64,000 nucleotides of DNA from Microlunatus sp. Gsoil 973 (GTDB lineage Bacteria; Actinomycetota; Actinomycetes; Propionibacteriales; Propionibacteriaceae), in the NCBI RefSeq assembly GCF_009707365.1, contig NZ_CP046122.1, forward strand, positions 2,480,001 to 2,544,000, given 5' to 3'. Every line of letters starts with the position of its first letter. Position 1 is the first letter of the stretch. This document shows, piece by piece, positions 1-64,000 of this stretch. Under the pieces are notes generated by a model. The model saw only the letters and a list, made by a program, of their open reading frames with translations. It was not told the DNA's origin and ran no database searches. The position numbers and the translations under genes are program-made.

Positions 1-164
1 AAGAAGAGCTGGTAGCGCAGGCCGGAGCAACCACCCGGCTGCACGGCGACCCGAAGCGCCAGGTCATCGCGACCCTCACTGTCCAGCAGCGCCTTGACCT
101 TGGCGGCCGCTTCGTCGGTGAGAATGATGCCGTCGCTGACCGGTGCCTGGATGGTGTCCGTCAT
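1..164 (-). CDS. ErpA/IscA-type iron-sulfur carrier (N-terminal part)
   Basis: Only the first 54 codons lie in the window; the gene continues past the left edge. The N-terminus begins [20 protein letters not shown] and runs into [16 protein letters not shown], the conserved region of the HesB/IscA/ErpA A-type carrier family with the first metal-binding cysteine in GGCSG. Family members hand [2Fe-2S] or [4Fe-4S] clusters to apo-enzymes in the cytoplasm. The ATG is preceded by GAGGACGAC, a weak ribosome site. The two C-terminal cysteines cannot be seen, so the exact subfamily (ErpA or IscA) is inferred. Possible local clients include lipoate synthase and the IlvD/Edd dehydratase, both Fe-S enzymes. 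Confidence 0.8.
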
Positions 165-269
165 GTCGTCCTCGCTAACCAGATACGCGAATGTTGTATC
201 CAGTGTAAGCAGACCGCGGCCTGCCACCAACCGCTACCCGCCGAGCGAGACGCAGCTCACCCGCCGCGC

Positions 270-1349
270 TCACCAGGTCCAGCTGCGAGCCACCCGGCGG
301 ACTGTGGAGGCCAGCGCGTCGGCGGTGACGTTCTCCGACGGCTGACCGACCCGGGACTCGTGCACCCCGTAGGCCGACTCAACCCCCATCGAGCGCATCT
401 CGCGTGAGCCGATGACCACCTCACCGGCCACCAGGATCACCGGAACGTTGCCGCGGGCTCCCAGGTCGGCGACCCGGGCGACAACGCCTCCGCCCCGCTC
501 GGCGAAATCGAAGACCGTACAGCCGGTGACCAGCAGGTCCGATCCGCGGACCCGCGCCTGCAGCCCGCCGATCTCGGCGCAGTACTCTGCACCGGTCGTG
601 ACCCGTCCGCCGAGCAGGTCAGCGACGAACCCCAAGCCACCTGCCGCGCCCCAGTCAGCCCCCTCGGGCATGCCGGGTGCCGCGGCCAGGGTGAAGGACT
701 GCAGGCTCGCATCGGTGGCCAGCAACAACTCCGGATGCCAGCCCTGGTCGCGGCCGAACCGCGAGGTGATCCCCCGCAGCCCGAGCAGCGGCAGCCCGCG
801 CTGCACCTGCGGTACGACCAACGTCAGGCGGCGACCGGCCAGCAACCGCCGTACCGGCTTCAGGTCCACCCGGGAGACACCGTGCAATCCGGCGACGCCC
901 AAGTCCAGGGGCACGTCGGCGGTCGCCCCGAGCGCCCCGAGCAGGCCGGCGCCGGCGTCGTGGGCACGATTGGCCGAGACATCGAGGACGATCTCCGGAG
1001 CACGGTACGGACTGTCGGCAAGCGCCTGGTTGAGCGCCGACCCGAATCCTGCCGACGACGCGTTCCGATCGATCCCCAACTGAGGTCCCGACGTGGCAGG
1101 TTCGAATCCGATCACCAACCGCTCCGGGGTGTCGACGATCGTGGTCAGACCGCCCTCGGACACCCCGCCGGCGGGTTCCACGCCGGCGCTGTCGGCCACG
1201 GCAACCGTGAACCCGCCGCCCGCCTCCCCCATCGGCACCACCTCGACATCAGCCGGGACATCGGCCCGCCGCCAGCCCTCGGCGAGGATCTCCCCTGCCC
1301 GGGCCGAGCTGAGCGGACCGATGGTGTCGGTCGCGATGATCACCCGCAT
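270..1349 (-). CDS. glycerate kinase (type I family)
   Basis: A 359-residue protein that starts MRVIIATDTIGPLSSARAGE and carries GWRRADVPADVEVVPMGEAGGGF, typical of the bacterial glycerate kinase family (GlxK/GarK type, usually about 370-380 residues). The family phosphorylates D-glycerate to 2- or 3-phosphoglycerate and so returns glyoxylate-derived carbon to glycolysis. The reading frame stays open far upstream, but similarity begins at the ATG at 1349. A -10-like GATCAT lies 6 nt before that ATG, so leaderless transcription is plausible. It is divergent from the DinB-fold gene. A glycolate/lactate-type oxidase and an alanine-glyoxylate-type aminotransferase elsewhere in the window would fit the same pathway, which is inference. 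Confidence 0.85.
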   Translation of the reverse strand: MRVIIATDTIGPLSSARAGEILAEGWRRADVPADVEVVPMGEAGGGFTVAVADSAGVEPAGGVSEGGLTTIVDTPERLVIGFEPATSGPQLGIDRNASSAGFGSALNQALADSPYRAPEIVLDVSANRAHDAGAGLLGALGATADVPLDLGVAGLHGVSRVDLKPVRRLLAGRRLTLVVPQVQRGLPLLGLRGITSRFGRDQGWHPELLLATDASLQSFTLAAAPGMPEGADWGAAGGLGFVADLLGGRVTTGAEYCAEIGGLQARVRGSDLLVTGCTVFDFAERGGGVVARVADLGARGNVPVILVAGEVVIGSREMRSMGVESAYGVHESRVGQPSENVTADALASTVRRVARSWTW

Positions 1350-1355
1350 GGGCCC

Positions 1356-1398
1356 ATGATCGCAGTGCATCAGAAATGTCTGATGTCGGTGCCATGGT
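1356..1398. promoter_or_regulatory. divergent promoter/operator between glycerate kinase and DinB genes
   Basis: The 55 bp between the two start codons hold an inverted repeat, CATCAGA (1368-1374) and TCTGATG (1379-1385), with a 4-nt spacer. On the minus strand GATCAT (1356-1361) sits 6 nt before the kinase ATG. On the plus strand CATGGT (1393-1398) sits 6 nt before the DinB ATG. The 7-4-7 repeat could bind a dimeric repressor controlling both genes. No regulator gene is adjacent. Confidence 0.4.
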
Positions 1399-1404
1399 CG
1401 GGGC

Positions 1405-1965
1405 ATGACCTTTGACCTGGCTGAAGAGCTGTCCAAGCAGTTGTCCTGGCACTGGGACTTCCAGCTCCGCCCGCGATTGGACGGTCTCAGCGACGAGGAG
1501 TACCTGTGGGAGCCGGTGCCCGGCTCGTGGAATCTGCATCGCCGCGGCCAGGGCAGAACCGACCTGCAGGACGGATCGGGTGAGTTCACCGTCGACTACG
1601 CCTATCCGCCACCCGAACCCGCTCCGATGACCACGATCGCCTGGCAGCTGGCCCACCTACTGGTTGGCATCTTCGGCGACCGGAACGCCCGACACTTCGG
1701 CGCACCGCCGGTCGACTACCAGAGCTATGACTACCCGGGCACCGCTGCCGCCGCACTGATCGACCTCGATGCCCGCTACCAGACCTGGATCACCGGCGTC
1801 CGCGGCCTGACCGATGATGAGCTCGCCGCACCGTGCGGTGAGCCCGGCTTCGAGGCCGACCCGATGATCGGCCTGGTGCTGCACATTCACCGCGAGGTGA
1901 TCCACCACGGCGCGATGATCTCCCAGTTGCGGGATCTGTGGGCGCACCGATCCGATCCCGGCTAG
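1405..1965 (+). CDS. DinB-superfamily protein
   Basis: A 186-residue protein of the DinB/YfiT four-helix fold. The pattern includes W-H-W-D near the start, TTIAWQLAHLLVGIFGDRN around residues 75-93 and HIHREVIHHGAMISQLRDLW near the C-terminus. The histidines in QLAHL, HIHREVIHHG are the usual metal ligands of this fold. In Actinobacteria some members are mycothiol-dependent transferases or isomerases, and an mshA-like gene is present at 57.8 kb, but no substrate can be read from the sequence. Start at 1405 fits the short, possibly leaderless 5' end. Confidence 0.75.
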   Translation: MTFDLAEELSKQLSWHWDFQLRPRLDGLSDEEYLWEPVPGSWNLHRRGQGRTDLQDGSGEFTVDYAYPPPEPAPMTTIAWQLAHLLVGIFGDRNARHFGAPPVDYQSYDYPGTAAAALIDLDARYQTWITGVRGLTDDELAAPCGEPGFEADPMIGLVLHIHREVIHHGAMISQLRDLWAHRSDPG

Positions 1966-2016
1966 CTGGTCGCCGGTACGCCGGACCGGCCTCCTTGAGA
2001 TGATGTGCCGAGAACA

Positions 2017-2035
2017 CCTGGTCGGTTCGACCAGG
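2017..2035. promoter_or_regulatory. FadR/GntR-like operator before the sugar-oxidation genes
   Basis: A perfect inverted repeat, CCTGGTCG and CGACCAGG separated by GTT, lies 25 bp before the SDR start codon. The core TGGTC...GACCA resembles operators of FadR-subfamily GntR regulators, which often control sugar-acid and lactate genes. No GntR gene is in the window, so the regulator is unknown. Confidence 0.5.
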
Positions 2036-2060
2036 ACCCAGCAGACAGCAAGGGAGCATG

Positions 2061-2843
2061 ATGAGCGACCAGGACGCCCCCCGATACGCCAGCTATCCCA
2101 GCCTCGCCGGCAAGCACGCCTTCGTCAGCGGCGGCGCATCGGGCATCGGCGAGGCGGATGTCAGACACCTTGCGGCCCAGGGCGCGAAGGTAAGTTTCGT
2201 CGATCTGGATGACGAGCGGGGCGACAAACTCGCGGCGGAGTTGAACTCGGCCGGCGGCCAGGTCCTCTACCAGCACGCCGACGTCACAGACATTCCCGAC
2301 TTCGTCTCCAAGATCAACACGGCCGCTGAGCAGTTGGGCCCGATCACGATCCTGGTCAACAACGCCGCCAACGACAAGCGCACCGCGTTCGCCGATGTGA
2401 CCGTCGAGCAGTGGGACAACGAGATCGCCGTCAACATCCGCCATCATTTCTTCGCCGCCCAGGCCGTGGCGCCGATGATGCGGGATGCGGGCGGCGGGTC
2501 GATCATCAACATGGGGTCGATCACCGCGCATCTGGACTTCCCCGATCTGACCGGCTACATCGCGTCGAAGGCCGGGATCGAGGGCTTGACCCGAACCCAG
2601 GGCCGTGAGTACGGCAAGTGGAACATCCGGGTCAACTGCATCATCCCCGGCTGGATCCTGACCGAGAAGCAACTCCAGGTCGTTGCCAAGCCCGGTGACA
2701 TCGAGCGGCTGACCCAACACGATCAGAAGATCCCCAACAAGCTGTACGGGGAGGACATCGCCCGGATGGTGTTGTGGCTGGCGGCCGACGACTCGCGGAA
2801 CTGCACCGGGCAGAAGTGGGTCGTCGACGGCGGGTGGATGTGA
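2061..2843 (+). CDS. SDR-family sugar dehydrogenase
   Basis: A 260-residue classical short-chain dehydrogenase. It has the cofactor loop GGASGIGE near residue 25, an acidic residue after beta-2 (VDLDDE, favouring NAD), NNAAN, and the catalytic set S in GSITAH, then Y-x3-K in GYIASKAG. The C-terminus ends with CTGQKWVVDGGW. Sequence style and neighbours suggest oxidation of an aldose to its lactone at C1, as in L-arabinose, galactose or fucose dehydrogenases; the exact sugar is not determined. AGGGAG stands 4 nt before the ATG at 2061, which I prefer over the ATG immediately upstream. Followed at once by the lactonase. Confidence 0.8.
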   Translation: MSDQDAPRYASYPSLAGKHAFVSGGASGIGEADVRHLAAQGAKVSFVDLDDERGDKLAAELNSAGGQVLYQHADVTDIPDFVSKINTAAEQLGPITILVNNAANDKRTAFADVTVEQWDNEIAVNIRHHFFAAQAVAPMMRDAGGGSIINMGSITAHLDFPDLTGYIASKAGIEGLTRTQGREYGKWNIRVNCIIPGWILTEKQLQVVAKPGDIERLTQHDQKIPNKLYGEDIARMVLWLAADDSRNCTGQKWVVDGGWM

Positions 2844-2845
2844 TC

Positions 2846-3727
2846 ATGGGTGCGATCGCTGCCGCCCAGCTCAGTGAGCCGGTGGCCGGGCTGGGTGAAG
2901 GGCCCCTGTGGGACGAGCGGATCGGCCGATTGCGGATGGTCGACCTGCTGCGCGGCGACGTGCTGACCCTGGACGAGAACGGAGCCGCCGAGCGGACGCA
3001 TGTCGGCAAGATCGCGTCGGTGATCCGACCGCGGACGATCGGCGGGTACGTCGTCGGGATCGAACACGGCATCGCTGCACTGTCGGAGGATCTGGAGCCG
3101 ACCGGCGAGCAGGTGCTCGCCTTCGAATCGGGGAACCTGCGGATGAACGACGGCGGATGTGATCCCCAGGGCCGGTTCTATGTCGGGTCGATGTCCTACG
3201 GCGAGACCGGTGGAGCCGGAACGCTCTACCGCTTCGACACCGACGCCTTCAGCACCGGCGGCCCGGCCGCCCCCGTGTTCTCGCCGGTGAGCGTCTCCAA
3301 CGGCATCCAGTGGAGTGCCGACGGCAGCAAGGTGTTCTTCAACGACACGCCGACCCGCCGGGTTGCCGTCTTCGACTTCGACGCGGGCGACGGCACCCTT
3401 CATGATCAGCGGACCTTCGTCAGCCTGCCGGACGACTGCGCCGGCAGCCCGGACGGCATGGCGATCGACGCGGAGGACGGCATCTGGATCGCCCTCTGGG
3501 GCGGATCCGCGGTGCACCGCTACGACAGCAGCGGACAACTGTCCGCGGTGATCGAACTGCCGGCGTCCAAGATCACCTGTCCGACCTTCGGCGGCGACGA
3601 CTGGACCCAGCTCTACATCACCAGTGCCAACATCAACGTGTCACATGACGACGAGCCGGCCGCCGGTGCGGTGTTCGTGGCCGAGCCGGGGATCGCCGGA
3701 CCGGCGCCGTACGCCTTCGCCGGCTGA
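2846..3727 (+). CDS. SMP-30/gluconolactonase-family lactonase
   Basis: A 293-residue six-bladed beta-propeller enzyme of the SMP-30/regucalcin family. The metal ligands can be matched: Glu in GEGPLW, Asn in RMNDGGCD, Asn in VSNGIQW and Asp in SPDGMAID. These enzymes hydrolyse sugar lactones to aldonic acids, the step after the adjacent SDR dehydrogenase. The gene starts 2 bp after the SDR stop; a GTG at 2840 that overlaps the SDR TGA is an alternative start, but the GGTGGA upstream is better spaced for 2846. The stop TGA directly abuts the stop of the convergent IlvD/Edd gene, forming TGATCA. Confidence 0.82.
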   Translation: MGAIAAAQLSEPVAGLGEGPLWDERIGRLRMVDLLRGDVLTLDENGAAERTHVGKIASVIRPRTIGGYVVGIEHGIAALSEDLEPTGEQVLAFESGNLRMNDGGCDPQGRFYVGSMSYGETGGAGTLYRFDTDAFSTGGPAAPVFSPVSVSNGIQWSADGSKVFFNDTPTRRVAVFDFDAGDGTLHDQRTFVSLPDDCAGSPDGMAIDAEDGIWIALWGGSAVHRYDSSGQLSAVIELPASKITCPTFGGDDWTQLYITSANINVSHDDEPAAGAVFVAEPGIAGPAPYAFAG

Positions 3728-5448
3728 TCAGTGCGACTCCCGGCCGACGGTGTCCCCGCTCGAGCCGACCAGGAAGTCAAGATCAACACCGGTGTCGGCC
3801 TGGCCGACGTGATCGACGTACAGCCGCTCCCAGCCGCGGAGCGGGCCGCCAACGCGGTGATCATCTGCGGATCGGCCTCCCGCTCGGCCAGTTCAGCGTC
3901 GGAGACGAGGAGCCGAATAGTCCGGTTCGGCACGTCGAGCTCGATCAGATCGCCGTCGCGGACCAGCGCCAACGGTCCACCGGCGGCGGCCTCGGGCGCG
4001 ACATGCAGAACGACGGTGCCGTAGGCCGTTCCGCTCATCCGACCGTCGCAGATCCTGACCATGTCGCGTACGCCCTGCCGGAGCAGCTTCTCCGGCAACG
4101 GCATGTTGGACACCTCCGGCATCCCGGGGTAGCCCTTGGGCCCGCAGCCGCGCAGCACCAGCACTGAATCGGCATCCACATCCAGATCGGGATCGTCGAG
4201 CCGGGCCCGGCAGTCCTCGATCGAGTTGAAGACAACGGCGGGGCCGCGATGGGTGAGCAGCGCCGGTGTGGCCGCCGACGGCTTGATGATCGCGCCGTTC
4301 GGTGCCAGATTTCCTTGCAGGACGACTATTCCGGCGTGTTCCTGGGCTGGTGACTCCCAGGTCCTGATCACCCGGTCGTCCCAGATCTCCGCGTCGTCGA
4401 GATACTCGACCAGCGGCTTGCCGGTCACGGTGATCGCCGAGGCATCCAGCAGGTGCCTGACCTGCCGCAGCACCGCGAGCGGGCCACCGGCACGGAAGAG
4501 ATCCTCCATCAGATACTCGCCGGCGGGCTGCAGGTTGGCGATCATCGGCACGCCGCTGCCGATGGTGTCGAAGTCCTGCAGGGACAACCGCACTCCGAGC
4601 CGGCCGGCGATCGCCAGCAGGTGGACGACGGCGTTGGTCGAGCCTCCGACGGCGGCGAGCGCGACGATCGCGTTCCGGAAGGACGCCTCGGTGATCACCT
4701 GGCTGGGTCGGCGCCCCTCGCCCACCAGGTCGACCGCCAGCCGTCCGGTGTTGTGTGCGGCCTCCAGCAGCCGGCTGTCCGGCGCGGGAGTGCCGGCCAC
4801 ACCGGGCAGTGTCATGCCGAGAGCCTCGGCCATGATCGCCATCGTCGAGGCGGTGCCCATGGTGTTGCAGTGTCCGCGGCTGCGGATCATCGACGACTCC
4901 GACCGCCGGAACAGTTCCGGCGACAGAGTGCCGGCCCGGACCTCCTCGCTGAGCTTCCAGGTGTCGGTACCGCAGGCCATCGGCCGGCCGCGGAAGCTGC
5001 CGCTCAGCATCGGTCCGCCGGGCACGACGACCGCCGGGAGATCGACCGATGCCGCTGCCATCAGAAGTGCCGGGATGGTCTTGTCACACCCGCCGAGCAG
5101 CACCAGCCCGTCGATCGGGTTGGCCCGGAACATCTCCTCCATCGACATCGCGGCCAGGTTGCGCCAGAGCATCGCCGTGGGCCGGACCTGCGTCTCGCCG
5201 AGGGACATCACCGGCAGGTTGAGAGGGATCCCACCCGCCTCGTAGACACCCTGCTTGACCGACTGCGCGATCTCGTCGAAATGTGCGTTGCACGGGGTCA
5301 GCTCGGATCCGGTGTTGGCGATGGCGATCTGCGGGCGACCCCCGAACGCGCTGTCCGGCAGTCCGCGACGCATCCAGGCGCGGTGGATCGAGCCGTCCCG
5401 GGTGTCTTGGGCGTACCACTTGTTGCTCCGCAGGTCCACGATGGCCAT
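3728..5448 (-). CDS. IlvD/Edd-family sugar-acid dehydratase, frameshifted near its 3' end
   Basis: An Fe-S dehydratase of the dihydroxyacid/phosphogluconate dehydratase family, closest in appearance to L-arabinonate-type enzymes. Visible landmarks are GGCDKTIPA with a cluster cysteine, CNTMGTASTM with another, and ICDGRMSGTAYG near the C-terminus. It would convert an aldonate to a 2-keto-3-deoxy acid, after the SDR and lactonase encoded opposite. The last 35 or so codons are displaced: around the G run at 3843-3845 one base is missing, and in the next frame the expected tail GWERLYVDHVGQADTGVDLD resumes and ends at the TGA at 3728. Repaired length is 573 residues, normal for the family. Start ATG at 5448 has GAGAGG just upstream. 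Confidence 0.85.
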
Positions 5449-5551
5449 CCTCTCAGCCGGTGGTCCGGGCCACTGCCCCACGGGTCGGGATCGTACGCTG
5501 ACGCAGACCGATCCCCGGTCCCGAACACCGATCCGGTGACCAGACGAGCCG

Positions 5552-6707
5552 ATGACACGAGCCTCGATGATCACCAGCGCTGTCTCTGCCGAACTGGTGC
5601 GCGGCGCCATCGAGCTGGAACGCGCCGACCGACGGGATGCTGCCGCACCGGCTGCCCTCGTGGGCCCGACGCCAGGTGGCCGATCCCCAGCTGGCGATGG
5701 TCGAATCCCAGCCTTCGGGCGTACGGCTGGTGTTCCGGACCGACGCGACCGTGATCGAACTGGACACCAGGCCGACGAAACGTGAGTATCCCGGTCTGCC
5801 GGGGCGACCGGATGGCAGCTACGACCTGTTCGTCGACGGGGAACCAGCCGGGACGGACGTCAGTGCTCGGCGGCCACGTGATGATCATGAACTTCACCGG
5901 CGAGCCGCCACAGGTCCGGCCGGGACGGATCGGGAAGGCTCGCTACGACGGCCTCGCTCCTGGCCCCAAGGACATCGAGCTCTGGCTGCCGTGGGACGAG
6001 ACGACCGAGCTGATCGGCTTGCGCAGCGACGCCCCGATCGAACCGATCACCGAGACTCACCGGCCGGTGTGGGTGCACCACGGCAGCTCGATCAGCCACG
6101 GGTCGAACGCCGCCGGCCCGAGCAGCATCTGGCCGGCGGTCGCCGCGCGCCGTACCGGACGGGAGTTGATCAACCTGGGACTCGGCGGGTCCGCGCTGCT
6201 CGATCCGTTCACCGCTCGAACGATCCGGGACACACCGGCCGACCTGATCAGCGTCAAGATCGGCATCAACCTGGTGAACGCCGACGTGATGCGGCTACGG
6301 GCCTTCGTGCCCGCGGTGCACGGCTTCCTGGACACCATCCGCGATGGGCACCCCCAGACGCCGCTGCTGGTCGTTTCGGCGATCTACTGCCCGATGCTCC
6401 GAGCACACGCCCGGCCCGACGATGCCGGACGTGGAGGCCTACCAGCGTGGTGAGCTGCGGTTCGTCGCCTCCGGCGATCCGGCCGGCATCGCCGCGGGAC
6501 AACTCACCCTGTCGGCGATCAGGGACCAGCTGGCCGGGATCGTCGACCAGCGGTCGGACGCCGATCCTCACCTGGACTACGTCGACGGGCTACGGCTGTA
6601 CGGGGGAGGCGGACAGCACCGCTCACCCCTTGCCGGACGGACTGCATCCCGACGCCGAGACACACGAGTTGATCGGCAGCCGGTTCGCCGATCTGGCCTG
6701 GCCCTGA
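5552..6707 (+). pseudogene. SGNH/GDSL-family hydrolase broken by four frameshifts
   Basis: Pieces of one SGNH hydrolase follow each other in three frames: ELVRGAIELE from 5552, LPHRLPSWARRQ from 5637, HHGSSISHGSNAAGP and LINLGLGGSALLD to about 6400, PDVEAYQRGELRF to 6600, then DGLHPDAETHELIGSRFADL to the stop. The block with GSSIS and the final DGLHPD correspond to the catalytic Ser and Asp/His blocks. Every join equals one extra base: near CC 5629-5630, between about 5843 and 5866, at CC 6399-6400 and in the G run 6602-6606. With four bases removed the frame is open for 383 codons. Because nothing else is damaged, sequencing indels are as likely as true decay. It is divergent from the dehydratase and may belong to that cassette. 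Confidence 0.7.
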
Positions 6708-6742
6708 TCACCGGTGCCTGCAGCGGCCGGACTTCGGTCGGA

Positions 6743-7027
6743 TCAGCCGGGGAGCAGGCCTTCCTGGGACTCCTCGAGCAGCGACCTGACCTCCTCGACC
6801 GATGCGTCGGCCGCCGGCAGGATCAGGTCGGAATCCTCCAACTCGTCGTCGGCCACCGGCTGTCCGGCCGCGACGACCTTGGCGTGCAGCGCCGCCAGCG
6901 CCTCACTGAGTGCCTGCTGATCGTCGGCCGCGACGGCCTTCTCGATCGCGTCGTCCACGGAGTTCAGGTCAGAGATCGCGGCGTCGTCGACTCGGAACTG
7001 GCCCTCACCCAGGATCCGGATGATCAT
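6743..7027 (-). CDS. PspA-associated protein PspAA
   Basis: A 94-residue acidic protein beginning MIIRILGEGQFRVDDAAISD and ending SLLEESQEGLLPG. This matches the small PspAA domain found beside PspA in Actinobacteria. PspAA is thought to work with PspA in envelope-stress or membrane repair; its biochemical role is not established. The ATG overlaps the stop of the upstream pspA gene (ATGA), so the pair is almost certainly cotranscribed and translationally coupled. Confidence 0.72.
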   Translation of the reverse strand: MIIRILGEGQFRVDDAAISDLNSVDDAIEKAVAADDQQALSEALAALHAKVVAAGQPVADDELEDSDLILPAADASVEEVRSLLEESQEGLLPG

Positions 7028-7869
7028 CGGTTCTCCTCCGTGTTCGGCTGCGTCGTCTGAGCCTGTCCGTTCACCTGCTGTCCCGGCGCTTCGGTCGGTG
7101 CCGCGGTCGGCTGGCCGGCCTGACCCGCGACGCCCTGTCCCTCGATGGCGGGAGTCGACGCGGATCCGCCGCTCAGGGCCGCCTTCATCGCGGCCAGTTC
7201 GCTCTCCACGTCGGAGGTGGACGCCAACCGCTCCAGCTCGAGGGTGATGTCGTCCTTGCTCTGCCCGGTCTGGTCCTCCAGCACACCGCTGGCGATCAGC
7301 TCGTCCACCGCGCCGGCCCGCGCCTGCATCTCGGCGGTCTTGTCCTCGGCCCGCTGGATCGCCAGGCCGACGTCGCCCATTTCCTCGCCGATACCGGTGA
7401 AGGCCTCGTTGATCCGGGTCTGCGCCTCGGCCGCGGAGTAGGTCGCCTTGATGGTCTCCTTGCGGGTCCGGAACGCGTCGACCTTGGCCTGCAGCCGCTG
7501 GGAGGCCCGGACCAGCTTCTCCTCCTCGCCCTGCAGCTGGGCGTGCTGGGTCTGCAGGTCGCCCAGTTGCTGCTGCAGCCCGGACTTGCGGGTCAGCGCC
7601 TCCCGGGCAAGATCCTCACGACCAACCTCAAGCGCCTTCTTGGCCTGCCCGTTGAGTTTATCGATCTGGGTGTTGAGACCGTTCGCCTGCAGCTCCACCC
7701 GCTTGCGGCTGGTCGCCACGTCGGCTACACCCCGGCGCACCTTCTGCAACAGCTCGAGCTGACGCTGGTAGGAGTAGTCGAGGGTCTCGCGAGGATCCTC
7801 TGCCCGGTCCAAAGCCTTGTCCGCCTTGGCGCGGAAGATCATCGACATCCGCTGGAATATTCCGCTCAT
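7024..7869 (-). CDS. pspA: PspA/IM30-family membrane-stress protein
   Basis: A 281-residue PspA/IM30 (ESCRT-III-like) protein. It begins MSGIFQRMSMIFRAKADKAL, where an amphipathic first helix binds membrane, and continues with a long coiled coil to about residue 220. A Gly/Gln/Pro/Thr-rich tail of about 45 residues follows and is probably disordered. Family members coat stressed membranes to limit proton leakage. GGAG lies a few bases before the ATG. It is the first gene of a two-gene operon with PspAA and is divergent from the DUF3043 gene. Confidence 0.85.
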   Translation of the reverse strand: MSGIFQRMSMIFRAKADKALDRAEDPRETLDYSYQRQLELLQKVRRGVADVATSRKRVELQANGLNTQIDKLNGQAKKALEVGREDLAREALTRKSGLQQQLGDLQTQHAQLQGEEEKLVRASQRLQAKVDAFRTRKETIKATYSAAEAQTRINEAFTGIGEEMGDVGLAIQRAEDKTAEMQARAGAVDELIASGVLEDQTGQSKDDITLELERLASTSDVESELAAMKAALSGGSASTPAIEGQGVAGQAGQPTAAPTEAPGQQVNGQAQTTQPNTEENR

Positions 7870-7973
7870 CTGCTCTCCGCTGATCCTTGAAGGTCCATGT
7901 CACGACTGGCGTCCAGCTTATGCCCGCCGCCGGAGCACCGACATCAGACCGAGCGGGTAGTTTCGTAAATGGG

Positions 7974-7990
7974 TTGTGACCCTGACACAA
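7974..7990. promoter_or_regulatory. inverted repeat between pspA and DUF3043 genes
   Basis: TTGTG and CACAA face each other across 7 bp in the 161-bp divergent spacer, 40 bp before the DUF3043 start and 105 bp before the pspA start. It could be an operator serving either gene. The rest of the spacer shows no clear signal. Confidence 0.3.
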
Positions 7991-8030
7991 TCCCGGGGTC
8001 GACGGGCCAGAAAGCAAGGAGCAGACGGTC

Positions 8031-8585
8031 GTGGCATTCTTCCGCCGCAAGAACGAATCCTCCACGCAGGAGGAGCCGCAACCGGTGACCATCGAGTCGC
8101 TCAACGGCACCCGCAAGAAGGGTGGACCGACGCCGACGCGCAAGCAGGCCGAGGCGGCGCGCCGGGAGCGTCTCACCAAACCGGTCGACAAGAAGGAAGC
8201 CGCACGGATGCAGCGCTCCGAGCGGCAGAAGGCGCTGCTGGCCAGGGACAACACACCCGAAAAGGCGCTGGCTCGCGACTACGTCGACTCCCGCCGGCAC
8301 ATCGGAGAGTTCTTGCTGCCGGGCATGATCGTCATCCTCGGCGCGACGCTGCTGAACAGCATCGCGCCGGCGATCTCGTTGTACGCCACCGTTTTCATGT
8401 ACGTGTTCATCCTGTCCGTCCTGGTCAGTTCGCTGCTGCTGTGGCGAGGGTTCAAGAAACTGCTTGCAGAACGGTTGCCGAAGGCCAGCTCGCGGGGTCT
8501 GATGTTCTATTTGATCAACCGCTCGATCCAGATCCGCCGTTTCCGGATGCCGGCGCCCAGGATCAACCGCGGCGACTCGTTCTGA
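8031..8585 (+). CDS. DUF3043 membrane protein
   Basis: A 184-residue protein with a charged, Lys/Arg-rich N-terminal half containing KKGGPTPTRKQAEAARRERL, then two membrane helices (about residues 100-118 and 122-143) and a basic C-terminal tail RRFRMPAPRINRGD. This is the DUF3043 architecture, widespread in Actinobacteria and without known function. The start is GTG at 8031 with AAGGAG ten bases upstream. Confidence 0.8.
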   Translation: MAFFRRKNESSTQEEPQPVTIESLNGTRKKGGPTPTRKQAEAARRERLTKPVDKKEAARMQRSERQKALLARDNTPEKALARDYVDSRRHIGEFLLPGMIVILGATLLNSIAPAISLYATVFMYVFILSVLVSSLLLWRGFKKLLAERLPKASSRGLMFYLINRSIQIRRFRMPAPRINRGDSF

Positions 8586-8596
8586 TCCCGCCCCGA

Positions 8597-8602
8597 TAGG
8601 GT
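8597..8602 (+). promoter_or_regulatory. -10-like hexamer of threonine synthase
   Basis: TAGGGT followed 9 nt later by the ATG. The very short leader and lack of a ribosome site suggest a leaderless or near-leaderless transcript. Confidence 0.4.
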
Positions 8603-8611
8603 GCGGGAACG

Positions 8612-9845
8612 ATGTTCAGCGCACCCAGCCACCTCGACTGTTCCCGCACCGGCACGCGGTACGAGGCCGACCAGGTCCAGGGTGTCAGCGAGGCCGGCGC
8701 GCCGTTGCTTGCCCGCTACGACCTCGAACGGGTAGCCGCGACGCTCACCCGCGAGGAGATCAGCAGTAGGCCGCCGACGCTGTGGCGCTATCGCGAACTC
8801 CTGCCCGTGCAGGACCCTGACAACATCGTCAGCCTCGGTGAGGGCATGACGCCGCTCACCGCGCTGCCCCGCTACGGCACGGCGATCGGCCTGCCGCGAC
8901 TGACCATGAAGGACGAGGGTCTGGTCCCGACCGGTTCGTTCAAGGCCCGCGGTGCGGCGGTGGGTGTCTCCCGAGCCCGCGAACTGGGTGTCCGCGGCGT
9001 CGCGATGCCGACCAACGGCAACGCCGGCGCCGCCTGGGCGACCTACGCCGCCCGCGCCGGGCTCGACTGCCTGATCGCGATGCCGGTCGACGCACCTGCC
9101 ATCACCCGGACCGAATGTGTGGCCGCCGGTGCCGAGCTCTATCTGGTCGACGGGCTGATCGGCGACGCCGGCAAGTTGGTCAACGCCGCTGTCGCTGCCC
9201 GGTCCGGCTACCAGGAGGTCTCCACCCCTCAGGGAGCCGTACCGGCTGGAGGGCAAGAAGACCATGGGCTACGAGATCGCCGAACAACTCGGCTGGCGGA
9301 TGCCCGATGTCATCGTCTACCCGACCGGCGGCGGCGTCGGACTGATCGGCATCGACAAGGCGATCAGCGAGCTGCTCGAACTCGGCTGGATCAGGGACAA
9401 GCTGCCCCGCCTGGTCGCGGTCCAGGCCGAGGGCTGCGCACCGATCGTCGAGGCGTACGAGTCGGGCGCGGCCGAGAGTGTGCCGTTCCCCGATGCGCGC
9501 ACCGTTGCGTTCGGCATCACGGTGCCCAAGGCATTGGGCGACTTCCTGATCCTGGACGCCGTACGCCGCACCGACGGCACGGCGATCGCCGTGTCCGACG
9601 CCGACCTGCTGACCGAGCAACGAGCACTCGCGGCGTCCGACGGCGCCTTCATCTGCCCCGAGGGCGCGGCCTGCATGGCAGCGGTCAAGCAGTTGCGCGA
9701 ATCCGGCTGGCTGTCCGCCTCCGACGAGGTTGTGGTGTTGAACACCGGCGCCGGACTGAAGTATCCCGAGACCGTTCAGGTCGACGTGCCGACGCTGCCG
9801 ATCGATGGCGTCATCCCCGACCGGCGTGGTCACCGGCGGACCTAG
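8612..9845 (+). CDS. thrC: threonine synthase, interrupted by one frameshift
   Basis: A PLP enzyme that converts O-phosphohomoserine to threonine. The PLP lysine is in PTGSFKARGAA, the phosphate-binding glycine loop in PTNGNAGAAWA and TGGGVGLIG. The frame breaks at the C run 9225-9228: removing one C joins QEVST to LREPYRLEGKKTMGYE, the expected family sequence, and gives an open frame of 410 residues. As this enzyme is needed for threonine synthesis and no other copy is in the window, a sequencing insertion is more likely than a true mutation. Its TAG stop overlaps the stop of the convergent MFS gene inside CTAG. Confidence 0.85.
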
Positions 9846-11071
9846 CGTCGCTGACCGACGGCCACGGTCTGCGCTGCCCGACTGGCTGGCTGCCGGAGAC
9901 TGACTCCAGCGACAGCCATCACCAGGGCACCGGCGACGCCGGCGGCGAGGAAGCTGACGCGTGGCGCGACGAACAGCAACGACGAACTGCCGACGGCGAG
10001 TGCAATGATCTTGGCCGCGTTCGCCAGCCCGCCCAGCGCCGCGTACACCTTGCCCCGATCGGCATCCGGCGTCCGAGAGACCAGCAGTGCACCGAAGGTC
10101 GCATTGCCTACGCCGAAACCGCCGCTCAGCACAACCAGCGTCAGCGCGTACATCCAGAAGCCCGGCGACACAGCAGCAGCCACCAACCCGACAGCCGCCG
10201 CGCCGAATCCTGCGCAGGCGGCCATCACACGCCCACTGACGCCGGCGACCCGTCCGGCGATCCCGGCACCGGCAACGGCGCCGGCGGCGCCGAAGAACTC
10301 CGACAGCCCGTACTGGAAGGGCGATCCACCCAAGGTGTCCCGGACCAGGAAGACCTCAACCGGATTGATGCCCTCGACCAAGATCACAAAGATCAGGATC
10401 GTCGCGAACAAGGGCCGGACGATCGGATCCCGACCGGCGCTCTTGAGCCCCTCCGCCCACCCACGGCTGACGGCCTGTCCAGCTGACGGCGCCACTCGTC
10501 GGCGTGTCCGGACGGCCGCGGCCGCCAACGCCAGCAGCAGGTAGCTCAGGGCATCGACCCCGAAGCCCCAGCGAGCCAGGCCGAGTCCGACCAGTAGTCC
10601 ACCGACGGCCGACCCAACCGGTGCCGAGATGGCGTTCAAGCCTTGCTGCCAGGCGACCGCCCGGCCGATGCGGTCCTCGCCGACGATCCGCGGGACCAGT
10701 GCCGACCAGGTCGGTTGGGCGAACGCCTGCGCCAGCGCAACGGCACCGACCGCCGGATAGAGGACCGCCGGCCGCGGCAGGACGGTGACAGCCGCACAAC
10801 AGGCCGCCTGGAGCAGGGCGGTCATCACCAGCACCCTTCGGGAATCCGCGCGATCCGCCACCCGCCCCGCAAGACCCATTGTCAGGATCACCGGCACGAA
10901 GAGACAGGCCAACAGCCCGGCGACCCCGTACGGCCCCAGCCCGCTGTCGTGGATGAGCAGCAGAGCGGTCACCGAGGTCACCGCAGTGCCGGCGGCACTG
11001 GCCGTGCGGGCCACCAACACAACGCGCAGGTCACGGACTGCCCATAGAGAACTTCGAAGCACTTCCTTCAC
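9842..11071 (-). CDS. MFS transporter (drug-export type)
   Basis: A 409-residue integral membrane protein with about 12 predicted helices of the major facilitator superfamily, similar in layout to the MFS_3/enterobactin-exporter-like group. The loop after helix 2, GRVADRADSRRVL, is the usual MFS motif A position, and SAPVGSAVGGLLVG lies in helix 5. It is divergent from an ArsR-like regulator, and the operator half-sites overlap its proposed GTG start at 11071, so it is probably the regulator's target. GTG at 11062 is an alternative start with AAGGA just upstream. The substrate is unknown. Confidence 0.78.
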   Translation of the reverse strand: MKEVLRSSLWAVRDLRVVLVARTASAAGTAVTSVTALLLIHDSGLGPYGVAGLLACLFVPVILTMGLAGRVADRADSRRVLVMTALLQAACCAAVTVLPRPAVLYPAVGAVALAQAFAQPTWSALVPRIVGEDRIGRAVAWQQGLNAISAPVGSAVGGLLVGLGLARWGFGVDALSYLLLALAAAAVRTRRRVAPSAGQAVSRGWAEGLKSAGRDPIVRPLFATILIFVILVEGINPVEVFLVRDTLGGSPFQYGLSEFFGAAGAVAGAGIAGRVAGVSGRVMAACAGFGAAAVGLVAAAVSPGFWMYALTLVVLSGGFGVGNATFGALLVSRTPDADRGKVYAALGGLANAAKIIALAVGSSSLLFVAPRVSFLAAGVAGALVMAVAGVSLRQPASRAAQTVAVGQRR

Positions 11072-11095
11072 AATTGTGAAGCTAATGCTTCACAA
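11066..11095. promoter_or_regulatory. ArsR-type operator: three TTGTGAAG half-sites
   Basis: Two overlapping perfect inverted repeats share one arm. CTTCACAATTGTGAAG (11066-11081) is a 16-bp palindrome. Its right arm, extended as TTGTGAAGC (11074-11082), is repeated inverted as GCTTCACAA (11087-11095) after TAAT. The site overlaps the MFS start codon and lies 28 bp before the regulator, so binding should control both genes. Confidence 0.72.
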
Positions 11096-11122
11096 CCATC
11101 CTCGGCAACTACCCTGGCCATC

Positions 11123-11674
11123 GTGATCACCAAGCGAACCGAGCTTGCCGGCCTCGAGCAGATGCGCGCCGTCAACCACCCGGCACGATGGCGCGTCCTG
11201 GAGGAGCTGTGGAAGGGGCGGGTGCTCACCGCAACAGCGGCCGCGGAATTGGTCGGCCTGACGCCGTCAGCGATGAGCTATCACCTACAACACCTGGCCC
11301 GTCTCGGACTGATCGAGCGAGACGACTCCACCGACGGCCGCGAGCGACCGTGGCGCGCCATCGGCGACGGCGTATCGATGACCACCCAACCCGACGACGA
11401 TCTGGGCGCGACGATGATGCGCAATCTGCTTGCATCGGTCGGACGCCTGCTCACCACAGCGCCGCCCGGCCCCGACGAGAGCCGCCGGTGGCCCGCCTCC
11501 TTCACCCACACCCGGTTGCGACTGACACCGGACCAGGCCAAGACGCTCCATGAACGCGTGCAAAGCGTGATCGCAGACCTCGAGCAGCAGCCCGGCGATG
11601 ACACAGTCGGCGGTGAGCCCGATCCGCGCGCCGACCTGGAGGTGTTCTGGATCCAGGGCACGCCCGCGGAGTGA
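11123..11674 (+). CDS. ArsR-like winged-helix transcriptional regulator
   Basis: A 183-residue protein with an N-terminal winged helix-turn-helix (residues about 10-85). RAVNHPARWRVLEELWKGRVLTA leads into the recognition segment LTPSAMSYHLQHLARLGLIER and a wing with DGRERPWR. The C-terminal half contains RLRLTPDQAKTLHERVQSV and no conserved metal-binding cysteines, so it probably senses a small molecule or dimerises without metal. GTG at 11123 is the start. The divergent MFS exporter and the operator between them suggest a local repressor-exporter switch. Confidence 0.78.
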   Translation: MITKRTELAGLEQMRAVNHPARWRVLEELWKGRVLTATAAAELVGLTPSAMSYHLQHLARLGLIERDDSTDGRERPWRAIGDGVSMTTQPDDDLGATMMRNLLASVGRLLTTAPPGPDESRRWPASFTHTRLRLTPDQAKTLHERVQSVIADLEQQPGDDTVGGEPDPRADLEVFWIQGTPAE

Positions 11675-11782
11675 TAACAACGTCGTTGCGGATCGCAGAA
11701 ATCGCCGCGTCTGCGACGATCCTGTCGTCCGGAAGGACGTTCCTATCGCAGGCGCGGATCGAAGACGCTGCGGTGCGCCCGA

Positions 11783-11788
11783 TAGGCT
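11783..11788 (+). promoter_or_regulatory. -10-like hexamer of aldo/keto reductase gene
   Basis: TAGGCT, about 45 bp before the start codon. The implied leader contains AAGGAA at 11824-11829, so this gene appears to have a normal ribosome site, unlike many neighbours. Confidence 0.4.
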
Positions 11789-11833
11789 GAGCGGTGAGCC
11801 CGGTCCACTGCCCCTTCCACCACAAGGAATTCG

Positions 11834-12844
11834 ATGGAGTTTCGTTATCTCGGCAACAGCGGTCTGAAGATCTCCGAGGTCAGCTATGGCAACTGGGTGA
11901 CCCACGGTTCACAGGTCGAGGCCGACGCCGCGAAGGCGTGTGTGGCCGCCGCGCTCGACGCGGGTATCACCACCTTCGACACCGCCGATGTCTACGCCAA
12001 CACGGCCGCTGAGACCATTCTCGGTGAGGCGCTCGACGGTCAGCGGCGGGAGAGCCTGGAGGTCTTCACCAAGGTCTACTTCCCGACCGGGCCCAAGGGA
12101 CACAACGACACCGGCCTGTCCCGCAAGCACATCATGGAGTCGATCAACGGCTCGCTGAAGCGGCTGAAGACCGATTACGTCGATCTCTACCAGTGCCACC
12201 GCTTCGACTACGAGACGCCGCTGGAAGAGACCATGCAGGCCTTCGCCGACATCGTCCGGCAGGGCAAGGCTCTCTACATCGGGGTCAGCGAGTGGACCGC
12301 CGACCAACTGCGGGCCGGTCACAAGCTGGCGACCGAACTCGGTTTCGGGCTGATCAGCAACCAGCCGCAGTACTCGATGATCTACCGGGTGATCGAGGGT
12401 GAGGTCGTACCGACCTCGCAGGAACTCGGCATCAGCCAGGTGGTGTTCTCCCCGATCGGCCAGGGTGTGCTGACCGGCAAGTACAAGCCGGGTCAGCCGC
12501 CGCCCGAGGGCTCGCGGGCCACCGATCCCAACGGTGGTTCGGATTTCATCAAGCGGCTGCTGCAGGACGATCTGTTGGAGCGGATCCAGAATCTGCTGCC
12601 GATCGCGGCCGACGAAGGGCTGTCCCCGGCGCAGCTGGCCGTCGCCTGGGTGCTGCAGAACGACAATGTGGCCACCGCGATCACCGGTGGTTCGAAGCCC
12701 GAACAGGTCAAGGACAACGCCGCTGCCGCGGGCAAGAAGCTGTCCGATGAGACGCTCAAGCGGATCGATGAGGTGTTGGGTGACGCGGTGGAACGCGATC
12801 CGGCCCGGACCGCGCAGACATCACCGAAGTCGCGGCTTGCGTGA
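11834..12844 (+). CDS. aldo/keto reductase
   Basis: A 336-residue NADPH-dependent (beta/alpha)8 oxidoreductase. The catalytic tetrad is visible: Asp and Tyr in FDTADVYAN, Lys in VFTKVY and His in YQCHRFD. The C-terminal cofactor site is in ITGGSKPEQVKDNAAA. It resembles the Kv-beta/YghZ-like branch that reduces aldehydes and methylglyoxal-like compounds, but the substrate is open. AAGGAA sits just before the ATG. No operon partner is evident. Confidence 0.85.
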   Translation: MEFRYLGNSGLKISEVSYGNWVTHGSQVEADAAKACVAAALDAGITTFDTADVYANTAAETILGEALDGQRRESLEVFTKVYFPTGPKGHNDTGLSRKHIMESINGSLKRLKTDYVDLYQCHRFDYETPLEETMQAFADIVRQGKALYIGVSEWTADQLRAGHKLATELGFGLISNQPQYSMIYRVIEGEVVPTSQELGISQVVFSPIGQGVLTGKYKPGQPPPEGSRATDPNGGSDFIKRLLQDDLLERIQNLLPIAADEGLSPAQLAVAWVLQNDNVATAITGGSKPEQVKDNAAAAGKKLSDETLKRIDEVLGDAVERDPARTAQTSPKSRLA

Positions 12845-12870
12845 TCATCATCCGGAGATGATCAGGTGAC

Positions 12871-12898
12871 GATCATGAGTTGGCGATCATGAGCTGGC
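12871..12898 (+). repeat. 14-bp tandem duplication at a start codon
   Basis: GATCATGAGTTGGC is followed directly by GATCATGAGCTGGC, 13 of 14 bases identical. Each copy holds ATG-AG-TGG, so the first gives an MSW start that ends after five codons in a TGA overlapping the true ATG at 12889. Confidence 0.6.
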
Positions 12899-13107
12899 AC
12901 TGGCGGGCGTCCGCCAAGCGCGGTGCCGGCCGGCTCGACACTGCCCAACTGGGACTTGATCAACGCTTTCCCAGCCAGGGCGACGCCGAGAGCTGGCTCG
13001 GCGAGATCTACCCCGACCTGATGCAGGCCGGGGTGGATTCCGTCAGCCTCTACGAGGACGACCGGATGGTGTACGGGCCGATGCGGCTGGAGCCGGAAGC
13101 CTCATGA
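12889..13107 (+). CDS. small conserved hypothetical protein
   Basis: A 72-residue soluble protein beginning MSWHWRASAKRGAG and including FPSQGDAESWLGEIYPDLMQAGVDSV and YEDDRMVYGPMRLEP. I recall similar short MSW...YGPMSL proteins in many Actinobacteria, without known function. The start is the second of two duplicated ATG sites. The stop shares TCATGA with the stop of the convergent LLM oxidoreductase, so the two genes overlap by 6 bp. Confidence 0.65.
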   Translation: MSWHWRASAKRGAGRLDTAQLGLDQRFPSQGDAESWLGEIYPDLMQAGVDSVSLYEDDRMVYGPMRLEPEAS

Positions 13108-14154
13108 CGCCGGCCGGCTGCTGGTCGCCTCGGCCAGCAGCCGGAGGGTCTTCTCCCGTCCGGGCGCCTGGTCGACCGGCGTGTCCTGATAAGCGCCGGC
13201 CACCGGATTGATCATCACTTCGTCGACGTCGAACTCGGCGGCCAGGTCGAGGAGTTTCCGGGCCGCCTGTTCGGCGTCGCCGATCACCCACTTCTGGCGC
13301 ATCCGGTCGATCAACGGCGCCTGCAGCCGCAGATAGTCGTCGACCTCTGCCTCATCCACGGTCAACTGGGGGCTGAGCGGGCGTCCGGTGCGCAGCCCGG
13401 CCATCTGCACCAACTGCGGCAGCGCCAACCGCGCGGCCTGCTCAGCGGTCTCGGCAACAGAGGCGTTCACGGTCAGGAAGGTGAGCGGCTGGTCCAGCAG
13501 CTCCGACGGCTTGAAGTTCTCGCGGTACAGCCGGAGCATCTCCGCCGTACCCTCGCCGGAGAAGTGGTGGGCGAAGACGTACGGCAACCCCTGTTCGGCG
13601 GCCAGTCGGGCGGAGTAGTCGGAGGAGCCGAGCAGCCAGATCGTCGGGACACCGGTCGCGTTCGGCGTTGCATGAAGTTCGTAGGTCCGGCCCTGCACAG
13701 CCAGACCGACACCTTCGGGGCTCATCATCCGGATCAGGTTGGCCACGTGGGTCGGGAACTCCTCGGCGATGCCCTCGGTGCCGCCTCCGCCGTAGCGCAG
13801 CGCCCAGTTGGTCACCGGGTCCGATCCCGGTGCCCGGCCGATGCCGAGGTCGATCCGTCCGGGGAATGCCGACTCGAGCAGGCTGAACTGCTCGGCGACC
13901 ACCAGCGGCGCGTGGTTGGGCAACATCACCCCGCCCGAGCCGATTCGCATCCGATCGGTCGCCGAGGCCAACAACGCGATCAGCACCGGCGGGTTGGTCG
14001 AGGCGACGGCAGGCATGTTGTGGTGTTCGGCCACCCAGTATCGGTGGTAGCCCGCCTCCTCGGCCGTGCGGGCGAGGGCGATGGACGCCTGCAACGCCTG
14101 GCTGGTGGTTTGTCCGCTGCGGACCGGGATCAGATCGAGGACAGACAATCTCAC
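13102..14154 (-). CDS. LLM-class flavin-dependent oxidoreductase
   Basis: A 350-residue bacterial-luciferase-like TIM-barrel flavoenzyme. Characteristic parts are RLSVLDLIPVRSGQT at the start, YHRYWVAEHHNMPAVAST, MRIGSGGVMLPNHAPLVVAEQF and FPGRIDLGIGRAPGSD. It belongs to the single-component MsnO8/YhbW-like subgroup that uses reduced FMN or F420; the substrate is unknown. The frame is open upstream to 14286, but homology begins at the GTG at 14154, as in relatives starting MxLSVLDL. Confidence 0.82.
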   Translation of the reverse strand: MRLSVLDLIPVRSGQTTSQALQASIALARTAEEAGYHRYWVAEHHNMPAVASTNPPVLIALLASATDRMRIGSGGVMLPNHAPLVVAEQFSLLESAFPGRIDLGIGRAPGSDPVTNWALRYGGGGTEGIAEEFPTHVANLIRMMSPEGVGLAVQGRTYELHATPNATGVPTIWLLGSSDYSARLAAEQGLPYVFAHHFSGEGTAEMLRLYRENFKPSELLDQPLTFLTVNASVAETAEQAARLALPQLVQMAGLRTGRPLSPQLTVDEAEVDDYLRLQAPLIDRMRQKWVIGDAEQAARKLLDLAAEFDVDEVMINPVAGAYQDTPVDQAPGREKTLRLLAEATSSRPAS

Positions 14155-14276
14155 AACCTGCCCCAACCCGGTGATCTTTCCGGCTATTCCCAGCAGCGGG
14201 CTGGGGCTTTCCCGAGCACCGATTGACACGGCAGCATCATGTCGCCGGCCCACCTGCTGACGGGACGCTGGATGTC

Positions 14277-15029
14277 GTGTCCGCATTGCTTGTCGATCCC
14301 CGTACCGACGCCGATTCCTCGGTTCTCGCGCCCGCCCCGACCTCCAGCCCCGCTGGGATCAGCCCGGTTCCCGCAGACCGGGTTCGCGCCGGGCGGTGTG
14401 TCAGGCTGGTCAGCCTGCTGTCGGCGGCCGCCCTGGTGCCGATGATCATCGCCCATATCGTCGGCGCGACAGTCGTCGATCCGCTGACCGATCCGATCAG
14501 CTGGTACGCCTTCGTGCCGGGCGGTGCGGCGATGATCATCGCCGGCGGCGGCCTGCTGGCCCTGCTGGGTGTACTGATCACGATCAGGATGTACCGCGGC
14601 CGGCTGGTGTCGGGACCTCTGCCGGCAGTCGCGATGGCGGTCTTCAGTACGGCGATGATCACGGTCGGGGCGTTCCCGACCGATCCACCCCACGCGGCTC
14701 CGACGGCCGGCGCGATGGTTCACCGGGTGGCCGCCGGCGTCGCCTTCGCAGTCCTGCCGCTGGTCGGTCTGATGATCTCTGCCTCACTCACCGAGCCCCG
14801 GACAACACTGCCCCGACGGTTGCGCCGATCCGCCTGTCTGCTTGCCGGGCTGGTCGGGGCGTTCCTGGCCATCCACCTGCCACTGGCGTTCGCCGGATCA
14901 GGGATCGCCGCGTTCGGCTTCCTGGAACGGGCCGGTTTCGTGATCATGATCGGTTACCTGTTCCTGCTCGGCGCGACCATCGACCAGGAAAGCAGTCCGC
15001 AGCTCGCTAGTCCGCTGCGACGGTGCTGA
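14277..15029 (+). CDS. DUF998-type membrane protein
   Basis: A protein of about 250 residues with six or so hydrophobic helices after a 40-residue Pro/Ala-rich N-terminus. GAFPTDPPHAAPTAGAMVHRVAAGVAF, with the conserved P-x-D and histidines, is the hallmark of DUF998, a family of integral membrane proteins of unknown function. I chose GTG at 14277; TTG at 14223 would add 18 residues and cannot be excluded. Its 3' end overlaps the convergent epimerase gene by 23 bp. Confidence 0.65.
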   Translation: MSALLVDPRTDADSSVLAPAPTSSPAGISPVPADRVRAGRCVRLVSLLSAAALVPMIIAHIVGATVVDPLTDPISWYAFVPGGAAMIIAGGGLLALLGVLITIRMYRGRLVSGPLPAVAMAVFSTAMITVGAFPTDPPHAAPTAGAMVHRVAAGVAFAVLPLVGLMISASLTEPRTTLPRRLRRSACLLAGLVGAFLAIHLPLAFAGSGIAAFGFLERAGFVIMIGYLFLLGATIDQESSPQLASPLRRC

Positions 15030-15942
15030 GCCCGGCCGTACGCCGGCACACCTCGCCCCACGGCGTCGGGGCCAGCCCGAAGGCGGCTGTGATCGCCGAG
15101 GAGTCGATCACGTACGGACGCTTCATGATGTAGCTCATCACCCCGAACTGGCGGAAGTCGGCGTTGACCAGGCCGGCGGCCCGGACGAAGACATCCGGGA
15201 TCCGCCGCATGGCCACCATCGGCCTACCGGCCTCGGCCAGCACGTCGGCGGTGGCTTCTCGCGCGGAGCGGGGCGGGTTGGTCGGGGCCAGCCAGACCCT
15301 GCCGTACGCCCCGGGGTGCTCGGCGACGGTGGCCAGTGCCCGGCCGACATCCAGGACGTCGGTCCAGGAGTGCGGCTGGTCCGGGTCACCCATGAACCAC
15401 ACCGGCCTGCCCGCCAGCGCGGCGGGCACGTTGCGGGTCAGGTGACCGTTGCCGCCCACACCGGCACCGGCATAGTCCGATGCCCGCACTTCGACCGCGC
15501 GGATCCGGCCCTGATCATGGAGTTGCTTCGCCTCGGCCCACATCGCCGCGCGGATCCGGCCGTTCTTCTCGGTCGCCTTGTCCGGCAGCTGCTCGGTCAT
15601 CACCGCGTCGACCGGACCGTAGGCGTACAGGCTGGAGGCGCTGACCAGCACCGCCCCGGTCGCCTCGGCGGTCCGGAGCATGCTGGACCACAGCGGCGGC
15701 CAGACCTTCTCCCAGTTGCCGTAGTGGCTCGGATTGGCGCAGTTGTACAGCGCGTGTGCACCTGCGGTGATCTCGGTCAGCCTGGTGGGATCCGAGGCAT
15801 CGGCGGCGACCGGTACGACGCCGGAGACCGCCGGGCGGTTTCCGGTACGGGTGACGCTGATCACCTGGTGTCCCCCGGCGACCAGCGCCCGGGCTGTTTC
15901 GACGCCGACCGGACCGGCTCCGACGATGACGTGCTTGCTCAT
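15007..15942 (-). CDS. NAD-dependent epimerase/dehydratase-family protein
   Basis: A 311-residue extended-SDR-like protein. It starts MSKHVIVGAGPVGVETARAL with a Rossmann glycine motif and continues with YNCANPSHYGNWEKVWPPLW, SASSLYAYGP and HSWTDVLDVGRAL. The usual YxxxK is not obvious: AEAKQLHDQGR occupies that zone, so catalytic activity may be atypical. Relatives are often controlled by TetR-type repressors; here two short palindromes lie upstream but no regulator gene is near. GAGGAAAC precedes the ATG. Confidence 0.75.
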   Translation of the reverse strand: MSKHVIVGAGPVGVETARALVAGGHQVISVTRTGNRPAVSGVVPVAADASDPTRLTEITAGAHALYNCANPSHYGNWEKVWPPLWSSMLRTAEATGAVLVSASSLYAYGPVDAVMTEQLPDKATEKNGRIRAAMWAEAKQLHDQGRIRAVEVRASDYAGAGVGGNGHLTRNVPAALAGRPVWFMGDPDQPHSWTDVLDVGRALATVAEHPGAYGRVWLAPTNPPRSAREATADVLAEAGRPMVAMRRIPDVFVRAAGLVNADFRQFGVMSYIMKRPYVIDSSAITAAFGLAPTPWGEVCRRTAGLSTVAAD

Positions 15943-15968
15943 GACGTTTCCTCCACGCTCACAGTTCA

Positions 15969-16030
15969 GAGAGCATCGCTCTCAGAAATGAGCATGGCAC
16001 ACCGGAGACCGGAAAACAAGAGCACTGCTC
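15969..16030. promoter_or_regulatory. paired GAGCA palindromes upstream of the epimerase gene
   Basis: GAGCATCGCTC (15971-15981, inside the longer GAGAGC/GCTCTC repeat) and GAGCACTGCTC (16020-16030) are 11-bp near-identical palindromes 49 bp apart in the 108-bp spacer before the epimerase. They look like two operator copies for one dimeric repressor not encoded nearby. Confidence 0.4.
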
Positions 16031-16050
16031 ACAATTGCGAGGGGAGCGGT

Positions 16051-17514
16051 TCAGTCGCCCGATCCCCCGCTGCCGGTGGCCTCGACACTCAACGGCTGGG
16101 CGATGTCCTCCAGCGACTCCTGTTCCGCCTTGACGCCGAAGAGCAGTTCGGCGATCCCGCCCAGGGCCATCACGCCGGCCGAGATCAGGAAGCCGATCGC
16201 GACCGGGCCACGCTCGCCAGTGCCGATCAGCGACCCGAACATCAGCGGCCCGATGATGCCGCCCAGACCGGTACCGACCGCATAGAAGAAGGCGATCGCC
16301 AGTGCCCGGGTCTCCATCGGGAAGATCTCGCTGACCGTCAGGTAGGCCGCGCTGGCACCCGAGGACGCCAGGAAGAAGGTCAACGAGACAGCAACGATGA
16401 AGGCGGCCTCTCCGCCCCATTGCTTGAAGAAGATCCAGGTCAACGGCAGGGTGAGCACCGCCGATCCCAGGTAGGCGATCGTGATCATGGGCTTGCGGCC
16501 GATGGTGTCGAACAGTCGGCCGAGCAGGACCGGACCCAGGAAGTTGCCGACCGCATAGATCACCAGGAACAAGGGGACGGTGCCCGAGGAGGTGCCGAAG
16601 AAGCTGCTGAACAGGGTGCCGAGATTGAAGGTGATCCCGTTGTAGATGAAGGCCTGCCCGATGAACAGCGCAAGACCGAGGACCGCCCGGCGGGGATACA
16701 GGCTGAGCGCCGTACGGGCGATCTCTCGGAATGGGATGCTGCGTCGCTGCCGGATCTCCAGGGTCTCTCCCGGCTCGTCGAGTTCGCGCCCGGTCTCCTG
16801 CGACACCTCCGATTCGATGTCGGTGACGATGCGTTCCGCCTCCTCCTCGCGGCCGTGGATGAACAGCCAGCGCGGGCTCTCCGGAACGTGTCGGCGAACC
16901 ACCAGGATCACCAGCCCGAGAACGGCGCCGATGCCGAAGGCCAGCCGCCAGCCGATATCGGTCGGGAACACCGCGGAGAGCAGCAGGATGACCAGCGCCG
17001 AACCGGCGGCGGCACCGAACCAGTAGGTGCCGTTGATGAGCAGATCGATCCGGCCGCGCAGCCTGGCCGGGATCAGTTCGTCGATCGCGGAATTGATCGC
17101 TGCGTACTCCCCGCCGATGCCCGATCCGGTGAAGAACCGTGCCAGGTAGAAGTACCACGGGGCGAAGGCGAAGGCCGTCGCGACCGTCGCCAGAATGTAG
17201 ACGCCGAGCGTGATCAAGAACAGCTTCTTCCGGCCGAACCGGTCGGTCAACTGGCCGAAGAACAGGGCTCCGACACAGGCACCGACGATGTACGCGGCAG
17301 CGGCGATGCCGATCTGGCCGGCACTCAGCCCGAGGCCGCTGTCCTTCTCGGTCAGCCGCGCCGCCACCGAACCGACCATGGTGACCTCGAGACCGTCGAG
17401 GATCCAGACGGTACCCAGGCCGATCAGCACCCGCCGGTGGAAGCGGGACCACGGCAGCCTGTCCAGACGTGCCGGGATATTGGTGCTGATCGTCCGGTAG
17501 GTGCTGCCTGTCAT
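16051..17514 (-). CDS. MFS sugar/metabolite:proton symporter
   Basis: A 487-residue transporter with 12 predicted helices and sugar-porter-like signatures: DRFGRKKLFLI after helix 2, GGEYAAINSAIDELIPARLRGR after helix 4, PESPRWL after helix 6 and DTIGRKPMI after helix 8. The central loop of about 60 residues between helices 6 and 7 is rich in Glu and Arg. Substrate unknown; the sugar-oxidation cassette is 10 kb away. Start ATG at 17514, divergent from the NUDIX gene with a 40-bp spacer. Confidence 0.82.
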   Translation of the reverse strand: MTGSTYRTISTNIPARLDRLPWSRFHRRVLIGLGTVWILDGLEVTMVGSVAARLTEKDSGLGLSAGQIGIAAAAYIVGACVGALFFGQLTDRFGRKKLFLITLGVYILATVATAFAFAPWYFYLARFFTGSGIGGEYAAINSAIDELIPARLRGRIDLLINGTYWFGAAAGSALVILLLSAVFPTDIGWRLAFGIGAVLGLVILVVRRHVPESPRWLFIHGREEEAERIVTDIESEVSQETGRELDEPGETLEIRQRRSIPFREIARTALSLYPRRAVLGLALFIGQAFIYNGITFNLGTLFSSFFGTSSGTVPLFLVIYAVGNFLGPVLLGRLFDTIGRKPMITIAYLGSAVLTLPLTWIFFKQWGGEAAFIVAVSLTFFLASSGASAAYLTVSEIFPMETRALAIAFFYAVGTGLGGIIGPLMFGSLIGTGERGPVAIGFLISAGVMALGGIAELLFGVKAEQESLEDIAQPLSVEATGSGGSGD

Positions 17515-17540
17515 GCCCCGACAGATACCCAACAGCGGGT

Positions 17541-17546
17541 TAGGCT
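17541..17546 (+). promoter_or_regulatory. -10-like hexamer of NUDIX gene (leaderless)
   Basis: TAGGCT, 8 nt before the GTG at 17555 and with no ribosome site, supports leaderless transcription and this start. Confidence 0.5.
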
Positions 17547-17554
17547 CACCTACC

Positions 17555-18037
17555 GTGCCGACCCCCCAGTTCATCATTGATCTTCGCGAGCACATCGGAA
17601 CCACGACGCTGCTGTTGCCGGGCGTCCGCTCGGTGGTCTTCGACGATGCGCACCAGCCGTCCCGGGTGCTGCTGGCCAAGCGCGCGGACAACGGGCAGTG
17701 GCATCTGCCGGCCGGGATCATGGAGCCCGACGAGCAACCGGCGCCGGCCCTGGTCCGCGAGGTGCTGGAGGAGACCGGCGTCGAGATCGCCATCGATCGC
17801 CTGGTCAGTCTGGTCACCCTGCCGACGGCGACCTACCCCAACGGTGATCAGGTGCAGTTCCTCAGCGCGACGTTCCGCGGTCACTATCTCTCCGGAGAAG
17901 CCCATGTCGCCGATGACGAGTCGACCGACGTCGGCTGGTTCGCAATCGATCAGCTGCCGGACGGCCTGTACGAGAAGGACCGCGAGACGATCAGCTTTGC
18001 GCTGCCGGTCGAGGCACCGCCGTACTTCGCAGTGTGA
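17555..18037 (+). CDS. NUDIX hydrolase
   Basis: A 160-residue pyrophosphohydrolase. The Nudix box is complete in GIMEPDEQPAPALVREVLEE plus TGVE: G-x5-E-x7-REVLEETGV. The substrate (nucleotide diphosphate, sugar nucleotide or damaged dNTP) cannot be deduced. Start at GTG 17555, where PTPQFIIDLREHIG begins; an upstream ATG at 17501 lies inside the divergent porter's 5' end and is less likely. Followed by the convergent gcvT. Confidence 0.85.
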   Translation: MPTPQFIIDLREHIGTTTLLLPGVRSVVFDDAHQPSRVLLAKRADNGQWHLPAGIMEPDEQPAPALVREVLEETGVEIAIDRLVSLVTLPTATYPNGDQVQFLSATFRGHYLSGEAHVADDESTDVGWFAIDQLPDGLYEKDRETISFALPVEAPPYFAV

Positions 18038-18072
18038 TCAACTTCGACGCGAGGATCGACTTCTGCTGGTGA

Positions 18073-19203
18073 TCACCCTTCCTTGACGCCGGGTTCGACG
18101 AAGGGCGGTTTGGTGATCATGAACTCACTGGCCCGCCCCCGGATGTCGATCATCACCGAGTCATTGATCTTGAGTTTCGGATCGACCAGCGCCAGAGCGA
18201 TCCCGGTCCTCAGCGTCGGTGAGAAGGTGCCCGAGGTGACCTCGCCGAGCACCGTGCCGTTGCTGTCCACAACCTGCATGTGCGGTCGCGGGATGCCCCG
18301 GCCGACGGCCTTCAGACCGCGCAGGGTACGGCGCGGGCCGGCGGCGCGTTCGGCCTTCAATGCCTCCGAACCGAAGAAGGACTCCTTCTGCCAGCCGACG
18401 GCCCAGCCGAGCCGGGCCTGGACCGGGGTGATGTCGGCAGTGATGTCCTGTCCGTGCAACGGATAGCCCATCTCGGTACGCAGTGTGTCCCGGGCGCCCA
18501 GGCCGGCAGGCTGGATGGCGTACGGCCGACCGGCCTCGATGATCGCGTCCCAGACCCGGCCGGCGACCTCCCGCGGTGCGACCACTTCATAGCCCCGTTC
18601 GCCGGTGTAGCCGGTCCGGCAGACCGTCAACCCGGTCCCTTCGAACCGAGCCTCCTCGAAGGACATGTATCCGTGACCGACCGGCATACCGGCGGCCTGC
18701 AGCACCTCGTCGGAGTTCCTGCCCTGGATCGCCAGGACGGCGAAATCGTCGTGCTGGTTGCTGACCGTGATGCCGGATGGCGCGGCCTCCGCCAGCAGGT
18801 CCACCACCCGTGCGGTGTTCGCGGCGTTGGGGATCAGGAAGACCTCCTCAGCACTCTTCAGGTAGGCGATGAGGTCGTCGACGACACCGCCGGATTCGGT
18901 GCAGAGCAGGGTGTACTGCGCCTTGCCGGGACCGATCTTCGCCAGGTCGTTGGTCAGGCAGCGGTTGACGAACTCGGCCGCCCCCGGACCGGCGACGGTC
19001 GCCTTGCCCAGATGGCTGACGTCGAAGATGCCGACGCCGGTCCGGACCGCTGTGTGCTCGGCGACCACGCCGCCGCCGGCGTACTCCAGCGGCATCGACC
19101 AGCCGCCGAATTCGGCGAATTTGGCACCCAGCGCAACGTGCCGATCGTTCAGCGGCGACAACTTCAGATCGCTCTTCTGCCCCTCCGGCATGGAACCCGT
19201 CAT
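18073..19203 (-). CDS. gcvT: aminomethyltransferase, glycine cleavage T-protein
   Basis: A 376-residue folate-dependent T-protein that takes the aminomethyl group from the lipoyl arm of H-protein and makes methylene-tetrahydrofolate and ammonia. Visible family sequence: [53 protein letters not shown] and the C-terminal [15 protein letters not shown]. Its link to lipoate matches the lpd, sucB, lipB and lipA genes downstream. Divergent from pepA, with a -10-like TAGGTT 8 nt before its ATG. gcvH and gcvP are not in the window. Confidence 0.93.
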
Positions 19204-19211
19204 GGAACGCG

Positions 19212-19248
19212 AACCTATCTCACCCGTCCGGGCCGGCTGGCGTAACCT
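19212..19248. promoter_or_regulatory. divergent leaderless promoters of gcvT and pepA
   Basis: TAGGTT on the minus strand (19212-19217) is 8 nt from the gcvT ATG. TAACCT on the plus strand (19243-19248) is 6 nt from the pepA GTG. The whole spacer is 51 bp and holds no ribosome site for pepA. Confidence 0.5.
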
Positions 19249-19254
19249 GACGTC

Positions 19255-20766
19255 GTGCCAGCGCCCCGACTCCCCCAGGCGACCATCGCCCGCTCCGTCC
19301 CACGTTCGACCGCGGTCCTGATCGCCGGGTTCACCGCCGAGGACGGCGTGGCCGGGTTACCGGACCAGGTGGTCAACAGTTACAAGAAGACCTTCGGCTC
19401 CCGCCCCGACGACCTGGCCAGGTCGATCGGCGCATCCGGCAAGGCGCTGGCGACCACCGTGCTTCCGCCCGCCGCCAAGACGACCGTCGTTCTGGTCGGG
19501 CTGGGCGACAAGCCGGTCGACCAGGTCACTGACGAGGAACTGCGCGCGGCGGCCGGCGCCGGCGCCCGGGCGGCGAGCGCGATGGATCTCACCGGTGCCT
19601 CGATCGCGGTCGGTTTCGGCCGCTCCGAGCCGACCGCCGTGCGGGCCGTCACCGAGGGGGCGCTGCTGGGGACGTACAGCTTCCGGGCGGTGACCACCGG
19701 CGAACCCGCCGAGCCCAAGATCAGCGCCATCACGGTCATCTCCCGGTCGACCGGCAAACAGCAGCTCGCTGCGGTCGAGACCGCGGAAGTGGTGGCGGCC
19801 GCTGTGGTGGCGAACCGGGACTGGGTCAACCAGCCGGCCAATCTGCTCTTCCCGGAAAGCTTCGCCGACGACGTCCGCGGCTACGCCGGCGCCGCGGGCC
19901 GGAAGATCTCGGTCGAGGTGCTGGACGCAGCGGGCCTGACCAAGGGCGGCTACGGCGGCATTCTCGCCGTCGGCGGCGGATCGGCGAAGGCACCGCGGCT
20001 GGTCCGGTTGAGCTATGCCCCGCGTGGCGCGGCCTTCCATCTCGCCCTGGTCGGCAAGGGCATCACCTTCGACTCCGGTGGGCTGGACCTCAAGACGCAG
20101 CAGGGCATGTACACGATGAAGAGCGACATGTCCGGTGCCGGTGCGGTCTTCGCCGCCACCCGGGCGATCGCCGATCTTGGTTTCAAGATCAAGGTCACCA
20201 CCTACGGAGCACTGGCCGAGAACATGCCGAGCGGCTCGGCCTGGCGTCCGTCGGACGTGCTGACCACCTACGGCGGCAAGACGGTGGAGAACATCAACAG
20301 CGACGCCGAGGGCAGGATCGTGATGGCCGATGCCCTGGCCAGGGCCAGCGCCGAGGACAGACCGGACCTGATCATCGATGTGGCCACCCTCACCGGCGCC
20401 GCTGTCGTCGCGCTGGGCGAGCGGACCGGTGCGGTGTTCAGCAACTCCGAGGAGGTCGCCGGCAAGGTGCTGGCGGCGGCGGCCGCCGCCGGTGAGCGGT
20501 TCTGGCAGTTGCCTATCGTCGAGGAATCACGCGGTTTCCTGGAATCCGAGGTGGCCGATCTGAGGTCGGGCAAGACCGGGGGCGGAGGCGGCGCGATGAC
20601 CGCGGCCGCATTCCTGCGTGAGTTCGTCGGCGACGTGCCGTGGGCCCATCTCGACGTCGCCGGGCCGGCGTTCAACAGCAACAGCGCCTACAGCTACGTG
20701 TCCTCCGGAGGGACCGGGATGGCGGTCCGCACGCTGGTCGCACTGGCCGAGTCACTGGCCGGTTGA
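19255..20766 (+). CDS. pepA: leucyl aminopeptidase (M17)
   Basis: A 503-residue cytosolic M17 metallopeptidase that removes N-terminal residues, using two metal ions in a hexamer. Metal and catalytic residues are in [14 protein letters not shown], the Asp of [11 protein letters not shown] and the signature [14 protein letters not shown]; the family consensus is NTDAEGRL, so Thr is replaced by Ser. The N-terminal third is the variable macro-like domain. GTG start at 19255 fits the -10 position. Upstream gcvT is divergent. Confidence 0.93.
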
Positions 20767-20784
20767 GAAGAGGCGGCCGAGCGG

Positions 20785-21141
20785 CTACGTCTCGTCGGCG
20801 AGCTTGCGACGGGCCTGCAGCTTCTGCCGGTGGTTGTAGTCCCGCATCCGCTGCGGATAGCCGACGACCGCCGCGTCGTAGCCCGGGATCTCCATGTGCT
20901 TGGCGAACGAGCGCGCCCACTCCGGCGACGGCACCCTCCGCCTGGTCCACTCGCCGTCGTAGGCGACCAGCAGCACCGTGGTCTGGGTGAGGGTGGTCGG
21001 CATCTCGATGTACGCCTCCACCCCGCGCCGAGTCTGCACGAATTCGGTCAGATGGGTCACCGTCTGATGATCGATCGGCACCGGACGGCCGGGTCTGGGG
21101 GCACGGCGCAGACGTGCCGTACGGTCCCGGAGCCATCCCAT
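20785..21141 (-). CDS. conserved actinobacterial protein of unknown function
   Basis: A 118-residue basic protein. After an Arg-rich N-terminus it has HLTEFVQTRRGVEAYIE, TTVLLVAYDGEWTRRRVPS, FAKHMEIPGYDAAVVGYPQR and MRDYNHRQK. I recall this type beside pepA and lpd in many Actinobacteria; its function is not known. CATACT lies 7 nt before the ATG (21149-21154, minus strand), consistent with leaderless expression. Divergent from lpd. Confidence 0.72.
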   Translation of the reverse strand: MGWLRDRTARLRRAPRPGRPVPIDHQTVTHLTEFVQTRRGVEAYIEMPTTLTQTTVLLVAYDGEWTRRRVPSPEWARSFAKHMEIPGYDAAVVGYPQRMRDYNHRQKLQARRKLADET

Positions 21142-21215
21142 GGCACCCAGTATGGCGACCTGGCGAAACGGCTTGGTCCGGTTCGGTTGGTTCGCGGCCT
21201 GCTTGGATGGGCGGC

Positions 21216-22583
21216 ATGAGTGAACACGACCTGGTGATCCTGGGTGCCGGCAGCGCCGGGTACGCCTGCGCGCTGCGCGCCGCCGAGCTGGGGCTCCGAC
21301 CCGTGCTGGTCGAGGAGGATCTCGTCGGCGGCACCTGTCTGCACCGGGGCTGCATCCCGACAAAGGCCGTCCTGCACGCCGCGGAACTCGTGGACGGCAC
21401 CCGGGACAGCGCTCGCTACGGGGTGCGCGCCACCCTGGAGGGGGTCGACCTGGTCGGCGTGCGCCACTACGCCGAATCCGTCGTCGGCCGGTTGCACAAG
21501 GGGCTGACCGGTTTGATCAGCTCCCGGAACATCGAGGTCGTCGGTGGTCGTGGCGAAATGCTGGATCCGGCTGGGTCGGCGCGGAGTGGGTCGGCCGGCA
21601 GGGGGGTACGGGTCGGCGACCGGACCCTCCAAGCGCCGTACGTCGTGCTGGCGACGGGGTCCTCCGCCAAATCGCTGCCCGGCCTGCAGATCGACGGCCG
21701 CCGCATGATCACCAGTGATCACGCGCTCGAAATGACCGAACTGCCCCGCTCCGCGATCGTCCTCGGCGGCGGTGTGATCGGCGTCGAGTTCGCCTCGGCC
21801 TGGCGCTCCTTCGGCGTCGACGTGACCATCGTCGAGGCCCTGCCCCGCCTCGTACCGAACGAGGAACCCGCGATCTCGACCGCACTCGAGCGCGCCTTCG
21901 CCCGGCGCAAGATCGGTGTCTGGACCGGCCAGCCGATGACCGAGGTGGCGGTCGGCGAGGATTCGGTCACCCTGACGGTCGACTCCGGCAAGTCCGTCAC
22001 CGCCGACATCTTGCTGGTCGCCGTCGGCCGGGCCCCGAACCTGACCGTGCGAACCGACGACCGGCTGCGCACCGATTCCGAGGGCGTGTACGCCGTCGGA
22101 GATCTGGTCCCCGGGCTTCAGTTGGCCCATCGCAGTTTCGCGCACGGCATCTTCGTCGCCGAGGAGATCGCCGCGTTGCGCGACGGCACGCGACCGCCCA
22201 CCCTGGTCAGCGATGAATCGATCCCCCGGGTGACCTACAGCGACCCCGAGATCGCGTCGGTAGGGCTTGGCGAGGAGGCTGCCCGGGCGCGGTACGGCGA
22301 GATCGAGACGTTCAGCTACGACCTGGCGGGCAACGGCAGGTCGCAGATCCTCGGCACCCGCGGAATGGTCCGGGTGGTACGCCGCCGGAACGGCCCGGTG
22401 GTCGGCATCCATATGATCGGATCCAGGGTCGGAGAGCTCGTCGGCGAGGCGCAGTTGATCACCAACTGGGAGGCCTTCCCCGAGGAGGTCGCCGAACTGA
22501 TCCACGCCCATCCGACGCAGAGTGAGGCGCTCGGCGAAGCGCACCTCGCCCTCGCCGGGAAGCCGCTACATGTCCATTCCTGA
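21216..22583 (+). CDS. lpd: dihydrolipoyl dehydrogenase (E3)
   Basis: A 455-residue FAD disulfide oxidoreductase. It has the FAD motif [16 protein letters not shown], the redox pair in [13 protein letters not shown], the NAD-binding [11 protein letters not shown], the second FAD motif with YAVGDLVPG, and the C-terminal His-Glu dyad in [12 protein letters not shown]. It reoxidises dihydrolipoyl groups of 2-oxoacid dehydrogenases and the glycine cleavage system. The E2 gene follows after 83 bp. Start at ATG 21216 ([10 protein letters not shown]); an ATG 9 nt upstream is also in frame. Confidence 0.93.
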
Positions 22584-22590
22584 CGGAAGA

Positions 22591-22596
22591 TAGGCT
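22591..22596 (+). promoter_or_regulatory. -10-like hexamer before sucB
   Basis: TAGGCT between lpd and sucB implies that sucB has its own promoter, with a leader of about 65 nt that includes GAGGAG at 22649-22654. Confidence 0.4.
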
Positions 22597-22666
22597 GACC
22601 GACGACGGCGCTGACACGCCGGGCGCACGAGAGCTGGCCAGGCCAATAGAGGAGTCGAAGCAGAAC

Positions 22667-24541
22667 ATGGCAGTCGAGGTCACCCTTCCGGAACTGGGCG
22701 AGAGCGTCACCGAGGGCACGGTCAGCCGCTGGCTCAAGCAGGTCGGCGACACCGTCGCGACGGATGAGCCGCTGCTGGAGATCTCCACCGACAAGGTCGA
22801 CACCGAGATCCCGTCCCCGTCGGCCGGCACCCTGCTGGAGATCCGCGCGAACGAGGACGACACCGTCGAGGTGGGCGCCGTCCTGGCCCTGATCGGCGAC
22901 GCCTCCGAAGCCGACGGCGGCGACGGCGCCCCGTCCCAGGCGCCCTCCGAATCATCGTCGGAATCATCATCCGAGCCGGCGCAGCAACCGGAATCTGAGC
23001 AGCAGGCACCAGCCGCAGAACCGGCTCCGGCCGAGCCGTCCGCGACCCAGGAGCAGGCACCAGTCGCCGAATCGCCGCAGGCCGAGACTCCGGCGCCGTC
23101 GGCCGAGGCCACCCAGGGTTCGTCCAGCGCATCGGGCACCGAGGTGACCCTGCCGGAACTGGGCGAGAGCGTCACCGAGGGCACGATCAGCCGCTGGCTC
23201 AAGCAGGTCGGCGAGCAGGTCAAGGCCGACGAGCCGCTGCTGGAGATCTCCACCGACAAGGTCGACACCGAGATCCCCTCGCCGGCCGCCGGGACGCTGT
23301 TGGAGATCCGTGCCGGTGAGGACGAGACCGTCCAGGTCGGCGCAGTTCTCGCGGTGATCGGTGATGCCGACGCCGCCTCGGCTCCGGCCCAGCAGGCTCC
23401 GCAGCCGCAGGCCGAGGCTGCACAGGCCGAAGCACCACAGGCTCAGGAGCCGGCTCCGCAGGCATCGGCCCCACAGCCCGCGGAGCCCGCATCCGCCCCT
23501 GCTCCCCAGCCCGCCCCGGCCGCCCAGCCGGCCCCTTCCCGGCCGGCCGCTTCCCAGCCGGCCCCTTCCCAGCCGGCGCCGGCGGCTGCCTCCGACGGCG
23601 AGGGCCCGAACTACGTCACGCCACTGGTACGCAAGCTGGCGGCCGAGCACAGCGTGGACCTGGCGTCGCTGAAGGGCACCGGCGTCGGAGGACGCATCCG
23701 CAAGCAGGACGTGCTCGCCGCGGCCGAGGCCGCCAAGGCCGCCGCCGCCGCACCCGCTGAGCAGCCCGCGGCCGCTCCTGCACCGGCCGCCGCCGGCTCC
23801 TCGGTCGAGCCGAGCTCGCTGCGCGGTACCACCGAAAAGATGTCCCGGCTGCGGAAGATCATCGCCAGCCGCATGGTGGAGTCGCTGCAGACCTCTGCGC
23901 AGCTGACCACCGTCGTCGAGGTCGACCTCACCGTGATCTCGCGGCTGCGGGCCAGGGTCAAGGACGACTTCCTCCGTCGCGAGGGTGTGAAGCTGTCGTA
24001 CCTGCCGTTCCTGATCAAGGCGACCGTCGATGCGCTCAAGGTGCATCCGAAGCTGAACGCGACCATCGACACCGAGGCCGAGGAGATCCACTACCCGGCC
24101 GCCGAGAACGTCTCGATCGCCGTCGACACGGACAAGGGCCTGGTCGTCCCGGTGATCAAGAACGCCGGTGACCTGAGCATCGCCGGACTCGCCAAGAAGA
24201 TCGCCGATCTTGCCAATCGCACCCGCACCAACAAGCTGTCGCCCGACGACATCTCCGGCGGCACCTTCACAGTCACCAACACCGGCAGCCGCGGCGCGCT
24301 GATCGATACACCGATCGTCAACCAGCCGCAGGTGGCGATCCTCGGCACCGGTGCCCTGGTGAAGCGCCCGGTGGTGATCACCGACAAGGTGCTCGGCGAG
24401 ACGATCGCGATCCGCGACATGATGTACCTGTCGCTGTCCTATGACCACCGGCTCGTCGACGGCGCCGATGCCGCTCGCTTCCTGATGACCCTCAAGGAGC
24501 GGTTGGAGGAAGGCGACTTCGGGTCCGAGTTCGGCGTCTGA
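22667..24541 (+). CDS. sucB: 2-oxoglutarate dehydrogenase E2, two lipoyl domains
   Basis: A 624-residue dihydrolipoamide acyltransferase. Lipoyl domain 1 covers residues about 2-78 and domain 2 about 160-236, each with the lipoylated lysine in [14 protein letters not shown]. Between and after them are long Ala/Pro/Gln/Ser linkers. The E1/E3-binding domain lies near residue 315 ([17 protein letters not shown]...[10 protein letters not shown]). The catalytic core has [17 protein letters not shown] near the C-terminus. In Actinobacteria this type of E2 often serves pyruvate dehydrogenase as well, so the name follows common annotation. Upstream lpd and downstream lipB/lipA supply its E3 and cofactor. 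Confidence 0.88.
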
Positions 24542-24558
24542 GACCAGGGCCGGCCACG

Positions 24559-25479
24559 ATGCGGATCCTGATCGCCGGATCCTCCGGCTTCCTCGGCACC
24601 GCCCTCCGGGTGCGGCTGGCCCAGGAGGGTCACGAGGTCCGGCGTCTGATCCGCAGCGGGGCGATCTCATCCTCGGAGTTCCACTGGGAACCCGAGACCG
24701 GACGGATCAACGCCCGGGCCCTGGACGACATCGACGTGATCGTCAATCTGGCCGGGCCGCCGGTCTTCACCCGCCCCTGGACCACCGGCCGCCGGGAGTT
24801 GCTGCGCACGGCGCGCACCGAGTCGACGCTGCTGCTCGCCGAAACCATCGTCGAGCAGTACGCCGATTCCGCCCGCAAACCGCTGTGGCTCCAGGCCAGC
24901 GCCTGCGGATGGTACGGCACCGACCCGGTCGAACGGCTGCGGGCCGAGCCGTACGACGAGTCCGACCCGGCCGGCGACGATTTTCTCGGTCGGCTGGCTC
25001 ATGACTGGGAGGGCGCCGCGCAGCAGGCAGTCGATGCCGGTGTCCGGGTGTGTTTCCTGCGCAACGGCCTGGTCCTTGACCGCAGCGGCAGCGTGCTGAA
25101 GTTGATCAAGCCGGTGTTCGGCTCGGGACTGGGCGGTCGGCTCGGCAGCGGCAGGCAGCGGATGCCGGTGATCAGCCTGCACGACTGGCTGCGTGCGGTG
25201 TCGTTCCTGATGTCCGGAACCGCCCCGGCCGGCCCGTACAACCTGACGATTCCCAAGCCGCCGACGAACGCCGAATTCACCGCTGCTCTCGCCCAGGCGT
25301 TGCACAGCAGGGCCAGGCTGGCCGCTCCCGGAGTCATCCTGCGAACCGCCCTGGGGGAACTCGCCGAACAGCTGGTCGCCGATCAGTACGTCGTCCCGCA
25401 CGCCTTGCAGGCCCAAGGGTTCACCTTCGACGGTCCGGATATCGCCGCCACGCTCCGACTCGCTCTGCGCCGCGATTAA
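24559..25479 (+). CDS. TIGR01777-type NAD-binding epimerase-like protein
   Basis: A 306-residue extended-SDR relative of YfcH. The Rossmann start MRILIAGSSGFLGTALRVRL, then IVNLAGPPVF, SACGWYGTD and ISLHDWLRAVSFL are typical. The C-terminal DUF1731-like part contains LGELAEQLVADQYVVPHALQAQGFTF. No reaction is known for most members. It starts 17 bp after sucB and ends 9 bp before lipB, so it may be carried along in the same transcriptional unit. Confidence 0.85.
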   Translation: MRILIAGSSGFLGTALRVRLAQEGHEVRRLIRSGAISSSEFHWEPETGRINARALDDIDVIVNLAGPPVFTRPWTTGRRELLRTARTESTLLLAETIVEQYADSARKPLWLQASACGWYGTDPVERLRAEPYDESDPAGDDFLGRLAHDWEGAAQQAVDAGVRVCFLRNGLVLDRSGSVLKLIKPVFGSGLGGRLGSGRQRMPVISLHDWLRAVSFLMSGTAPAGPYNLTIPKPPTNAEFTAALAQALHSRARLAAPGVILRTALGELAEQLVADQYVVPHALQAQGFTFDGPDIAATLRLALRRD

Positions 25480-25482
25480 GCT
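25477..25482 (+). promoter_or_regulatory. -10-like hexamer of lipB (leaderless)
   Basis: TAAGCT, partly overlapping the stop of the preceding gene and 6 nt before the lipB ATG. Confidence 0.45.
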
Positions 25483-25488
25483 CACCCC

Positions 25489-26244
25489 ATGAGCGGTGCA
25501 CTCGATTTCCTTGATCTCGATCCCGGTGAACGGCGTGTCGACTACCTCCAGGCGTGGGCGTTGCAGCGCAGGATCCACGCCGAGGTGGTTGATGGTGATC
25601 GGCCGGACACCGTGTTGCTGCTCGAACACGACGATGTCTACACCGCAGGAAAGCGGACCGAACCGCACGAACGTCCCGCCGACGGAACACCGGTGGTCGA
25701 TGTCGACCGGGGTGGGCACATCACCTGGCACGGTCGCGGACAGTTGGTCGCCTACCCGATTGTTGCGCTGCCCGATGCGGTCAAGGTGGTCGACTATGTC
25801 CGCCGGTTGGAGGAGGCGATGATCCGCACCTTCGATGATCTTGGTCTGCCCGGTACCGGGCGGATCGACGGCCGGTCCGGTGTCTGGCTACCGGCAGATG
25901 ATCATGGCGGAGATGATCATGGCGGAGATGATCATGGTGTTGACACCTTCCGCCCGGAGCGCAAGATCGCCGCCATCGGGATCCGGGTGGCCTCCGGGGT
26001 GACGATGCACGGAGTTGCCATGAACATCAGCAACAGCCTCTCCGGGTTCGACAAGATCGTGCCCTGCGGGATCTCCGACGCCGGCGTGGCAACGTTGCAG
26101 CGGGAGACCGGGCGTACCGTGCCGCTGACGGAGGTGGCTGCTGCCCTGCGGATCCGGCTCGCCGACCTGCTGTCCTGGCAGCCGTACGCGAGGAGTGCCG
26201 ACATCCCGCGCCCGGCGCTCGCCGGCTCTGCACTGCTCGGCTGA
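25489..26244 (+). CDS. lipB: lipoyl(octanoyl) transferase with a His/Asp-rich insert
   Basis: Moves octanoyl from acyl-carrier protein to lipoyl domains. Signature [19 protein letters not shown] (residues about 79-97) and the catalytic Cys in [12 protein letters not shown] with Lys in [10 protein letters not shown] are present. At 251 residues it is longer than the common 210-230. The excess is an insert, [19 protein letters not shown], just before the catalytic-lysine strand, coded by a 15-bp tandem repeat. The insert might bind metal or be neutral. The product should feed LipA at 30.8 kb. Confidence 0.93.
25896..25940 (+). repeat. 15-bp tandem repeat inside lipB
   Basis: Three copies of AGATGATCATGGCGG (25896-25910, 25911-25925, and 25926-25940 ending GGTGT). 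They encode the GGDDH/DDHGG units of the insert, so copy-number change keeps the frame. Confidence 0.85.
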
Positions 26245-26247
26245 CGA

Positions 26248-27306
26248 GTGTCCACGCCGTCCCTGGCGGTCGAGGTCCGCGGACTTCGCAAGGCCTATCG
26301 CAGCAGGCGGGGCCGGCGTCCCGCGGTCGCCGGACTGGATCTCAGCGTTCCCCGCGGCGGCGTACACGGGTTCCTGGGGCCGAACGGATCGGGCAAGACG
26401 ACGACCATTCGGATGCTGCTCGGATTGATCACCGCCGATTCCGGATCGATGCGGGTGTTCGGCGAACCTGTGCCCCACCGCCTGGACCGGGTGATCAGCC
26501 GAGTCGGCGCCATCGTCGAACAGCCGCGCTTCTTCCCCGCCTTCACCGGGCGCCGGAATCTCGAACTGCTGGCCCGGGCGATCGACACCCGACGGACGCG
26601 AGTGGACGAGGTGCTGGACGAGGTCGGACTGGGCGACCGAGGGAATGATCGTTTCCGCGCGTACTCGCTGGGCATGAAGCAGCGGCTGGCAATTGCCGCG
26701 ACCCTGCTGAAGGATCCCGATCTGTTGATCTTCGACGAGCCGACCAACGGGCTGGACCCAGCGGGCATCCACGAGATCCGCCGCACCATGCGCGGTCTGG
26801 CCGACCGGGGCAAGACCGTCCTGGTGTCCAGCCACATCCTCAGCGAGGTGGCCCAGATCGCCGACACGGTGTCGATCATCGGCCGCGGCCGGCTGATCGC
26901 CGAGGGTCCGGTATCGGAGATCCTCGCCTCCGGCGGCGAGCAGGCGGTGCGCGTCGGCATCGCCGACCCGGATCGTGCCGCAGGGTTGTTGACCGGCGCC
27001 GGCCTGCAGGTGACGGCCTCCGGCGATGGAGTGCTCACGGTCACCGCTGTTCGCCGGTCCCGGCCCGTGGATCCGAGCACGATCACCGAGATCCTCGCCC
27101 GGCAGGGGCTGTACGTCAGAGAGTTGACTCCGATCCGGGCAGACCTGGAATCTGTGTTCCTCGAACTCACCGCAGATGATCACCTCGGCGCATCGCCGAA
27201 CCATCCTGCCGCCGACCATCATTCCGCCGACCATCATTCCGCCGACGATCATTCCGCCGACGGGCAGCCCGCCGCCCGGCACGCAACCAGCGAGGACCGA
27301 GCATGA
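26248..27306 (+). CDS. ABC transporter ATP-binding protein with His/Asp-rich tail
   Basis: A 352-residue ATPase of the DrrA/CcmA-like ABC-2 exporter group. Walker A is GPNGSGKTT, the signature is YSLGMKQRLAIA, Walker B is LLIFDEPTNGLD and the H-loop is LVSSH. After the family C-terminal region (about residue 310) there is an unusual tail with ADHHSADHHSADDHSADG, coded by a 15-bp tandem repeat. GTG start 3 bp after lipB; ATGA overlap with the permease gene that follows, so they form one operon. Confidence 0.88.
   Translation: MSTPSLAVEVRGLRKAYRSRRGRRPAVAGLDLSVPRGGVHGFLGPNGSGKTTTIRMLLGLITADSGSMRVFGEPVPHRLDRVISRVGAIVEQPRFFPAFTGRRNLELLARAIDTRRTRVDEVLDEVGLGDRGNDRFRAYSLGMKQRLAIAATLLKDPDLLIFDEPTNGLDPAGIHEIRRTMRGLADRGKTVLVSSHILSEVAQIADTVSIIGRGRLIAEGPVSEILASGGEQAVRVGIADPDRAAGLLTGAGLQVTASGDGVLTVTAVRRSRPVDPSTITEILARQGLYVRELTPIRADLESVFLELTADDHLGASPNHPAADHHSADHHSADDHSADGQPAARHATSEDRA
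27202..27276 (+). repeat. 15-bp tandem repeat in the ABC ATPase tail
   Basis: CATCCTGCCGCCGAC, two exact copies of CATCATTCCGCCGAC, GATCATTCCGCCGAC and a degenerate fifth unit. The unit length equals that of the lipB repeat 1.3 kb away, and its permuted complement shares CCGCC and a GATCAT-like core with it. Confidence 0.8.
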
Positions 27307-28274
27307 TCAATCTCGCCCTGGCCGAACTCGACCGGTTGCGCAGCCGCCGGGTGGTCCTGGTCTGGATGATCGTGCTGCTGGTGGCGCTCGCCGGGTTCCA
27401 GGTGATCGCCGGCTTCAGTGTGAAACAGCCGAGTCAGCAGGAGATCGCAGCCGCCCGGCAGCAGTTCCAACAGGCCCGACACGACTACGACCAGAACCAT
27501 GACTCCGACGTCAAGCAGTGCCAGGAGGCCAATCCCGGCCAGCCGGCGGACCTCTGCGACTACCCCGCGCCCTCCTGGGAGGATTACCGCCCGCGGGCGG
27601 CGACCTTCGCCGATATGGCCGGGGCCGGGGTGACGATCACGGTGATCTTCAGCGCGCTGACCTTCCTCGTGGTCGGCGCCTCCCTGATCGGCGCCGAATA
27701 CGGCTCCGGTGCGATCGCCAACTGGCTCAGCTTCATCCCCGACCGGGTCCGCGTCTACACCTCGAAGCTGGGTGTGCTGATCCTGGTCTCGGCCGCCGCC
27801 GGGGCGGTCGCAGCCGGGCTCACCCTGGCCTGTACCGCGCTGCTGGTCAAGATCAACGACGGCCGGGTCCTCCAACTCACCGATACCGCGGCCGCCGGCG
27901 CACGCGGCCTGATCGTCGTTGTCGTCTGCGCAACCGTCGGCTTCGCCCTGGCGCTGATCTCCCGGCACACCATCGCCGCGCTGGGCGCGGTGGTCGGCTA
28001 TCTGGTGTTCGACTTCGTCCTCAACATCGTGATGAGCGCCTTCGACCCGGTGCAGAGGATCAAGCCCTGGCTGCCCGAGTACAACGCGCGCGCCGTTGTC
28101 GACCATGGCATCCGCTACCAGGACCAGGTCCGACACCTGACCCCCGACGGCATCAACTACACCTCGATCGAACGCGAGCTGGGATTCGGCCACGGCCTGA
28201 CCTATCTGATCGTCGTCTTCGCCATCGCGGTCGCGGTCTCCCTGCTGGTCTTCCGTCGTCGGGACGTGACCTGA
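27303..28274 (+). CDS. ABC-2-type permease
   Basis: A 323-residue membrane protein with about six helices. The first helix (LVWMIVLLVALAGFQVI) is followed by an extracellular, Gln-rich stretch of roughly 80 residues with two cysteines. Later helices include ITVIFSALTFLVVGASLIGAEYGSG, with the family motif GAEYGSGAIANWLSF. It pairs with the upstream ATPase through an ATGA overlap to form an exporter or a membrane-anchored complex of unknown substrate. Confidence 0.82.
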   Translation: MINLALAELDRLRSRRVVLVWMIVLLVALAGFQVIAGFSVKQPSQQEIAAARQQFQQARHDYDQNHDSDVKQCQEANPGQPADLCDYPAPSWEDYRPRAATFADMAGAGVTITVIFSALTFLVVGASLIGAEYGSGAIANWLSFIPDRVRVYTSKLGVLILVSAAAGAVAAGLTLACTALLVKINDGRVLQLTDTAAAGARGLIVVVVCATVGFALALISRHTIAALGAVVGYLVFDFVLNIVMSAFDPVQRIKPWLPEYNARAVVDHGIRYQDQVRHLTPDGINYTSIERELGFGHGLTYLIVVFAIAVAVSLLVFRRRDVT

Positions 28275-28281
28275 CGTGCCC

Positions 28282-29350
28282 ATGACTCTCCGCAAGGCAA
28301 CCCTCGCGGCCGTGGTCCTCCCCCCTCATCGGAGTACTGGCCGGAGTGCTGGCCGGAGTGCTGACCGATGGGCCACCACGCGCCGCGAATGCTCCGGCAA
28401 CCGCCTCGTCGGTCTACGTCGCACTCGGCGACTCCTACTCCGCCGGCGTCGGGACACGGGACCGGCAGGACGACTGCTACCGGTCGCCGTACGGCTATCC
28501 GGCGCTGGTCGCCGACCAGTACGACCTGACGTTGGACTACCAGGCCTGCACCGGTGCCACCACCGGCGATGTCCGGGCGGATCAGCTCGCAGCGCTGGAC
28601 GGCACCACGGCAGCGGTCTCGATCACCATCGGCGGCAACGACGCCGGATTCACCGATGTGCTCACCACCTGCGCGCTGCCGTTCTGGCTGAGTGACTGCA
28701 CAGGACAGGTGGATCGCGGCCTGGCCGTGGTCGAGGACGAGTTGCCCGGCCGGTACAACGACCTCTTCACAGCGATCCGGGCCGCCGCACCGCAGGCCAC
28801 GGTCGCGGTCGGCGACTATCCGCTGCTCTTCCAGGGCGAGGACTGCAATGCCGCAACCTTCTTCAGCCCGCAGGACGAGGCGCAGATCAACGCCGCGACC
28901 GGAATCCTGGACGACCTGATCGGCGCTGAGGCGGCGACCTACGACTTCCGGTTCGTCGAGGCCAGGCCGGGCTTCACCGGCCATGCGATCTGCGACGACG
29001 CCGAATGGATCAACGGCCTGAGCAATCCGGTGACCGAGTCCTATCATCCCAACCGTGACGGCAACATCGGCTACGCCGGGCTCTTCGGGCCGGCGCTGAC
29101 CGGCCGCCCGTACCCGGCAGGCAGCCAGGTCCGGACGGCTCGGCCGAGGCCCGCTCCGTCCGTGCGGGATCAGGCGGACAACGTGTTGATGATGCGGCTC
29201 GACTCACCGGCCAACCTGGCCAAGGCCCGTCGGCACGGCATCCCGCCCGGGCGGATCCGCACGCTGGTGCGGATGCTGCGTGCCGACGACCCGGCCACGG
29301 TTCGTTCGGCCCTCACGGCGTTGCACCGGCTGGACCGTCGGGCGGGTTGA
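28282..29350 (+). CDS. secreted SGNH hydrolase, frameshift in the signal peptide
   Basis: The mature part has all SGNH blocks: ALGDSYSAG (Ser), TGATTGDV (Gly), ITIGGNDAGF (Asn) and YHPNRDGNIGYA (His). It resembles secreted esterases/lipases with many cysteines. The C-terminal 80 residues, including RMLRADDPATVRSALTAL, are extra. The start MTLRKATLAAVVLP is in another frame: removing one C from the six-C run 28320-28325 fuses it to LIGVLAGVLAGVLTDG, giving a normal signal peptide and 355 residues in total. The ATG is 8 bp after the permease stop. The stop abuts the convergent CMD gene in TGATCA. Confidence 0.8.
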
Positions 29351-29800
29351 TCACCAGGTCCCGGGCTCCCGGCGGATCGTCACGTTGATCCGGTTGTAGA
29401 GGTTGGTGGTGGCGATCCAGGTGATCAGCAGGGACAGCTCCTGCTCGCTGAATTCCTCGGCGGCCGCATTCCAGACATCGTCGGGCACCGGGTCACTGGT
29501 GTCGGCCATCCGGGTCATGCGTTCGGCAAGATCAAGAGCGACCCGTTCCGGTTCGGAGAAGGTGGTCGCCTCACGCCAGCCCGGCAGTTGGGCGAATTCG
29601 GTCGTGCTGATCTTGGCCTCCTCAAGATTCTTCACGCCGTAGTCCAGGCACCAGGCGCAGCCGTTGATCTGGCTGACCCGCAGGTGGACCAGCTCGGCGA
29701 TCCGGGGCGGCAGGCCGTAGCGCTGCGGAGCGGTGCCCAGGGTGGTCAGCGCCTTCATCAGCTCGGCGGGGGTGGACTTGCTCTGCAACCGTGCGGTCAT
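29351..29800 (-). CDS. carboxymuconolactone-decarboxylase-family (AhpD-like) protein
   Basis: A 149-residue AhpD-fold protein with the active CxxC in INGCAWCLDYG (residues about 47-57) and conserved EPERVALDLAERMT. Such proteins act as alkylhydroperoxidase partners or decarboxylases; those next to ECF41 sigma factors are the known co-regulated partners (the C of the COE group). AAGGAG is well placed before the ATG. A good ECF41-type promoter reads into it. Confidence 0.87.
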   Translation of the reverse strand: MTARLQSKSTPAELMKALTTLGTAPQRYGLPPRIAELVHLRVSQINGCAWCLDYGVKNLEEAKISTTEFAQLPGWREATTFSEPERVALDLAERMTRMADTSDPVPDDVWNAAAEEFSEQELSLLITWIATTNLYNRINVTIRREPGTW

Positions 29801-29838
29801 GTTCTCGGTACTCCTTCCGCAGGACCGTTCGGCCCTGT

Positions 29839-29865
29839 CGTCACATCGGTGGATGTTTCTGCGTC
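29839..29865 (+). promoter_or_regulatory. ECF41-type promoter reading to the sigma factor
   Basis: CGTCACA (29839-29845), 16 bp, CGTC (29862-29865). This closely matches the ECF41 promoter pattern TGTCACA/CGTC and would give sigma-factor autoregulation. Confidence 0.75.
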
Positions 29866-29874
29866 ACCCCTGAT

Positions 29875-29901
29875 GACGGATGCCGACCTGACGATGTGAC
29901 G
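29875..29901 (-). promoter_or_regulatory. ECF41-type promoter reading to the CMD gene
   Basis: On the minus strand CGTCACA (29901-29895), 16 bp, CGTC (29878-29875), identical in both boxes and spacing to the divergent promoter 10 bp away. A further GTCACA lies at 29908-29903. Confidence 0.75.
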
Positions 29902-29932
29902 ATGTGACCGAATTTCTCCCGGAAGGTGCCTG

Positions 29933-30820
29933 ATGACTCCGCAGTTGGCCGAACAGTTCGAACAACACCGCACTCGGCTGCGATCGATCGCCTTCCGCAT
30001 GCTCGGCTCGCACAACGACGCCGAGGACGCCGTCCAGGAGACCTGGCTGCGACTGCAGCGCACCGACGCCGGCGCCGTGGACAACCTCGCCGGCTGGCTG
30101 ACCGTCGTGCTGTCCCGGGTCTGTCTTGACCAACTCCGCTCCCGCGGATCCCGGCCGGAGGATCCGGTCGAGGAAGTGCCCGAGGATCCTGGCGAGGGGA
30201 CCACCCCGGAGGATCTGACGATCGAGGCCGACGCCGTCGGCGCGGCGTTGCTTGTCGTCCTCGACACCCTGGCGCCGGCCGAACGGCTGGCGTTCGTCCT
30301 CCATGACCTGTTCGGGCTGCCCTTCACCGAGATCGCCCCGATCGTCGACCGCAGTCCTGCAGCCGCCCGACAACTGGCGTCCCGGGCTCGCCGCCGGGTC
30401 CAGGGAGTCCGGCCCACCGACGAACGGGACCGCCAGCGTGAGGTCGTCGGCGCCTTCCTGAAAGCAGCACGGGAAGGCGACTTCGGCGGCCTGTTGCAGC
30501 TGCTGGATCCCGAGGTGGAGCTGCGTGCCGATCCGCTGCTGGTACAGGCGATCAAGTCCAACGCCCCCGCCGGGGCGCCGCTGCTGGACGCAGAGCAGCT
30601 GCACGGGGCCGATGCCGTTGCCCGGGTCTTCGCCGGCCGGGCCGCCGCGGCGCAGGTGGCCCTGGTCAATGGCGTGCCGGCGGCGGTCTGGGCACCCGGC
30701 GGCACGGTACGTACGGTCTACGCGATCCGGCTCGGCCGGCACGACGGGTCACTGCGGATCACCGGCATCGAGGTGCTCGGCCGCCCGGAGGAGCTGGCCG
30801 AGCTGACCATCGAGCTGTGA
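29933..30820 (+). CDS. ECF41-family RNA polymerase sigma factor
   Basis: A 295-residue ECF sigma factor. Region 2 (residues about 10-75) includes RLRSIAFRMLGSHNDAEDAVQETWLRL. Region 4 (about 115-170) includes LAPAERLAFVLHDLFGLPFTEIAPIVDRS. A SnoaL-like C-terminal domain from about residue 180 starts VVGAFLKAAREGDFGGLLQLLDP. In ECF41 factors this extension replaces an anti-sigma factor and tunes activity. GGAAGG precedes the ATG. The divergent CMD gene and twin promoters fit the classical ECF41 unit; the inducing signal is not known. Confidence 0.9.
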   Translation: MTPQLAEQFEQHRTRLRSIAFRMLGSHNDAEDAVQETWLRLQRTDAGAVDNLAGWLTVVLSRVCLDQLRSRGSRPEDPVEEVPEDPGEGTTPEDLTIEADAVGAALLVVLDTLAPAERLAFVLHDLFGLPFTEIAPIVDRSPAAARQLASRARRRVQGVRPTDERDRQREVVGAFLKAAREGDFGGLLQLLDPEVELRADPLLVQAIKSNAPAGAPLLDAEQLHGADAVARVFAGRAAAAQVALVNGVPAAVWAPGGTVRTVYAIRLGRHDGSLRITGIEVLGRPEELAELTIEL

Positions 30821-30831
30821 GCAGTGCCGAG

Positions 30832-30837
30832 TAGGGT
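30832..30837 (+). promoter_or_regulatory. -10-like hexamer of lipA (leaderless)
   Basis: TAGGGT, 7 nt before the GTG at 30845; no ribosome site. It supports the chosen start over a GTG 21 nt upstream, which lies inside the promoter. Confidence 0.5.
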
Positions 30838-30844
30838 TGGGCGG

Positions 30845-31783
30845 GTGACGATCGCACCGGAAGGACGCAAGCTGCTGCGACTGGAGGTCCGCAACTCCGC
30901 GACGCCGATCGAGAAGAAACCGTCCTGGATCAAGACCACCGCCAAGATGGGCCCCGAATACCGGGAGCTGAAGCAGTTGGTCAGGGACGAGCAGCTGCAC
31001 ACGGTCTGCCAGGAGGCCGGCTGCCCGAACATCTTCGAATGCTGGGAGGACCGCGAGGCAACCTTCCTGATCGGCGGCGAGCAGTGCACCCGACGCTGCG
31101 ACTTCTGCCAGATCGCCACCGGGAAACCTGCCGAATTCGACGCCGGCGAGCCGCTGCGGGTCGCCGAGTCCGTGCAGAAGATGGGGCTGCGGTACGCGAC
31201 CGTGACGGGCGTTTGCCGCGACGACCTGCCCGACGAGGGCACCTGGCTCTACGCCGAGACCATTCGCCGGATCCACCAACTCAACCCCGGTGTCGGCGTG
31301 GAGATGCTGGCACCCGATTTCAGCGGCAACCGCGACTACCTGGAACAGGTCTTCGCGACCCGGCCCGAGGTCTTCGCCCACAACGTCGAGACCGTTCCTC
31401 GGATCTTCAAACGGATCCGTCCGGGCTTCCGTTACGAGCGCTCGCTCGAGGTGTTGCGCTGGTCGCGGGAGGCAGGGCTGGTCACCAAGACCAACCTGAT
31501 CCTCGGCATGGGCGAGACCCGGGAGGAGGTCTCCGCGGCGATGCGCGAGTTGCACGACGCCGGCGCCGAGATCCTCACCATCACCCAGTATCTGCGGCCG
31601 TCCGCACTGCATCACCCCATCGACCGGTGGGTGACGCCCGACGAGTTCACCGAGCTCGGCGCGGAGGCCGCGGAGATCGGCTACGCCGGCGTGATGAGCG
31701 GCCCCCTGGTGCGTTCGTCGTACCGGGCCGGAAGGCTCTATCGTGAGGCGGTCAGCAAGAGGATGAAAGTAGACCATGGCTAA
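30845..31783 (+). CDS. lipA: lipoyl synthase
   Basis: A 312-residue radical-SAM enzyme that inserts two sulfurs into octanoyl groups. The auxiliary cluster cysteines lie in [12 protein letters not shown] (C-x4-C-x5-C), and the SAM cluster in CTRRCDFC (C-x3-C-x2-C). RSSYRAG near the C-terminus carries the conserved serine ligand. Together with LipB it makes lipoate for SucB and the glycine cleavage system. The stop overlaps the next gene by 8 bp. Confidence 0.95.
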
Positions 31784-32513
31784 GACCGAGAAGCCGCAGA
31801 GCGACAAGCCCGACAGGGGTGGCACCGACCCGTCCCAGCTGGGCCGGTTCCGGCAGATCATCGTCGCCTATCAGCGCACCCACGAGTACGACAAGCCGCT
31901 GCCGTTCCTGCTGGCCGGCGCTTTCGTCGTCCCGATCATCCTCGCGGTCATCGCCGGAATGGTCTTCGGGGCGATGATCTCGTTGATCATCCTCGGCATC
32001 ATGGTCGGCCTACTGCTGGCCATGCTGTTGCTGGTGCAACGCACCAAGGCCGCGACCTACAAGCGGTACGCCGGACAGGCCGGATCGGCCGAGGTCGCCC
32101 TGGCCATGCTGCCCAAGAAGTGGATCTCCACCCCGGCGATCGCCGCCAACCGGCAGCTGGATGCGGTGCACCGCACCCTCGGCCCGGGCGGCCTGGTGCT
32201 GATCGGCGAGGGCGAGCCCGGTCGGCTGAGGGCGCTGCTGACCAGCGAGGTCCGCAAGCACGAGAAGGTCGCGTACGGCGTCAAGGTCACCACGATCATG
32301 ATGGGCAACGGCAAGAACCAGGTCCCGCTGGAGAAGCTGGCCGACCACATCCGCAAGCTGCCCAAGGTGCTGGAACCCAACCAGGTGACCGAGATCAAGT
32401 CCCGGCTCAACGCGCTGGACAAGGTCCGGCCGCAGATCCCGGTACCCAAGGGCCCGATGCCGACCAACCCGCGACAGGTCCGCGGCGCCAAACAGGCTAT
32501 GCGCGGCCGGTGA
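31776..32513 (+). CDS. DUF4191 membrane protein
   Basis: A 245-residue protein with a Lys-rich N-terminus, two adjacent membrane helices (about residues 48-68 and 70-88), then a soluble domain with [23 protein letters not shown] and [13 protein letters not shown]4191 proteins commonly follow lipA in Actinobacteria; their role is unknown. Cotranslated with lipA by overlap. Its end overlaps the repaired end of the convergent sulfotransferase gene. Confidence 0.83.
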
Positions 32514-33766
32514 GTCTGCGTACTGCCTGACTGATGATCTTGGCGCCGGCGGCCACGCCGAGCGCGCCGATCCGCAGATGCTGGGTCGACCGGTGGGCGT
32601 TGAGCACCCGACGGGTCTCGTCGGCGTCGAGAATCCCTGTCCAGCAAGGGATCCGACACCTTCCGCCGCTCCAGACCGTCCGCTGAACGGTCGAAGAACG
32701 GACCGAGCCCGTCGGCCGCCGACAATACCCCGGCGACCCCCTCCACGACCGCGTCCAGCGGCAGGTCGTTCGGCTGGTCGACCTGGTCCACCGTCGGCAA
32801 CGGCGCGGTCAGAACCGCCGGGTCACCGATCACTCGACATCCCGACGCCCGGATCGCCTCGGCATGCTCCCGGGCCGTCTGCAGCGCGATCCGCGCCGCC
32901 CAGCCCGGCACACGCAGGTCGGGTTCACCCGGCGACGGGCGCCGGTTCTCCTGCACCCGGGCGATCAGTCCGTGCCGGATCAGCGACGTGTAGCGGCGCC
33001 AGTCGTAGCGCTGCTCCCGCATCGTCAGGTTGACCCGCCGGACCAGCTCCGCCTCGGCAAGGGACAGTCCACGGTTGGCGGCATATCCGCCCACCGGTCG
33101 GGTGGCCAGCGTCCCTGGCCGTAACCCGAGCAATTGCTCGAAGGTGGTGATCAACAGGTCCGGGTGCCGTTTGTCGGGGATCACCACCGTGACCTTGTCC
33201 GGCCCGACCAGATCGGTCCAGCGACCGACGATCGCCGCCTGATCGTTGCGGCGGTAGAAGGTCGGCACGGTCGGTCCCTGCCCCCGCCGGAGCACGGCGT
33301 CCAGCCACTGCTCGAAGCCGCCGGTGTGACCGGCCTTGATCGCCTGTTGCCAGTTGGTCGGCAGCAGGTCGGCGAAACCGCGCACAGTGATCGCGATGTG
33401 CAGTCCGTCCCCGAGTTCGGCGCAGAACCGGCGCGCCTGGCGGTCGTCGGATTCGCAGATGAACTCGCTGCTGATGAAGACCCGCTGCGCGGGGCTCGTC
33501 CTGGCCTCGCTGACCAGCCGGTCCCAGACCCGGCGATCGTGGGTGATCGCGCCACGACCGCGCCATCCCAGCGGGCGCTGCATCAGGGCGGCAGCCGCGT
33601 CACGGTGGTTGAAGGCGTCGCCTGGATAGCAGACGCCCTGTGCCAGCAGCCGCTGACGATTGACCGCCGCACCCCGCTGCAGGGTCGTCGTTCCGGTCTT
33701 GGGCAGCCCGATGTGCAGCAGTCGGGTGCCGCCCGGGAGTGCCGGGACGGGGCCTGGCGGAGTCAC
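32497..33766 (-). CDS. sulfotransferase-family protein, frameshifted near the 3' end
   Basis: A paralogue of the next gene. It begins with the PAPS-binding loop RLLHIGLPKTGTTTLQR and has FISSEFICESDDRQARRF and VTVVIPDKRHPDLLITTFEQLLG. The last part is out of frame: removing one base from CCC 32635-32637 restores LLDRILDADETRRVLNAHRS, ending at the TAG at 32497, 422 residues. This tail matches the tail of the paralogue in layout. Acceptor molecule unknown; glycan or lipid sulfation is possible by family. ATGA overlap with the upstream paralogue. Confidence 0.72.
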
Positions 33767-35151
33767 CGCAACCGGGACCGTACGGACCGTCCGACGTTGC
33801 GCACCAGTCTCCGGGCCTTCTTGCGGAGCGGTTTGGTCTTCTGATCGGCGGTCGTGATCCCGCGATAGGCAGCGACAGCGGCGATCGTCCGGTCGTCCAG
33901 ATGCCTGGTGGCCCGAATGGCGTTGGCCAACTCCAGGCCGTTCTCCGACGGATACAGCTTCTGCAGATAGGCCGGGTAGCTGCTCGCACGCTGGACGCCC
34001 TCCGGCGGCTCGTCGAAGAACGCCCCCCGTCCGTCCTCGGCGGACAACAGGCCGGCGATCGCCTCATGCGCGGCGTCTACCGGTACGGAGGTGATGTCGG
34101 GCAGTCGTGGGACCGTACGGACCGGCAGGGTCAGGGTGTCCAGGTCACCGATCACCCGGCACCCGGACGCTGCGATGGCGTCGGCGTACTGCCCGGCCCG
34201 GACCAGCGCCTTCTTGGCCGCCCACTCGGGCAGGGTGAGCACCGGCTCGTCCGGCCCCGGGCGTCGGTTCTCCTGCAGTCTGGCGATCAGCCCGTTCCGC
34301 ATCAAGTCAACGTAGCGATCCCAGGTCATGTCCTGGTCGCGGAAGATCTTGTTGATCCGGCGGACGAGTTCGGCCTCCGGCATGGACAGGCTGCGGTTGG
34401 CGGCGAAGCCACCGGCGGGGAGCGCGCTGAGCAGTCCGGTCGGGACACCCAGCAGATCCTCGAAGGCGTTGATCAGCTGGTCCGGCCGGCGCTTGTCGGC
34501 GATGACCACCGTGACGTTCTCCACTCCGGCGACCCGGATCCAGCGGTCGACGATCGCGGCCTGGTCGTTGCGCTTGTAGAAGGTGGGGGTCGTCTTCAGC
34601 TTGGCCGGGTCACCGAGGATCTGCCGGAGCCAGGTCCGGTACGGCTTGAGGTAGCCCGCCTTGACGTACTGCTGCCAGCTCGACCCGAGCAGGTCGGCGA
34701 AACCGCGCACAGTGATGACCACATGAACCTGCTGGCCGAGCGCCTCGACGAAGCGGCCCGCCTGCTCGTCGGTGGATTCGCAGGCGAACTCGTGGCTGAT
34801 CAGTGACCGCGGCGCAGGGCTGGTCTTGACCTCGTTCTCGATCCGCCGCCAGATCCCGTAGCCAGGCGCGGACTCGCTGTTCTTCCAACCAAGTGTCCGG
34901 TCCATCAGCGCCGAGACGGCCTCGCGGTGGTTGAGCGACTTCCCCGGATAGCAGACGCCGTGCTCCAGCAGCTCCCGGCGCCGGTACGCCGCGCTCCGCT
35001 GCAGCGTTGTGGTGCCGGTCTTGGGGATGCCGATGTGCAGCAGACGACTCCCCTCCGGCAGGGGCTCGACGGGTTGCGACCGGGTCTCTGCTTGCGGTAC
35101 GGCGGTCACGAGAGTGAGCTCCTCAGGGGTCTGATGCTGCGGCCGGCTCAT
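33763..35151 (-). CDS. sulfotransferase-family protein
   Basis: A 462-residue protein with the PAPS loop SRLLHIGIPKTGTTTLQRSA near residue 33, SLISHEFACESTDEQAGRF, HVVITVRGFADLLGSSWQQ, which matches the R-x-P/F region after the 3'-phosphate strand, and FEDLLGVPTGLL. The C-terminus is strongly basic (TKPLRKKARRLVRNVGRSVRSRLR). No membrane helix is visible, so it is probably cytoplasmic. It begins 1 bp after the ABC-F stop and overlaps its paralogue, so the three form one operon. Substrate unknown. Confidence 0.72.
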   Translation of the reverse strand: MSRPQHQTPEELTLVTAVPQAETRSQPVEPLPEGSRLLHIGIPKTGTTTLQRSAAYRRRELLEHGVCYPGKSLNHREAVSALMDRTLGWKNSESAPGYGIWRRIENEVKTSPAPRSLISHEFACESTDEQAGRFVEALGQQVHVVITVRGFADLLGSSWQQYVKAGYLKPYRTWLRQILGDPAKLKTTPTFYKRNDQAAIVDRWIRVAGVENVTVVIADKRRPDQLINAFEDLLGVPTGLLSALPAGGFAANRSLSMPEAELVRRINKIFRDQDMTWDRYVDLMRNGLIARLQENRRPGPDEPVLTLPEWAAKKALVRAGQYADAIAASGCRVIGDLDTLTLPVRTVPRLPDITSVPVDAAHEAIAGLLSAEDGRGAFFDEPPEGVQRASSYPAYLQKLYPSENGLELANAIRATRHLDDRTIAAVAAYRGITTADQKTKPLRKKARRLVRNVGRSVRSRLR

Positions 35152-35152
35152 T

Positions 35153-36938
35153 TTACCCGGTGTTCAGCTCCGACAGCTCGAGCCAGCGGTCCTCCAGCTC
35201 GGCGACCTGGGAACGCAGCCCGTTGAGTTGCTCACCCTGGGCGGCCAACCGGACGTAGTCGGAATGGCTGCCGGCCATTTCCTTCTCCAACCGGCTGATC
35301 TCGTCGTGCAACCGGGACATCCGGCGTTCCACAGCGGCGATCTCCTTGCCGATGGCCCGGGTCTTGGCAGCCGAGGTCGGGGCGCCCGCGGCCAGGGCCG
35401 CCTGCTCCGACGGGGCCGGTGCCGGTCGCTCGGACCGCCCGGCAACCAGATCCAGGTACTGGTCGACCCCGCCGGGCAGGTGCCGGAGACGTCGGTCGAT
35501 GATCGCGTACTGCTGGTCGGTGACCCGCTCGAGCAGATAACGATCATGGGTCGCCACCAGCAGCGTTCCCGGCCAGGAATCGAGCAGGTCCTCCATCGCG
35601 GCCAACATGTCGGTGTCCAGGTCGTTGGTCGGCTCGTCGAGCACCAGCACATTGGGCTCATCGAGCAGGATCATCAGCAACTGCAACCGCCGTCGTTGAC
35701 CGCCGGACAGATCCTTGATCGGCGTGGACAGCAGGGCGTTGGGGAAGCCCAGCTGCTCCAGCAGCTGCGCCGGTGTCAACTCCCTGCCACCGGCGACGTA
35801 CTCGGTCCGCTTGGTCGCCAGCAGTTCCCTCACCCGGAGGTGATCGACGGGGGCGAGTTCGCTGAGCTGCTGGCTCAGTACCGCGACCTTGACCGTCTTG
35901 CCGCGCTTGACCCGGCCGCTGTCGGGCTGCAGGGCACCGGTGATCAGTTTCAGCAGGGTGGTCTTCCCGGCGCCGTTGGGTCCGGAGGATCCCGCTCCGT
36001 TCCCCGGGCCCGATCCGCCACTCGACTTCGGCGAGCACCGGCCGGTCGTCGTAGGAGACCGACACGTCGAGCACATCGATCACGTCCTTGCCGAGCCGGG
36101 CGGTGGCCAGTTGCTGCAGTCCTACGGTGTCGCGGACCGGCGGCTCGTCGGCGATCAGCTGGTTGGCTGCCTCGATCCGGAATCGGGGTTTCGCGGTACG
36201 CGCCGGGGCACCACGGCGCAGCCAGGCCAGCTCCTTGCGCATCAGGTTCTGTCGCTTGTTCTCGGCCTGGGCGGCCAACCGGTCGCGTTCGACCCGCTGC
36301 AACACATAGGCGGCGTAGCCGCCGTCGAACGCGTCGACGGTCCCGTCGTGGACCTCCCAGGTCAGCGTGCAGACGGCGTCGAGGAACCAGCGGTCGTGGG
36401 TGACGACGACCAGCCCGCCGTCGCTCGGCCGCCACCGCCGGGTGAGATGGTCGGCGAGCCAGCCGATGCCCTCGATGTCGAGATGATTGGTCGGCTCGTC
36501 CAGCAACAGCACGTCGTAGTCGCCGGTCAGCAGCGCTGCCAGGGCCACCCGGCGGCGTTGGCCGCCGCTCAGCGTGCCGACGACGGCGTCGAAGTCCAGG
36601 TCGGAGAGCAGCCCGCCGATGACGTCGCGGATCCGGGCATCGGATGCCCACTCGTGGTCCGGCCTGTCGCCGACCACGATCTGCCGGATGGTCCCGGCCG
36701 AGTCCAGGACGTCGGCCTGGTCGAGCATGGCGATCCGCAGGTCGCGCCGCGGGATCACCTGACCACCGTCCGGTCGCAGCCGCCCGGCGAGCAGCCGGAG
36801 CAGGCTGGACTTGCCGTCACCGTTGCGCCCGACAACGCCGATCCGGTCGCCGGAGTTGACTCCGACGGTCAGCGCCCCGAACACAGTCCGGGTCGGGAAG
36901 TCCAGCGAAACGGCCTGGGTGCCCAGCAGATGAACCAC
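35153..36938 (-). CDS. ABC-F family ATPase, frameshifted at the second Walker A
   Basis: Two ABC domains without membrane helices, as in ABC-F translation factors (Uup/EttA-like). Domain 1: Walker A GRNGDGKSSLL, signature LSGGQRRRVALA, DEPTNHLD. Linker with QRVERDRLAAQAENKRQ. Domain 2: LGPNGAGKTTLLK, LSGGQRRRLQLL, DEPTNDLD. A coiled-coil C-terminal domain from about residue 525 resembles Uup. Removing one base at GG 35984-35985 joins GERSGI to LGPNGAGK, giving 594 residues. GTG start at 36938. ABC-F proteins act on the ribosome; a resistance role cannot be claimed. Two sulfotransferases follow in the same operon. Confidence 0.85.
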
Positions 36939-36944
36939 CGGGCT

Positions 36945-36954
36945 AGCGTAGTTT
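36945..36954. promoter_or_regulatory. overlapping divergent -10 elements
   Basis: TACGCT on the minus strand (36945-36950) lies 6 nt before the ABC-F GTG. TAGTTT on the plus strand (36949-36954) lies 7 nt before the oxidase ATG. The two hexamers share the TA at 36949-36950, and only 23 bp separate the start codons. Confidence 0.5.
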
Positions 36955-36961
36955 GACGCCC

Positions 36962-38344
36962 ATGAGCAACGCCGCCACGGACAGGCAACCGATCCAGGGC
37001 CTGGTCGCCGAGCTCGGTGGTGACATTGTGACCACCGACCCGGCCGTGATGGAGCGCTATCGGTACGACTGGGCGCGGGACGATCGCGCCGGGATGCCGC
37101 TGGCGGTGGTCCGGGCCGAGAACGCCGAACAGGTCCAGGCCGCGGTCCGCTGGGCGGACACCCATCGGGTGGGCATTGTGCCGCGTGGTGCCGGCAGCGG
37201 CCTGTCCGGTGGATCGACGGCCGTCGAGCAGGCGCTGGTGATCAGCACTGAACGGATGCGCGCGATCACCATCGACCCGGGCGCCCGGGTGGCCATCGTC
37301 GAACCCGGCGCGCTCAATGCCGAGGTCAAGGCCGCGGCCGCCGAACACGGCCTGTGGTACCCGCCGGACCCGTCGTCGTTCGAGATCTGTTCGATCGGCG
37401 GCAACCTGGCGACCAACGCCGGTGGCCTGTGCTGTGTGAAGTACGGCGTCACCACCGACTACGTTCTCGGCCTCGACGTGGTGATCCCGGACGGCACCTT
37501 GATCAAGATGGGTGGCGTCCGGGTCAAGGACGTGGCGGGTCTCTCACTGATGAAGCTGTTCGTCGGCAGCGAAGGCACGCTCGGCGTGATCACCCGTGGC
37601 ATCCTCAAACTGGTGCCCGGACAGGCCGATCGGGCCACGATGGTCGCGACCTTCTCCGACGTCGAGGCAGCGGCCCGGGCCGTCGTCGGGATGTGCTCGA
37701 CGATCCGCCCGTCGATGCTGGAGTTCATGGATGGCCCCTCGATCAACCTGGTCGAGGACTACCTGCATGCCGGCCTCGACCGGCAGGCCGGGGCGATGTT
37801 GATCGCCCAGTCCGACGCGCCCGGCCCGGCGCGGTCGTTCGAGATCTCGATCATGGAGAAGGTCTGTGCCGACCTCGGCGCCATCGAGTGCTTCGTCACC
37901 GACGATCCGGAAGAGGGCGAGATGTTCGTCGCGGCCCGCCGGGCGAGCTTCCCGGCGATGGAGCGGGCCGGCTCGCTGATGTTGGAGGACGTCGGGGTCG
38001 CCATCCCGTTGTTGCCGGACCTGGTCACCGGGATCGCCGCAATCGCCGAGCGGACCGGCACCACGATCCCGGTGGTCGCCCACGCCGGCGACGGCAACAC
38101 CCATCCCAACATCATCTACGACCCCACCGTGCCGGGAGCCCGGGACGCTGCGCAGCAGGCGTTCGACGAGGTGATCGCCCTGGCGATCCGCCTCGGCGGG
38201 ACGATCACCGGCGAACACGGCGTCGGTCGGCTGAAGAAGTCGGCGCTGCCCGATCAGCTCGGCCCGGACGTGATGGCGCTCAGTCACAAGATCAAGAACG
38301 CGATCGACCCGCACGGCATCATGAATCCGGGCGCGGTTCTGTAG
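36962..38344 (+). CDS. FAD-binding glycolate/D-lactate-type oxidase (GlcD-like)
   Basis: A 460-residue VAO/PCMH-fold flavoprotein. The FAD domain has VPRGAGSGLSGGSTAV, PPDPSSFEICSIGGNLATNAGG and KLFVGSEGTLGVIT. The C-terminal FAD-oxidase domain has HAGDGNTHPNI and GTITGEHGVGRLKK. It oxidises a 2-hydroxyacid such as glycolate or D-lactate and probably passes electrons to the membrane chain. No glcE/glcF partners are adjacent. ATG at 36962 fits the -10 spacing; divergent from ABC-F. Confidence 0.85.
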   Translation: MSNAATDRQPIQGLVAELGGDIVTTDPAVMERYRYDWARDDRAGMPLAVVRAENAEQVQAAVRWADTHRVGIVPRGAGSGLSGGSTAVEQALVISTERMRAITIDPGARVAIVEPGALNAEVKAAAAEHGLWYPPDPSSFEICSIGGNLATNAGGLCCVKYGVTTDYVLGLDVVIPDGTLIKMGGVRVKDVAGLSLMKLFVGSEGTLGVITRGILKLVPGQADRATMVATFSDVEAAARAVVGMCSTIRPSMLEFMDGPSINLVEDYLHAGLDRQAGAMLIAQSDAPGPARSFEISIMEKVCADLGAIECFVTDDPEEGEMFVAARRASFPAMERAGSLMLEDVGVAIPLLPDLVTGIAAIAERTGTTIPVVAHAGDGNTHPNIIYDPTVPGARDAAQQAFDEVIALAIRLGGTITGEHGVGRLKKSALPDQLGPDVMALSHKIKNAIDPHGIMNPGAVL

Positions 38345-38357
38345 AACGGAGCAGTTG

Positions 38358-39302
38358 GTGACCATCGACCGATCAACGGTGATCAAGGATTTCGGCCGGT
38401 ACGTCTATGGCATCACGCCGCGGACGCCGGTGCGGGTGGGCTGCCGGGTGCTCGAGTACCAGGCAGCGTTCGGCGCCGGCAGCCGAAGCCTCAATGAGTT
38501 GACCATCAGCACCGACCGGGGCGAGCATCGCGTCGAACTGCTGCTCTGCCTGCCGAACACCGACCGGTCGCCGGTGTTCTGCGGCCTCAACTTCAACGGC
38601 AACGAGGCGGTGCTCACCGAGTGGCCGACCGACCTGCTGCTCCGCAACGGCTACGGGCTGGCCAGTGTGCATGCGGCGGCCTTCGAACCGGACCGGGCCG
38701 ACGGCGCCGCTGAGGGCGTACGGCGAATCCTGCCGGAATCGCCCGCAGAAGCGCCGTGGGGCACCCTCGGGGTGTGGGCCTGGGGGCTCAGCCTGCTGCG
38801 CCGACAGTTGGAGACCTTCCGGCATGTGATGCCCGGTGGCGTGATCGCCATCGGCCACTCCCGGATGGGCAAGGCGGCGCTCTGGGCGGCGGCCCAGGAC
38901 ACGGGCTTCGCGGCCGTGATCAGCAACGCGGCCGGCTGCAGCGGCGACTCGCTGCACCGGCACCGGGTCGAGGGTGCTGAGGACATCGCGGCGATCACCG
39001 GCAGATTCGGATACTGGTTCACCCCGGGGTATGCCGACTATGCCGGGCGGGACGACGAGCTCCCGGTCGACCAGGACCAGTTGATCGCTGCCGTCGCCCC
39101 GCGACCCGCCTACGTCGGCAGCGGTTCGGAGGACGCCTGGGCCGATCCGGAGGGTCAGTTCCTCGCGGCCCTGTCGGCCCGCCGGCTGAACGGTGGAACA
39201 GGGCCGGTCGGCTTCCACCTGCGGCCCGGCGGCCATGCGATGAACGTCGAGGACTGGCGTTCCTACATCGCCTTCTGCAAGACCCACATCAGTCCTGGGT
39301 GA
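38358..39302 (+). CDS. CE15-like esterase (alpha/beta hydrolase)
   Basis: A 314-residue hydrolase. The nucleophile elbow GHSRMGKAALWAAA resembles GCSRxGKG of carbohydrate esterase family 15 (glucuronoyl and acetyl-xylan esterases). The acidic residue is near SEDAWADPEGQF and the histidine is in RPGGHAMNVEDW. There is no signal peptide, which argues against extracellular polymer attack and for a smaller intracellular substrate. GTG at 38358 is preceded by ACGGAG. The 3' end overlaps the convergent TetR gene by 14 bp. Confidence 0.72.
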   Translation: MTIDRSTVIKDFGRYVYGITPRTPVRVGCRVLEYQAAFGAGSRSLNELTISTDRGEHRVELLLCLPNTDRSPVFCGLNFNGNEAVLTEWPTDLLLRNGYGLASVHAAAFEPDRADGAAEGVRRILPESPAEAPWGTLGVWAWGLSLLRRQLETFRHVMPGGVIAIGHSRMGKAALWAAAQDTGFAAVISNAAGCSGDSLHRHRVEGAEDIAAITGRFGYWFTPGYADYAGRDDELPVDQDQLIAAVAPRPAYVGSGSEDAWADPEGQFLAALSARRLNGGTGPVGFHLRPGGHAMNVEDWRSYIAFCKTHISPG

Positions 39303-39939
39303 CCAGGCCCCTACGGAGGGCGGCGAAGGCCTGCCGGCGAACACTTCGCCGGCCGGTGTCGATGGCGGCCGGACCGGACTCGCCGGCCACCGCCTGCTCC
39401 AACGGCCACCAGTCGATCAGGTGGATCGCCTCGGCGATCATCCAGGCCGCAGTCGTCCGGCGGACACCGGTGACCGGCGACGGAAGCTCCTCGACGATCA
39501 CATCCCGCAGCTCGACGTAGTGCACGTGGAAGCGTGCGGTCAACACCCTGCTCCCGGCGACCATGATCGCGAACAGTCGCCAGCCGTCGGGACGCCACCG
39601 GCCGCGCAACGCCGCGGTGACCGGACCGCCGGTCTCCCGGGCGATGCAGTACTGCTCGGCGGCGGTGATCGCGTCCGCCAGCGTCCGCTCCCCGCGCAGC
39701 GTTGATCCGAGTTGGTCGAGCTCGTCGCCGAACTGGTCGAAGACCAGGTCCTCCTTCAGCGGGAAGTGATTGGTCACCGTCATCTTGGACACGCCGGCGG
39801 CGTTGGCGATGTCGGCGATGGACACCTGATCGAAGCCGTTCTCGATGAACAGGCCGGTCGCCGCGTCGGAGATCCGCAGCCGCCGCTCCTGGACGGCCGA
39901 CCGTGGACGGGCCCGCGGCGACGGCGATCCGGATGTCAT
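39289..39939 (-). CDS. TetR-family transcriptional regulator
   Basis: A 216-residue repressor-type protein. The helix-turn-helix is in residues about 20-65: RRLRISDAATGLFIENGFDQ, VSIADIANAAGVSKMTVTNHFPLKEDLV. The C-terminal ligand domain is unlike any I recognise. It is divergent from the FAD monooxygenase, and the 73-bp spacer holds a long palindrome that should be its operator. The inducer may be the substrate of the monooxygenase. Confidence 0.86.
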   Translation of the reverse strand: MTSGSPSPRARPRSAVQERRLRISDAATGLFIENGFDQVSIADIANAAGVSKMTVTNHFPLKEDLVFDQFGDELDQLGSTLRGERTLADAITAAEQYCIARETGGPVTAALRGRWRPDGWRLFAIMVAGSRVLTARFHVHYVELRDVIVEELPSPVTGVRRTTAAWMIAEAIHLIDWWPLEQAVAGESGPAAIDTGRRSVRRQAFAALRRGLVTQD

Positions 39940-39973
39940 GACAAAAGCCTAGCGAAGTTTGGTCGAACCCAAT

Positions 39974-39996
39974 ATATTTAGGTCTGACCTAAATAT
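39974..39996. promoter_or_regulatory. TetR operator, 11-1-11 palindrome
   Basis: ATATTTAGGTC, one T, then GACCTAAATAT: perfect arms of 11 bp, strikingly AT-rich in this GC-rich DNA. It lies 34 bp before the TetR start and 16 bp before the monooxygenase start, so one bound repressor could block both promoters. Confidence 0.85.
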
Positions 39997-40012
39997 TTGG
40001 ATGGAGTGAGTG

Positions 40013-41524
40013 ATGACAGAAGTGATCATCGTCGGCGGCGGCCCGGTCGGCTTGATGCTGGCGCACGAACTGACCGTCGGCGGCGTCCGGCCGCTGGTCC
40101 TCGAACGGCGGGACGACATCGATCCGACGATCAAGGCCGGCTACCTCAACCAGCCGGCGTACGAAGCACTGGGCCGGCGCGGGTTGTTGCGACCGGCCAC
40201 CGGGCCGTCGGAGGAGACCTCACCCAATCCGCGGACCATGCCGGTGGGCAAGGACGGCCGGCCGATCTTCGTCGGCCATGTCGCGGGCATGCCGATCCGA
40301 CCGGATCTGGTCGACCTCGAGGTGCTCGACCAGGGCCCGTTCGCTACCGGGGGCGGCCTGATCGGCCAGCAGGAGTTGGAACGTCTGCTCGGCGAGCGAC
40401 TGGCCGAACTCGGCGTCGAGGTCCGCCGCACCGTGACGATCACCGGGGTCAGGCAGGACGGGGAATCGGTCAGGGTACTGACCGCCGACGGCGTGCTCGA
40501 GGCCGACTGGGTGATCGGGTGCGACGGGGGCCGGAGCATCGTCCGGAAGAGCGCGGGCATGGGTTTCCCAGGCTTGGACGGGGAGATGACCGGTCGCCAG
40601 GTGGTGGTCCGTGGCACCGGACTGGACCGGATCGAGCCCGGGTGGCACCACACTCCGACCGGCGTGTACCGCCGGATGCCGGGGGCGGAGGTGATCCTGA
40701 CCGCCGAGTTCGACGGCGCGCCGCAGGACCGGGACCAGCCGATCACCGTCGAGGAGGTGGAGCAGTCGATCAGGCGGGTCACCGGAGTGCCGGTGACCAT
40801 CACCCAACTGCTCAGTGCGACGCGGTTCACCGACAACACCCGGGTTGCCGACCCGTACCGTATCGGCCGGGTGTTCGTTGCGGGTGATGCCGCCCACGTC
40901 CACCCGCCGTTCGGCGGACAGGGTCTGTCGCTGGGCATGCTCGACGCGAGCGATCTCGGCTGGCGGCTGGCTGCCGTGGCCCGCGGCCGCGCCGACGAGT
41001 CGATCTTGGACGGCTATCAGGCCGAGCGCCGCCCGGAGGCCGAGCGGATCCTGGAGTGGAGCCGTGCCCAGGTGGGCATCATGCGTACCGACGAACGGTC
41101 CCGGGCAGCGTCCCGACTGGTCCGGCGGCTGATGGAGACCCCCGACGGCGCCACCGAGGCTGCGCGCGTGGTATCCGGCCAGGTGATCGGCTACACCACA
41201 GACGACGGCCCGGTCGGCAGCTACGCACCGAACTGGCCGGGCACCATCGGCACACTCTGGCAGGCCACCGCCGACGGTCGGGCGGTGCTGGCTCATCGGC
41301 CGGACGTACGGCTTCCCGATGACCTCGCAGCTGATCTTGCCGATCCGCGCGGCCGCTACCGGGTGACCGTGTTCGAGACCGAGTTCGCGCCCGTGCCGCT
41401 GACGCTGATCAGACCGGACGGAGTGGTCTCCTGGATCGGCACACAGCCGGAGGGTCTGGCCGACGCGCTGGCCGCCATCGGTGCAGTCGAGCCCTCGGTC
41501 GACGCGGTCGCCGAACCGGTCTGA
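40013..41524 (+). CDS. FAD-dependent aromatic-type monooxygenase
   Basis: A 503-residue class A flavoprotein hydroxylase (PHBH fold). It has the FAD motif VIIVGGGPVGLMLAHEL, the DG motif in VIGCDGGRSIVRK, and the GD motif in VFVAGDAAHVHPPFGGQGLSLG. The C-terminal thioredoxin-like region is present (YRVTVFETEFAPVPLTLIRPDG). Relatives hydroxylate phenols or polyketides, or inactivate rifamycin-like antibiotics; nothing here fixes the substrate. Probable target of the divergent TetR. ATG at 40013, with GGAGTGAG upstream. The stop abuts the convergent permease stop in TGATCA. Confidence 0.87.
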   Translation: MTEVIIVGGGPVGLMLAHELTVGGVRPLVLERRDDIDPTIKAGYLNQPAYEALGRRGLLRPATGPSEETSPNPRTMPVGKDGRPIFVGHVAGMPIRPDLVDLEVLDQGPFATGGGLIGQQELERLLGERLAELGVEVRRTVTITGVRQDGESVRVLTADGVLEADWVIGCDGGRSIVRKSAGMGFPGLDGEMTGRQVVVRGTGLDRIEPGWHHTPTGVYRRMPGAEVILTAEFDGAPQDRDQPITVEEVEQSIRRVTGVPVTITQLLSATRFTDNTRVADPYRIGRVFVAGDAAHVHPPFGGQGLSLGMLDASDLGWRLAAVARGRADESILDGYQAERRPEAERILEWSRAQVGIMRTDERSRAASRLVRRLMETPDGATEAARVVSGQVIGYTTDDGPVGSYAPNWPGTIGTLWQATADGRAVLAHRPDVRLPDDLAADLADPRGRYRVTVFETEFAPVPLTLIRPDGVVSWIGTQPEGLADALAAIGAVEPSVDAVAEPV

Positions 41525-42319
41525 TCATGAACTCGCACTGCTGTACCGCCGCATGCCGGCCAGCCAGACCAGCCTTGTGATGATCACCAGGACGAGCAGC
41601 AGGCCGGCGCCGTAGAGCAGCAACACCGGGCGTACGGTTCCGGTCAGCAGCTGCACCGGAACCGTCGTCGCCAGCCCCAGCGGCAGCAGCGACAGCATGA
41701 TCACCCGGACCGCCCTCGGGAAGAAGGCCAGCGGGTATTTGCCGGCGGTCAGCAGTGCGGAGAACAGCTCGCCCAGCGCACCGACCGAAGTCAGCCAGAA
41801 GGCCAGATAGCCGAGGTTGATCCAGACCAGGGCCACCGTGAGCAGACCGATCACGAAGCCGATCACGGCGATGGCGACCGAGCCCGGACTGATGACGACG
41901 TCCGAGGCGGTCAGTCCGATGATCATCAACGCCGTGCCGGTCAGTATCCCCCACGCCTCGGCCGGCTGCACCCAGCGGAGCGCGGCGAACGGCTGGCTGG
42001 CGACCGGATGGATCAACAGCAGGTCGAGCTGACCCTGACGGATGTAGTCGGTCATCTTGGCCTGGTTGGGCGCGATGAAGGTCGCCAACAGCGAGGTCAT
42101 GATCTCAGCGACCCCGCCGATCGCGATCACCAGACCGACATCCCAACCGTTCACCCTGGTCGAGTGGCTGAAGATCACCAGTACCGGTGCCACCTGGGCG
42201 AGCATCTCCACCAGGCCGACCCCGACGGTGGTCCAGGCCTGCGCGCGGAACTGTGCCTCGCGGACCAATGACAGGGCCAGCACCGCGCGGGCGACCGCAA
42301 GCCCGTGCCGTACCGTCAT
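41525..42319 (-). CDS. ABC-2-family permease (second of two)
   Basis: A 264-residue, six-helix membrane protein of the ABC2_membrane_6 (DUF990) type. It has ARAVLALSLVREAQFRAQAWTT at the start and DYIRQGQLDLLLIHPV, which matches the R-x-G-x-LD-x-LL-x-P motif of this family. It forms a heterodimeric channel with the upstream permease, to which it is joined by an ATGA overlap. Substrate unknown; some relatives export viologens or cationic drugs. Confidence 0.8.
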   Translation of the reverse strand: MTVRHGLAVARAVLALSLVREAQFRAQAWTTVGVGLVEMLAQVAPVLVIFSHSTRVNGWDVGLVIAIGGVAEIMTSLLATFIAPNQAKMTDYIRQGQLDLLLIHPVASQPFAALRWVQPAEAWGILTGTALMIIGLTASDVVISPGSVAIAVIGFVIGLLTVALVWINLGYLAFWLTSVGALGELFSALLTAGKYPLAFFPRAVRVIMLSLLPLGLATTVPVQLLTGTVRPVLLLYGAGLLLVLVIITRLVWLAGMRRYSSASS

Positions 42320-43142
42320 GCCCCGGCCCCCGAATAGGTCCGGATGCCCAGCCGCCAGATCAGTCGCGCAGCCGCGGCGAACACCAGCAGCCAGCCGAGC
42401 TGGCAGAGCAGCCCGGTCACCAGCCCGCCCTGGACGTTGCCGAGCAACACCTCCAACGGGAAGGACACCAGGAACCGGAACGGCTGCACCTGGCTGAGTC
42501 CGTGCAGCGCATCCGGCAACAACGCCAGCGGGATCACCGCGCCGGACAGCAGCGGAACGATGACCTCCGACGCCCGGAGGAATCCGTTGACGTCGGAGAA
42601 CCAGAACGCCAGCGATCCGATCATCACGTCGAGCAGCCAGGTCATCAGCGCGGCGATGATCAAGCAGCCGAAGGCCAGCAGCCAGCGCCAGAGCGCCTGC
42701 GGCAGGTCGAAACGATCACCGAGCGCAACCGCAAGCACCGCCACCATCGGGACCAGCAGGATCAGCTTGATCACCTTCTCCCCCACGTTGTTGGCCAGGG
42801 CGTCGACGTGGGTCGACGTAGCCCGGCAGAGATACCGGTTCAGGCCGCCGCCGCGGATCTCCTCTGCCAGATAGAACGCCGTCCATGAGTTGGTCAACAT
42901 GTTGACGATGGAGATCAACACGAAGTAGGCGGTCAGGTATCGCGGCGTCGTCGGGAGCTGGGCACCCGACGCGATCGCTGCCTGCCAGACGAATAGCGAG
43001 ATCAGCGGGACCAGGACGTTCCCCACCTGCCACAGGAATACCTCCCCCGATAGCTGAACGTTGCCGACAGGTTGAGGACCAGCAGCTTGCTGAAGATCCG
43101 CAGATGCCTTCTCGGCCGGCGCAGCGTCGCACGGATGATCAT
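42316..43142 (-). CDS. ABC-2-family permease (first of two), frameshifted near its 5' end
   Basis: The body, from FLWQVGNVLVPLISLFVWQAA on, has six helices and the related motif EIRGGGLNRYLCRA. The expected N-terminus MIIRATLRRPRRHLRIFSKL, then LLVLNLSATFSYRG, is read in another frame. Adding one base to the five-base G run (43044-43048 as C on the plus strand) joins them and gives 275 residues. The repaired ATG at 43142 overlaps the ATPase stop in ATGA, which supports this reading. Partner of the permease below and the ATPase above. Confidence 0.78.
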
Positions 43143-44062
43143 GACTGCACCACCGCCTGCATGACATCGTCCAGATCTGCGTCCCGGACCTCAAGATCCA
43201 GCAGCTCACCCCTGGTCGCCGCCTCCGCCAGGACGCGTGGGGCGTCCTCCCGGTCCACCTCGAGTTCGACCTGCCCCGGCGGCCCGGCATAGCTCAGCGT
43301 GATCCGCTTGCGCGGTCTGGTCTGCTGGATCAACTCGGCCGGCGTCCCGTCGAACCGGAGCGTTCCGTGATCGATGAGCACCAGCCTGCGGCACAGCTCG
43401 GAGACGTCGTCCATGTCATGGCTGGTCAGCAGAACAGTGATCTGTTGGTCGGAGTTGATCTTGGCGAGGAACCTGCGGACCGCAGCCTTGGACACCACAT
43501 CCAGACCGATGGTCGGCTCGTCGAGGAAGAGCAGCTTGGGTCGATGCACCAGGGCGACGGCCAACTCGCATTTCATCCGCTGACCCAACGACAGTTGCCG
43601 GACCGGGATGTCGATCACCTCGGACAGTTCGAGCAGGTCGACCAGTTGATCGACACTGTCGGTGAACATCGGCCGGGGCAGGTCGTAGATCGCCTGGTGC
43701 AGATCGAGACTGGCCCGGGTGGAGACGTCCCACCAGAGCATGGACTTGCTGCCCAGGACGACGGCGATCTGGCTCAGATAGCCGAACTCACGCCGGGCGG
43801 GCTGGTGGCCGAGCACCGACAACTCCCCAGAGGTCGGTCGGAGAAGCCCCGAGAACATCTTCAGCGTGGTGGTCTTCCCGGCACCGTTGCGACCGAGGAG
43901 ACCGACGAACTCGCCCTCGTCGACCCTCAGGTCGAGACCATCGACAGCCAGCCGCTCCTCGTGCCGGCGGCGGAACAGGTCGATCATCGCGCCGCCGAGG
44001 CCGACGCGGGAACGATGGAAGCGATAGGTCTTGGTCAGATCCCTCGCAGAGATGACAGGCAT
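43139..44062 (-). CDS. ABC transporter ATP-binding protein
   Basis: A 307-residue ATPase. Walker A is GRNGAGKTTTLK, the Q-loop and W-x-x region is in GSKSMLWWDVS, the signature is LSLGQRMKCELA, Walker B is LLFLDEPTIGLD and the H-loop is LLTSHDMDD. The sequence RVGLGGAMIDLFRRRHEERLAVDGLDL at the start is typical of the ATPases that work with DUF990 permeases. First gene of a three-gene exporter operon on the minus strand. Confidence 0.87.
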   Translation of the reverse strand: MPVISARDLTKTYRFHRSRVGLGGAMIDLFRRRHEERLAVDGLDLRVDEGEFVGLLGRNGAGKTTTLKMFSGLLRPTSGELSVLGHQPARREFGYLSQIAVVLGSKSMLWWDVSTRASLDLHQAIYDLPRPMFTDSVDQLVDLLELSEVIDIPVRQLSLGQRMKCELAVALVHRPKLLFLDEPTIGLDVVSKAAVRRFLAKINSDQQITVLLTSHDMDDVSELCRRLVLIDHGTLRFDGTPAELIQQTRPRKRITLSYAGPPGQVELEVDREDAPRVLAEAATRGELLDLEVRDADLDDVMQAVVQS

Positions 44063-44405
44063 GGTGATTCCTTACGGCTCGCTGTTGGTCACAGGCGGCG
44101 CCGAGCATGGAATCGGTCACGTCATGGCGTGGTCGCAACTGTCGGTGACAGGTCAACGGGAGGCTCGGCGCGTGAATCGGACACGCCCGACCGGCGGATC
44201 ACGCGATCCGCGGCCAGGAGCCGGTCCGAAGACCTAGTTAGTCTGCGAGGACACCACGGGCGGTGAGGCTAGCGCGCGAAGCACGCGGGGTTCCACTGTG
44301 ATTCAGATCACAGCCGACCAATTGTCCATTCCCTGGCGGACCTCACGTGTAGAGGTCGATCACACTTCGCGGAATGATCTGCGACGACAACCTGAAGGAG
44401 ATCCG
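44063..44405. other. 343-bp intergenic region
   Basis: Spacer between the divergent ABC operon and the YCII gene. It holds a CRP-like palindrome at 44296-44313 and a ribosome site, GAAGGAG, at 44394-44400. I see no gene or RNA with good support; short open frames show no family similarity. Confidence 0.5.
44296..44313. promoter_or_regulatory. CRP/GlxR-like binding site
   Basis: CTGTGATTCAGATCACAG: perfect 6-bp arms around 6 bp, containing TGTGA-N6-TCACA, the consensus of Crp/GlxR cAMP receptors. It lies 93 bp before the YCII ATG and 234 bp before the ABC operon start. Confidence 0.65.
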
Positions 44406-44777
44406 ATGAAGTTCCTGTTCCTGATCTGCGCCGCCCAGGGCCGCCCGACAGCGACGCCGGTCGACAACGGCACGGTGGTCGGCACCCTCGGACCGGTGGA
44501 TGACGACGTCGAGGTCTGGGTGAAGGAGTACGACGAGGGTTCTGCCGAGGATTCCGGCAGAAGGCTTGCCGGCGACCGGCTGACCGGCCACACCGAGACC
44601 GTACGGGTGCGCGGGGGCGAGGTGCTCGTCACCGACGGCCCGTTCCTGGAGTCCAAGGAGTACATCGCCGGCTTCGACCTGATCGAGGCGCCGTCGCTGG
44701 ACGTGGCTCGCGAGATCGCGTCGAAACACCCGATGGCCCACTACACCGGCATCGAGATCCGTCCGCTGCCGGAGTGA
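44406..44777 (+). CDS. YCII-related (DGPF-domain) protein
   Basis: A 123-residue protein of the YCII/DGPF family: MKFLFLICAAQG at the start, VLVTDGPFLESKEYIAGFDLIEA in the middle and HPMAHYTGIEIRPLPE at the end. These small dimeric-ferredoxin-fold proteins often accompany ECF sigma factors, but no such gene is adjacent here. Biochemical role unknown. Clear GAAGGAG before the ATG. Confidence 0.82.
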   Translation: MKFLFLICAAQGRPTATPVDNGTVVGTLGPVDDDVEVWVKEYDEGSAEDSGRRLAGDRLTGHTETVRVRGGEVLVTDGPFLESKEYIAGFDLIEAPSLDVAREIASKHPMAHYTGIEIRPLPE

Positions 44778-44797
44778 GCCGGACGGGAGCGGCCCGC

Positions 44798-44803
44798 TAA
44801 GGT
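44798..44803 (+). promoter_or_regulatory. -10-like hexamer of the aminotransferase (leaderless)
   Basis: TAAGGT, 6 nt before the ATG at 44810, no ribosome site in between. Confidence 0.45.
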
Positions 44804-44809
44804 CGCGCC

Positions 44810-45910
44810 ATGGTGACACCGATTCCGGAACGGCATCTCTTCGGGCCCGGCCCCGCCAATCCGTACCCGGAGGCGACGGCCGGGCTCGGACTGCCGCTGC
44901 TCGGTCATCTCGATCCGGACTTCCTGCAGATCATGGACGAGGTCTGCGAGATGCTCCGGACGGTCTGGGGCACGTCCAACCAACGGACCCTGCCACTGTC
45001 GGCCACCGGTTCGGCCGGCATGGAAGCGGCCTTCGTCAACACCGTCGGCCGGGGCGACGTCGCCGTGATCGCCGTCAACGGGCTGTTCGGCGAACGGATG
45101 TGCGATGTGGCCGCCCGCTGCGGTGCCGAGGTGATCAGGGTCGACCACGAGTGGGGGCAGCCGATCGACCCGCAGCGGGTCGTCGACGCCCATCCCGATC
45201 CGAAGGTCATCGCGGCCGTGCACGCCGAGACCTCGACCGGCGTACGGTCCGACATCGCCGCACTCGGCCGGCTCAAGGGTGAGGCGTTGCTGATCGTCGA
45301 CGCGGTGACCTCGATCGGCGGCATCGACCTGCGGACCGACGACTGGGGCGTCGACGTCGGGTACGCCGGCTCCCAGAAATGCCTCGGTGTCGCACCGGGG
45401 CTCGCCCCGTTCACGATCAACGACCGGGCATTCGCCCGACGCATCGAGCGGCCACAGTCCTGGTATCTCGATCTCGGTCTGCTCGGCGGCTACGTCGGCG
45501 AGGCGAGCACCAGCCACACCGGACGCACCTACCACCACACGGCGCCGACGGGCATGATTGCGAGCATGCACGGCGCCCTGTCCCGGATCCTCGCCGAGGG
45601 CCTCGACCAGGTGATCGCCCGGCACGAGGAGGCCGGCCGGATCCTGCAGGACGGTCTGCAAGAACTCGGCCTGGAGCTGTTCGCCGCCGAGGGCTCCCGG
45701 CTGCCGGAACTGACCACCGTCAAGGTTCCCGACGGTGTCGATTCGGCGACGGTACGCAAGGAACTGCTGACCCGGTACAACATCGAGATCGGCTCCGGCG
45801 TCGGACCCTATGCCCAGACCGTGTGGCGGATCGGCCTGATGGGTCACAACGCCCGGCCGGATACCGCCCGGCTGATGTTGGCCGCACTCGAAGACTGTCT
45901 GGGTCGCTGA
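44810..45910 (+). CDS. class V aminotransferase, alanine-glyoxylate type
   Basis: A 366-residue PLP enzyme of fold type I. FGPGPANPYPEA starts the protein, LSATGSAGMEAAFVN holds the phosphate-binding segment, VHAETSTGVRSDI and VDAVTSIGG carry the aspartate that binds the pyridine ring, and GSQKCLGVAPG contains the Schiff-base lysine. RIGLMGHNAR near the end binds the carboxylate. The family transaminates glyoxylate to glycine using alanine or serine, or cysteine-type donors. This would connect with the GlcD-like oxidase and glycerate kinase in the window, by inference. Confidence 0.83.
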   Translation: MVTPIPERHLFGPGPANPYPEATAGLGLPLLGHLDPDFLQIMDEVCEMLRTVWGTSNQRTLPLSATGSAGMEAAFVNTVGRGDVAVIAVNGLFGERMCDVAARCGAEVIRVDHEWGQPIDPQRVVDAHPDPKVIAAVHAETSTGVRSDIAALGRLKGEALLIVDAVTSIGGIDLRTDDWGVDVGYAGSQKCLGVAPGLAPFTINDRAFARRIERPQSWYLDLGLLGGYVGEASTSHTGRTYHHTAPTGMIASMHGALSRILAEGLDQVIARHEEAGRILQDGLQELGLELFAAEGSRLPELTTVKVPDGVDSATVRKELLTRYNIEIGSGVGPYAQTVWRIGLMGHNARPDTARLMLAALEDCLGR

Positions 45911-45926
45911 TCAAGGAGAGGGTGCG

Positions 45927-46463
45927 ATGGCGCGCAAGGCGATCATCTTCCACGGCACCGGGGCAAGTCCGGACATTCTGTGGTTTCCCTGGCTCGACAA
46001 ACAGCTGACCGCCCGCGGCTATCAGGTCGAGCGGCCGCACTATCCGGACCTCAACGTCGAACCGGTCCGAACCTTCCTCCCCAAGGTCCTCGACGCCCAC
46101 AGCTTCGACGCCGAGACCGTACTGGTCGGCCACTCGGGCGGCGCGGCCCTGCTGCTGGCGCTGCTGGAACACCTCAGCGCGCCGGTCGCCCAGGCCATCC
46201 TGGTGGCCGGCTACTGGACCGAACCCAATGACTCCGCAGAGCCGGTCCTGCAGCCCGGCTATGACTGGGGCAAGATCGCCGGCAATGGCGGAGACCTCAC
46301 CTTCATCAACTCCGTCGTCGACCCGTACGGTTGCGACGCCGCCCAGGGTCGCTATCTGTTCGACCGGTTGGGCGGCACCCAGATCCTCCGCAACGAGGGT
46401 CACTTCGGCGACTGGAACCAGCCGTACGACACCTTCCCGCTGGTCGATCGACTGATCCCCTGA
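45927..46463 (+). CDS. RBBP9/YdeN-family serine hydrolase
   Basis: A 178-residue minimal alpha/beta hydrolase. KAIIFHGTGASPD at the start, nucleophile serine in LVGHSGGAALLLALL, and Asp/His near LRNEGHFGDWNQPYDTFPLV. Family members are small cytosolic esterases of unclear substrate. It begins 16 bp after the aminotransferase with AAGGAGAG before the ATG, so it may share its transcript. Confidence 0.8.
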   Translation: MARKAIIFHGTGASPDILWFPWLDKQLTARGYQVERPHYPDLNVEPVRTFLPKVLDAHSFDAETVLVGHSGGAALLLALLEHLSAPVAQAILVAGYWTEPNDSAEPVLQPGYDWGKIAGNGGDLTFINSVVDPYGCDAAQGRYLFDRLGGTQILRNEGHFGDWNQPYDTFPLVDRLIP

Positions 46464-46503
46464 CCAGCCCCCGGCCGGCGATCCCACCGACGACGATCCC
46501 GGC

Positions 46504-46542
46504 GTAACATCGCTGAAACACACCCGCAACGGCGGAGAAAAC
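46504..46542 (+). promoter_or_regulatory. GlnR-type box upstream of glnA
   Basis: GTAAC-n6-GAAAC-n6-GCAAC-n6-GAAAA, four 5-mers with constant 6-bp spacing, the a-b-a-b pattern of actinobacterial GlnR sites. It overlaps the expected -35 region, 9 bp before the -10. Confidence 0.75.
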
Positions 46543-46551
46543 GCCTCGCCT

Positions 46552-46557
46552 TAGGCT
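46552..46557 (+). promoter_or_regulatory. -10-like hexamer of glnA
   Basis: TAGGCT, 39 bp before the glnA ATG. The leader carries GGAGG just before the start. Confidence 0.45.
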
Positions 46558-46596
46558 CTGCGACGACAACGTGTCATTCCAATCACCGGAGGATCC

Positions 46597-48018
46597 ATGT
46601 TCCAAGGCGCCGACGATCTGTTGGCCTACGTCAAGGATGAGGGCGTCGAGACCATCGACATCCGGTTCTGCGACCTTCCCGGCATCATGCAGCATTTCAC
46701 CGTGCCGGTTAGTTCGTTCGGTCCGGAGGTGTTCGAGGACGGTCTGGCCTTCGACGGGTCGTCGATCCGCGGTTTCCAGAAGATCCACGAGTCGGACATG
46801 GCGTTGATGCCCGACCCGACCACGGCATACATCGACCCGTTCCGGCGCTCCAAGACGCTGTGCCTGAACTTCTTCGTCCACGATCCGCTGACCAAGGAGC
46901 CGTACAGCCGGGACCCGCGCAACATTGCGCGCAAGGCCGAGGCGTACCTGGCTTCGACCGGCATCGGCGACACGGCGTTCTTCGCCCCGGAGGCCGAGTT
47001 CTACGTCTTCGACGACGTTCGCTTCGAGACCAAGCAGAATGCCGGCTACTACCACATCGACTCCGAGGCGGGCGCCTGGAACACCGGCCGCGAGGAGGAC
47101 GGCGCCAACCGGGCCTACAAGGTGCGCTACAAGGGTGGCTACTTCCCCGTCCCGCCGGTTGATCACTTCGCCGATCTGCGCGACGACATGGTCAGGAACC
47201 TCGAGGCCTCCGGGTTGCTCGTCGAGCGCGCCCACCACGAGGTCGGTTCCGCAGGGCAGGCAGAGATCAACTACCGCTTCAACACCCTCCTCGCCGCCGG
47301 CGACGATGTGCAGAAGTTCAAGTACATGATCAAGAACACCGCGTGGGCGGCCGGCAAGACGGCCACCTTCATGCCGAAGCCGATCTTCGGCGACAACGGC
47401 TCGGGCATGCACTGCCACCAGTCGATCTGGAACGCCGGCGAGCCGCTGTTCTACGACGAGGCCGGTTACGCGGGCCTGTCCGATCTCGCCCGCTGGTACA
47501 TCGGCGGCATCCTGGCCCACGCCCCGGCGCTGCTGGCCTTCACCAACCCGACCGCCAACAGCTACCACCGTCTGGTGCCGGGCTTCGAGGCTCCGGTCAA
47601 CCTGGTCTACAGCCAGCGCAACCGGTCGGCCTGCATCCGGATCCCGATCACCGGTTCCAATCCGAAGGCCAAGCGGATCGAGTTCCGCTGCCCCGACCCG
47701 TCGTCCAACCCGTATCTGGCGTTCTCCGCGATGCTGCTGGCCGGCATCGACGGCATCCAGAACAAGACCGAGCCGCTCGCCCCGGTCGACAAGGACCTCT
47801 ACGAACTGCCGCCGGAGGAACACGCCTCGGTGCCGACCGTCCCGGCCGACCTTCCGGCCGTGCTGGACGCGTTGGAGGCAGACAACGAGTTCCTGCAGGC
47901 GGGCGACGTGTTCACCGCGGACCTGATCGAGACCTGGATCGAGCTCAAGCGGGCCGACATCGACGCGCTCCGTCAGCGGCCACACCCGCACGAGTTCGAG
48001 CTCTACTACGACGTGTAA
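46597..48018 (+). CDS. glnA: glutamine synthetase type I-beta
   Basis: A 473-residue dodecameric enzyme making glutamine from glutamate, ammonia and ATP. Landmarks are the latch region [19 protein letters not shown], metal ligands in [12 protein letters not shown], the ATP loop [18 protein letters not shown] and the C-terminal [20 protein letters not shown]. The adenylylation site is present: [11 protein letters not shown], Tyr about residue 402. So its activity should be switched by GlnE, whose gene lies at the right end of the window. Transcription is probably under GlnR. A strong hairpin follows the stop. Confidence 0.96.
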
Positions 48019-48048
48019 CGGACGGAACCAGCACTCAGAACGAACTCG

Positions 48049-48085
48049 CCGAGCGGGTCGCGATCATCGATCGCGGCCCGCTCGG
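48049..48085. terminator. hairpin between glnA and the CPT-like gene
   Basis: Arms CCGAGCGGG-T-CGCGAT and ATCGCG-G-CCCGCTCGG form a 16-bp stem with one G-U pair and a 5-nt loop. No U tract follows. It lies between convergent genes and even covers the stop of the CPT-like gene, so it may end both transcripts. Confidence 0.65.
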
Positions 48086-48639
48086 CCGTTGTCTGCGAAG
48101 AAGTGATCTCGGATGCGCCGGGCCACCGTTGCGGCCGGCTCCGTCGACGTGTCGACCTCCAGGTCGTAGGCGATTCCACGGTGTACGGCGTCGGCCTGCC
48201 GTGCCGCCATTCCGGCGATCCGGTCGCCACGCGCACGCTCCCGGACGGCGGCCACCCCGGGCGGGCAGCGGACCCCAACCCAGCCGGTCGGCAGATCACC
48301 GAGCGCATCCCGCCAACGCTGCTGGGCGGCCGGTCCGCTGAGGAAGTTGTCCTCGATGATCACCGCTGCGCCGGCCCGGGCCAGCGCCGCGATCCCGATC
48401 GACCACTGACGCTCGAGCAATTTGAAGTCCGGTCCGACCTCGATCGAGCCGTCATCGGCGAGAACCAGTCCGCCGCCCACGGTGGTCAGCCGAGCGGGCG
48501 CCGCGTCGATCAGGGTGTCGACGCCGAGCCGCAGCCAGTAGCCGTCGAGGATTTCCTGCAGCGCGCCGGCCAGCGTGCTCTTTCCCGAACTGGATCCGCC
48601 GTTCAGCACCAGGACGCGTACGCGGTCATCGACAGTCAC
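48064..48639 (-). CDS. chloramphenicol-phosphotransferase-like kinase
   Basis: A 191-residue P-loop protein: Walker A in VLVLNGGSSSGKSTLAGAL, YWLRLGVDTLIDAAP, VIIEDNFLSGPAAQQRW with the acidic catalytic residue, and VGVRCPPGVAAVRERARGDR. This is the CPT family, whose founding member phosphorylates chloramphenicol; most homologues have unknown small-molecule targets, so no resistance is claimed. GTG start at 48639. Convergent with glnA. Confidence 0.78.
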   Translation of the reverse strand: MTVDDRVRVLVLNGGSSSGKSTLAGALQEILDGYWLRLGVDTLIDAAPARLTTVGGGLVLADDGSIEVGPDFKLLERQWSIGIAALARAGAAVIIEDNFLSGPAAQQRWRDALGDLPTGWVGVRCPPGVAAVRERARGDRIAGMAARQADAVHRGIAYDLEVDTSTEPAATVARRIRDHFFADNGRAGRDR

Positions 48640-48692
48640 GTCACGGGAGCATACGGATCACGCGCGGACGGTACAGCCCAATTGGGGCGCCG

Positions 48693-48712
48693 GACGTTCC
48701 CGCGGGAACGTC
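48693..48712. repeat. 20-bp perfect palindrome upstream of the DUF222-HNH gene
   Basis: GACGTTCCCGCGGGAACGTC, a self-complementary 20-mer in the 169-bp spacer. A close copy, GCGTCCCCGCGGGAACGTC, lies inside the HNH gene at about 49717-49735. It may be a protein-binding or recombination site; the rest of the spacer shows only a GAAGGGG ribosome site. Confidence 0.6.
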
Positions 48713-48808
48713 GGAGGGGGTACCCGATCACCATCGATCTGGTTCTGTCAGTGGTCGCCGTTAGCGTTCGCCGCCAGATAACGAGGTCTGGAAGGGGTCG
48801 GCGAGACG

Positions 48809-50428
48809 ATGACGATTGTTGATCTTGAGCCGCGCATCCCGCGGTACAACGATCCGGTGCCGCGCGAGGCGGCCGAAGCGCTGGCGGCGAAGGTGATGGC
48901 GGCGGCGGCCGACGTCGCCAAACAGGAAGCGGTGTTCCTGGAGTTGGTCGGCGAGTTCGACGCGATCAACGGGGCGGGCTGGTGGGACGGGATCCAGTCG
49001 ACTGCCCACTGGCTGTCCTGGGCCTGCTCGATCGCCCCCGGTACGGCCCGGGAGCACGTACGAGTTGCCCGCGCCCTCCGGCGGATGGCGACCACCAGGC
49101 AAGCCTTTGCCGTCGGTGACCTGACCTATTCCAAGGTCCGCGAACTCACCCGCGTCGTCGATCAGCTCGACGACGATGCTCCACGGCGCCTCGAAGGAAC
49201 CCAGATCGAAGGAACCCAGACCGACGAGCCCGGGCCCAGCGGGCCTGACGCATCTGCGGAGGGCCTGAAGGAGGATGCGCTGGTCGACTTCGCCCGTGCC
49301 TGTACGGCGTCCCAACTGGCCCGCTCGATCTCCGGCTGGCGTGCCGCGAAGGGCACGAGCAGGACCCGCAGGAACAGACAACGGGTGGCCTGGGTGGTCC
49401 AGGAGAACGGCAATGTTCACTTCACGGCGGTCCTGCCGCCCGAAGAGGCAGCGGCACTGATCGCCGCCGTGCAAGCTGCCGCCGATGCCAGCCGCGACGC
49501 CGAGGCGGACAGCGATCCGGCACCCGGTCGGGAACGGCTCGACGACGCCGATGCCCGCGAGACACCTGAGCAGATGCTGCACCGGACCAGGGTCGAGGGC
49601 CTGGCGGAGATCGCCAACTGCTATCTGAACTCGCGGCCCGAGGACCGATCGGGAGAGGACCGGACAATGGTCGTGCTCGAGGTCAATGCCGCCGCGCTCC
49701 AGGACGATGAGCCCGGGCGTCCCCGCGGGAACGTCGAGGAGGCGCCGTCGGTGCCGACCTGCCGGGTTCGCAACAGTGCGGCCATCGAACCGGACGACGC
49801 CCGCCGAGCCCTGTGCGACAGCACCGTGCTGGGCATCATCACCGACCAGAAAGGCATGCCGCTGGCCGTCGGACGCGAACAGCGTCTGGTCACCAAACAC
49901 CAACGACGTGCACTGATGATCAGAGACGGCAGGTGTCAGTTCCCGGGGTGTCTTCGTGCTCGACGCCTGAAGGCCCATCATCTGATCTTCTGGCTCAACG
50001 GCGGTCCGACCGACCTGGACAATCTGATCCTTCTCTGCCAGCGCCACCACACCCGTGTGCACGAGGACGGCATCACGATCACCGCCTGCGGACAGCCGGG
50101 ATGTCCGATCCCCTGGAAGTTCACCCGCGCGGACGGCAGCACCATCGCGCCGACGGTCACCGGGCTGGACGCACCGTCACCCTGGCGTCCGGGTCGGGCC
50201 ACGTTCCGGGACGGCAATGATCAACTCGTCGCGAAATGGGAGGCCGACTATGCGACGCTCCGCCAGCAGGCCGCGTCGCTGCGCACCGCGTACCAACACA
50301 TACACGACACCGGACATCCCGAGGCCTGCAAGGTGTTCCCGGTCGGTGGCGGCGAGGGTTTCAACATCTACAACTGCGTCGATGCGCTCTTCCATTTCAC
50401 CGATTCGCATCCGATGACGGCGGCCTGA
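48809..50428 (+). CDS. DUF222/HNH endonuclease-domain protein (13E12-like)
   Basis: A 539-residue protein of the family known in mycobacteria as 13E12 repeat proteins. DUF222 covers about residues 30-330 (GWWDGIQSTAHWLSWACSIAP, VRVARALRRM). An HNH domain follows near residues 365-415: RDGRCQFPGC, KAHHLIFWLNGGPTDLDNL, LCQRHHTRVHEDG, with the Cys pairs and His residues intact. Such genes are often multicopy in a genome, and an HNH nuclease activity is likely but its target is unknown. A 15-bp repeat gives EGTQIEGTQTDE near residue 130. ATG at 48809. Confidence 0.85.
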   Translation: MTIVDLEPRIPRYNDPVPREAAEALAAKVMAAAADVAKQEAVFLELVGEFDAINGAGWWDGIQSTAHWLSWACSIAPGTAREHVRVARALRRMATTRQAFAVGDLTYSKVRELTRVVDQLDDDAPRRLEGTQIEGTQTDEPGPSGPDASAEGLKEDALVDFARACTASQLARSISGWRAAKGTSRTRRNRQRVAWVVQENGNVHFTAVLPPEEAAALIAAVQAAADASRDAEADSDPAPGRERLDDADARETPEQMLHRTRVEGLAEIANCYLNSRPEDRSGEDRTMVVLEVNAAALQDDEPGRPRGNVEEAPSVPTCRVRNSAAIEPDDARRALCDSTVLGIITDQKGMPLAVGREQRLVTKHQRRALMIRDGRCQFPGCLRARRLKAHHLIFWLNGGPTDLDNLILLCQRHHTRVHEDGITITACGQPGCPIPWKFTRADGSTIAPTVTGLDAPSPWRPGRATFRDGNDQLVAKWEADYATLRQQAASLRTAYQHIHDTGHPEACKVFPVGGGEGFNIYNCVDALFHFTDSHPMTAA

Positions 50429-50445
50429 CCTGGCAGGATGTCGGG

Positions 50446-51171
50446 ATGGTGCCGACCAAGATCACCCATCTGCTGCTCGACTTCTTCGGTACCATCGTCG
50501 ATTACTCGCCGAGCCGGACGGCACAGGACTATTCGGCGACGTACGGCCGGTTGCAGCGACTGGGGACGCGGCTGGCTTACCGGGAGTTCCTTACGCTGGT
50601 CGACGATGTCTTCGCCCGGTTCGACGCCCGGTCGGCGGAGGACCTCAGCGAGTTCTCCATGCGCGAGCCGAGTGAAATGATCGTGGCCACGGCACTGGGC
50701 CGTCCGGCCTCGACCGTCGAGGTGGACGCGTTCGTGGAGACGTATCTGGGCGACTGGAACACCGCGGTGTGCTACGCCGACGGGATGTCAGATCTACTTC
50801 GTGATCTTGCCGGCCGCTATCGGCTCGCTGTCGTCTCCAACACCCACCACAGCGCCCTGGTGCCCGCTCATCTGCGCGCGATGGGTGTGGCGGATCTCTT
50901 CGACGCGGTCGTCCTGTCCGTCGACGTCGGGCATCGCAAACCGCATCCGGCGATGTTCCGTGCGGCGCTCGAGCGGCTCGACGTCGGCGCCGAATCGGTT
51001 CTGTTCGTCGGCGACTCCTACCAGGCGGACTATGCCGGCCCACGAGAACAGGGCATCGCTGCCCTGTTGATCGATCCGGGCAAGTCCGCGCCGGTACCGG
51101 ACTCGGATCGGTTGCAGTCGTTGTTCGACCTCCGAGACACCGATCTTCGGCCTGTCATCGAGGCGAGTTGA
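50446..51171 (+). CDS. HAD-superfamily hydrolase
   Basis: A 241-residue phosphatase-like protein. Motif I is LLLDFFGTIVD; the first residue is Asp but the usual second Asp (DxD) is replaced by F-G-T as in the haloacid dehalogenase branch. Motif II is LAVVSNT, motif III the lysine in GHRKPHPAMF, and motif IV VLFVGDSYQADYAG. A helical cap lies between motifs I and II. Substrate unknown. ATG at 50446 with CAGGAT 6 nt upstream suggests a leaderless start; an in-frame upstream start overlaps the HNH gene. Confidence 0.83.
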   Translation: MVPTKITHLLLDFFGTIVDYSPSRTAQDYSATYGRLQRLGTRLAYREFLTLVDDVFARFDARSAEDLSEFSMREPSEMIVATALGRPASTVEVDAFVETYLGDWNTAVCYADGMSDLLRDLAGRYRLAVVSNTHHSALVPAHLRAMGVADLFDAVVLSVDVGHRKPHPAMFRAALERLDVGAESVLFVGDSYQADYAGPREQGIAALLIDPGKSAPVPDSDRLQSLFDLRDTDLRPVIEAS

Positions 51172-51178
51172 CCGGCAG

Positions 51179-52612
51179 CTACCGCTGGCCGAAGACCTCG
51201 CGCAGGACCCGGCGGGCAGCGAGCCGGCCACACATGCCGTGTACGCCGGGTCCGGGCGGGGTCGAGGACGAGCACAGGTAGATCCCCTGACCCAGGCGGT
51301 AAGGGTTCCAGCGCGGCGCCGGTCGGGCGATCATCTGCCAAGGCGTCATGGCACCCGCGGTGAAGTCACCGCCGACATAGTTCTGGTTGTGTTCGACCAT
51401 CCGAGACGCCGGAACACAGCGGGAGGCGACGACGAGATCGGAGAAACCCGGCGCGTGACGCTCGATCTCGGCGATCACCTGGGAGGTCTGGTCGAGTGTC
51501 GAACCGGCCGGGACATGCGTGTACGACCAGAGTGGACGCAATCCGGCACACTCCCGTCCCGGATCGACCACAGTCGGGTCGCTGATCAGACAGACCGGAC
51601 GCTCCGGATGCCGGCCAGCCATGACATCGGATTCGGCCCGAGCTATCTGATCACGAGTCCCGCCGAGGTGCACGGTGCCGGCCCCGGCGACCTCGGGATC
51701 GGCCCATGGCACCGGACCCGACAACACGAAGTCGATCTTGGTGACCCCGTCGCCGTGCCGAAAACGACCGAGCGCCCGGCGCAGCGCAGGACTGATCCGG
51801 TCCCCCACGACCTCGATCACGGTCCGCGGCGTCGTGTCGAACAGGTACGTCCTGGCCGGCGGAAGGTGGGTGCGGTTCGACACCCGGTGACCGGTGATGA
51901 TCTCACCGCCCCGCGCCCGCACCTCGGCGGCCAGTGCCGCGGTGATCGAACCCGAACCGCCCCGGGCGATCGGCCAACCACGTCCGGCGTGCCCCAGGGC
52001 GCCCAGGAAGACACTGGTGCCCGCCGAGACCAGTCCGGGCAGCCTCGACACGGTGTGCATCGCGACTCCGGTCAGCAGGGCCGGGGCCTCCGCGTCGCGG
52101 AACCGAAGTCCCCAGGTCCGGGTGCCCTGTTCCCCGGTGGCCAGCAGCAGTCGCAGGCCCGTCGGCAGGGTCCGGACCGGCGGGAGCGACCGATGATCAT
52201 CCAGCGCGATCCTCGCCGCGGCATGGGGACGCCGGGCGATCGGGCCCAACAGCGACCGCCACGCTGCGCCGTCGCGACCGAGCCGCTCGACGGTGGCGTC
52301 CATCGACCGGTAGGCGATCGCCGCCGGCCGGTCGTCCAGTGGTTGGGCGTAGGAGACCTCCGGCGTCAGCAGGTCGACCCCGGCCGCAGCAAGATCGAAT
52401 TCATTGAAGAACGGGGACGCCCAGGCCATCGGATGCACTGCCGAACACAGATCGTGCACCACCCCCTCGGCGAGGCCGAGATCGAGCGTGCGGGCTCCCC
52501 CGCCGATCGTCTCCTCCGCATCCAGGACGGTGACCGACAGACCGGCCCGGATCAACGTGACTGCAGCGGCCAGCCCGTTCGGTCCCGATCCGACGACGAC
52601 AGCATCCTGCAT
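51179..52612 (-). CDS. NAD(P)/FAD-dependent oxidoreductase, phytoene-desaturase-like
   Basis: A 477-residue flavoprotein. AVVVGSGPNGLAAAVTLIRAGL binds FAD, GGGARTLDL follows, PIARGGSGSITAALAAEVRARGGEI is typical of the CrtI/PYROXD2 group, and the C-terminal GVHGMCGRLAARRVL holds the second FAD contact. No carotenoid genes are nearby, so a carotenoid substrate is not supported. Its 5' end overlaps the 3' end of the upstream oxidase by 61 bp. Confidence 0.82.
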   Translation of the reverse strand: MQDAVVVGSGPNGLAAAVTLIRAGLSVTVLDAEETIGGGARTLDLGLAEGVVHDLCSAVHPMAWASPFFNEFDLAAAGVDLLTPEVSYAQPLDDRPAAIAYRSMDATVERLGRDGAAWRSLLGPIARRPHAAARIALDDHRSLPPVRTLPTGLRLLLATGEQGTRTWGLRFRDAEAPALLTGVAMHTVSRLPGLVSAGTSVFLGALGHAGRGWPIARGGSGSITAALAAEVRARGGEIITGHRVSNRTHLPPARTYLFDTTPRTVIEVVGDRISPALRRALGRFRHGDGVTKIDFVLSGPVPWADPEVAGAGTVHLGGTRDQIARAESDVMAGRHPERPVCLISDPTVVDPGRECAGLRPLWSYTHVPAGSTLDQTSQVIAEIERHAPGFSDLVVASRCVPASRMVEHNQNYVGGDFTAGAMTPWQMIARPAPRWNPYRLGQGIYLCSSSTPPGPGVHGMCGRLAARRVLREVFGQR

Positions 52613-53760
52613 GGGTCGAACATACCCACCGGATGGCCGGTCGCCCCGTGCTGCACCAGGTCGGCCAGCACCTCACCGATCACCGGGACGAACTTGAAGC
52701 CGTGACCGGAGAAGCCGCAGGCGATGATCACCCGATCATGGTCAGGATGCCGGCCGACCACGAAGTCCTCGTCCGGTGTCATCGTGTACATGCACACCTT
52801 CGCCCGCACCGGCCGCGCTCCGATCGCCGGCAGCAATTGCTGGGCGCGCTCGGTGACCGCTGCGATCTCGGCGTCGGAAACCGTGCGATCAAGATCATCG
52901 GCCGTTGACTCGCGGATGATCGATCCGTGATGGATGCCGATCTTCAGCCCGCCGTCCGGGCCGTCGATCATCGGGAAGCCGTAGATCTGGTGATCGCGGG
53001 ATGCTGATTCCTCGATGTAGACCGGCAGCCGCCAATCGGTGTAGTCGCGATATCCCGATGCAGCCGTGAACTCCGGTTGCAACCAGTACATCACCTGGCG
53101 TTGCACGATGAGCGGCAGCCCGAGATCTCGCAGCAGCACCGGCGCCCATGCGCCCGCAGTGATCACCAACCGATCGGCAGCGTAGTTCTGCTGTTCGGTG
53201 ATCACCTCGACGCCGTCGTGGGTGGCCCGCCAATCCATCACCCGCTCGCCGAAGTGCAGCTCGGCGCCGCGCTCGGTCGCAAGATCAAGATGGGCGCGGA
53301 TCGCTGCCTCCGGCCGCAGGTAGCCGGCGTTCTCCTCCCACACGGCCATCGCATCGTCGGCCGGAGCGAGGACCGGGAACCGCGCCCGGATGCCGTCGGC
53401 GTCCAGCACCTCGTGCGGTAGTTCCCACCGCTGTGCCGCGGCGCAGGCGCCGGCGAAGATCGGCGAGGTCTCGCTGCCGATGTACAGACCGCCGCACAGG
53501 GTGAGCAGCTGCGCGCCGGTCCGTTCCTCGAGGCGGCGCCAGCCGGCGTACGCGCTGCGCAGCAGCGGTACATAGTCGGCGCCCTCGAAGTAGGACTGCC
53601 GGATGATCCGCGATCCGCCGTGCCCGGAACCTTGATCATGAGCCGGCCCGAAGGTCTCCAGTCCGACAACGTCCAGGCCGCGCCCCGCCAACTCCGCTGC
53701 GGTTGCGGACCCGAAGGATCCGAGTCCGATCACGATCACCCCGGCAGACCTGCTGACCAT
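52552..53760 (-). CDS. N-methyltryptophan/sarcosine oxidase-type FAD enzyme
   Basis: A 402-residue monomeric sarcosine-oxidase-like protein (SolA/MSOX). VIVIGLGSFGSATAAELAGRG binds FAD, HGGSRIIRQSYFEG follows, and CGFSGHGFKFVPVIGEVLADL matches the C-terminal region. The usual flavin-linking Cys lies in MYTMTPDEDF: KVCMYTMTPDEDF has it. It oxidises secondary amino groups to imines with H2O2 release. The family normally ends after GMFDP; here 20 extra residues overlap the next gene's start, so a late frameshift is possible. Confidence 0.85.
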   Translation of the reverse strand: MVSRSAGVIVIGLGSFGSATAAELAGRGLDVVGLETFGPAHDQGSGHGGSRIIRQSYFEGADYVPLLRSAYAGWRRLEERTGAQLLTLCGGLYIGSETSPIFAGACAAAQRWELPHEVLDADGIRARFPVLAPADDAMAVWEENAGYLRPEAAIRAHLDLATERGAELHFGERVMDWRATHDGVEVITEQQNYAADRLVITAGAWAPVLLRDLGLPLIVQRQVMYWLQPEFTAASGYRDYTDWRLPVYIEESASRDHQIYGFPMIDGPDGGLKIGIHHGSIIRESTADDLDRTVSDAEIAAVTERAQQLLPAIGARPVRAKVCMYTMTPDEDFVVGRHPDHDRVIIACGFSGHGFKFVPVIGEVLADLVQHGATGHPVGMFDPCRMLSSSDRDRTGWPLQSR

Positions 53761-53776
53761 GATCAGCCGCCCATGG

Positions 53777-56230
53777 TCAGCCGCCCGGTCGGTGCGGCGG
53801 CGCCGGGCGGACCGGCTTGATCGGGTGACCGCCCCGTTCCGGCGGGTTGATCGGCGGCTGCTGTTTCGGCGGCGTCGGTTTCGACGGCGGCTTCGGCTTG
53901 GTCTTCGGCGGACCGGAGGAGAAGTACGCCGTCACCGTGCCGTACTGGGCGATCTTGCCGCTGTCGGGCGAGAAGCCGAGGAAGCTGCCCTTCGGCCGGA
54001 CGCTCTGCTTCGTGTCCCGGAGGACCGTCAGTCCGATCCGGCGCAGCTTCTTGATCGCCTGGGCAGGGGTCAGCCCGGCAAGGTCGGGGAACGGGATCAG
54101 TTTGCCCCGCACCAGGGATGCCGGCGGCTGATGGAAGCCCGTGGCGGGCTTGTCAGCGAGATAGGCCGACACCGCAGGCTTCCAGATGCCCGGCCCGGCG
54201 TCGCCGCCGCCGGAACCCGAGAGGTAGATTTTGGTCGACGGAACGGTGTAACCCTTCAGCCCGTGCGAGCGGTAGCCACGCTTGGCCTTGTTGAACGGCT
54301 TCTTCGTGGTGTCGATCGAGATCATCGCCGCACCGGAGATCTGCGGGGTGTAGCCGACGAACCAGACCGCGGCGTTGCTGTCGATCGTCCCGGTCTTGCC
54401 GGCCATCGGCCGGTGATCATCCAGCCTGGCCTTGGTCGCCGATCCGGTGGTCACCGGTGCGGTGAGCACCTTGTTGACGGCGTCTGCCACGTCGGCGCTG
54501 ATCACCCGTTTGCAGTGCGCGCTCGGCGGCGCGAGTTGCTTGCCGGTCGGCGTGGTGATCTTGGAGATGATGATCGGGTCGCAGTGGATGCCGCCGGAGG
54601 CGAAGGTCGCGTACGCCTCGGCCATCGACATCGGCGCTACCTCGACGGTGCCCAGGGTGAAGGATGGTTTGTCGTCGTAGGAACGGATCGGTGCACCGGC
54701 GACGCTGCTCTTCGCACCCACCCTGGCCGCCATCCGGGTCACCTTGCACATCCCGGTGTCCAGTTCGAGCGGCACGAAGTAGTTGTTCACCGACCATCCG
54801 GCGGCCCTTGACATGTCCATCCGCCCGTTGACCCCGGTCGAGTTGTGCACCTTCCAGGTGCCGTTGACCTCGGTACGCCGTTCGCAGGAGTCGAACTTGC
54901 GGCCGGTGTAGTTGATCGTCGCCTTGGCGTTGTACTTCTTGGCGATCGGGATGCCCTTCTCGAAGGCGGCGGCCGCGGTGAAGGCCTTGAACGTCGATCC
55001 GGCCTGGAACCCCTGGCCACCACCCATCGCCTGGGTCGCCGAGTAGTCGAAGTAGGTCTCGCCCTTCTTGGCGTTGCTGCCCATCACCGGTCGGCTCTGC
55101 GCCATCGCGACGATCAACCCGGTCCCGGGTTCGATCATGTCCATTGTCGAGATCAGCGGATCGGTGGGACCGATCATCTTGCTGACCGCCTTCTGTGCCG
55201 CGTCCTGGGCCTTGGGGTTGATCTTGGTGTAGATCGTCAGGCCGCCGCGGTCGATCGACTTCTGCCGCTCACCGGGCGTCGAGCCGAGACTCGGCGAGGC
55301 AAGCAGCGACCGTCGGACGTAGTCGCACAGGAACGGGTAGCGGGTGCCGACACAACCGTTGTTCAGCGCGTGCACATCCGACCTGTCGAAGCCGGTCTTG
55401 ATCGCTGCTTCGGACGCCGCCGGCGTGATCTCACCGAGTTCTGCCATTCGGTTGAGCACCTCGTTGCGGCGGGCAAGGCCCGCCTCGGCATGCTGCACCG
55501 GATTGTCGGAGTCGGGACTCTGCACCAGGCCGGCGAGCATCGCCGCCTGCGGCAGGGTCAGCTTCGCGGCGGTGGTGCCGAAGTAGTGCCGGGCCGCCGC
55601 TTCGACGCCGTAGGCACCGTCGCCGAAGTAGACCAGGTTGAGATACCGCTCCAGGATCTGGTTCTTCGACAGCCGCCGCTCCAGGGCGATGGCGTAACGC
55701 AACTCGGTGATCTTGCGTTCGTAGGTCGTCGCCTGCGCCGCCGCGATCGCCTGCTTGTCGCCCTCTAGTTCGGCCTGGTTGACCAGCACCATCTTCACGT
55801 ACTGCTGGGTGATGCTCGACCCGCCCTGCACCGTGCCGCCGCTGGCCTGGTTGGTCAGGAAGGCCCGCACCGTGCCCTGGGGATCGAATGCGCCGTGCTG
55901 GTAGTACCGGTGATCCTCGATGGCCAGCAGCGCGGAGCGCATCACCGGGGCGATCCGACTGAGCGGCACATAGATCCGGTTCTGGTCGTAGAAGTAGGCC
56001 AGCACGTGATTGTTGACGTCCAGAACCTTCGTCCGCTGGGCGACCGGCGGCAGGGTGAGATTGGTCGGCAGGTTGCTCAGTTCCTTGCTGGCGGCCTGCG
56101 CCGACATGCCCGAGGCCGCCGCGAACGGGATGGCCAGACCGGCGACCAACAGCCCGCAGAGCACGCTCACCACCACGAACAGTCCCGCGGCACCGGTGAC
56201 GATGCCGAAGCGTTTGAGGCCTGTGAGCAT
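53777..56230 (-). CDS. class A penicillin-binding protein with PASTA-like domain
   Basis: An 817-residue bifunctional peptidoglycan synthase. One membrane helix (residues about 9-38) leads to the glycosyltransferase domain, with catalytic Glu in AIEDHRYYQHGAFDPQGT and GGSSITQQYVK. The transpeptidase has SxxK in AGSTFK, SxN in SVNNYF and KTGT in MAGKTGTID. A PASTA-like repeat (IPFPDLAGLTPAQAIKKLRRIGL) and a Pro/Lys-rich tail follow. ATG at 56230 is favoured because TAGTCT is 7 nt upstream; an ATG 24 nt earlier is in frame. Confidence 0.93.
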   Translation of the reverse strand: MLTGLKRFGIVTGAAGLFVVVSVLCGLLVAGLAIPFAAASGMSAQAASKELSNLPTNLTLPPVAQRTKVLDVNNHVLAYFYDQNRIYVPLSRIAPVMRSALLAIEDHRYYQHGAFDPQGTVRAFLTNQASGGTVQGGSSITQQYVKMVLVNQAELEGDKQAIAAAQATTYERKITELRYAIALERRLSKNQILERYLNLVYFGDGAYGVEAAARHYFGTTAAKLTLPQAAMLAGLVQSPDSDNPVQHAEAGLARRNEVLNRMAELGEITPAASEAAIKTGFDRSDVHALNNGCVGTRYPFLCDYVRRSLLASPSLGSTPGERQKSIDRGGLTIYTKINPKAQDAAQKAVSKMIGPTDPLISTMDMIEPGTGLIVAMAQSRPVMGSNAKKGETYFDYSATQAMGGGQGFQAGSTFKAFTAAAAFEKGIPIAKKYNAKATINYTGRKFDSCERRTEVNGTWKVHNSTGVNGRMDMSRAAGWSVNNYFVPLELDTGMCKVTRMAARVGAKSSVAGAPIRSYDDKPSFTLGTVEVAPMSMAEAYATFASGGIHCDPIIISKITTPTGKQLAPPSAHCKRVISADVADAVNKVLTAPVTTGSATKARLDDHRPMAGKTGTIDSNAAVWFVGYTPQISGAAMISIDTTKKPFNKAKRGYRSHGLKGYTVPSTKIYLSGSGGGDAGPGIWKPAVSAYLADKPATGFHQPPASLVRGKLIPFPDLAGLTPAQAIKKLRRIGLTVLRDTKQSVRPKGSFLGFSPDSGKIAQYGTVTAYFSSGPPKTKPKPPSKPTPPKQQPPINPPERGGHPIKPVRPAPPHRPGG

Positions 56231-56237
56231 GGGCACG

Positions 56238-56243
56238 AGACTA
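56238..56243 (-). promoter_or_regulatory. -10-like hexamer of the PBP gene
   Basis: TAGTCT on the minus strand, 7 nt before the ATG at 56230. It supports leaderless transcription and the shorter protein. Confidence 0.45.
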
Positions 56244-56283
56244 CGTGAATCCATTCACGAAACGCTGCACCGGCCCCGGTTAT

Positions 56284-57729
56284 TCAGCGAATGCGGAGCC
56301 GTCGTAAAGCTTTCACCCCGGTAACCAGAAGGTTGCCGTAGCGTTCGCTCGACAGGCCCGCCACCGGGTCGAATCCGATCAGCCGTTGCTGGGCGATGAT
56401 CTGCGATCGGGTGAACTGCAACAGGCCCTGCCGGCCGTGCCGACGACCGGTGCCGGACTGTTTCCAGCCGCCGACCGGAGCGGCCGAGCCGTATCCGGTG
56501 CCGTAGCCCTCGTTGATGTTCACCATCCCCGCCTCGAGCCGGCCGGCCACGCTCCGCGCCCGGCGGGCGTTCCGGCCGAAGACCGAGGCATTCAGCCCGT
56601 ACCGCGAGTCGTTGGCCAGCCCGACGGCCTCGTCATCGGTGTCGAACGGCTGCACCGTGACCACCGGGCCGAAGACCTCCTCCCGGACGATCTCACTGTC
56701 GGGCGCCGCACCGGTCAGGATGGTCGGCTCGTAGACGTACGGCCCCGCCGACGGTTCGGCACGTCCACCGGCCGCGATCTGCGCTCCTTCGGCGACCGCC
56801 CGGTCGACCATGCCGCGCACCCGGTCCAGTTGGTCGGCGGAGATCAGCGATCCGACGTCGGCGGTGTAGCCCCGTCCGGTCCCCAGCCGCAACATCCGGG
56901 TGGCGGTGACGAATCGGCGTAGGAACTCGGGCTCGATGCTGCGCTGGACATAGATCCGCTCGATCCCGATGCACAACTGGCCGGCATTGCCGAAGCAGGC
57001 CCGGACGGCAGCAGGAACGACCCGGTCCAGGTCGGCGTCGTCGAGGATGATCATCGGGTTCTTGCCGCCGAGTTCCAGGCTGCAGCCGATCAGCCGGCGG
57101 GCAGCGCGCTCGGCGATCCGCCGTCCGGCGGCGGTCGACCCGGTGAAGGACACGAAGTCGGCCCCGTCGACGACCGCGTCACCGATCTGGGACGCCGTGC
57201 CGAAGACGGGCTGCCAGACCTGCGGCGGCAGGCCGGCCTCGACGGCGTACTCCCGGAGCAGCAGGGAGGACCGGCTGGTCTGCCCGTCCGGCTTGTGCAC
57301 CACCGCATTTCCGGCCAGCAGCGCCGGCACCACGTCGGCCGCCAACGCAAGCGGGTAGTTCCAGGGTGTGATCACCGTCACCACGCCGACCGGTCGGGCG
57401 TACTCCCGGGTCTGGGAGAGCACGGGCAGCGGACCGGGCCGCCGCCGCGGCCGGAGCAGCCGGGCCGCGTTGCGCGCGTACCAGCTGATCGACAGGACGG
57501 CGTCCAGCAGTTCCTCCAGCGCATTGGCCCGGGCCTTGCCGGTCTCGTCCTGCAGCACGTCCAGGACGGACTCCCGGCGCTCGAGCAACAGATCGGCCAG
57601 GGCCAGGAACGGCTCCGACCGCTCCCCTGGCGGGCGATCGGCCCATCCGGGTTGTGCCTGCCGCGCCGTCGCGAAGGCGCGAGCGACCCGCGTCAGGCTC
57701 AGTTCGCTGTCTGAAAGGGTCTGGCCCAT
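56284..57729 (-). CDS. aldehyde dehydrogenase (succinate-semialdehyde type)
   Basis: A 481-residue NAD(P)-dependent aldehyde dehydrogenase. Catalytic Cys is in NAGQLCIGIERIYV, Glu in LELGGKNPMI, and NAD contacts in ITPWNYPLA and SFTGSTAAGR. It resembles GabD2-like succinate-semialdehyde dehydrogenases of Actinobacteria, but the substrate is not proven. The extended upstream frame is ignored: ATG at 57729 has TATTTT 6 nt upstream. Divergent from mshA. Confidence 0.88.
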   Translation of the reverse strand: MGQTLSDSELSLTRVARAFATARQAQPGWADRPPGERSEPFLALADLLLERRESVLDVLQDETGKARANALEELLDAVLSISWYARNAARLLRPRRRPGPLPVLSQTREYARPVGVVTVITPWNYPLALAADVVPALLAGNAVVHKPDGQTSRSSLLLREYAVEAGLPPQVWQPVFGTASQIGDAVVDGADFVSFTGSTAAGRRIAERAARRLIGCSLELGGKNPMIILDDADLDRVVPAAVRACFGNAGQLCIGIERIYVQRSIEPEFLRRFVTATRMLRLGTGRGYTADVGSLISADQLDRVRGMVDRAVAEGAQIAAGGRAEPSAGPYVYEPTILTGAAPDSEIVREEVFGPVVTVQPFDTDDEAVGLANDSRYGLNASVFGRNARRARSVAGRLEAGMVNINEGYGTGYGSAAPVGGWKQSGTGRRHGRQGLLQFTRSQIIAQQRLIGFDPVAGLSSERYGNLLVTGVKALRRLRIR

Positions 57730-57735
57730 GGACGC

Positions 57736-57767
57736 AAAATAGCGCGGCCGGAAGTAGGCGGGACAAT
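57736..57767. promoter_or_regulatory. divergent leaderless promoters of ALDH and mshA-like genes
   Basis: TATTTT on the minus strand (57736-57741), 6 nt from the aldehyde dehydrogenase ATG; GACAAT on the plus strand (57762-57767), 7 nt from ATG 57775. The second implies that the more upstream ATG at 57766 is not used. Confidence 0.42.
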
Positions 57768-57774
57768 GGTCGGC

Positions 57775-59019
57775 ATGGCCGGACACATTCCGGGACGTGT
57801 GGCGATGGTGAGTCTGCACACCTCCCCCTTGGACACACCGGGCGTCGGCGACGCCGGCGGCCTGAATGTCTACGTCTGGGAGCTGGCCCACCGGCTGGGC
57901 GGCCGCGGTGTCGAGGTCGACGTGTTCACCCGGCGGCGCGATCCGGGCACGCCCGAGGTGGTCATCGTCGGCGATGGCGTCCGAGTGGTCCAGGTGGCCG
58001 CCGGACCCGCCGCACCGGTGGCCAAGGAGGAATTACCCGGCCTGGTCGACGAGTTCGCCCAACGCGTCCTGGACCGGGCCGACCGCGGCCGGACGTGGGA
58101 TCTGGTGCACAGCCACTACTGGCTGTCCGGGCTGGCCGGGCTGGTGCTGGCCGACCGGCTTGCGGTGCCGCTGGTGCACACCATGCACACCATGGCGCGG
58201 GTGAAGAACGCCAACCGGGCCGATGATCATCTGCTGGAACCCGACATCAGGGAGACCGGGGAGACGACGATCGTCTCCCGGGCCGATGTGCTCACCGCCA
58301 ACACCGCCGACGAGGCCGAGGAGTTGATCAAGCACTACGGCGCCCGGCAGGAGCAGATCGCGATCGTTCCGCCGGGAGTGGACCTGGAGACGTTTCACCC
58401 GTGTGACCAGATCCAGTCCCGGGAACGGTACGGCGTCGGGCTGCGGCACAAGATCGTCCTGTTCGTCGGCCGGTTGCAGCCGTTGAAGGCACCCGACGTG
58501 CTGATCGACGCGGTCGCCGAGCTGGTGGGACGCCGTCCCGACCTCCGCGAGCAGTTGAAGTTGATCATCATCGGCAGTCCGAGCGGCCCGCAGAGCACCT
58601 GGGCCGATGCGCTGCCCGACGCCATCCGTGATCATGGTCTGGAGAACCAGATCATCGTCAGGCCGCACTCACCCAGGCCGGAGTTGTTCCGCTGGTACTG
58701 CGTGGCCGACATCGTCGGAGTGCCGTCCTACAACGAGTCGTTCGGTCTGGTCGCGCTGGAGGCGGAGGCCTGCGGTCGGCCGGTGGTGGCCACCGATGTG
58801 GGCGGTCTGCGGTACGCGGTCAAGGACGGCGAGACCGGGATCCTGGTCCGCGGCCACGATCCGGTGCTGTGGGCCGACGCGCTGGAGAAACTCCTCGACG
58901 ACCCCGATCGGGCCCGCGAGCTGGGCCGCAACGGTGCCCTGCACGCGGCCCGGTTCAGCTGGGACAACACCGCGGCCGCGAGCCTGTCGGCCTACGGCCG
59001 GGCGCTGCTGTCGGCGTAG
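57775..59019 (+). CDS. mshA: D-inositol-3-phosphate glycosyltransferase (MshA-like)
   Basis: A 414-residue GT-B, family 4 glycosyltransferase. RVAMVSLHTSPLDTPGVGDAGGLNVYV is the characteristic MshA N-terminus, HSHYWLSGLAG and VPPGVDLETFHP follow, and the donor-site motif is SYNESFGLVALEAEACGRPVVAT (E-x7-E). MshA joins GlcNAc from UDP-GlcNAc to inositol-3-phosphate, the first step to mycothiol. Neighbours are not mycothiol genes, which is usual. The 3' end overlaps the convergent porter gene by 28 bp. Confidence 0.82.
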   Translation: MAGHIPGRVAMVSLHTSPLDTPGVGDAGGLNVYVWELAHRLGGRGVEVDVFTRRRDPGTPEVVIVGDGVRVVQVAAGPAAPVAKEELPGLVDEFAQRVLDRADRGRTWDLVHSHYWLSGLAGLVLADRLAVPLVHTMHTMARVKNANRADDHLLEPDIRETGETTIVSRADVLTANTADEAEELIKHYGARQEQIAIVPPGVDLETFHPCDQIQSRERYGVGLRHKIVLFVGRLQPLKAPDVLIDAVAELVGRRPDLREQLKLIIIGSPSGPQSTWADALPDAIRDHGLENQIIVRPHSPRPELFRWYCVADIVGVPSYNESFGLVALEAEACGRPVVATDVGGLRYAVKDGETGILVRGHDPVLWADALEKLLDDPDRARELGRNGALHAARFSWDNTAAASLSAYGRALLSA

Positions 59020-60335
59020 GCGTGGCCCTGCTCCCGGTCCAGGTGGGTCGCGCCCTTGTTGCGGAACGCCCAGACGTAGACCACAAGTGAGATCGCGATC
59101 ATCACGGTGACGTAGGTGTAGAAGTACGACGGGTGGCCGATCGAGGCGAACCAGGTGCCGATGTACGGCGCGGTGCCGCCGAACAGGGCGTTGGCGATGC
59201 CGTAGGCGAGTCCGACGCCCAGGGCGCGGACCTGGCGCGGGAACAGTTCGGCCTTGACGATCGCGTTGATCGAGGTGTAGCCGAGGACGATCAGCAGCGC
59301 CATCATCATCAGGAAGAAGGCGCCGACCGGGCTCGTGGTACCCGACAGGGTGAGCATGATCGGCCACGTCGCCACTACGCCGCCGACGCCGAAGAAGATC
59401 AACACCGGCTTGCGGCCGATCCGGTCGGAGATCGCACCGTAGACCGGCTGCAGGACCATGAAGATCAGCAGCGCGACGAAGTTCACCCAGGTGACGGTGC
59501 GTTTCGGGATGCCACTGGTGTTGATCATGAACGACTGCATGTAGGTGGTGTAGGTGTAGAAGGCGGTGGTACCGCCCATGGTCAGCCCGAAGACGATCAG
59601 GAACGGCTTCCAGTGCCCGGTCAGGGCGCTGATCGTGCCCGGCTGGTCGGCAGCCGAGCCGAGTCTGGTCGCCTCCAGCTGGTCCTGGCTGATCGACTCG
59701 TCCATTCCGCGGCGCAGCCAGAGCACGGTGACCGCGGCGACGGCGCCGATCGCGAAGGCGATCCGCCAGCCCCACGAGGCCAACTGGTCGTCGGTCAGGA
59801 AGCCCTGCAGCACCAGCTGCACGACCAGGGCTATCACCTGGCCGCCGACCAGGGTCACGTACTGGAAGCTCGAGTAGAAGCCGCGACGGTTCGGCGTCGC
59901 GACCTCGGACATGTAGGTGGCGCTGCTGCCGTACTCCCCGCCGACCGACAGGCCCTGCAGCAACCGGGCGATCAGCAACAGGATCGGCGCCAGGACGCCG
60001 ATCGTCGACCGGCCGGGCGAGACGACGATGATCAGCGCGCCGACGGCCATCATCAACACGCTCAGGGTGAGTGCGAAGCGCCGGCCCATGCGGTCGGCGA
60101 TCCGGCCGAACAACCATCCACCGATCGGTCGCATGAAGAACCCGACGGCGAACACGCCCAGCGTGTTCAAAGTGTTGGAGAGCTGATCGGCCTCGTCGAA
60201 GAACGTCGCACCGAAATACGTGGCGAACGCGCTGAAGACGTAGAAGTCGTACCACTCGATGAGATTTCCGAGTGAGCCGCGCAGGATGTTCGCCGGTACG
60301 GAATGCCGCCGTTGGGTGCCGTTCATGACTGCCAC
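58992..60335 (-). CDS. MHS-family MFS symporter (KgtP-like)
   Basis: A 447-residue, 12-helix transporter. GNLIEWYDFYVFSAFATYFGATFF in helix 1 and GRIADRMGRRFALTLSV after helix 2 are hallmarks of the metabolite:H+ symporter family (2-oxoglutarate, shikimate, proline/betaine). QGLSVGGEYGSSATYMSEVATPNRRGFYSS fits helices 4-5. GTG at 60335 is 7 nt after TATGGT; ATG at 60347 would lie inside that hexamer, and ATG 60326 is a further option. Substrate unknown, possibly an organic acid. Confidence 0.84.
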   Translation of the reverse strand: MAVMNGTQRRHSVPANILRGSLGNLIEWYDFYVFSAFATYFGATFFDEADQLSNTLNTLGVFAVGFFMRPIGGWLFGRIADRMGRRFALTLSVLMMAVGALIIVVSPGRSTIGVLAPILLLIARLLQGLSVGGEYGSSATYMSEVATPNRRGFYSSFQYVTLVGGQVIALVVQLVLQGFLTDDQLASWGWRIAFAIGAVAAVTVLWLRRGMDESISQDQLEATRLGSAADQPGTISALTGHWKPFLIVFGLTMGGTTAFYTYTTYMQSFMINTSGIPKRTVTWVNFVALLIFMVLQPVYGAISDRIGRKPVLIFFGVGGVVATWPIMLTLSGTTSPVGAFFLMMMALLIVLGYTSINAIVKAELFPRQVRALGVGLAYGIANALFGGTAPYIGTWFASIGHPSYFYTYVTVMIAISLVVYVWAFRNKGATHLDREQGHAYADSSARP

Positions 60336-60342
60336 GGGCGAC

Positions 60343-60348
60343 ACCATA
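60343..60348 (-). promoter_or_regulatory. -10-like hexamer of the MHS porter
   Basis: TATGGT on the minus strand, 7 nt before the GTG at 60335, inside the short gap after the GH15 gene. Confidence 0.35.
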
Positions 60349-60354
60349 GACCAG

Positions 60355-62175
60355 CTATCTGCTCTGTGACATCTTTCTACCCCGGCGGCCGATGACCCCG
60401 TTGATCGCCCCCGCCGCCCGGACCAGCGCCAGATGTGACAGTGCCTGCGGAGTGTTGCCGGCCTGTCGGCCGGCGCCGATGTCGTACTCCTCCGACAGCA
60501 ACCCGAGATCGTTGCGGAACGCCAACAGCCGGGCCATCAGCTTTGCGGCGTCCGCGGTGCGGCCGCTGCGCGCATACTGCTCGGCGAGCCAGAAGGAACA
60601 GGCGAGGAACGGCGCCTCGCCCGGTGTCAGGCCGTCAACACCGGCATCGGTGCGATAGCGCAGCAGCAGGCCGTCGGCCAGCAGGTCCTCCTCGATCGCG
60701 GCGACGGTGCCCAGCATTCGCTCGCTGTCGGGTGGGCAGAATCCGACCTGCGGCAATTGCAGCAGGGCCGAATCAACCTGGTCCGAACCGTAATACTGCA
60801 CGTACGTGCCCCGATGCTGATCGAATCCTTGGTCCTCGATCTCCTCCCGAAGTTGCTCGCGCAGGCTTTCCCAACGCTCGACCGGTCCGTCCTGCCCGTA
60901 TTCGCGCACCGCCCTGATGCCACAATCCAGGGCCGCCCAATTCATCACTCGGGAATGGGTGAAGAACTGCGGTTCACCCCTGATCTCCCAGATTCCACAG
61001 TCCTTCTGCTGCCAGGTCTTCTCGATCCTGCTGAGCATCGCCCGCTGCAGCGGCCAGGAGAAGCGGTCCTCGCGCAGCCCGTGGCTGCGCGCGGCGTCGA
61101 GAGCGACCATCACCTCACCGATCACGTCGGCCTGGAACTGGCGCACCGCGCCGTTGCCGATCCGGACCGGTCGGGATCCCTGGTAGCCGGGAAGATGATC
61201 AAGGGTGCGCTCCTCCAGGTCGCGTTCGCCGGCCAGCCCGTACATGATCTGGATGTCCTGCGGATCACCGGCGACCGCGCGCAGCAACCACAGTCGCCAG
61301 TGCTCGGTCTCCTCCTCGTATCCGTACGCCAGCAGGGCCTCCAGCGTCAGCGCCGCGTCCCGCAGCCAGCAGTACCGGTAGTCCCAGTTGCGTTCGCCAC
61401 CGAACTGCTCGGGAAGTGAGGTGGTGGCTGCGGCGACGATGCCTCCGGTCTCCCGCTCGGTCAGCGCCCGGAGCACCAGCAGGGACCGGCCGACCGCATC
61501 GTCGTACCGGCCCGCCTCGACACGCTGCCCCGCCCAGTACTGCCACCAGATCGTCGTCTGTTCGATCGCGTGATCGACGTCCACCGGATCGGGCAGGTCG
61601 TGGTAGGACCGGAACGACTGCAGCACCAGATCGGTGCTCTCCCCCTCGCGGAGGGTGAACTCACCGACGTGCCGGTTGCCGACCGATCGCGGCAACTGAT
61701 CACCGCGCAGCACCAAGGCCATCGGGCCCGCGGTGGCCAGCAACATCTGATCGTCCTGCCGCCGCTGTCGTCGCATCCATGGCAACACCCGACCGTAGCC
61801 GAACCTGACCACCAGTTCCTGGTGCAGGCCCACCTCGCCCTCGGTGCAGGTCACCCGCCGGATGATTGCCGGATGGTGATCGACCGGCATCAGTTCCACC
61901 ACCTCGACGACCCCGGTCGCGGTCCGGAAGACCGACTGCAGCACGAAGGTGTCGGGAAGGTAGCGCCGGGACGACTCGATCACCTCGTCGGCCGGGAAGA
62001 TCGTCCAGTGACCATGATCACCGGTGCCGAGCAGGGCGGCGAACACTGCCGGCGAGTCGAACCGCGGCAGGCACAACCAGTCGATACTTCCGGTGTTGCT
62101 GATCAGTGCCGCCGAGCGGCAGTCGCCGATCAGGGCGTAGTCCTCGATCCGTGCGGATTCGTTGCGCGGTGCCAT
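60355..62175 (-). CDS. glycoside hydrolase family 15 protein (glucoamylase/trehalase-like)
   Basis: A 606-residue intracellular protein with an N-terminal beta-sandwich (GDCRSAALISNTGSIDWLCLPRFD) and a catalytic (alpha/alpha)6 barrel. WDYRYCWLRDAALTLEALL carries the substrate-binding tryptophans, and the region around NGAVRQFQADVIGEV and EIRGEPQFFTHSRVMNWAAL carries the catalytic Glu candidate in GIWEIRG. Actinobacterial relatives hydrolyse trehalose or short alpha-glucans. No signal peptide. ATG at 62175, 10 bp after the glnE stop; a TTG two codons upstream is in frame. Confidence 0.86.
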   Translation of the reverse strand: MAPRNESARIEDYALIGDCRSAALISNTGSIDWLCLPRFDSPAVFAALLGTGDHGHWTIFPADEVIESSRRYLPDTFVLQSVFRTATGVVEVVELMPVDHHPAIIRRVTCTEGEVGLHQELVVRFGYGRVLPWMRRQRRQDDQMLLATAGPMALVLRGDQLPRSVGNRHVGEFTLREGESTDLVLQSFRSYHDLPDPVDVDHAIEQTTIWWQYWAGQRVEAGRYDDAVGRSLLVLRALTERETGGIVAAATTSLPEQFGGERNWDYRYCWLRDAALTLEALLAYGYEEETEHWRLWLLRAVAGDPQDIQIMYGLAGERDLEERTLDHLPGYQGSRPVRIGNGAVRQFQADVIGEVMVALDAARSHGLREDRFSWPLQRAMLSRIEKTWQQKDCGIWEIRGEPQFFTHSRVMNWAALDCGIRAVREYGQDGPVERWESLREQLREEIEDQGFDQHRGTYVQYYGSDQVDSALLQLPQVGFCPPDSERMLGTVAAIEEDLLADGLLLRYRTDAGVDGLTPGEAPFLACSFWLAEQYARSGRTADAAKLMARLLAFRNDLGLLSEEYDIGAGRQAGNTPQALSHLALVRAAGAINGVIGRRGRKMSQSR

Positions 62176-62184
62176 GGACAATGA

Positions 62185-64000
62185 TCACCCCTGCCAGAAG
62201 ATCTCGTCGACAACCCGCTTCGCCCGGCGGGCGATCCGTTGGTAGTCGGCCACCAGATGTGATCCCTCGCCCGGCCGGCGGCCCATCAGCTGGGCGACGG
62301 CGGACAGCTCCCGGGGGTCGGTCGGGAAGGTGTCGGAGCCGCGACCCCGGACCAGCATGATCTGGTTGCGGATCCGGCTGGCCGTCAGCCACGCCTCGCG
62401 CAGCCACTGCGCCTGCCGGGGCGCCAGCAACCCGGCGTCGGTTGCCACCTGCAGGGCCTCGATCGTCCGTCCGGTTCGCAACTGCGGCAGCCGTCCGGCG
62501 TGCTGCAGCTGCAGCAACTGAACGGTCCATTCCACATCGCTCAGCCCGCCGGGGCCGAGTTTGAGGTGCTTGGCCGGATCCGTGCCGCGGGGCAGCCGTT
62601 CGACCTCCATCCGCGCCTTCAGCCGGCGGATGTCGGTCAGCTGCGCCGCGGTCAGCCCGTCGGCCGGCCAGCGGTACGGCTCGACGATCGCCATCAGCTG
62701 CCGGCCGAGATCAAGATCACCGGCCAGTGGCGCGGCGCGGATCAGCGCCTGCATCTCCCAGGTCGCCGACCAGCGCTCGTAGTAGACCCGGTACGCCGGC
62801 AGCGACCGGATCAACGGACCGCCTTTGCCCTCCGGACGCAGGTTGGTATCGATGGCCAGGGCCGGGTCGGCGCCCGGCAGCGACAGCAACCTGCGCAGCT
62901 CGGTGATCACCGCCGAACCACCGCGGGTGTCGTCGGAGGACATCACGAACATCGCATCGGCGTCGGAGGCGTAGCTCAGCTCCCGACCGCCCCAGCGGCC
63001 CATCGCGATCACCGCGATGGTGACGTTCGGATCCAGCTCTTTGGGGTTCCGGGTGACGGCAAGCGCTGTGTGGATCGTCGCCGAGGCGAGATCGGTGAGC
63101 GACTCACCGACCGCGAGCACGTCCAGGAAACCGAGCAGGTCGGCCGCCGCGATCCGGAACAGTTCACGCCGCCTGATCGCCCGGATCGCCTCCACCGCTG
63201 CGTTCGGGCTGGACTGCCGACCGGCCGCCGCGGACATCTCCGAGCGCAGCCGCTCGAAGGAGCGCGGAATCAGTTCATGATCATCGGCCAGCATCTGGAC
63301 GCTCTGCGGTGCCCGGCGGAGCAGGCTCACCGCGTACCGGCTGGAGGCCAGGATCCGGGCGAAGCGGTGCGCCAGCTCGCCCTCGTCGCGCAGCGCCCGC
63401 AGGTACCAGGGGGTCGTGCCCAGCGCGTCGCTGGTCTGCCGGAACGCCAGCAGGCCATGATCGGGATTGGGGGCGTCGGCGAACCAGCCGAGCATCGCCG
63501 GGAGCAGTTGCCGCTGGATCTCCGCGCGCCGGCTGACACCCTGGGACAGCGCTTCGATGTGTCGAAGGGCCGCCTTGGGGTCCTCGTAGCCGAGCGCCGC
63601 CAACCGGTCCTGGGCCGCCTCGGTGGTGAGCCGGAGCCCGTCGGAGGGGATGCTGGCGACCGCGTCGAGCACGGGTGAGTAGAACAGCCGCCGATGGAGC
63701 GCCTGGACCCGCTGGGCCGTGGTCCGCCAGGTGTTCAGCAGCCCGTTCACCGGGTCGGCGTAGTGCAGTGACCGGCCGATCCGTCGAAGATCATCTTCGG
63801 CGGTCGGCAGTACATGGCTGCGGCGCAGCCGCTGCAGCTGGATCCGGTGTTCCAGGGTGCGCAGGAACTGATAGGCCAGCGCGAATCCCTTGCCGTCCTC
63901 GCGTCCGACGTAACCGTGGTCGATCAGTGCCCGGAGCGCGTCAAGGGTGGAGCGGCTGCGCAACCGCTCGTCCACTCGTCCGTGCACCAGCTGCAACAGT
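62185..64000 (-). CDS. glnE: glutamine synthetase adenylyltransferase (3' part)
   Basis: The C-terminal 604 or so codons of a protein usually about 1000 residues long; the start lies beyond the right edge. The end of the N-terminal adenylyl-removing half is seen in ALIDHGYVGREDGKGFALAYQFLRTLEHRIQL. The adenylylating domain has VIAMGRWGGRELSYASDADAMFV, with the G-G and D-x-D metal-binding pair, and IDTNLRPEGKGGPLIRSL. It attaches AMP to the Tyr of GlnA, whose site is intact at 46.6-48.0 kb. No frameshift is visible. Confidence 0.93.
   Translation of the reverse strand, partial: LLQLVHGRVDERLRSRSTLDALRALIDHGYVGREDGKGFALAYQFLRTLEHRIQLQRLRRSHVLPTAEDDLRRIGRSLHYADPVNGLLNTWRTTAQRVQALHRRLFYSPVLDAVASIPSDGLRLTTEAAQDRLAALGYEDPKAALRHIEALSQGVSRRAEIQRQLLPAMLGWFADAPNPDHGLLAFRQTSDALGTTPWYLRALRDEGELAHRFARILASSRYAVSLLRRAPQSVQMLADDHELIPRSFERLRSEMSAAAGRQSSPNAAVEAIRAIRRRELFRIAAADLLGFLDVLAVGESLTDLASATIHTALAVTRNPKELDPNVTIAVIAMGRWGGRELSYASDADAMFVMSSDDTRGGSAVITELRRLLSLPGADPALAIDTNLRPEGKGGPLIRSLPAYRVYYERWSATWEMQALIRAAPLAGDLDLGRQLMAIVEPYRWPADGLTAAQLTDIRRLKARMEVERLPRGTDPAKHLKLGPGGLSDVEWTVQLLQLQHAGRLPQLRTGRTIEALQVATDAGLLAPRQAQWLREAWLTASRIRNQIMLVRGRGSDTFPTDPRELSAVAQLMGRRPGEGSHLVADYQRIARRAKRVVDEIFWQG

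Follow-up and report, generated by a model that had tools for sequence, protein, structure and literature searches.

Frameshifted pseudogenes are open frames broken by one-base indels, as are the genes described below; here, however, five of the seven broken genes tested retain pN/pS values like those of intact genes, and a single-copy gene regarded as essential is broken outside the window. Programmed ribosomal frameshifting, exemplified by prfB and dnaX, likewise involves a frame change at a run, but the breaks reported here are not conserved in orthologs. A further source of such breaks is known from bacterial assemblies made from long reads only, in which homopolymer-length errors usually remain (available part of PMC8812927); for one draft, 1101 genes with PGAP frameshifts are described (available part of PMC12007338). 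According to the accessible parts of both papers, such errors are, as at the present locus, run-associated, genome-wide one-base indels beyond which the family sequence continues in the next frame. In contrast to these errors as depicted there, gains of a base dominate here (in the window and the first genomic sample) and the runs are short, comprising up to 6 bases. For nanopore data, the accessible part of PMC12007338 stresses deletions after long runs and insertions not tied to runs, and the sequencing platform is therefore not pinned down.

The window, i.e., the whole stretch of DNA analysed, comprises 64,000 nucleotides of the Microlunatus sp. Gsoil 973 chromosome. Ten one-base frame changes had been claimed for it by an initial annotation, and such breaks are indeed present in the deposited letters: nine of the ten are supported by same-genus orthologs running in one frame, while the one at 28320-28325 is plausible, not proven. 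The genes concerned, including one additional candidate, are as follows (G006, G011 and G012 denote relatives; HMM, the reference-free detector).

3731..5448, minus strand, IlvD/Edd-family dehydratase, loss-type break at 3844-3853 (Pfam, NCBIfam, HMM, orthologs)
5567..6707, plus strand, SGNH/GDSL hydrolase (Lipase_GDSL_3), four gain-type breaks (Pfam, HMM, G012 and G006 orthologs)
8612..9845, plus strand, threonine synthase, gain-type break at 9225-9234 (NCBIfam NF006050, HMM, G012 ortholog)
14223..15029, plus strand, DUF998 protein, candidate loss-type break near 15010 (Pfam, two of two spanning orthologs, G006 and G011)
28282..29350, plus strand, secreted SGNH hydrolase (Lipase_GDSL_2), claimed break at 28320-28325 (Pfam on the open part 28346-29350)
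32509..33748, minus strand, gene labelled sulfotransferase, gain-type break at 32634-32636 (HMM, G012 and G011 orthologs)
35153..36938, minus strand, ABC-F ATPase in two frames, break at 35984-36010 (Pfam, NCBIfam, HMM, six of six spanning orthologs)
42316..43142, minus strand, ABC-2 type permease (ABC2_membrane_6), loss-type break at 43038-43048 (Pfam, HMM, alignments)

The IlvD/Edd dehydratase, with PRK06131 (dihydroxy-acid dehydratase subfamily) as top NCBIfam match, showed its break with the orthologs of G006, G011 and G012, and both spanning orthologs agreed. The gains in the SGNH gene at 5567-6707 were placed with the G012 and G006 orthologs at 5627-5633, 5844-5864, 6383-6397 and 6588-6606; three of these four were also called by the HMM, and the left side of the first consists of merely 20-30 weakly aligned residues. 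The two parts of threonine synthase matched positions 4-205 (N part) and 208-396 (C part) of NF006050. The candidate eleventh break, outside the list of the initial annotation, is located close to the 3' end of the DUF998 gene, which overlaps the convergent gene 15007-15942; with a right-hand side of only 32-34 residues, this frame change is tentative. Positions 28320-28325 form a C6 run inside the apparent signal peptide of the secreted SGNH hydrolase, the sole ortholog of which (G011) aligns only from 28325 onward and without a called break. No Pfam or NCBIfam model matched the gene at 32509..33748, labelled a sulfotransferase. The ABC-F ATPase pieces were run separately in the family searches. 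The permease break was seen at the protein level with G011 as the sole relative (identities of 29% and 52%) and in DNA alignments to G012, G006 and G011, and the adjoining ATPase gene (43139-44062) is without a break.

The reference-free HMM recovered eight of the ten claimed breaks (3841, 5843, 6400, 6592, 9234, 32633, 35979, 43051), missing those at ~5627 and ~28322; its strict setting retains six of the ten. Seven further positions in the window (6746, 33792, 42335, 43143, 48087, 52615, 53810) were all assigned to gene ends or overlaps from ORF ends and frames. The comparison with orthologs, proposed by the initial annotation as a check, yielded same-genus orthologs without breaks wherever alignable, e.g., for the ABC-F ATPase (6/6), the IlvD/Edd dehydratase (2/2) and the SGNH gene (both). 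The raw ortholog alignment was noisy, with 18 signals in the window versus 13 (G012), 10 (G006) and 8 (G011), or 0.33 per kb versus 0.23-0.26 in the relatives, so that the window is set apart only weakly by count. Window ORFs served as query in 9 (G012), 5 (G006) and 5 (G011) of the relatives' signals; the remaining ones, like seven of the 18 window signals (7876, 19245-19255, 21167, 25485, 26265, 30826, 57789), were classed by judgement as over-extended ORF starts. A split at ~60055 belongs to G012 rather than to the window.

That the breaks lie mostly in C/G runs, as had been stated, holds as an excess: of the gains placed by alignment, only 8 of 14 occur within a C/G run of 3 bases or longer, yet 1.4 would be expected (P ~2e-5), and the runs are short. 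Four of the 14 lie outside any run (window 5628, 5854, 6396 and 32634), where gap placement may be a few bases off. The count left out gains not cleanly placed to a single base (L111, L115:14208, window 28322) and gains for which no relative aligned (L101, L103, L108, L115:16322, L115:16638, L120). A motif recognized post hoc, T after a C run or A after a G run on the deposited strand, accompanied 14 of 19 gains of the first sample and the window (background 0.21; 4 of 23 sites dropped, having no run within 6 bases). With the rule fixed beforehand, it was not confirmed in the second sample (3/5, P ~0.07; one of six gains dropped, likewise having no run within 6 bases).

Similar breaks recur throughout the genome. 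Outside the window, 40 stretches of 20 kb each from the same chromosome yielded 33 strict reference-free calls, 22 of them gains and 11 losses, over 703,932 coding bases, while the same detector gave 7, comprising 2 gains and 5 losses, over 882,538 coding bases of six same-genus genomes, a set that counts ~12 kb twice (L137 with L177, L130 with L166). Thus the breaks exceed chance, the strict call rate in the same-genus genomes being about one sixth of the genome's own (Fisher P ~1e-6 overall, ~2e-6 for gains); for losses there is no clear excess (11 vs 5, P ~0.08). Eighteen of the 40 stretches contained no strict call. Gains numbered 16 in the first and 6 in the second sample (P ~0.05), and the latter had no excess of gains over losses. 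From the 21 calls of the first sample 17 were submitted to ortholog testing, the stretches richest in calls having been chosen for ortholog fetching; an ortholog was available for 13, of which 11 proved to be frame breaks and two (L107:2034 and L118:15704) overlapping genes, which overlap in relatives as well. The breaks are scattered over the chromosome in unrelated gene classes.

Among the genes affected outside the window is rnpA, encoding the RNase P protein and regarded as essential. The genome's single PF00825 match spans profile positions 37-108, whereas the match starts at position 1-3 in 28/28 other genomes having one; the NCBIfam rnpA model likewise matches from position 35 onward only. 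The break lies ~30 codons into the gene. The C-terminal part of yidC is frame-shifted relative to G012 and G006, while G011 aligned to it without a break. As a point against consensus errors, none of the 12 PF00009 GTPase-domain matches of this genome contains an internal stop.

Most of the broken genes tested still bear the imprint of purifying selection. Compared with G012, five of them had pN/pS values of 0.23-0.40, versus 0.12-0.57 (median 0.26) in 26 control genes, which include the long open part of the IlvD gene itself. A shift toward 1, as expected from relaxed selection, was not found in these five, which have a close ortholog and are shown to be constrained like their intact neighbours. 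For the secreted SGNH hydrolase (0.57) and the permease (0.66), values at or above the control range came from the G011 comparison only. The SGNH gene at 5567-6707 has a value (0.40) within the upper half of the controls, with 0.74 and 0.63 in its end pieces (19 and 39 codons) and 0.32-0.38 in the three central pieces (73-177 codons).

Since the same type of break occurs genome-wide and even in a gene thought indispensable, the breaks are almost certainly assembly errors, an ordinary artefact and not biology. Specifically, residual one-base consensus errors of an under-polished assembly of this Microlunatus bacterium are very probably the explanation. They would consist mainly of one extra C or G, frequently within a short C/G run, left by insufficient polishing of the single-contig assembly and dispersed over the 4.9 Mb chromosome, and the living cell most likely has intact genes. 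Long reads with too little polishing would be the source, and the reads would presumably fail to support the breaks. The preference of the initial annotation for assembly indels is thereby borne out by the genome-wide breaks, the split rnpA, the purifying selection mostly retained, the C/G-run excess and break-free orthologs. Neither recent decay nor programmed slippage, which it had given as less likely, found support, constraint being kept in the five genes and orthologs lacking the breaks.

Recent genuine gene decay, the strain truly carrying the indels, e.g., because it went through a mutator phase or was passaged in the laboratory, would fit breaks that look young, with constraint kept in five genes, as well as the clustering of four breaks in one SGNH gene of 1.1 kb, tighter than a uniform rate predicts (P ~3e-5, ~0.002 corrected); yet a true break in the only rnpA should be lethal, and the chromosome-wide distribution over unrelated gene classes is unlike the loss of a function, making this reading very unlikely. 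There is a very slight chance that hundreds of real one-base indels stem from a recent indel-mutator phase and that the strain survives the rnpA break because the frame is leakily corrected or another start is used; actinomycetes are not known to possess MutS/MutL repair of runs. The SGNH gene alone might be a true pseudogene among errors, as it holds four of the ten breaks claimed for the window and has elevated pN/pS at its ends, but its central pieces remain constrained and all four changes are gains, as are most first-sample breaks; we consider this improbable. Programmed frameshifting at slippery runs, to which the part of the breaks in C or G runs might point, has a negligible probability: the alignable same-genus orthologs are in one frame, leaving it unsupported, the host genes are unrelated and the run lengths differ. 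Conserved breaks with conserved runs were not seen among orthologs spanning the breaks, a comparison outside which 28320-28325 lies.

If assembly errors are responsible, a one-contig genome rated 99.87% complete appears to hold, by rough estimate, one frame-breaking error per 17-30 kb. Such errors would mislead pseudogene counts and strain comparisons and would feign gaps in pathways, at threonine synthase or the RNase P protein for instance; assemblies of this kind can be spotted cheaply when sister genomes are compared with them by the reference-free detector. The breaks had been placed within 3.7-43.1 kb with later genes intact, but they are not confined to that part. A clean remainder of 20.8 kb would have a chance of just 0.04 if the rate within the window (10 per 64 kb) applied, and of 0.34-0.42 at genome-wide strict call rates, at which the intact look beyond 43.2 kb is unremarkable.

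The single-base frameshifts that the initial annotation had claimed for window genes proved right. A reference-free hidden Markov model that allows for frameshifts and learned its codon statistics from the genome itself put frame changes at 3841, 5843, 6400, 6592, 9234, 32633, 35979 and 43051, corresponding to eight of the ten claimed breaks, and nine of the ten are backed by same-genus orthologs. Evidence for the individual genes is as follows:

IlvD/Edd dehydratase: two frames in the window versus a single open frame in the relatives G006, G011 and G012 (ortholog comparison)
SGNH gene (5567-6707): four frame changes required against the G012 ortholog and against the G006 ortholog, the leftmost resting on a weak alignment of 20-30 residues
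Threonine synthase: profile positions 4-205 and 208-396 of NCBIfam NF006050 matched in two successive frames
Gene at 32509-33748: split versus both spanning orthologs
ABC-F ATPase: split versus all six spanning orthologs
Permease (break at ~43 kb): split versus one protein of weak similarity and, at the DNA level, versus three aligned relatives

A break at 28320-28325, within the signal peptide of a secreted SGNH hydrolase (28282-29350), is plausible from the sequence; no ortholog alignment extends over this site. Raw ortholog-alignment signal counts discriminate weakly (0.33 per kb in the window versus 0.23-0.26 in three relatives), and the evidence relied upon was the detector together with in-gene alignment signals scoring strongly on both sides. 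The gene at 32509-33748, initially described as a sulfotransferase, and its upstream neighbour (33763-35151) matched no Pfam model, and an NCBIfam search of the former yielded no model match; genus orthologs were found for both. A candidate eleventh frame change (~15010) lies at the end of the DUF998 gene (14223-15029), where a convergent epimerase-family gene overlaps.

The frame breaks are not local to the window, which spans genome positions 2,480,001-2,544,000. In the genome (single contig, 4,913,910 bases, completeness 99.87%), strictly filtered detector calls numbered 21 (16 gains, 5 losses) per 356,515 coding bases in 20 stretches sampled at even intervals beyond the window and 12 (6 gains, 6 losses) per 347,417 coding bases in 20 further stretches, versus 7 (2 gains, 5 losses) per 882,538 coding bases in six same-genus genomes. 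The excess over these relatives is pronounced for all calls (P ~1e-6) and for gains (P ~2e-6); losses alone display no clear excess (P ~0.08). Seventeen of the 21 calls in the first sample were subjected to an ortholog test, which found an ortholog for 13 and identified 11 of these as frame breaks, the other two being rejected as gene overlaps. The window itself holds seven strict calls, of which the one at 52615 was rejected as a gene boundary and the remaining six do not clearly exceed the rate found elsewhere in the genome (P 0.07-0.16). That genes after 43.2 kb look intact, as initially stated, is to be expected at outside rates, the chance of a clean 43.2-64 kb being 0.34-0.42 at these and 0.04 at the window's own ten per 64 kb. 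Once the rate seen in the relatives is taken off, ~27 calls per 800 kb remain, equivalent to some 170 over the chromosome; since the strict detector retains six of the ten breaks claimed in the window, rough extrapolation suggests that the actual total may be ~280. A contrary observation is that none of 12 PF00009 GTPase domain matches contained an internal stop.

Among the genes hit, rnpA decides most. The genome's only match (~3,994,283-3,994,703; 4283-4703 of the sampled stretch L117) is split ~30 codons in. In a search of 31 genomes, two of which had no match, the single PF00825 match of this genome covers profile positions 37-108, whereas matches begin at position 1-3 in all 28 other genomes having one. 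Two orthologs span the break in a single frame in protein alignment, and DNA alignment to three relatives puts it in the same run. Because the RNase P protein is considered essential in bacteria, this break, whatever holds for the others, is unlikely to be carried by living cells. A literature search on rnpA found no paper.

Further hosts of calls outside the window include transporters, solute-binding proteins, an amidase, a phosphoesterase, a sigma factor, an Fe-S protein, a mannitol dehydrogenase and a phospholipase-D-like protein. In yidC (Pfam 60KD_IMP; L117, 5052-6172), G012 and G006 support a frame change near the C-terminus; the G011 alignment runs without break. A binding-protein-dependent permease (6879-7830 of the sampled stretch L107) seemingly has two breaks, ~7067 and ~7688, versus its G011 ortholog.

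Comparison with orthologous genes, proposed in the initial annotation, found those that span the break sites in the window open there, and a conserved programmed frameshift is therefore not supported. Relative to orthologs of G012, a genome assigned to the same genus by genome search and colinear with much of the window (68% G+C) at 72-83% DNA identity, pN/pS amounts to 0.33 (IlvD), 0.40 (SGNH), 0.25 (threonine synthase), 0.33 (gene at 32509-33748) and 0.23 (ABC-F); the 26 control genes span 0.12-0.57, with a median of 0.26. With G011, the sole comparison possible, values are 0.57 for the secreted SGNH hydrolase and 0.66 for the permease. The four breaks in the SGNH gene cluster more densely than a uniform rate predicts, for which a local dip in coverage or a genuine pseudogene could account. 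The claimed association with C/G runs was borne out for gains, 8 of 14 placed by DNA alignment residing in C/G runs three or more bases long (1.4 expected, P ~2e-5). This excess is consistent with homopolymer-length errors, which two reports describe as commonly persisting in long-read-only bacterial assemblies (PMC8812927; PMC12007338). A post hoc flanking-base pattern near gains failed to be confirmed in an independent sample. Genome-wide excess over relatives, the split sole rnpA, open orthologs and C/G-run enrichment uphold the initial reading of the breaks as an assembly artefact, which is right as far as testable without reads; they are an ordinary phenomenon and no biological feature.

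A Baseplate_J-like gene at ~4.59 Mb (132-1308 of the sampled stretch L199), perhaps belonging to a phage-tail-like cluster, also displays a frame change. In G012, a gene intact in the window (58992-60347) is split (9041-10389 of its stretch L141), and this genome, too, may carry such a break there.
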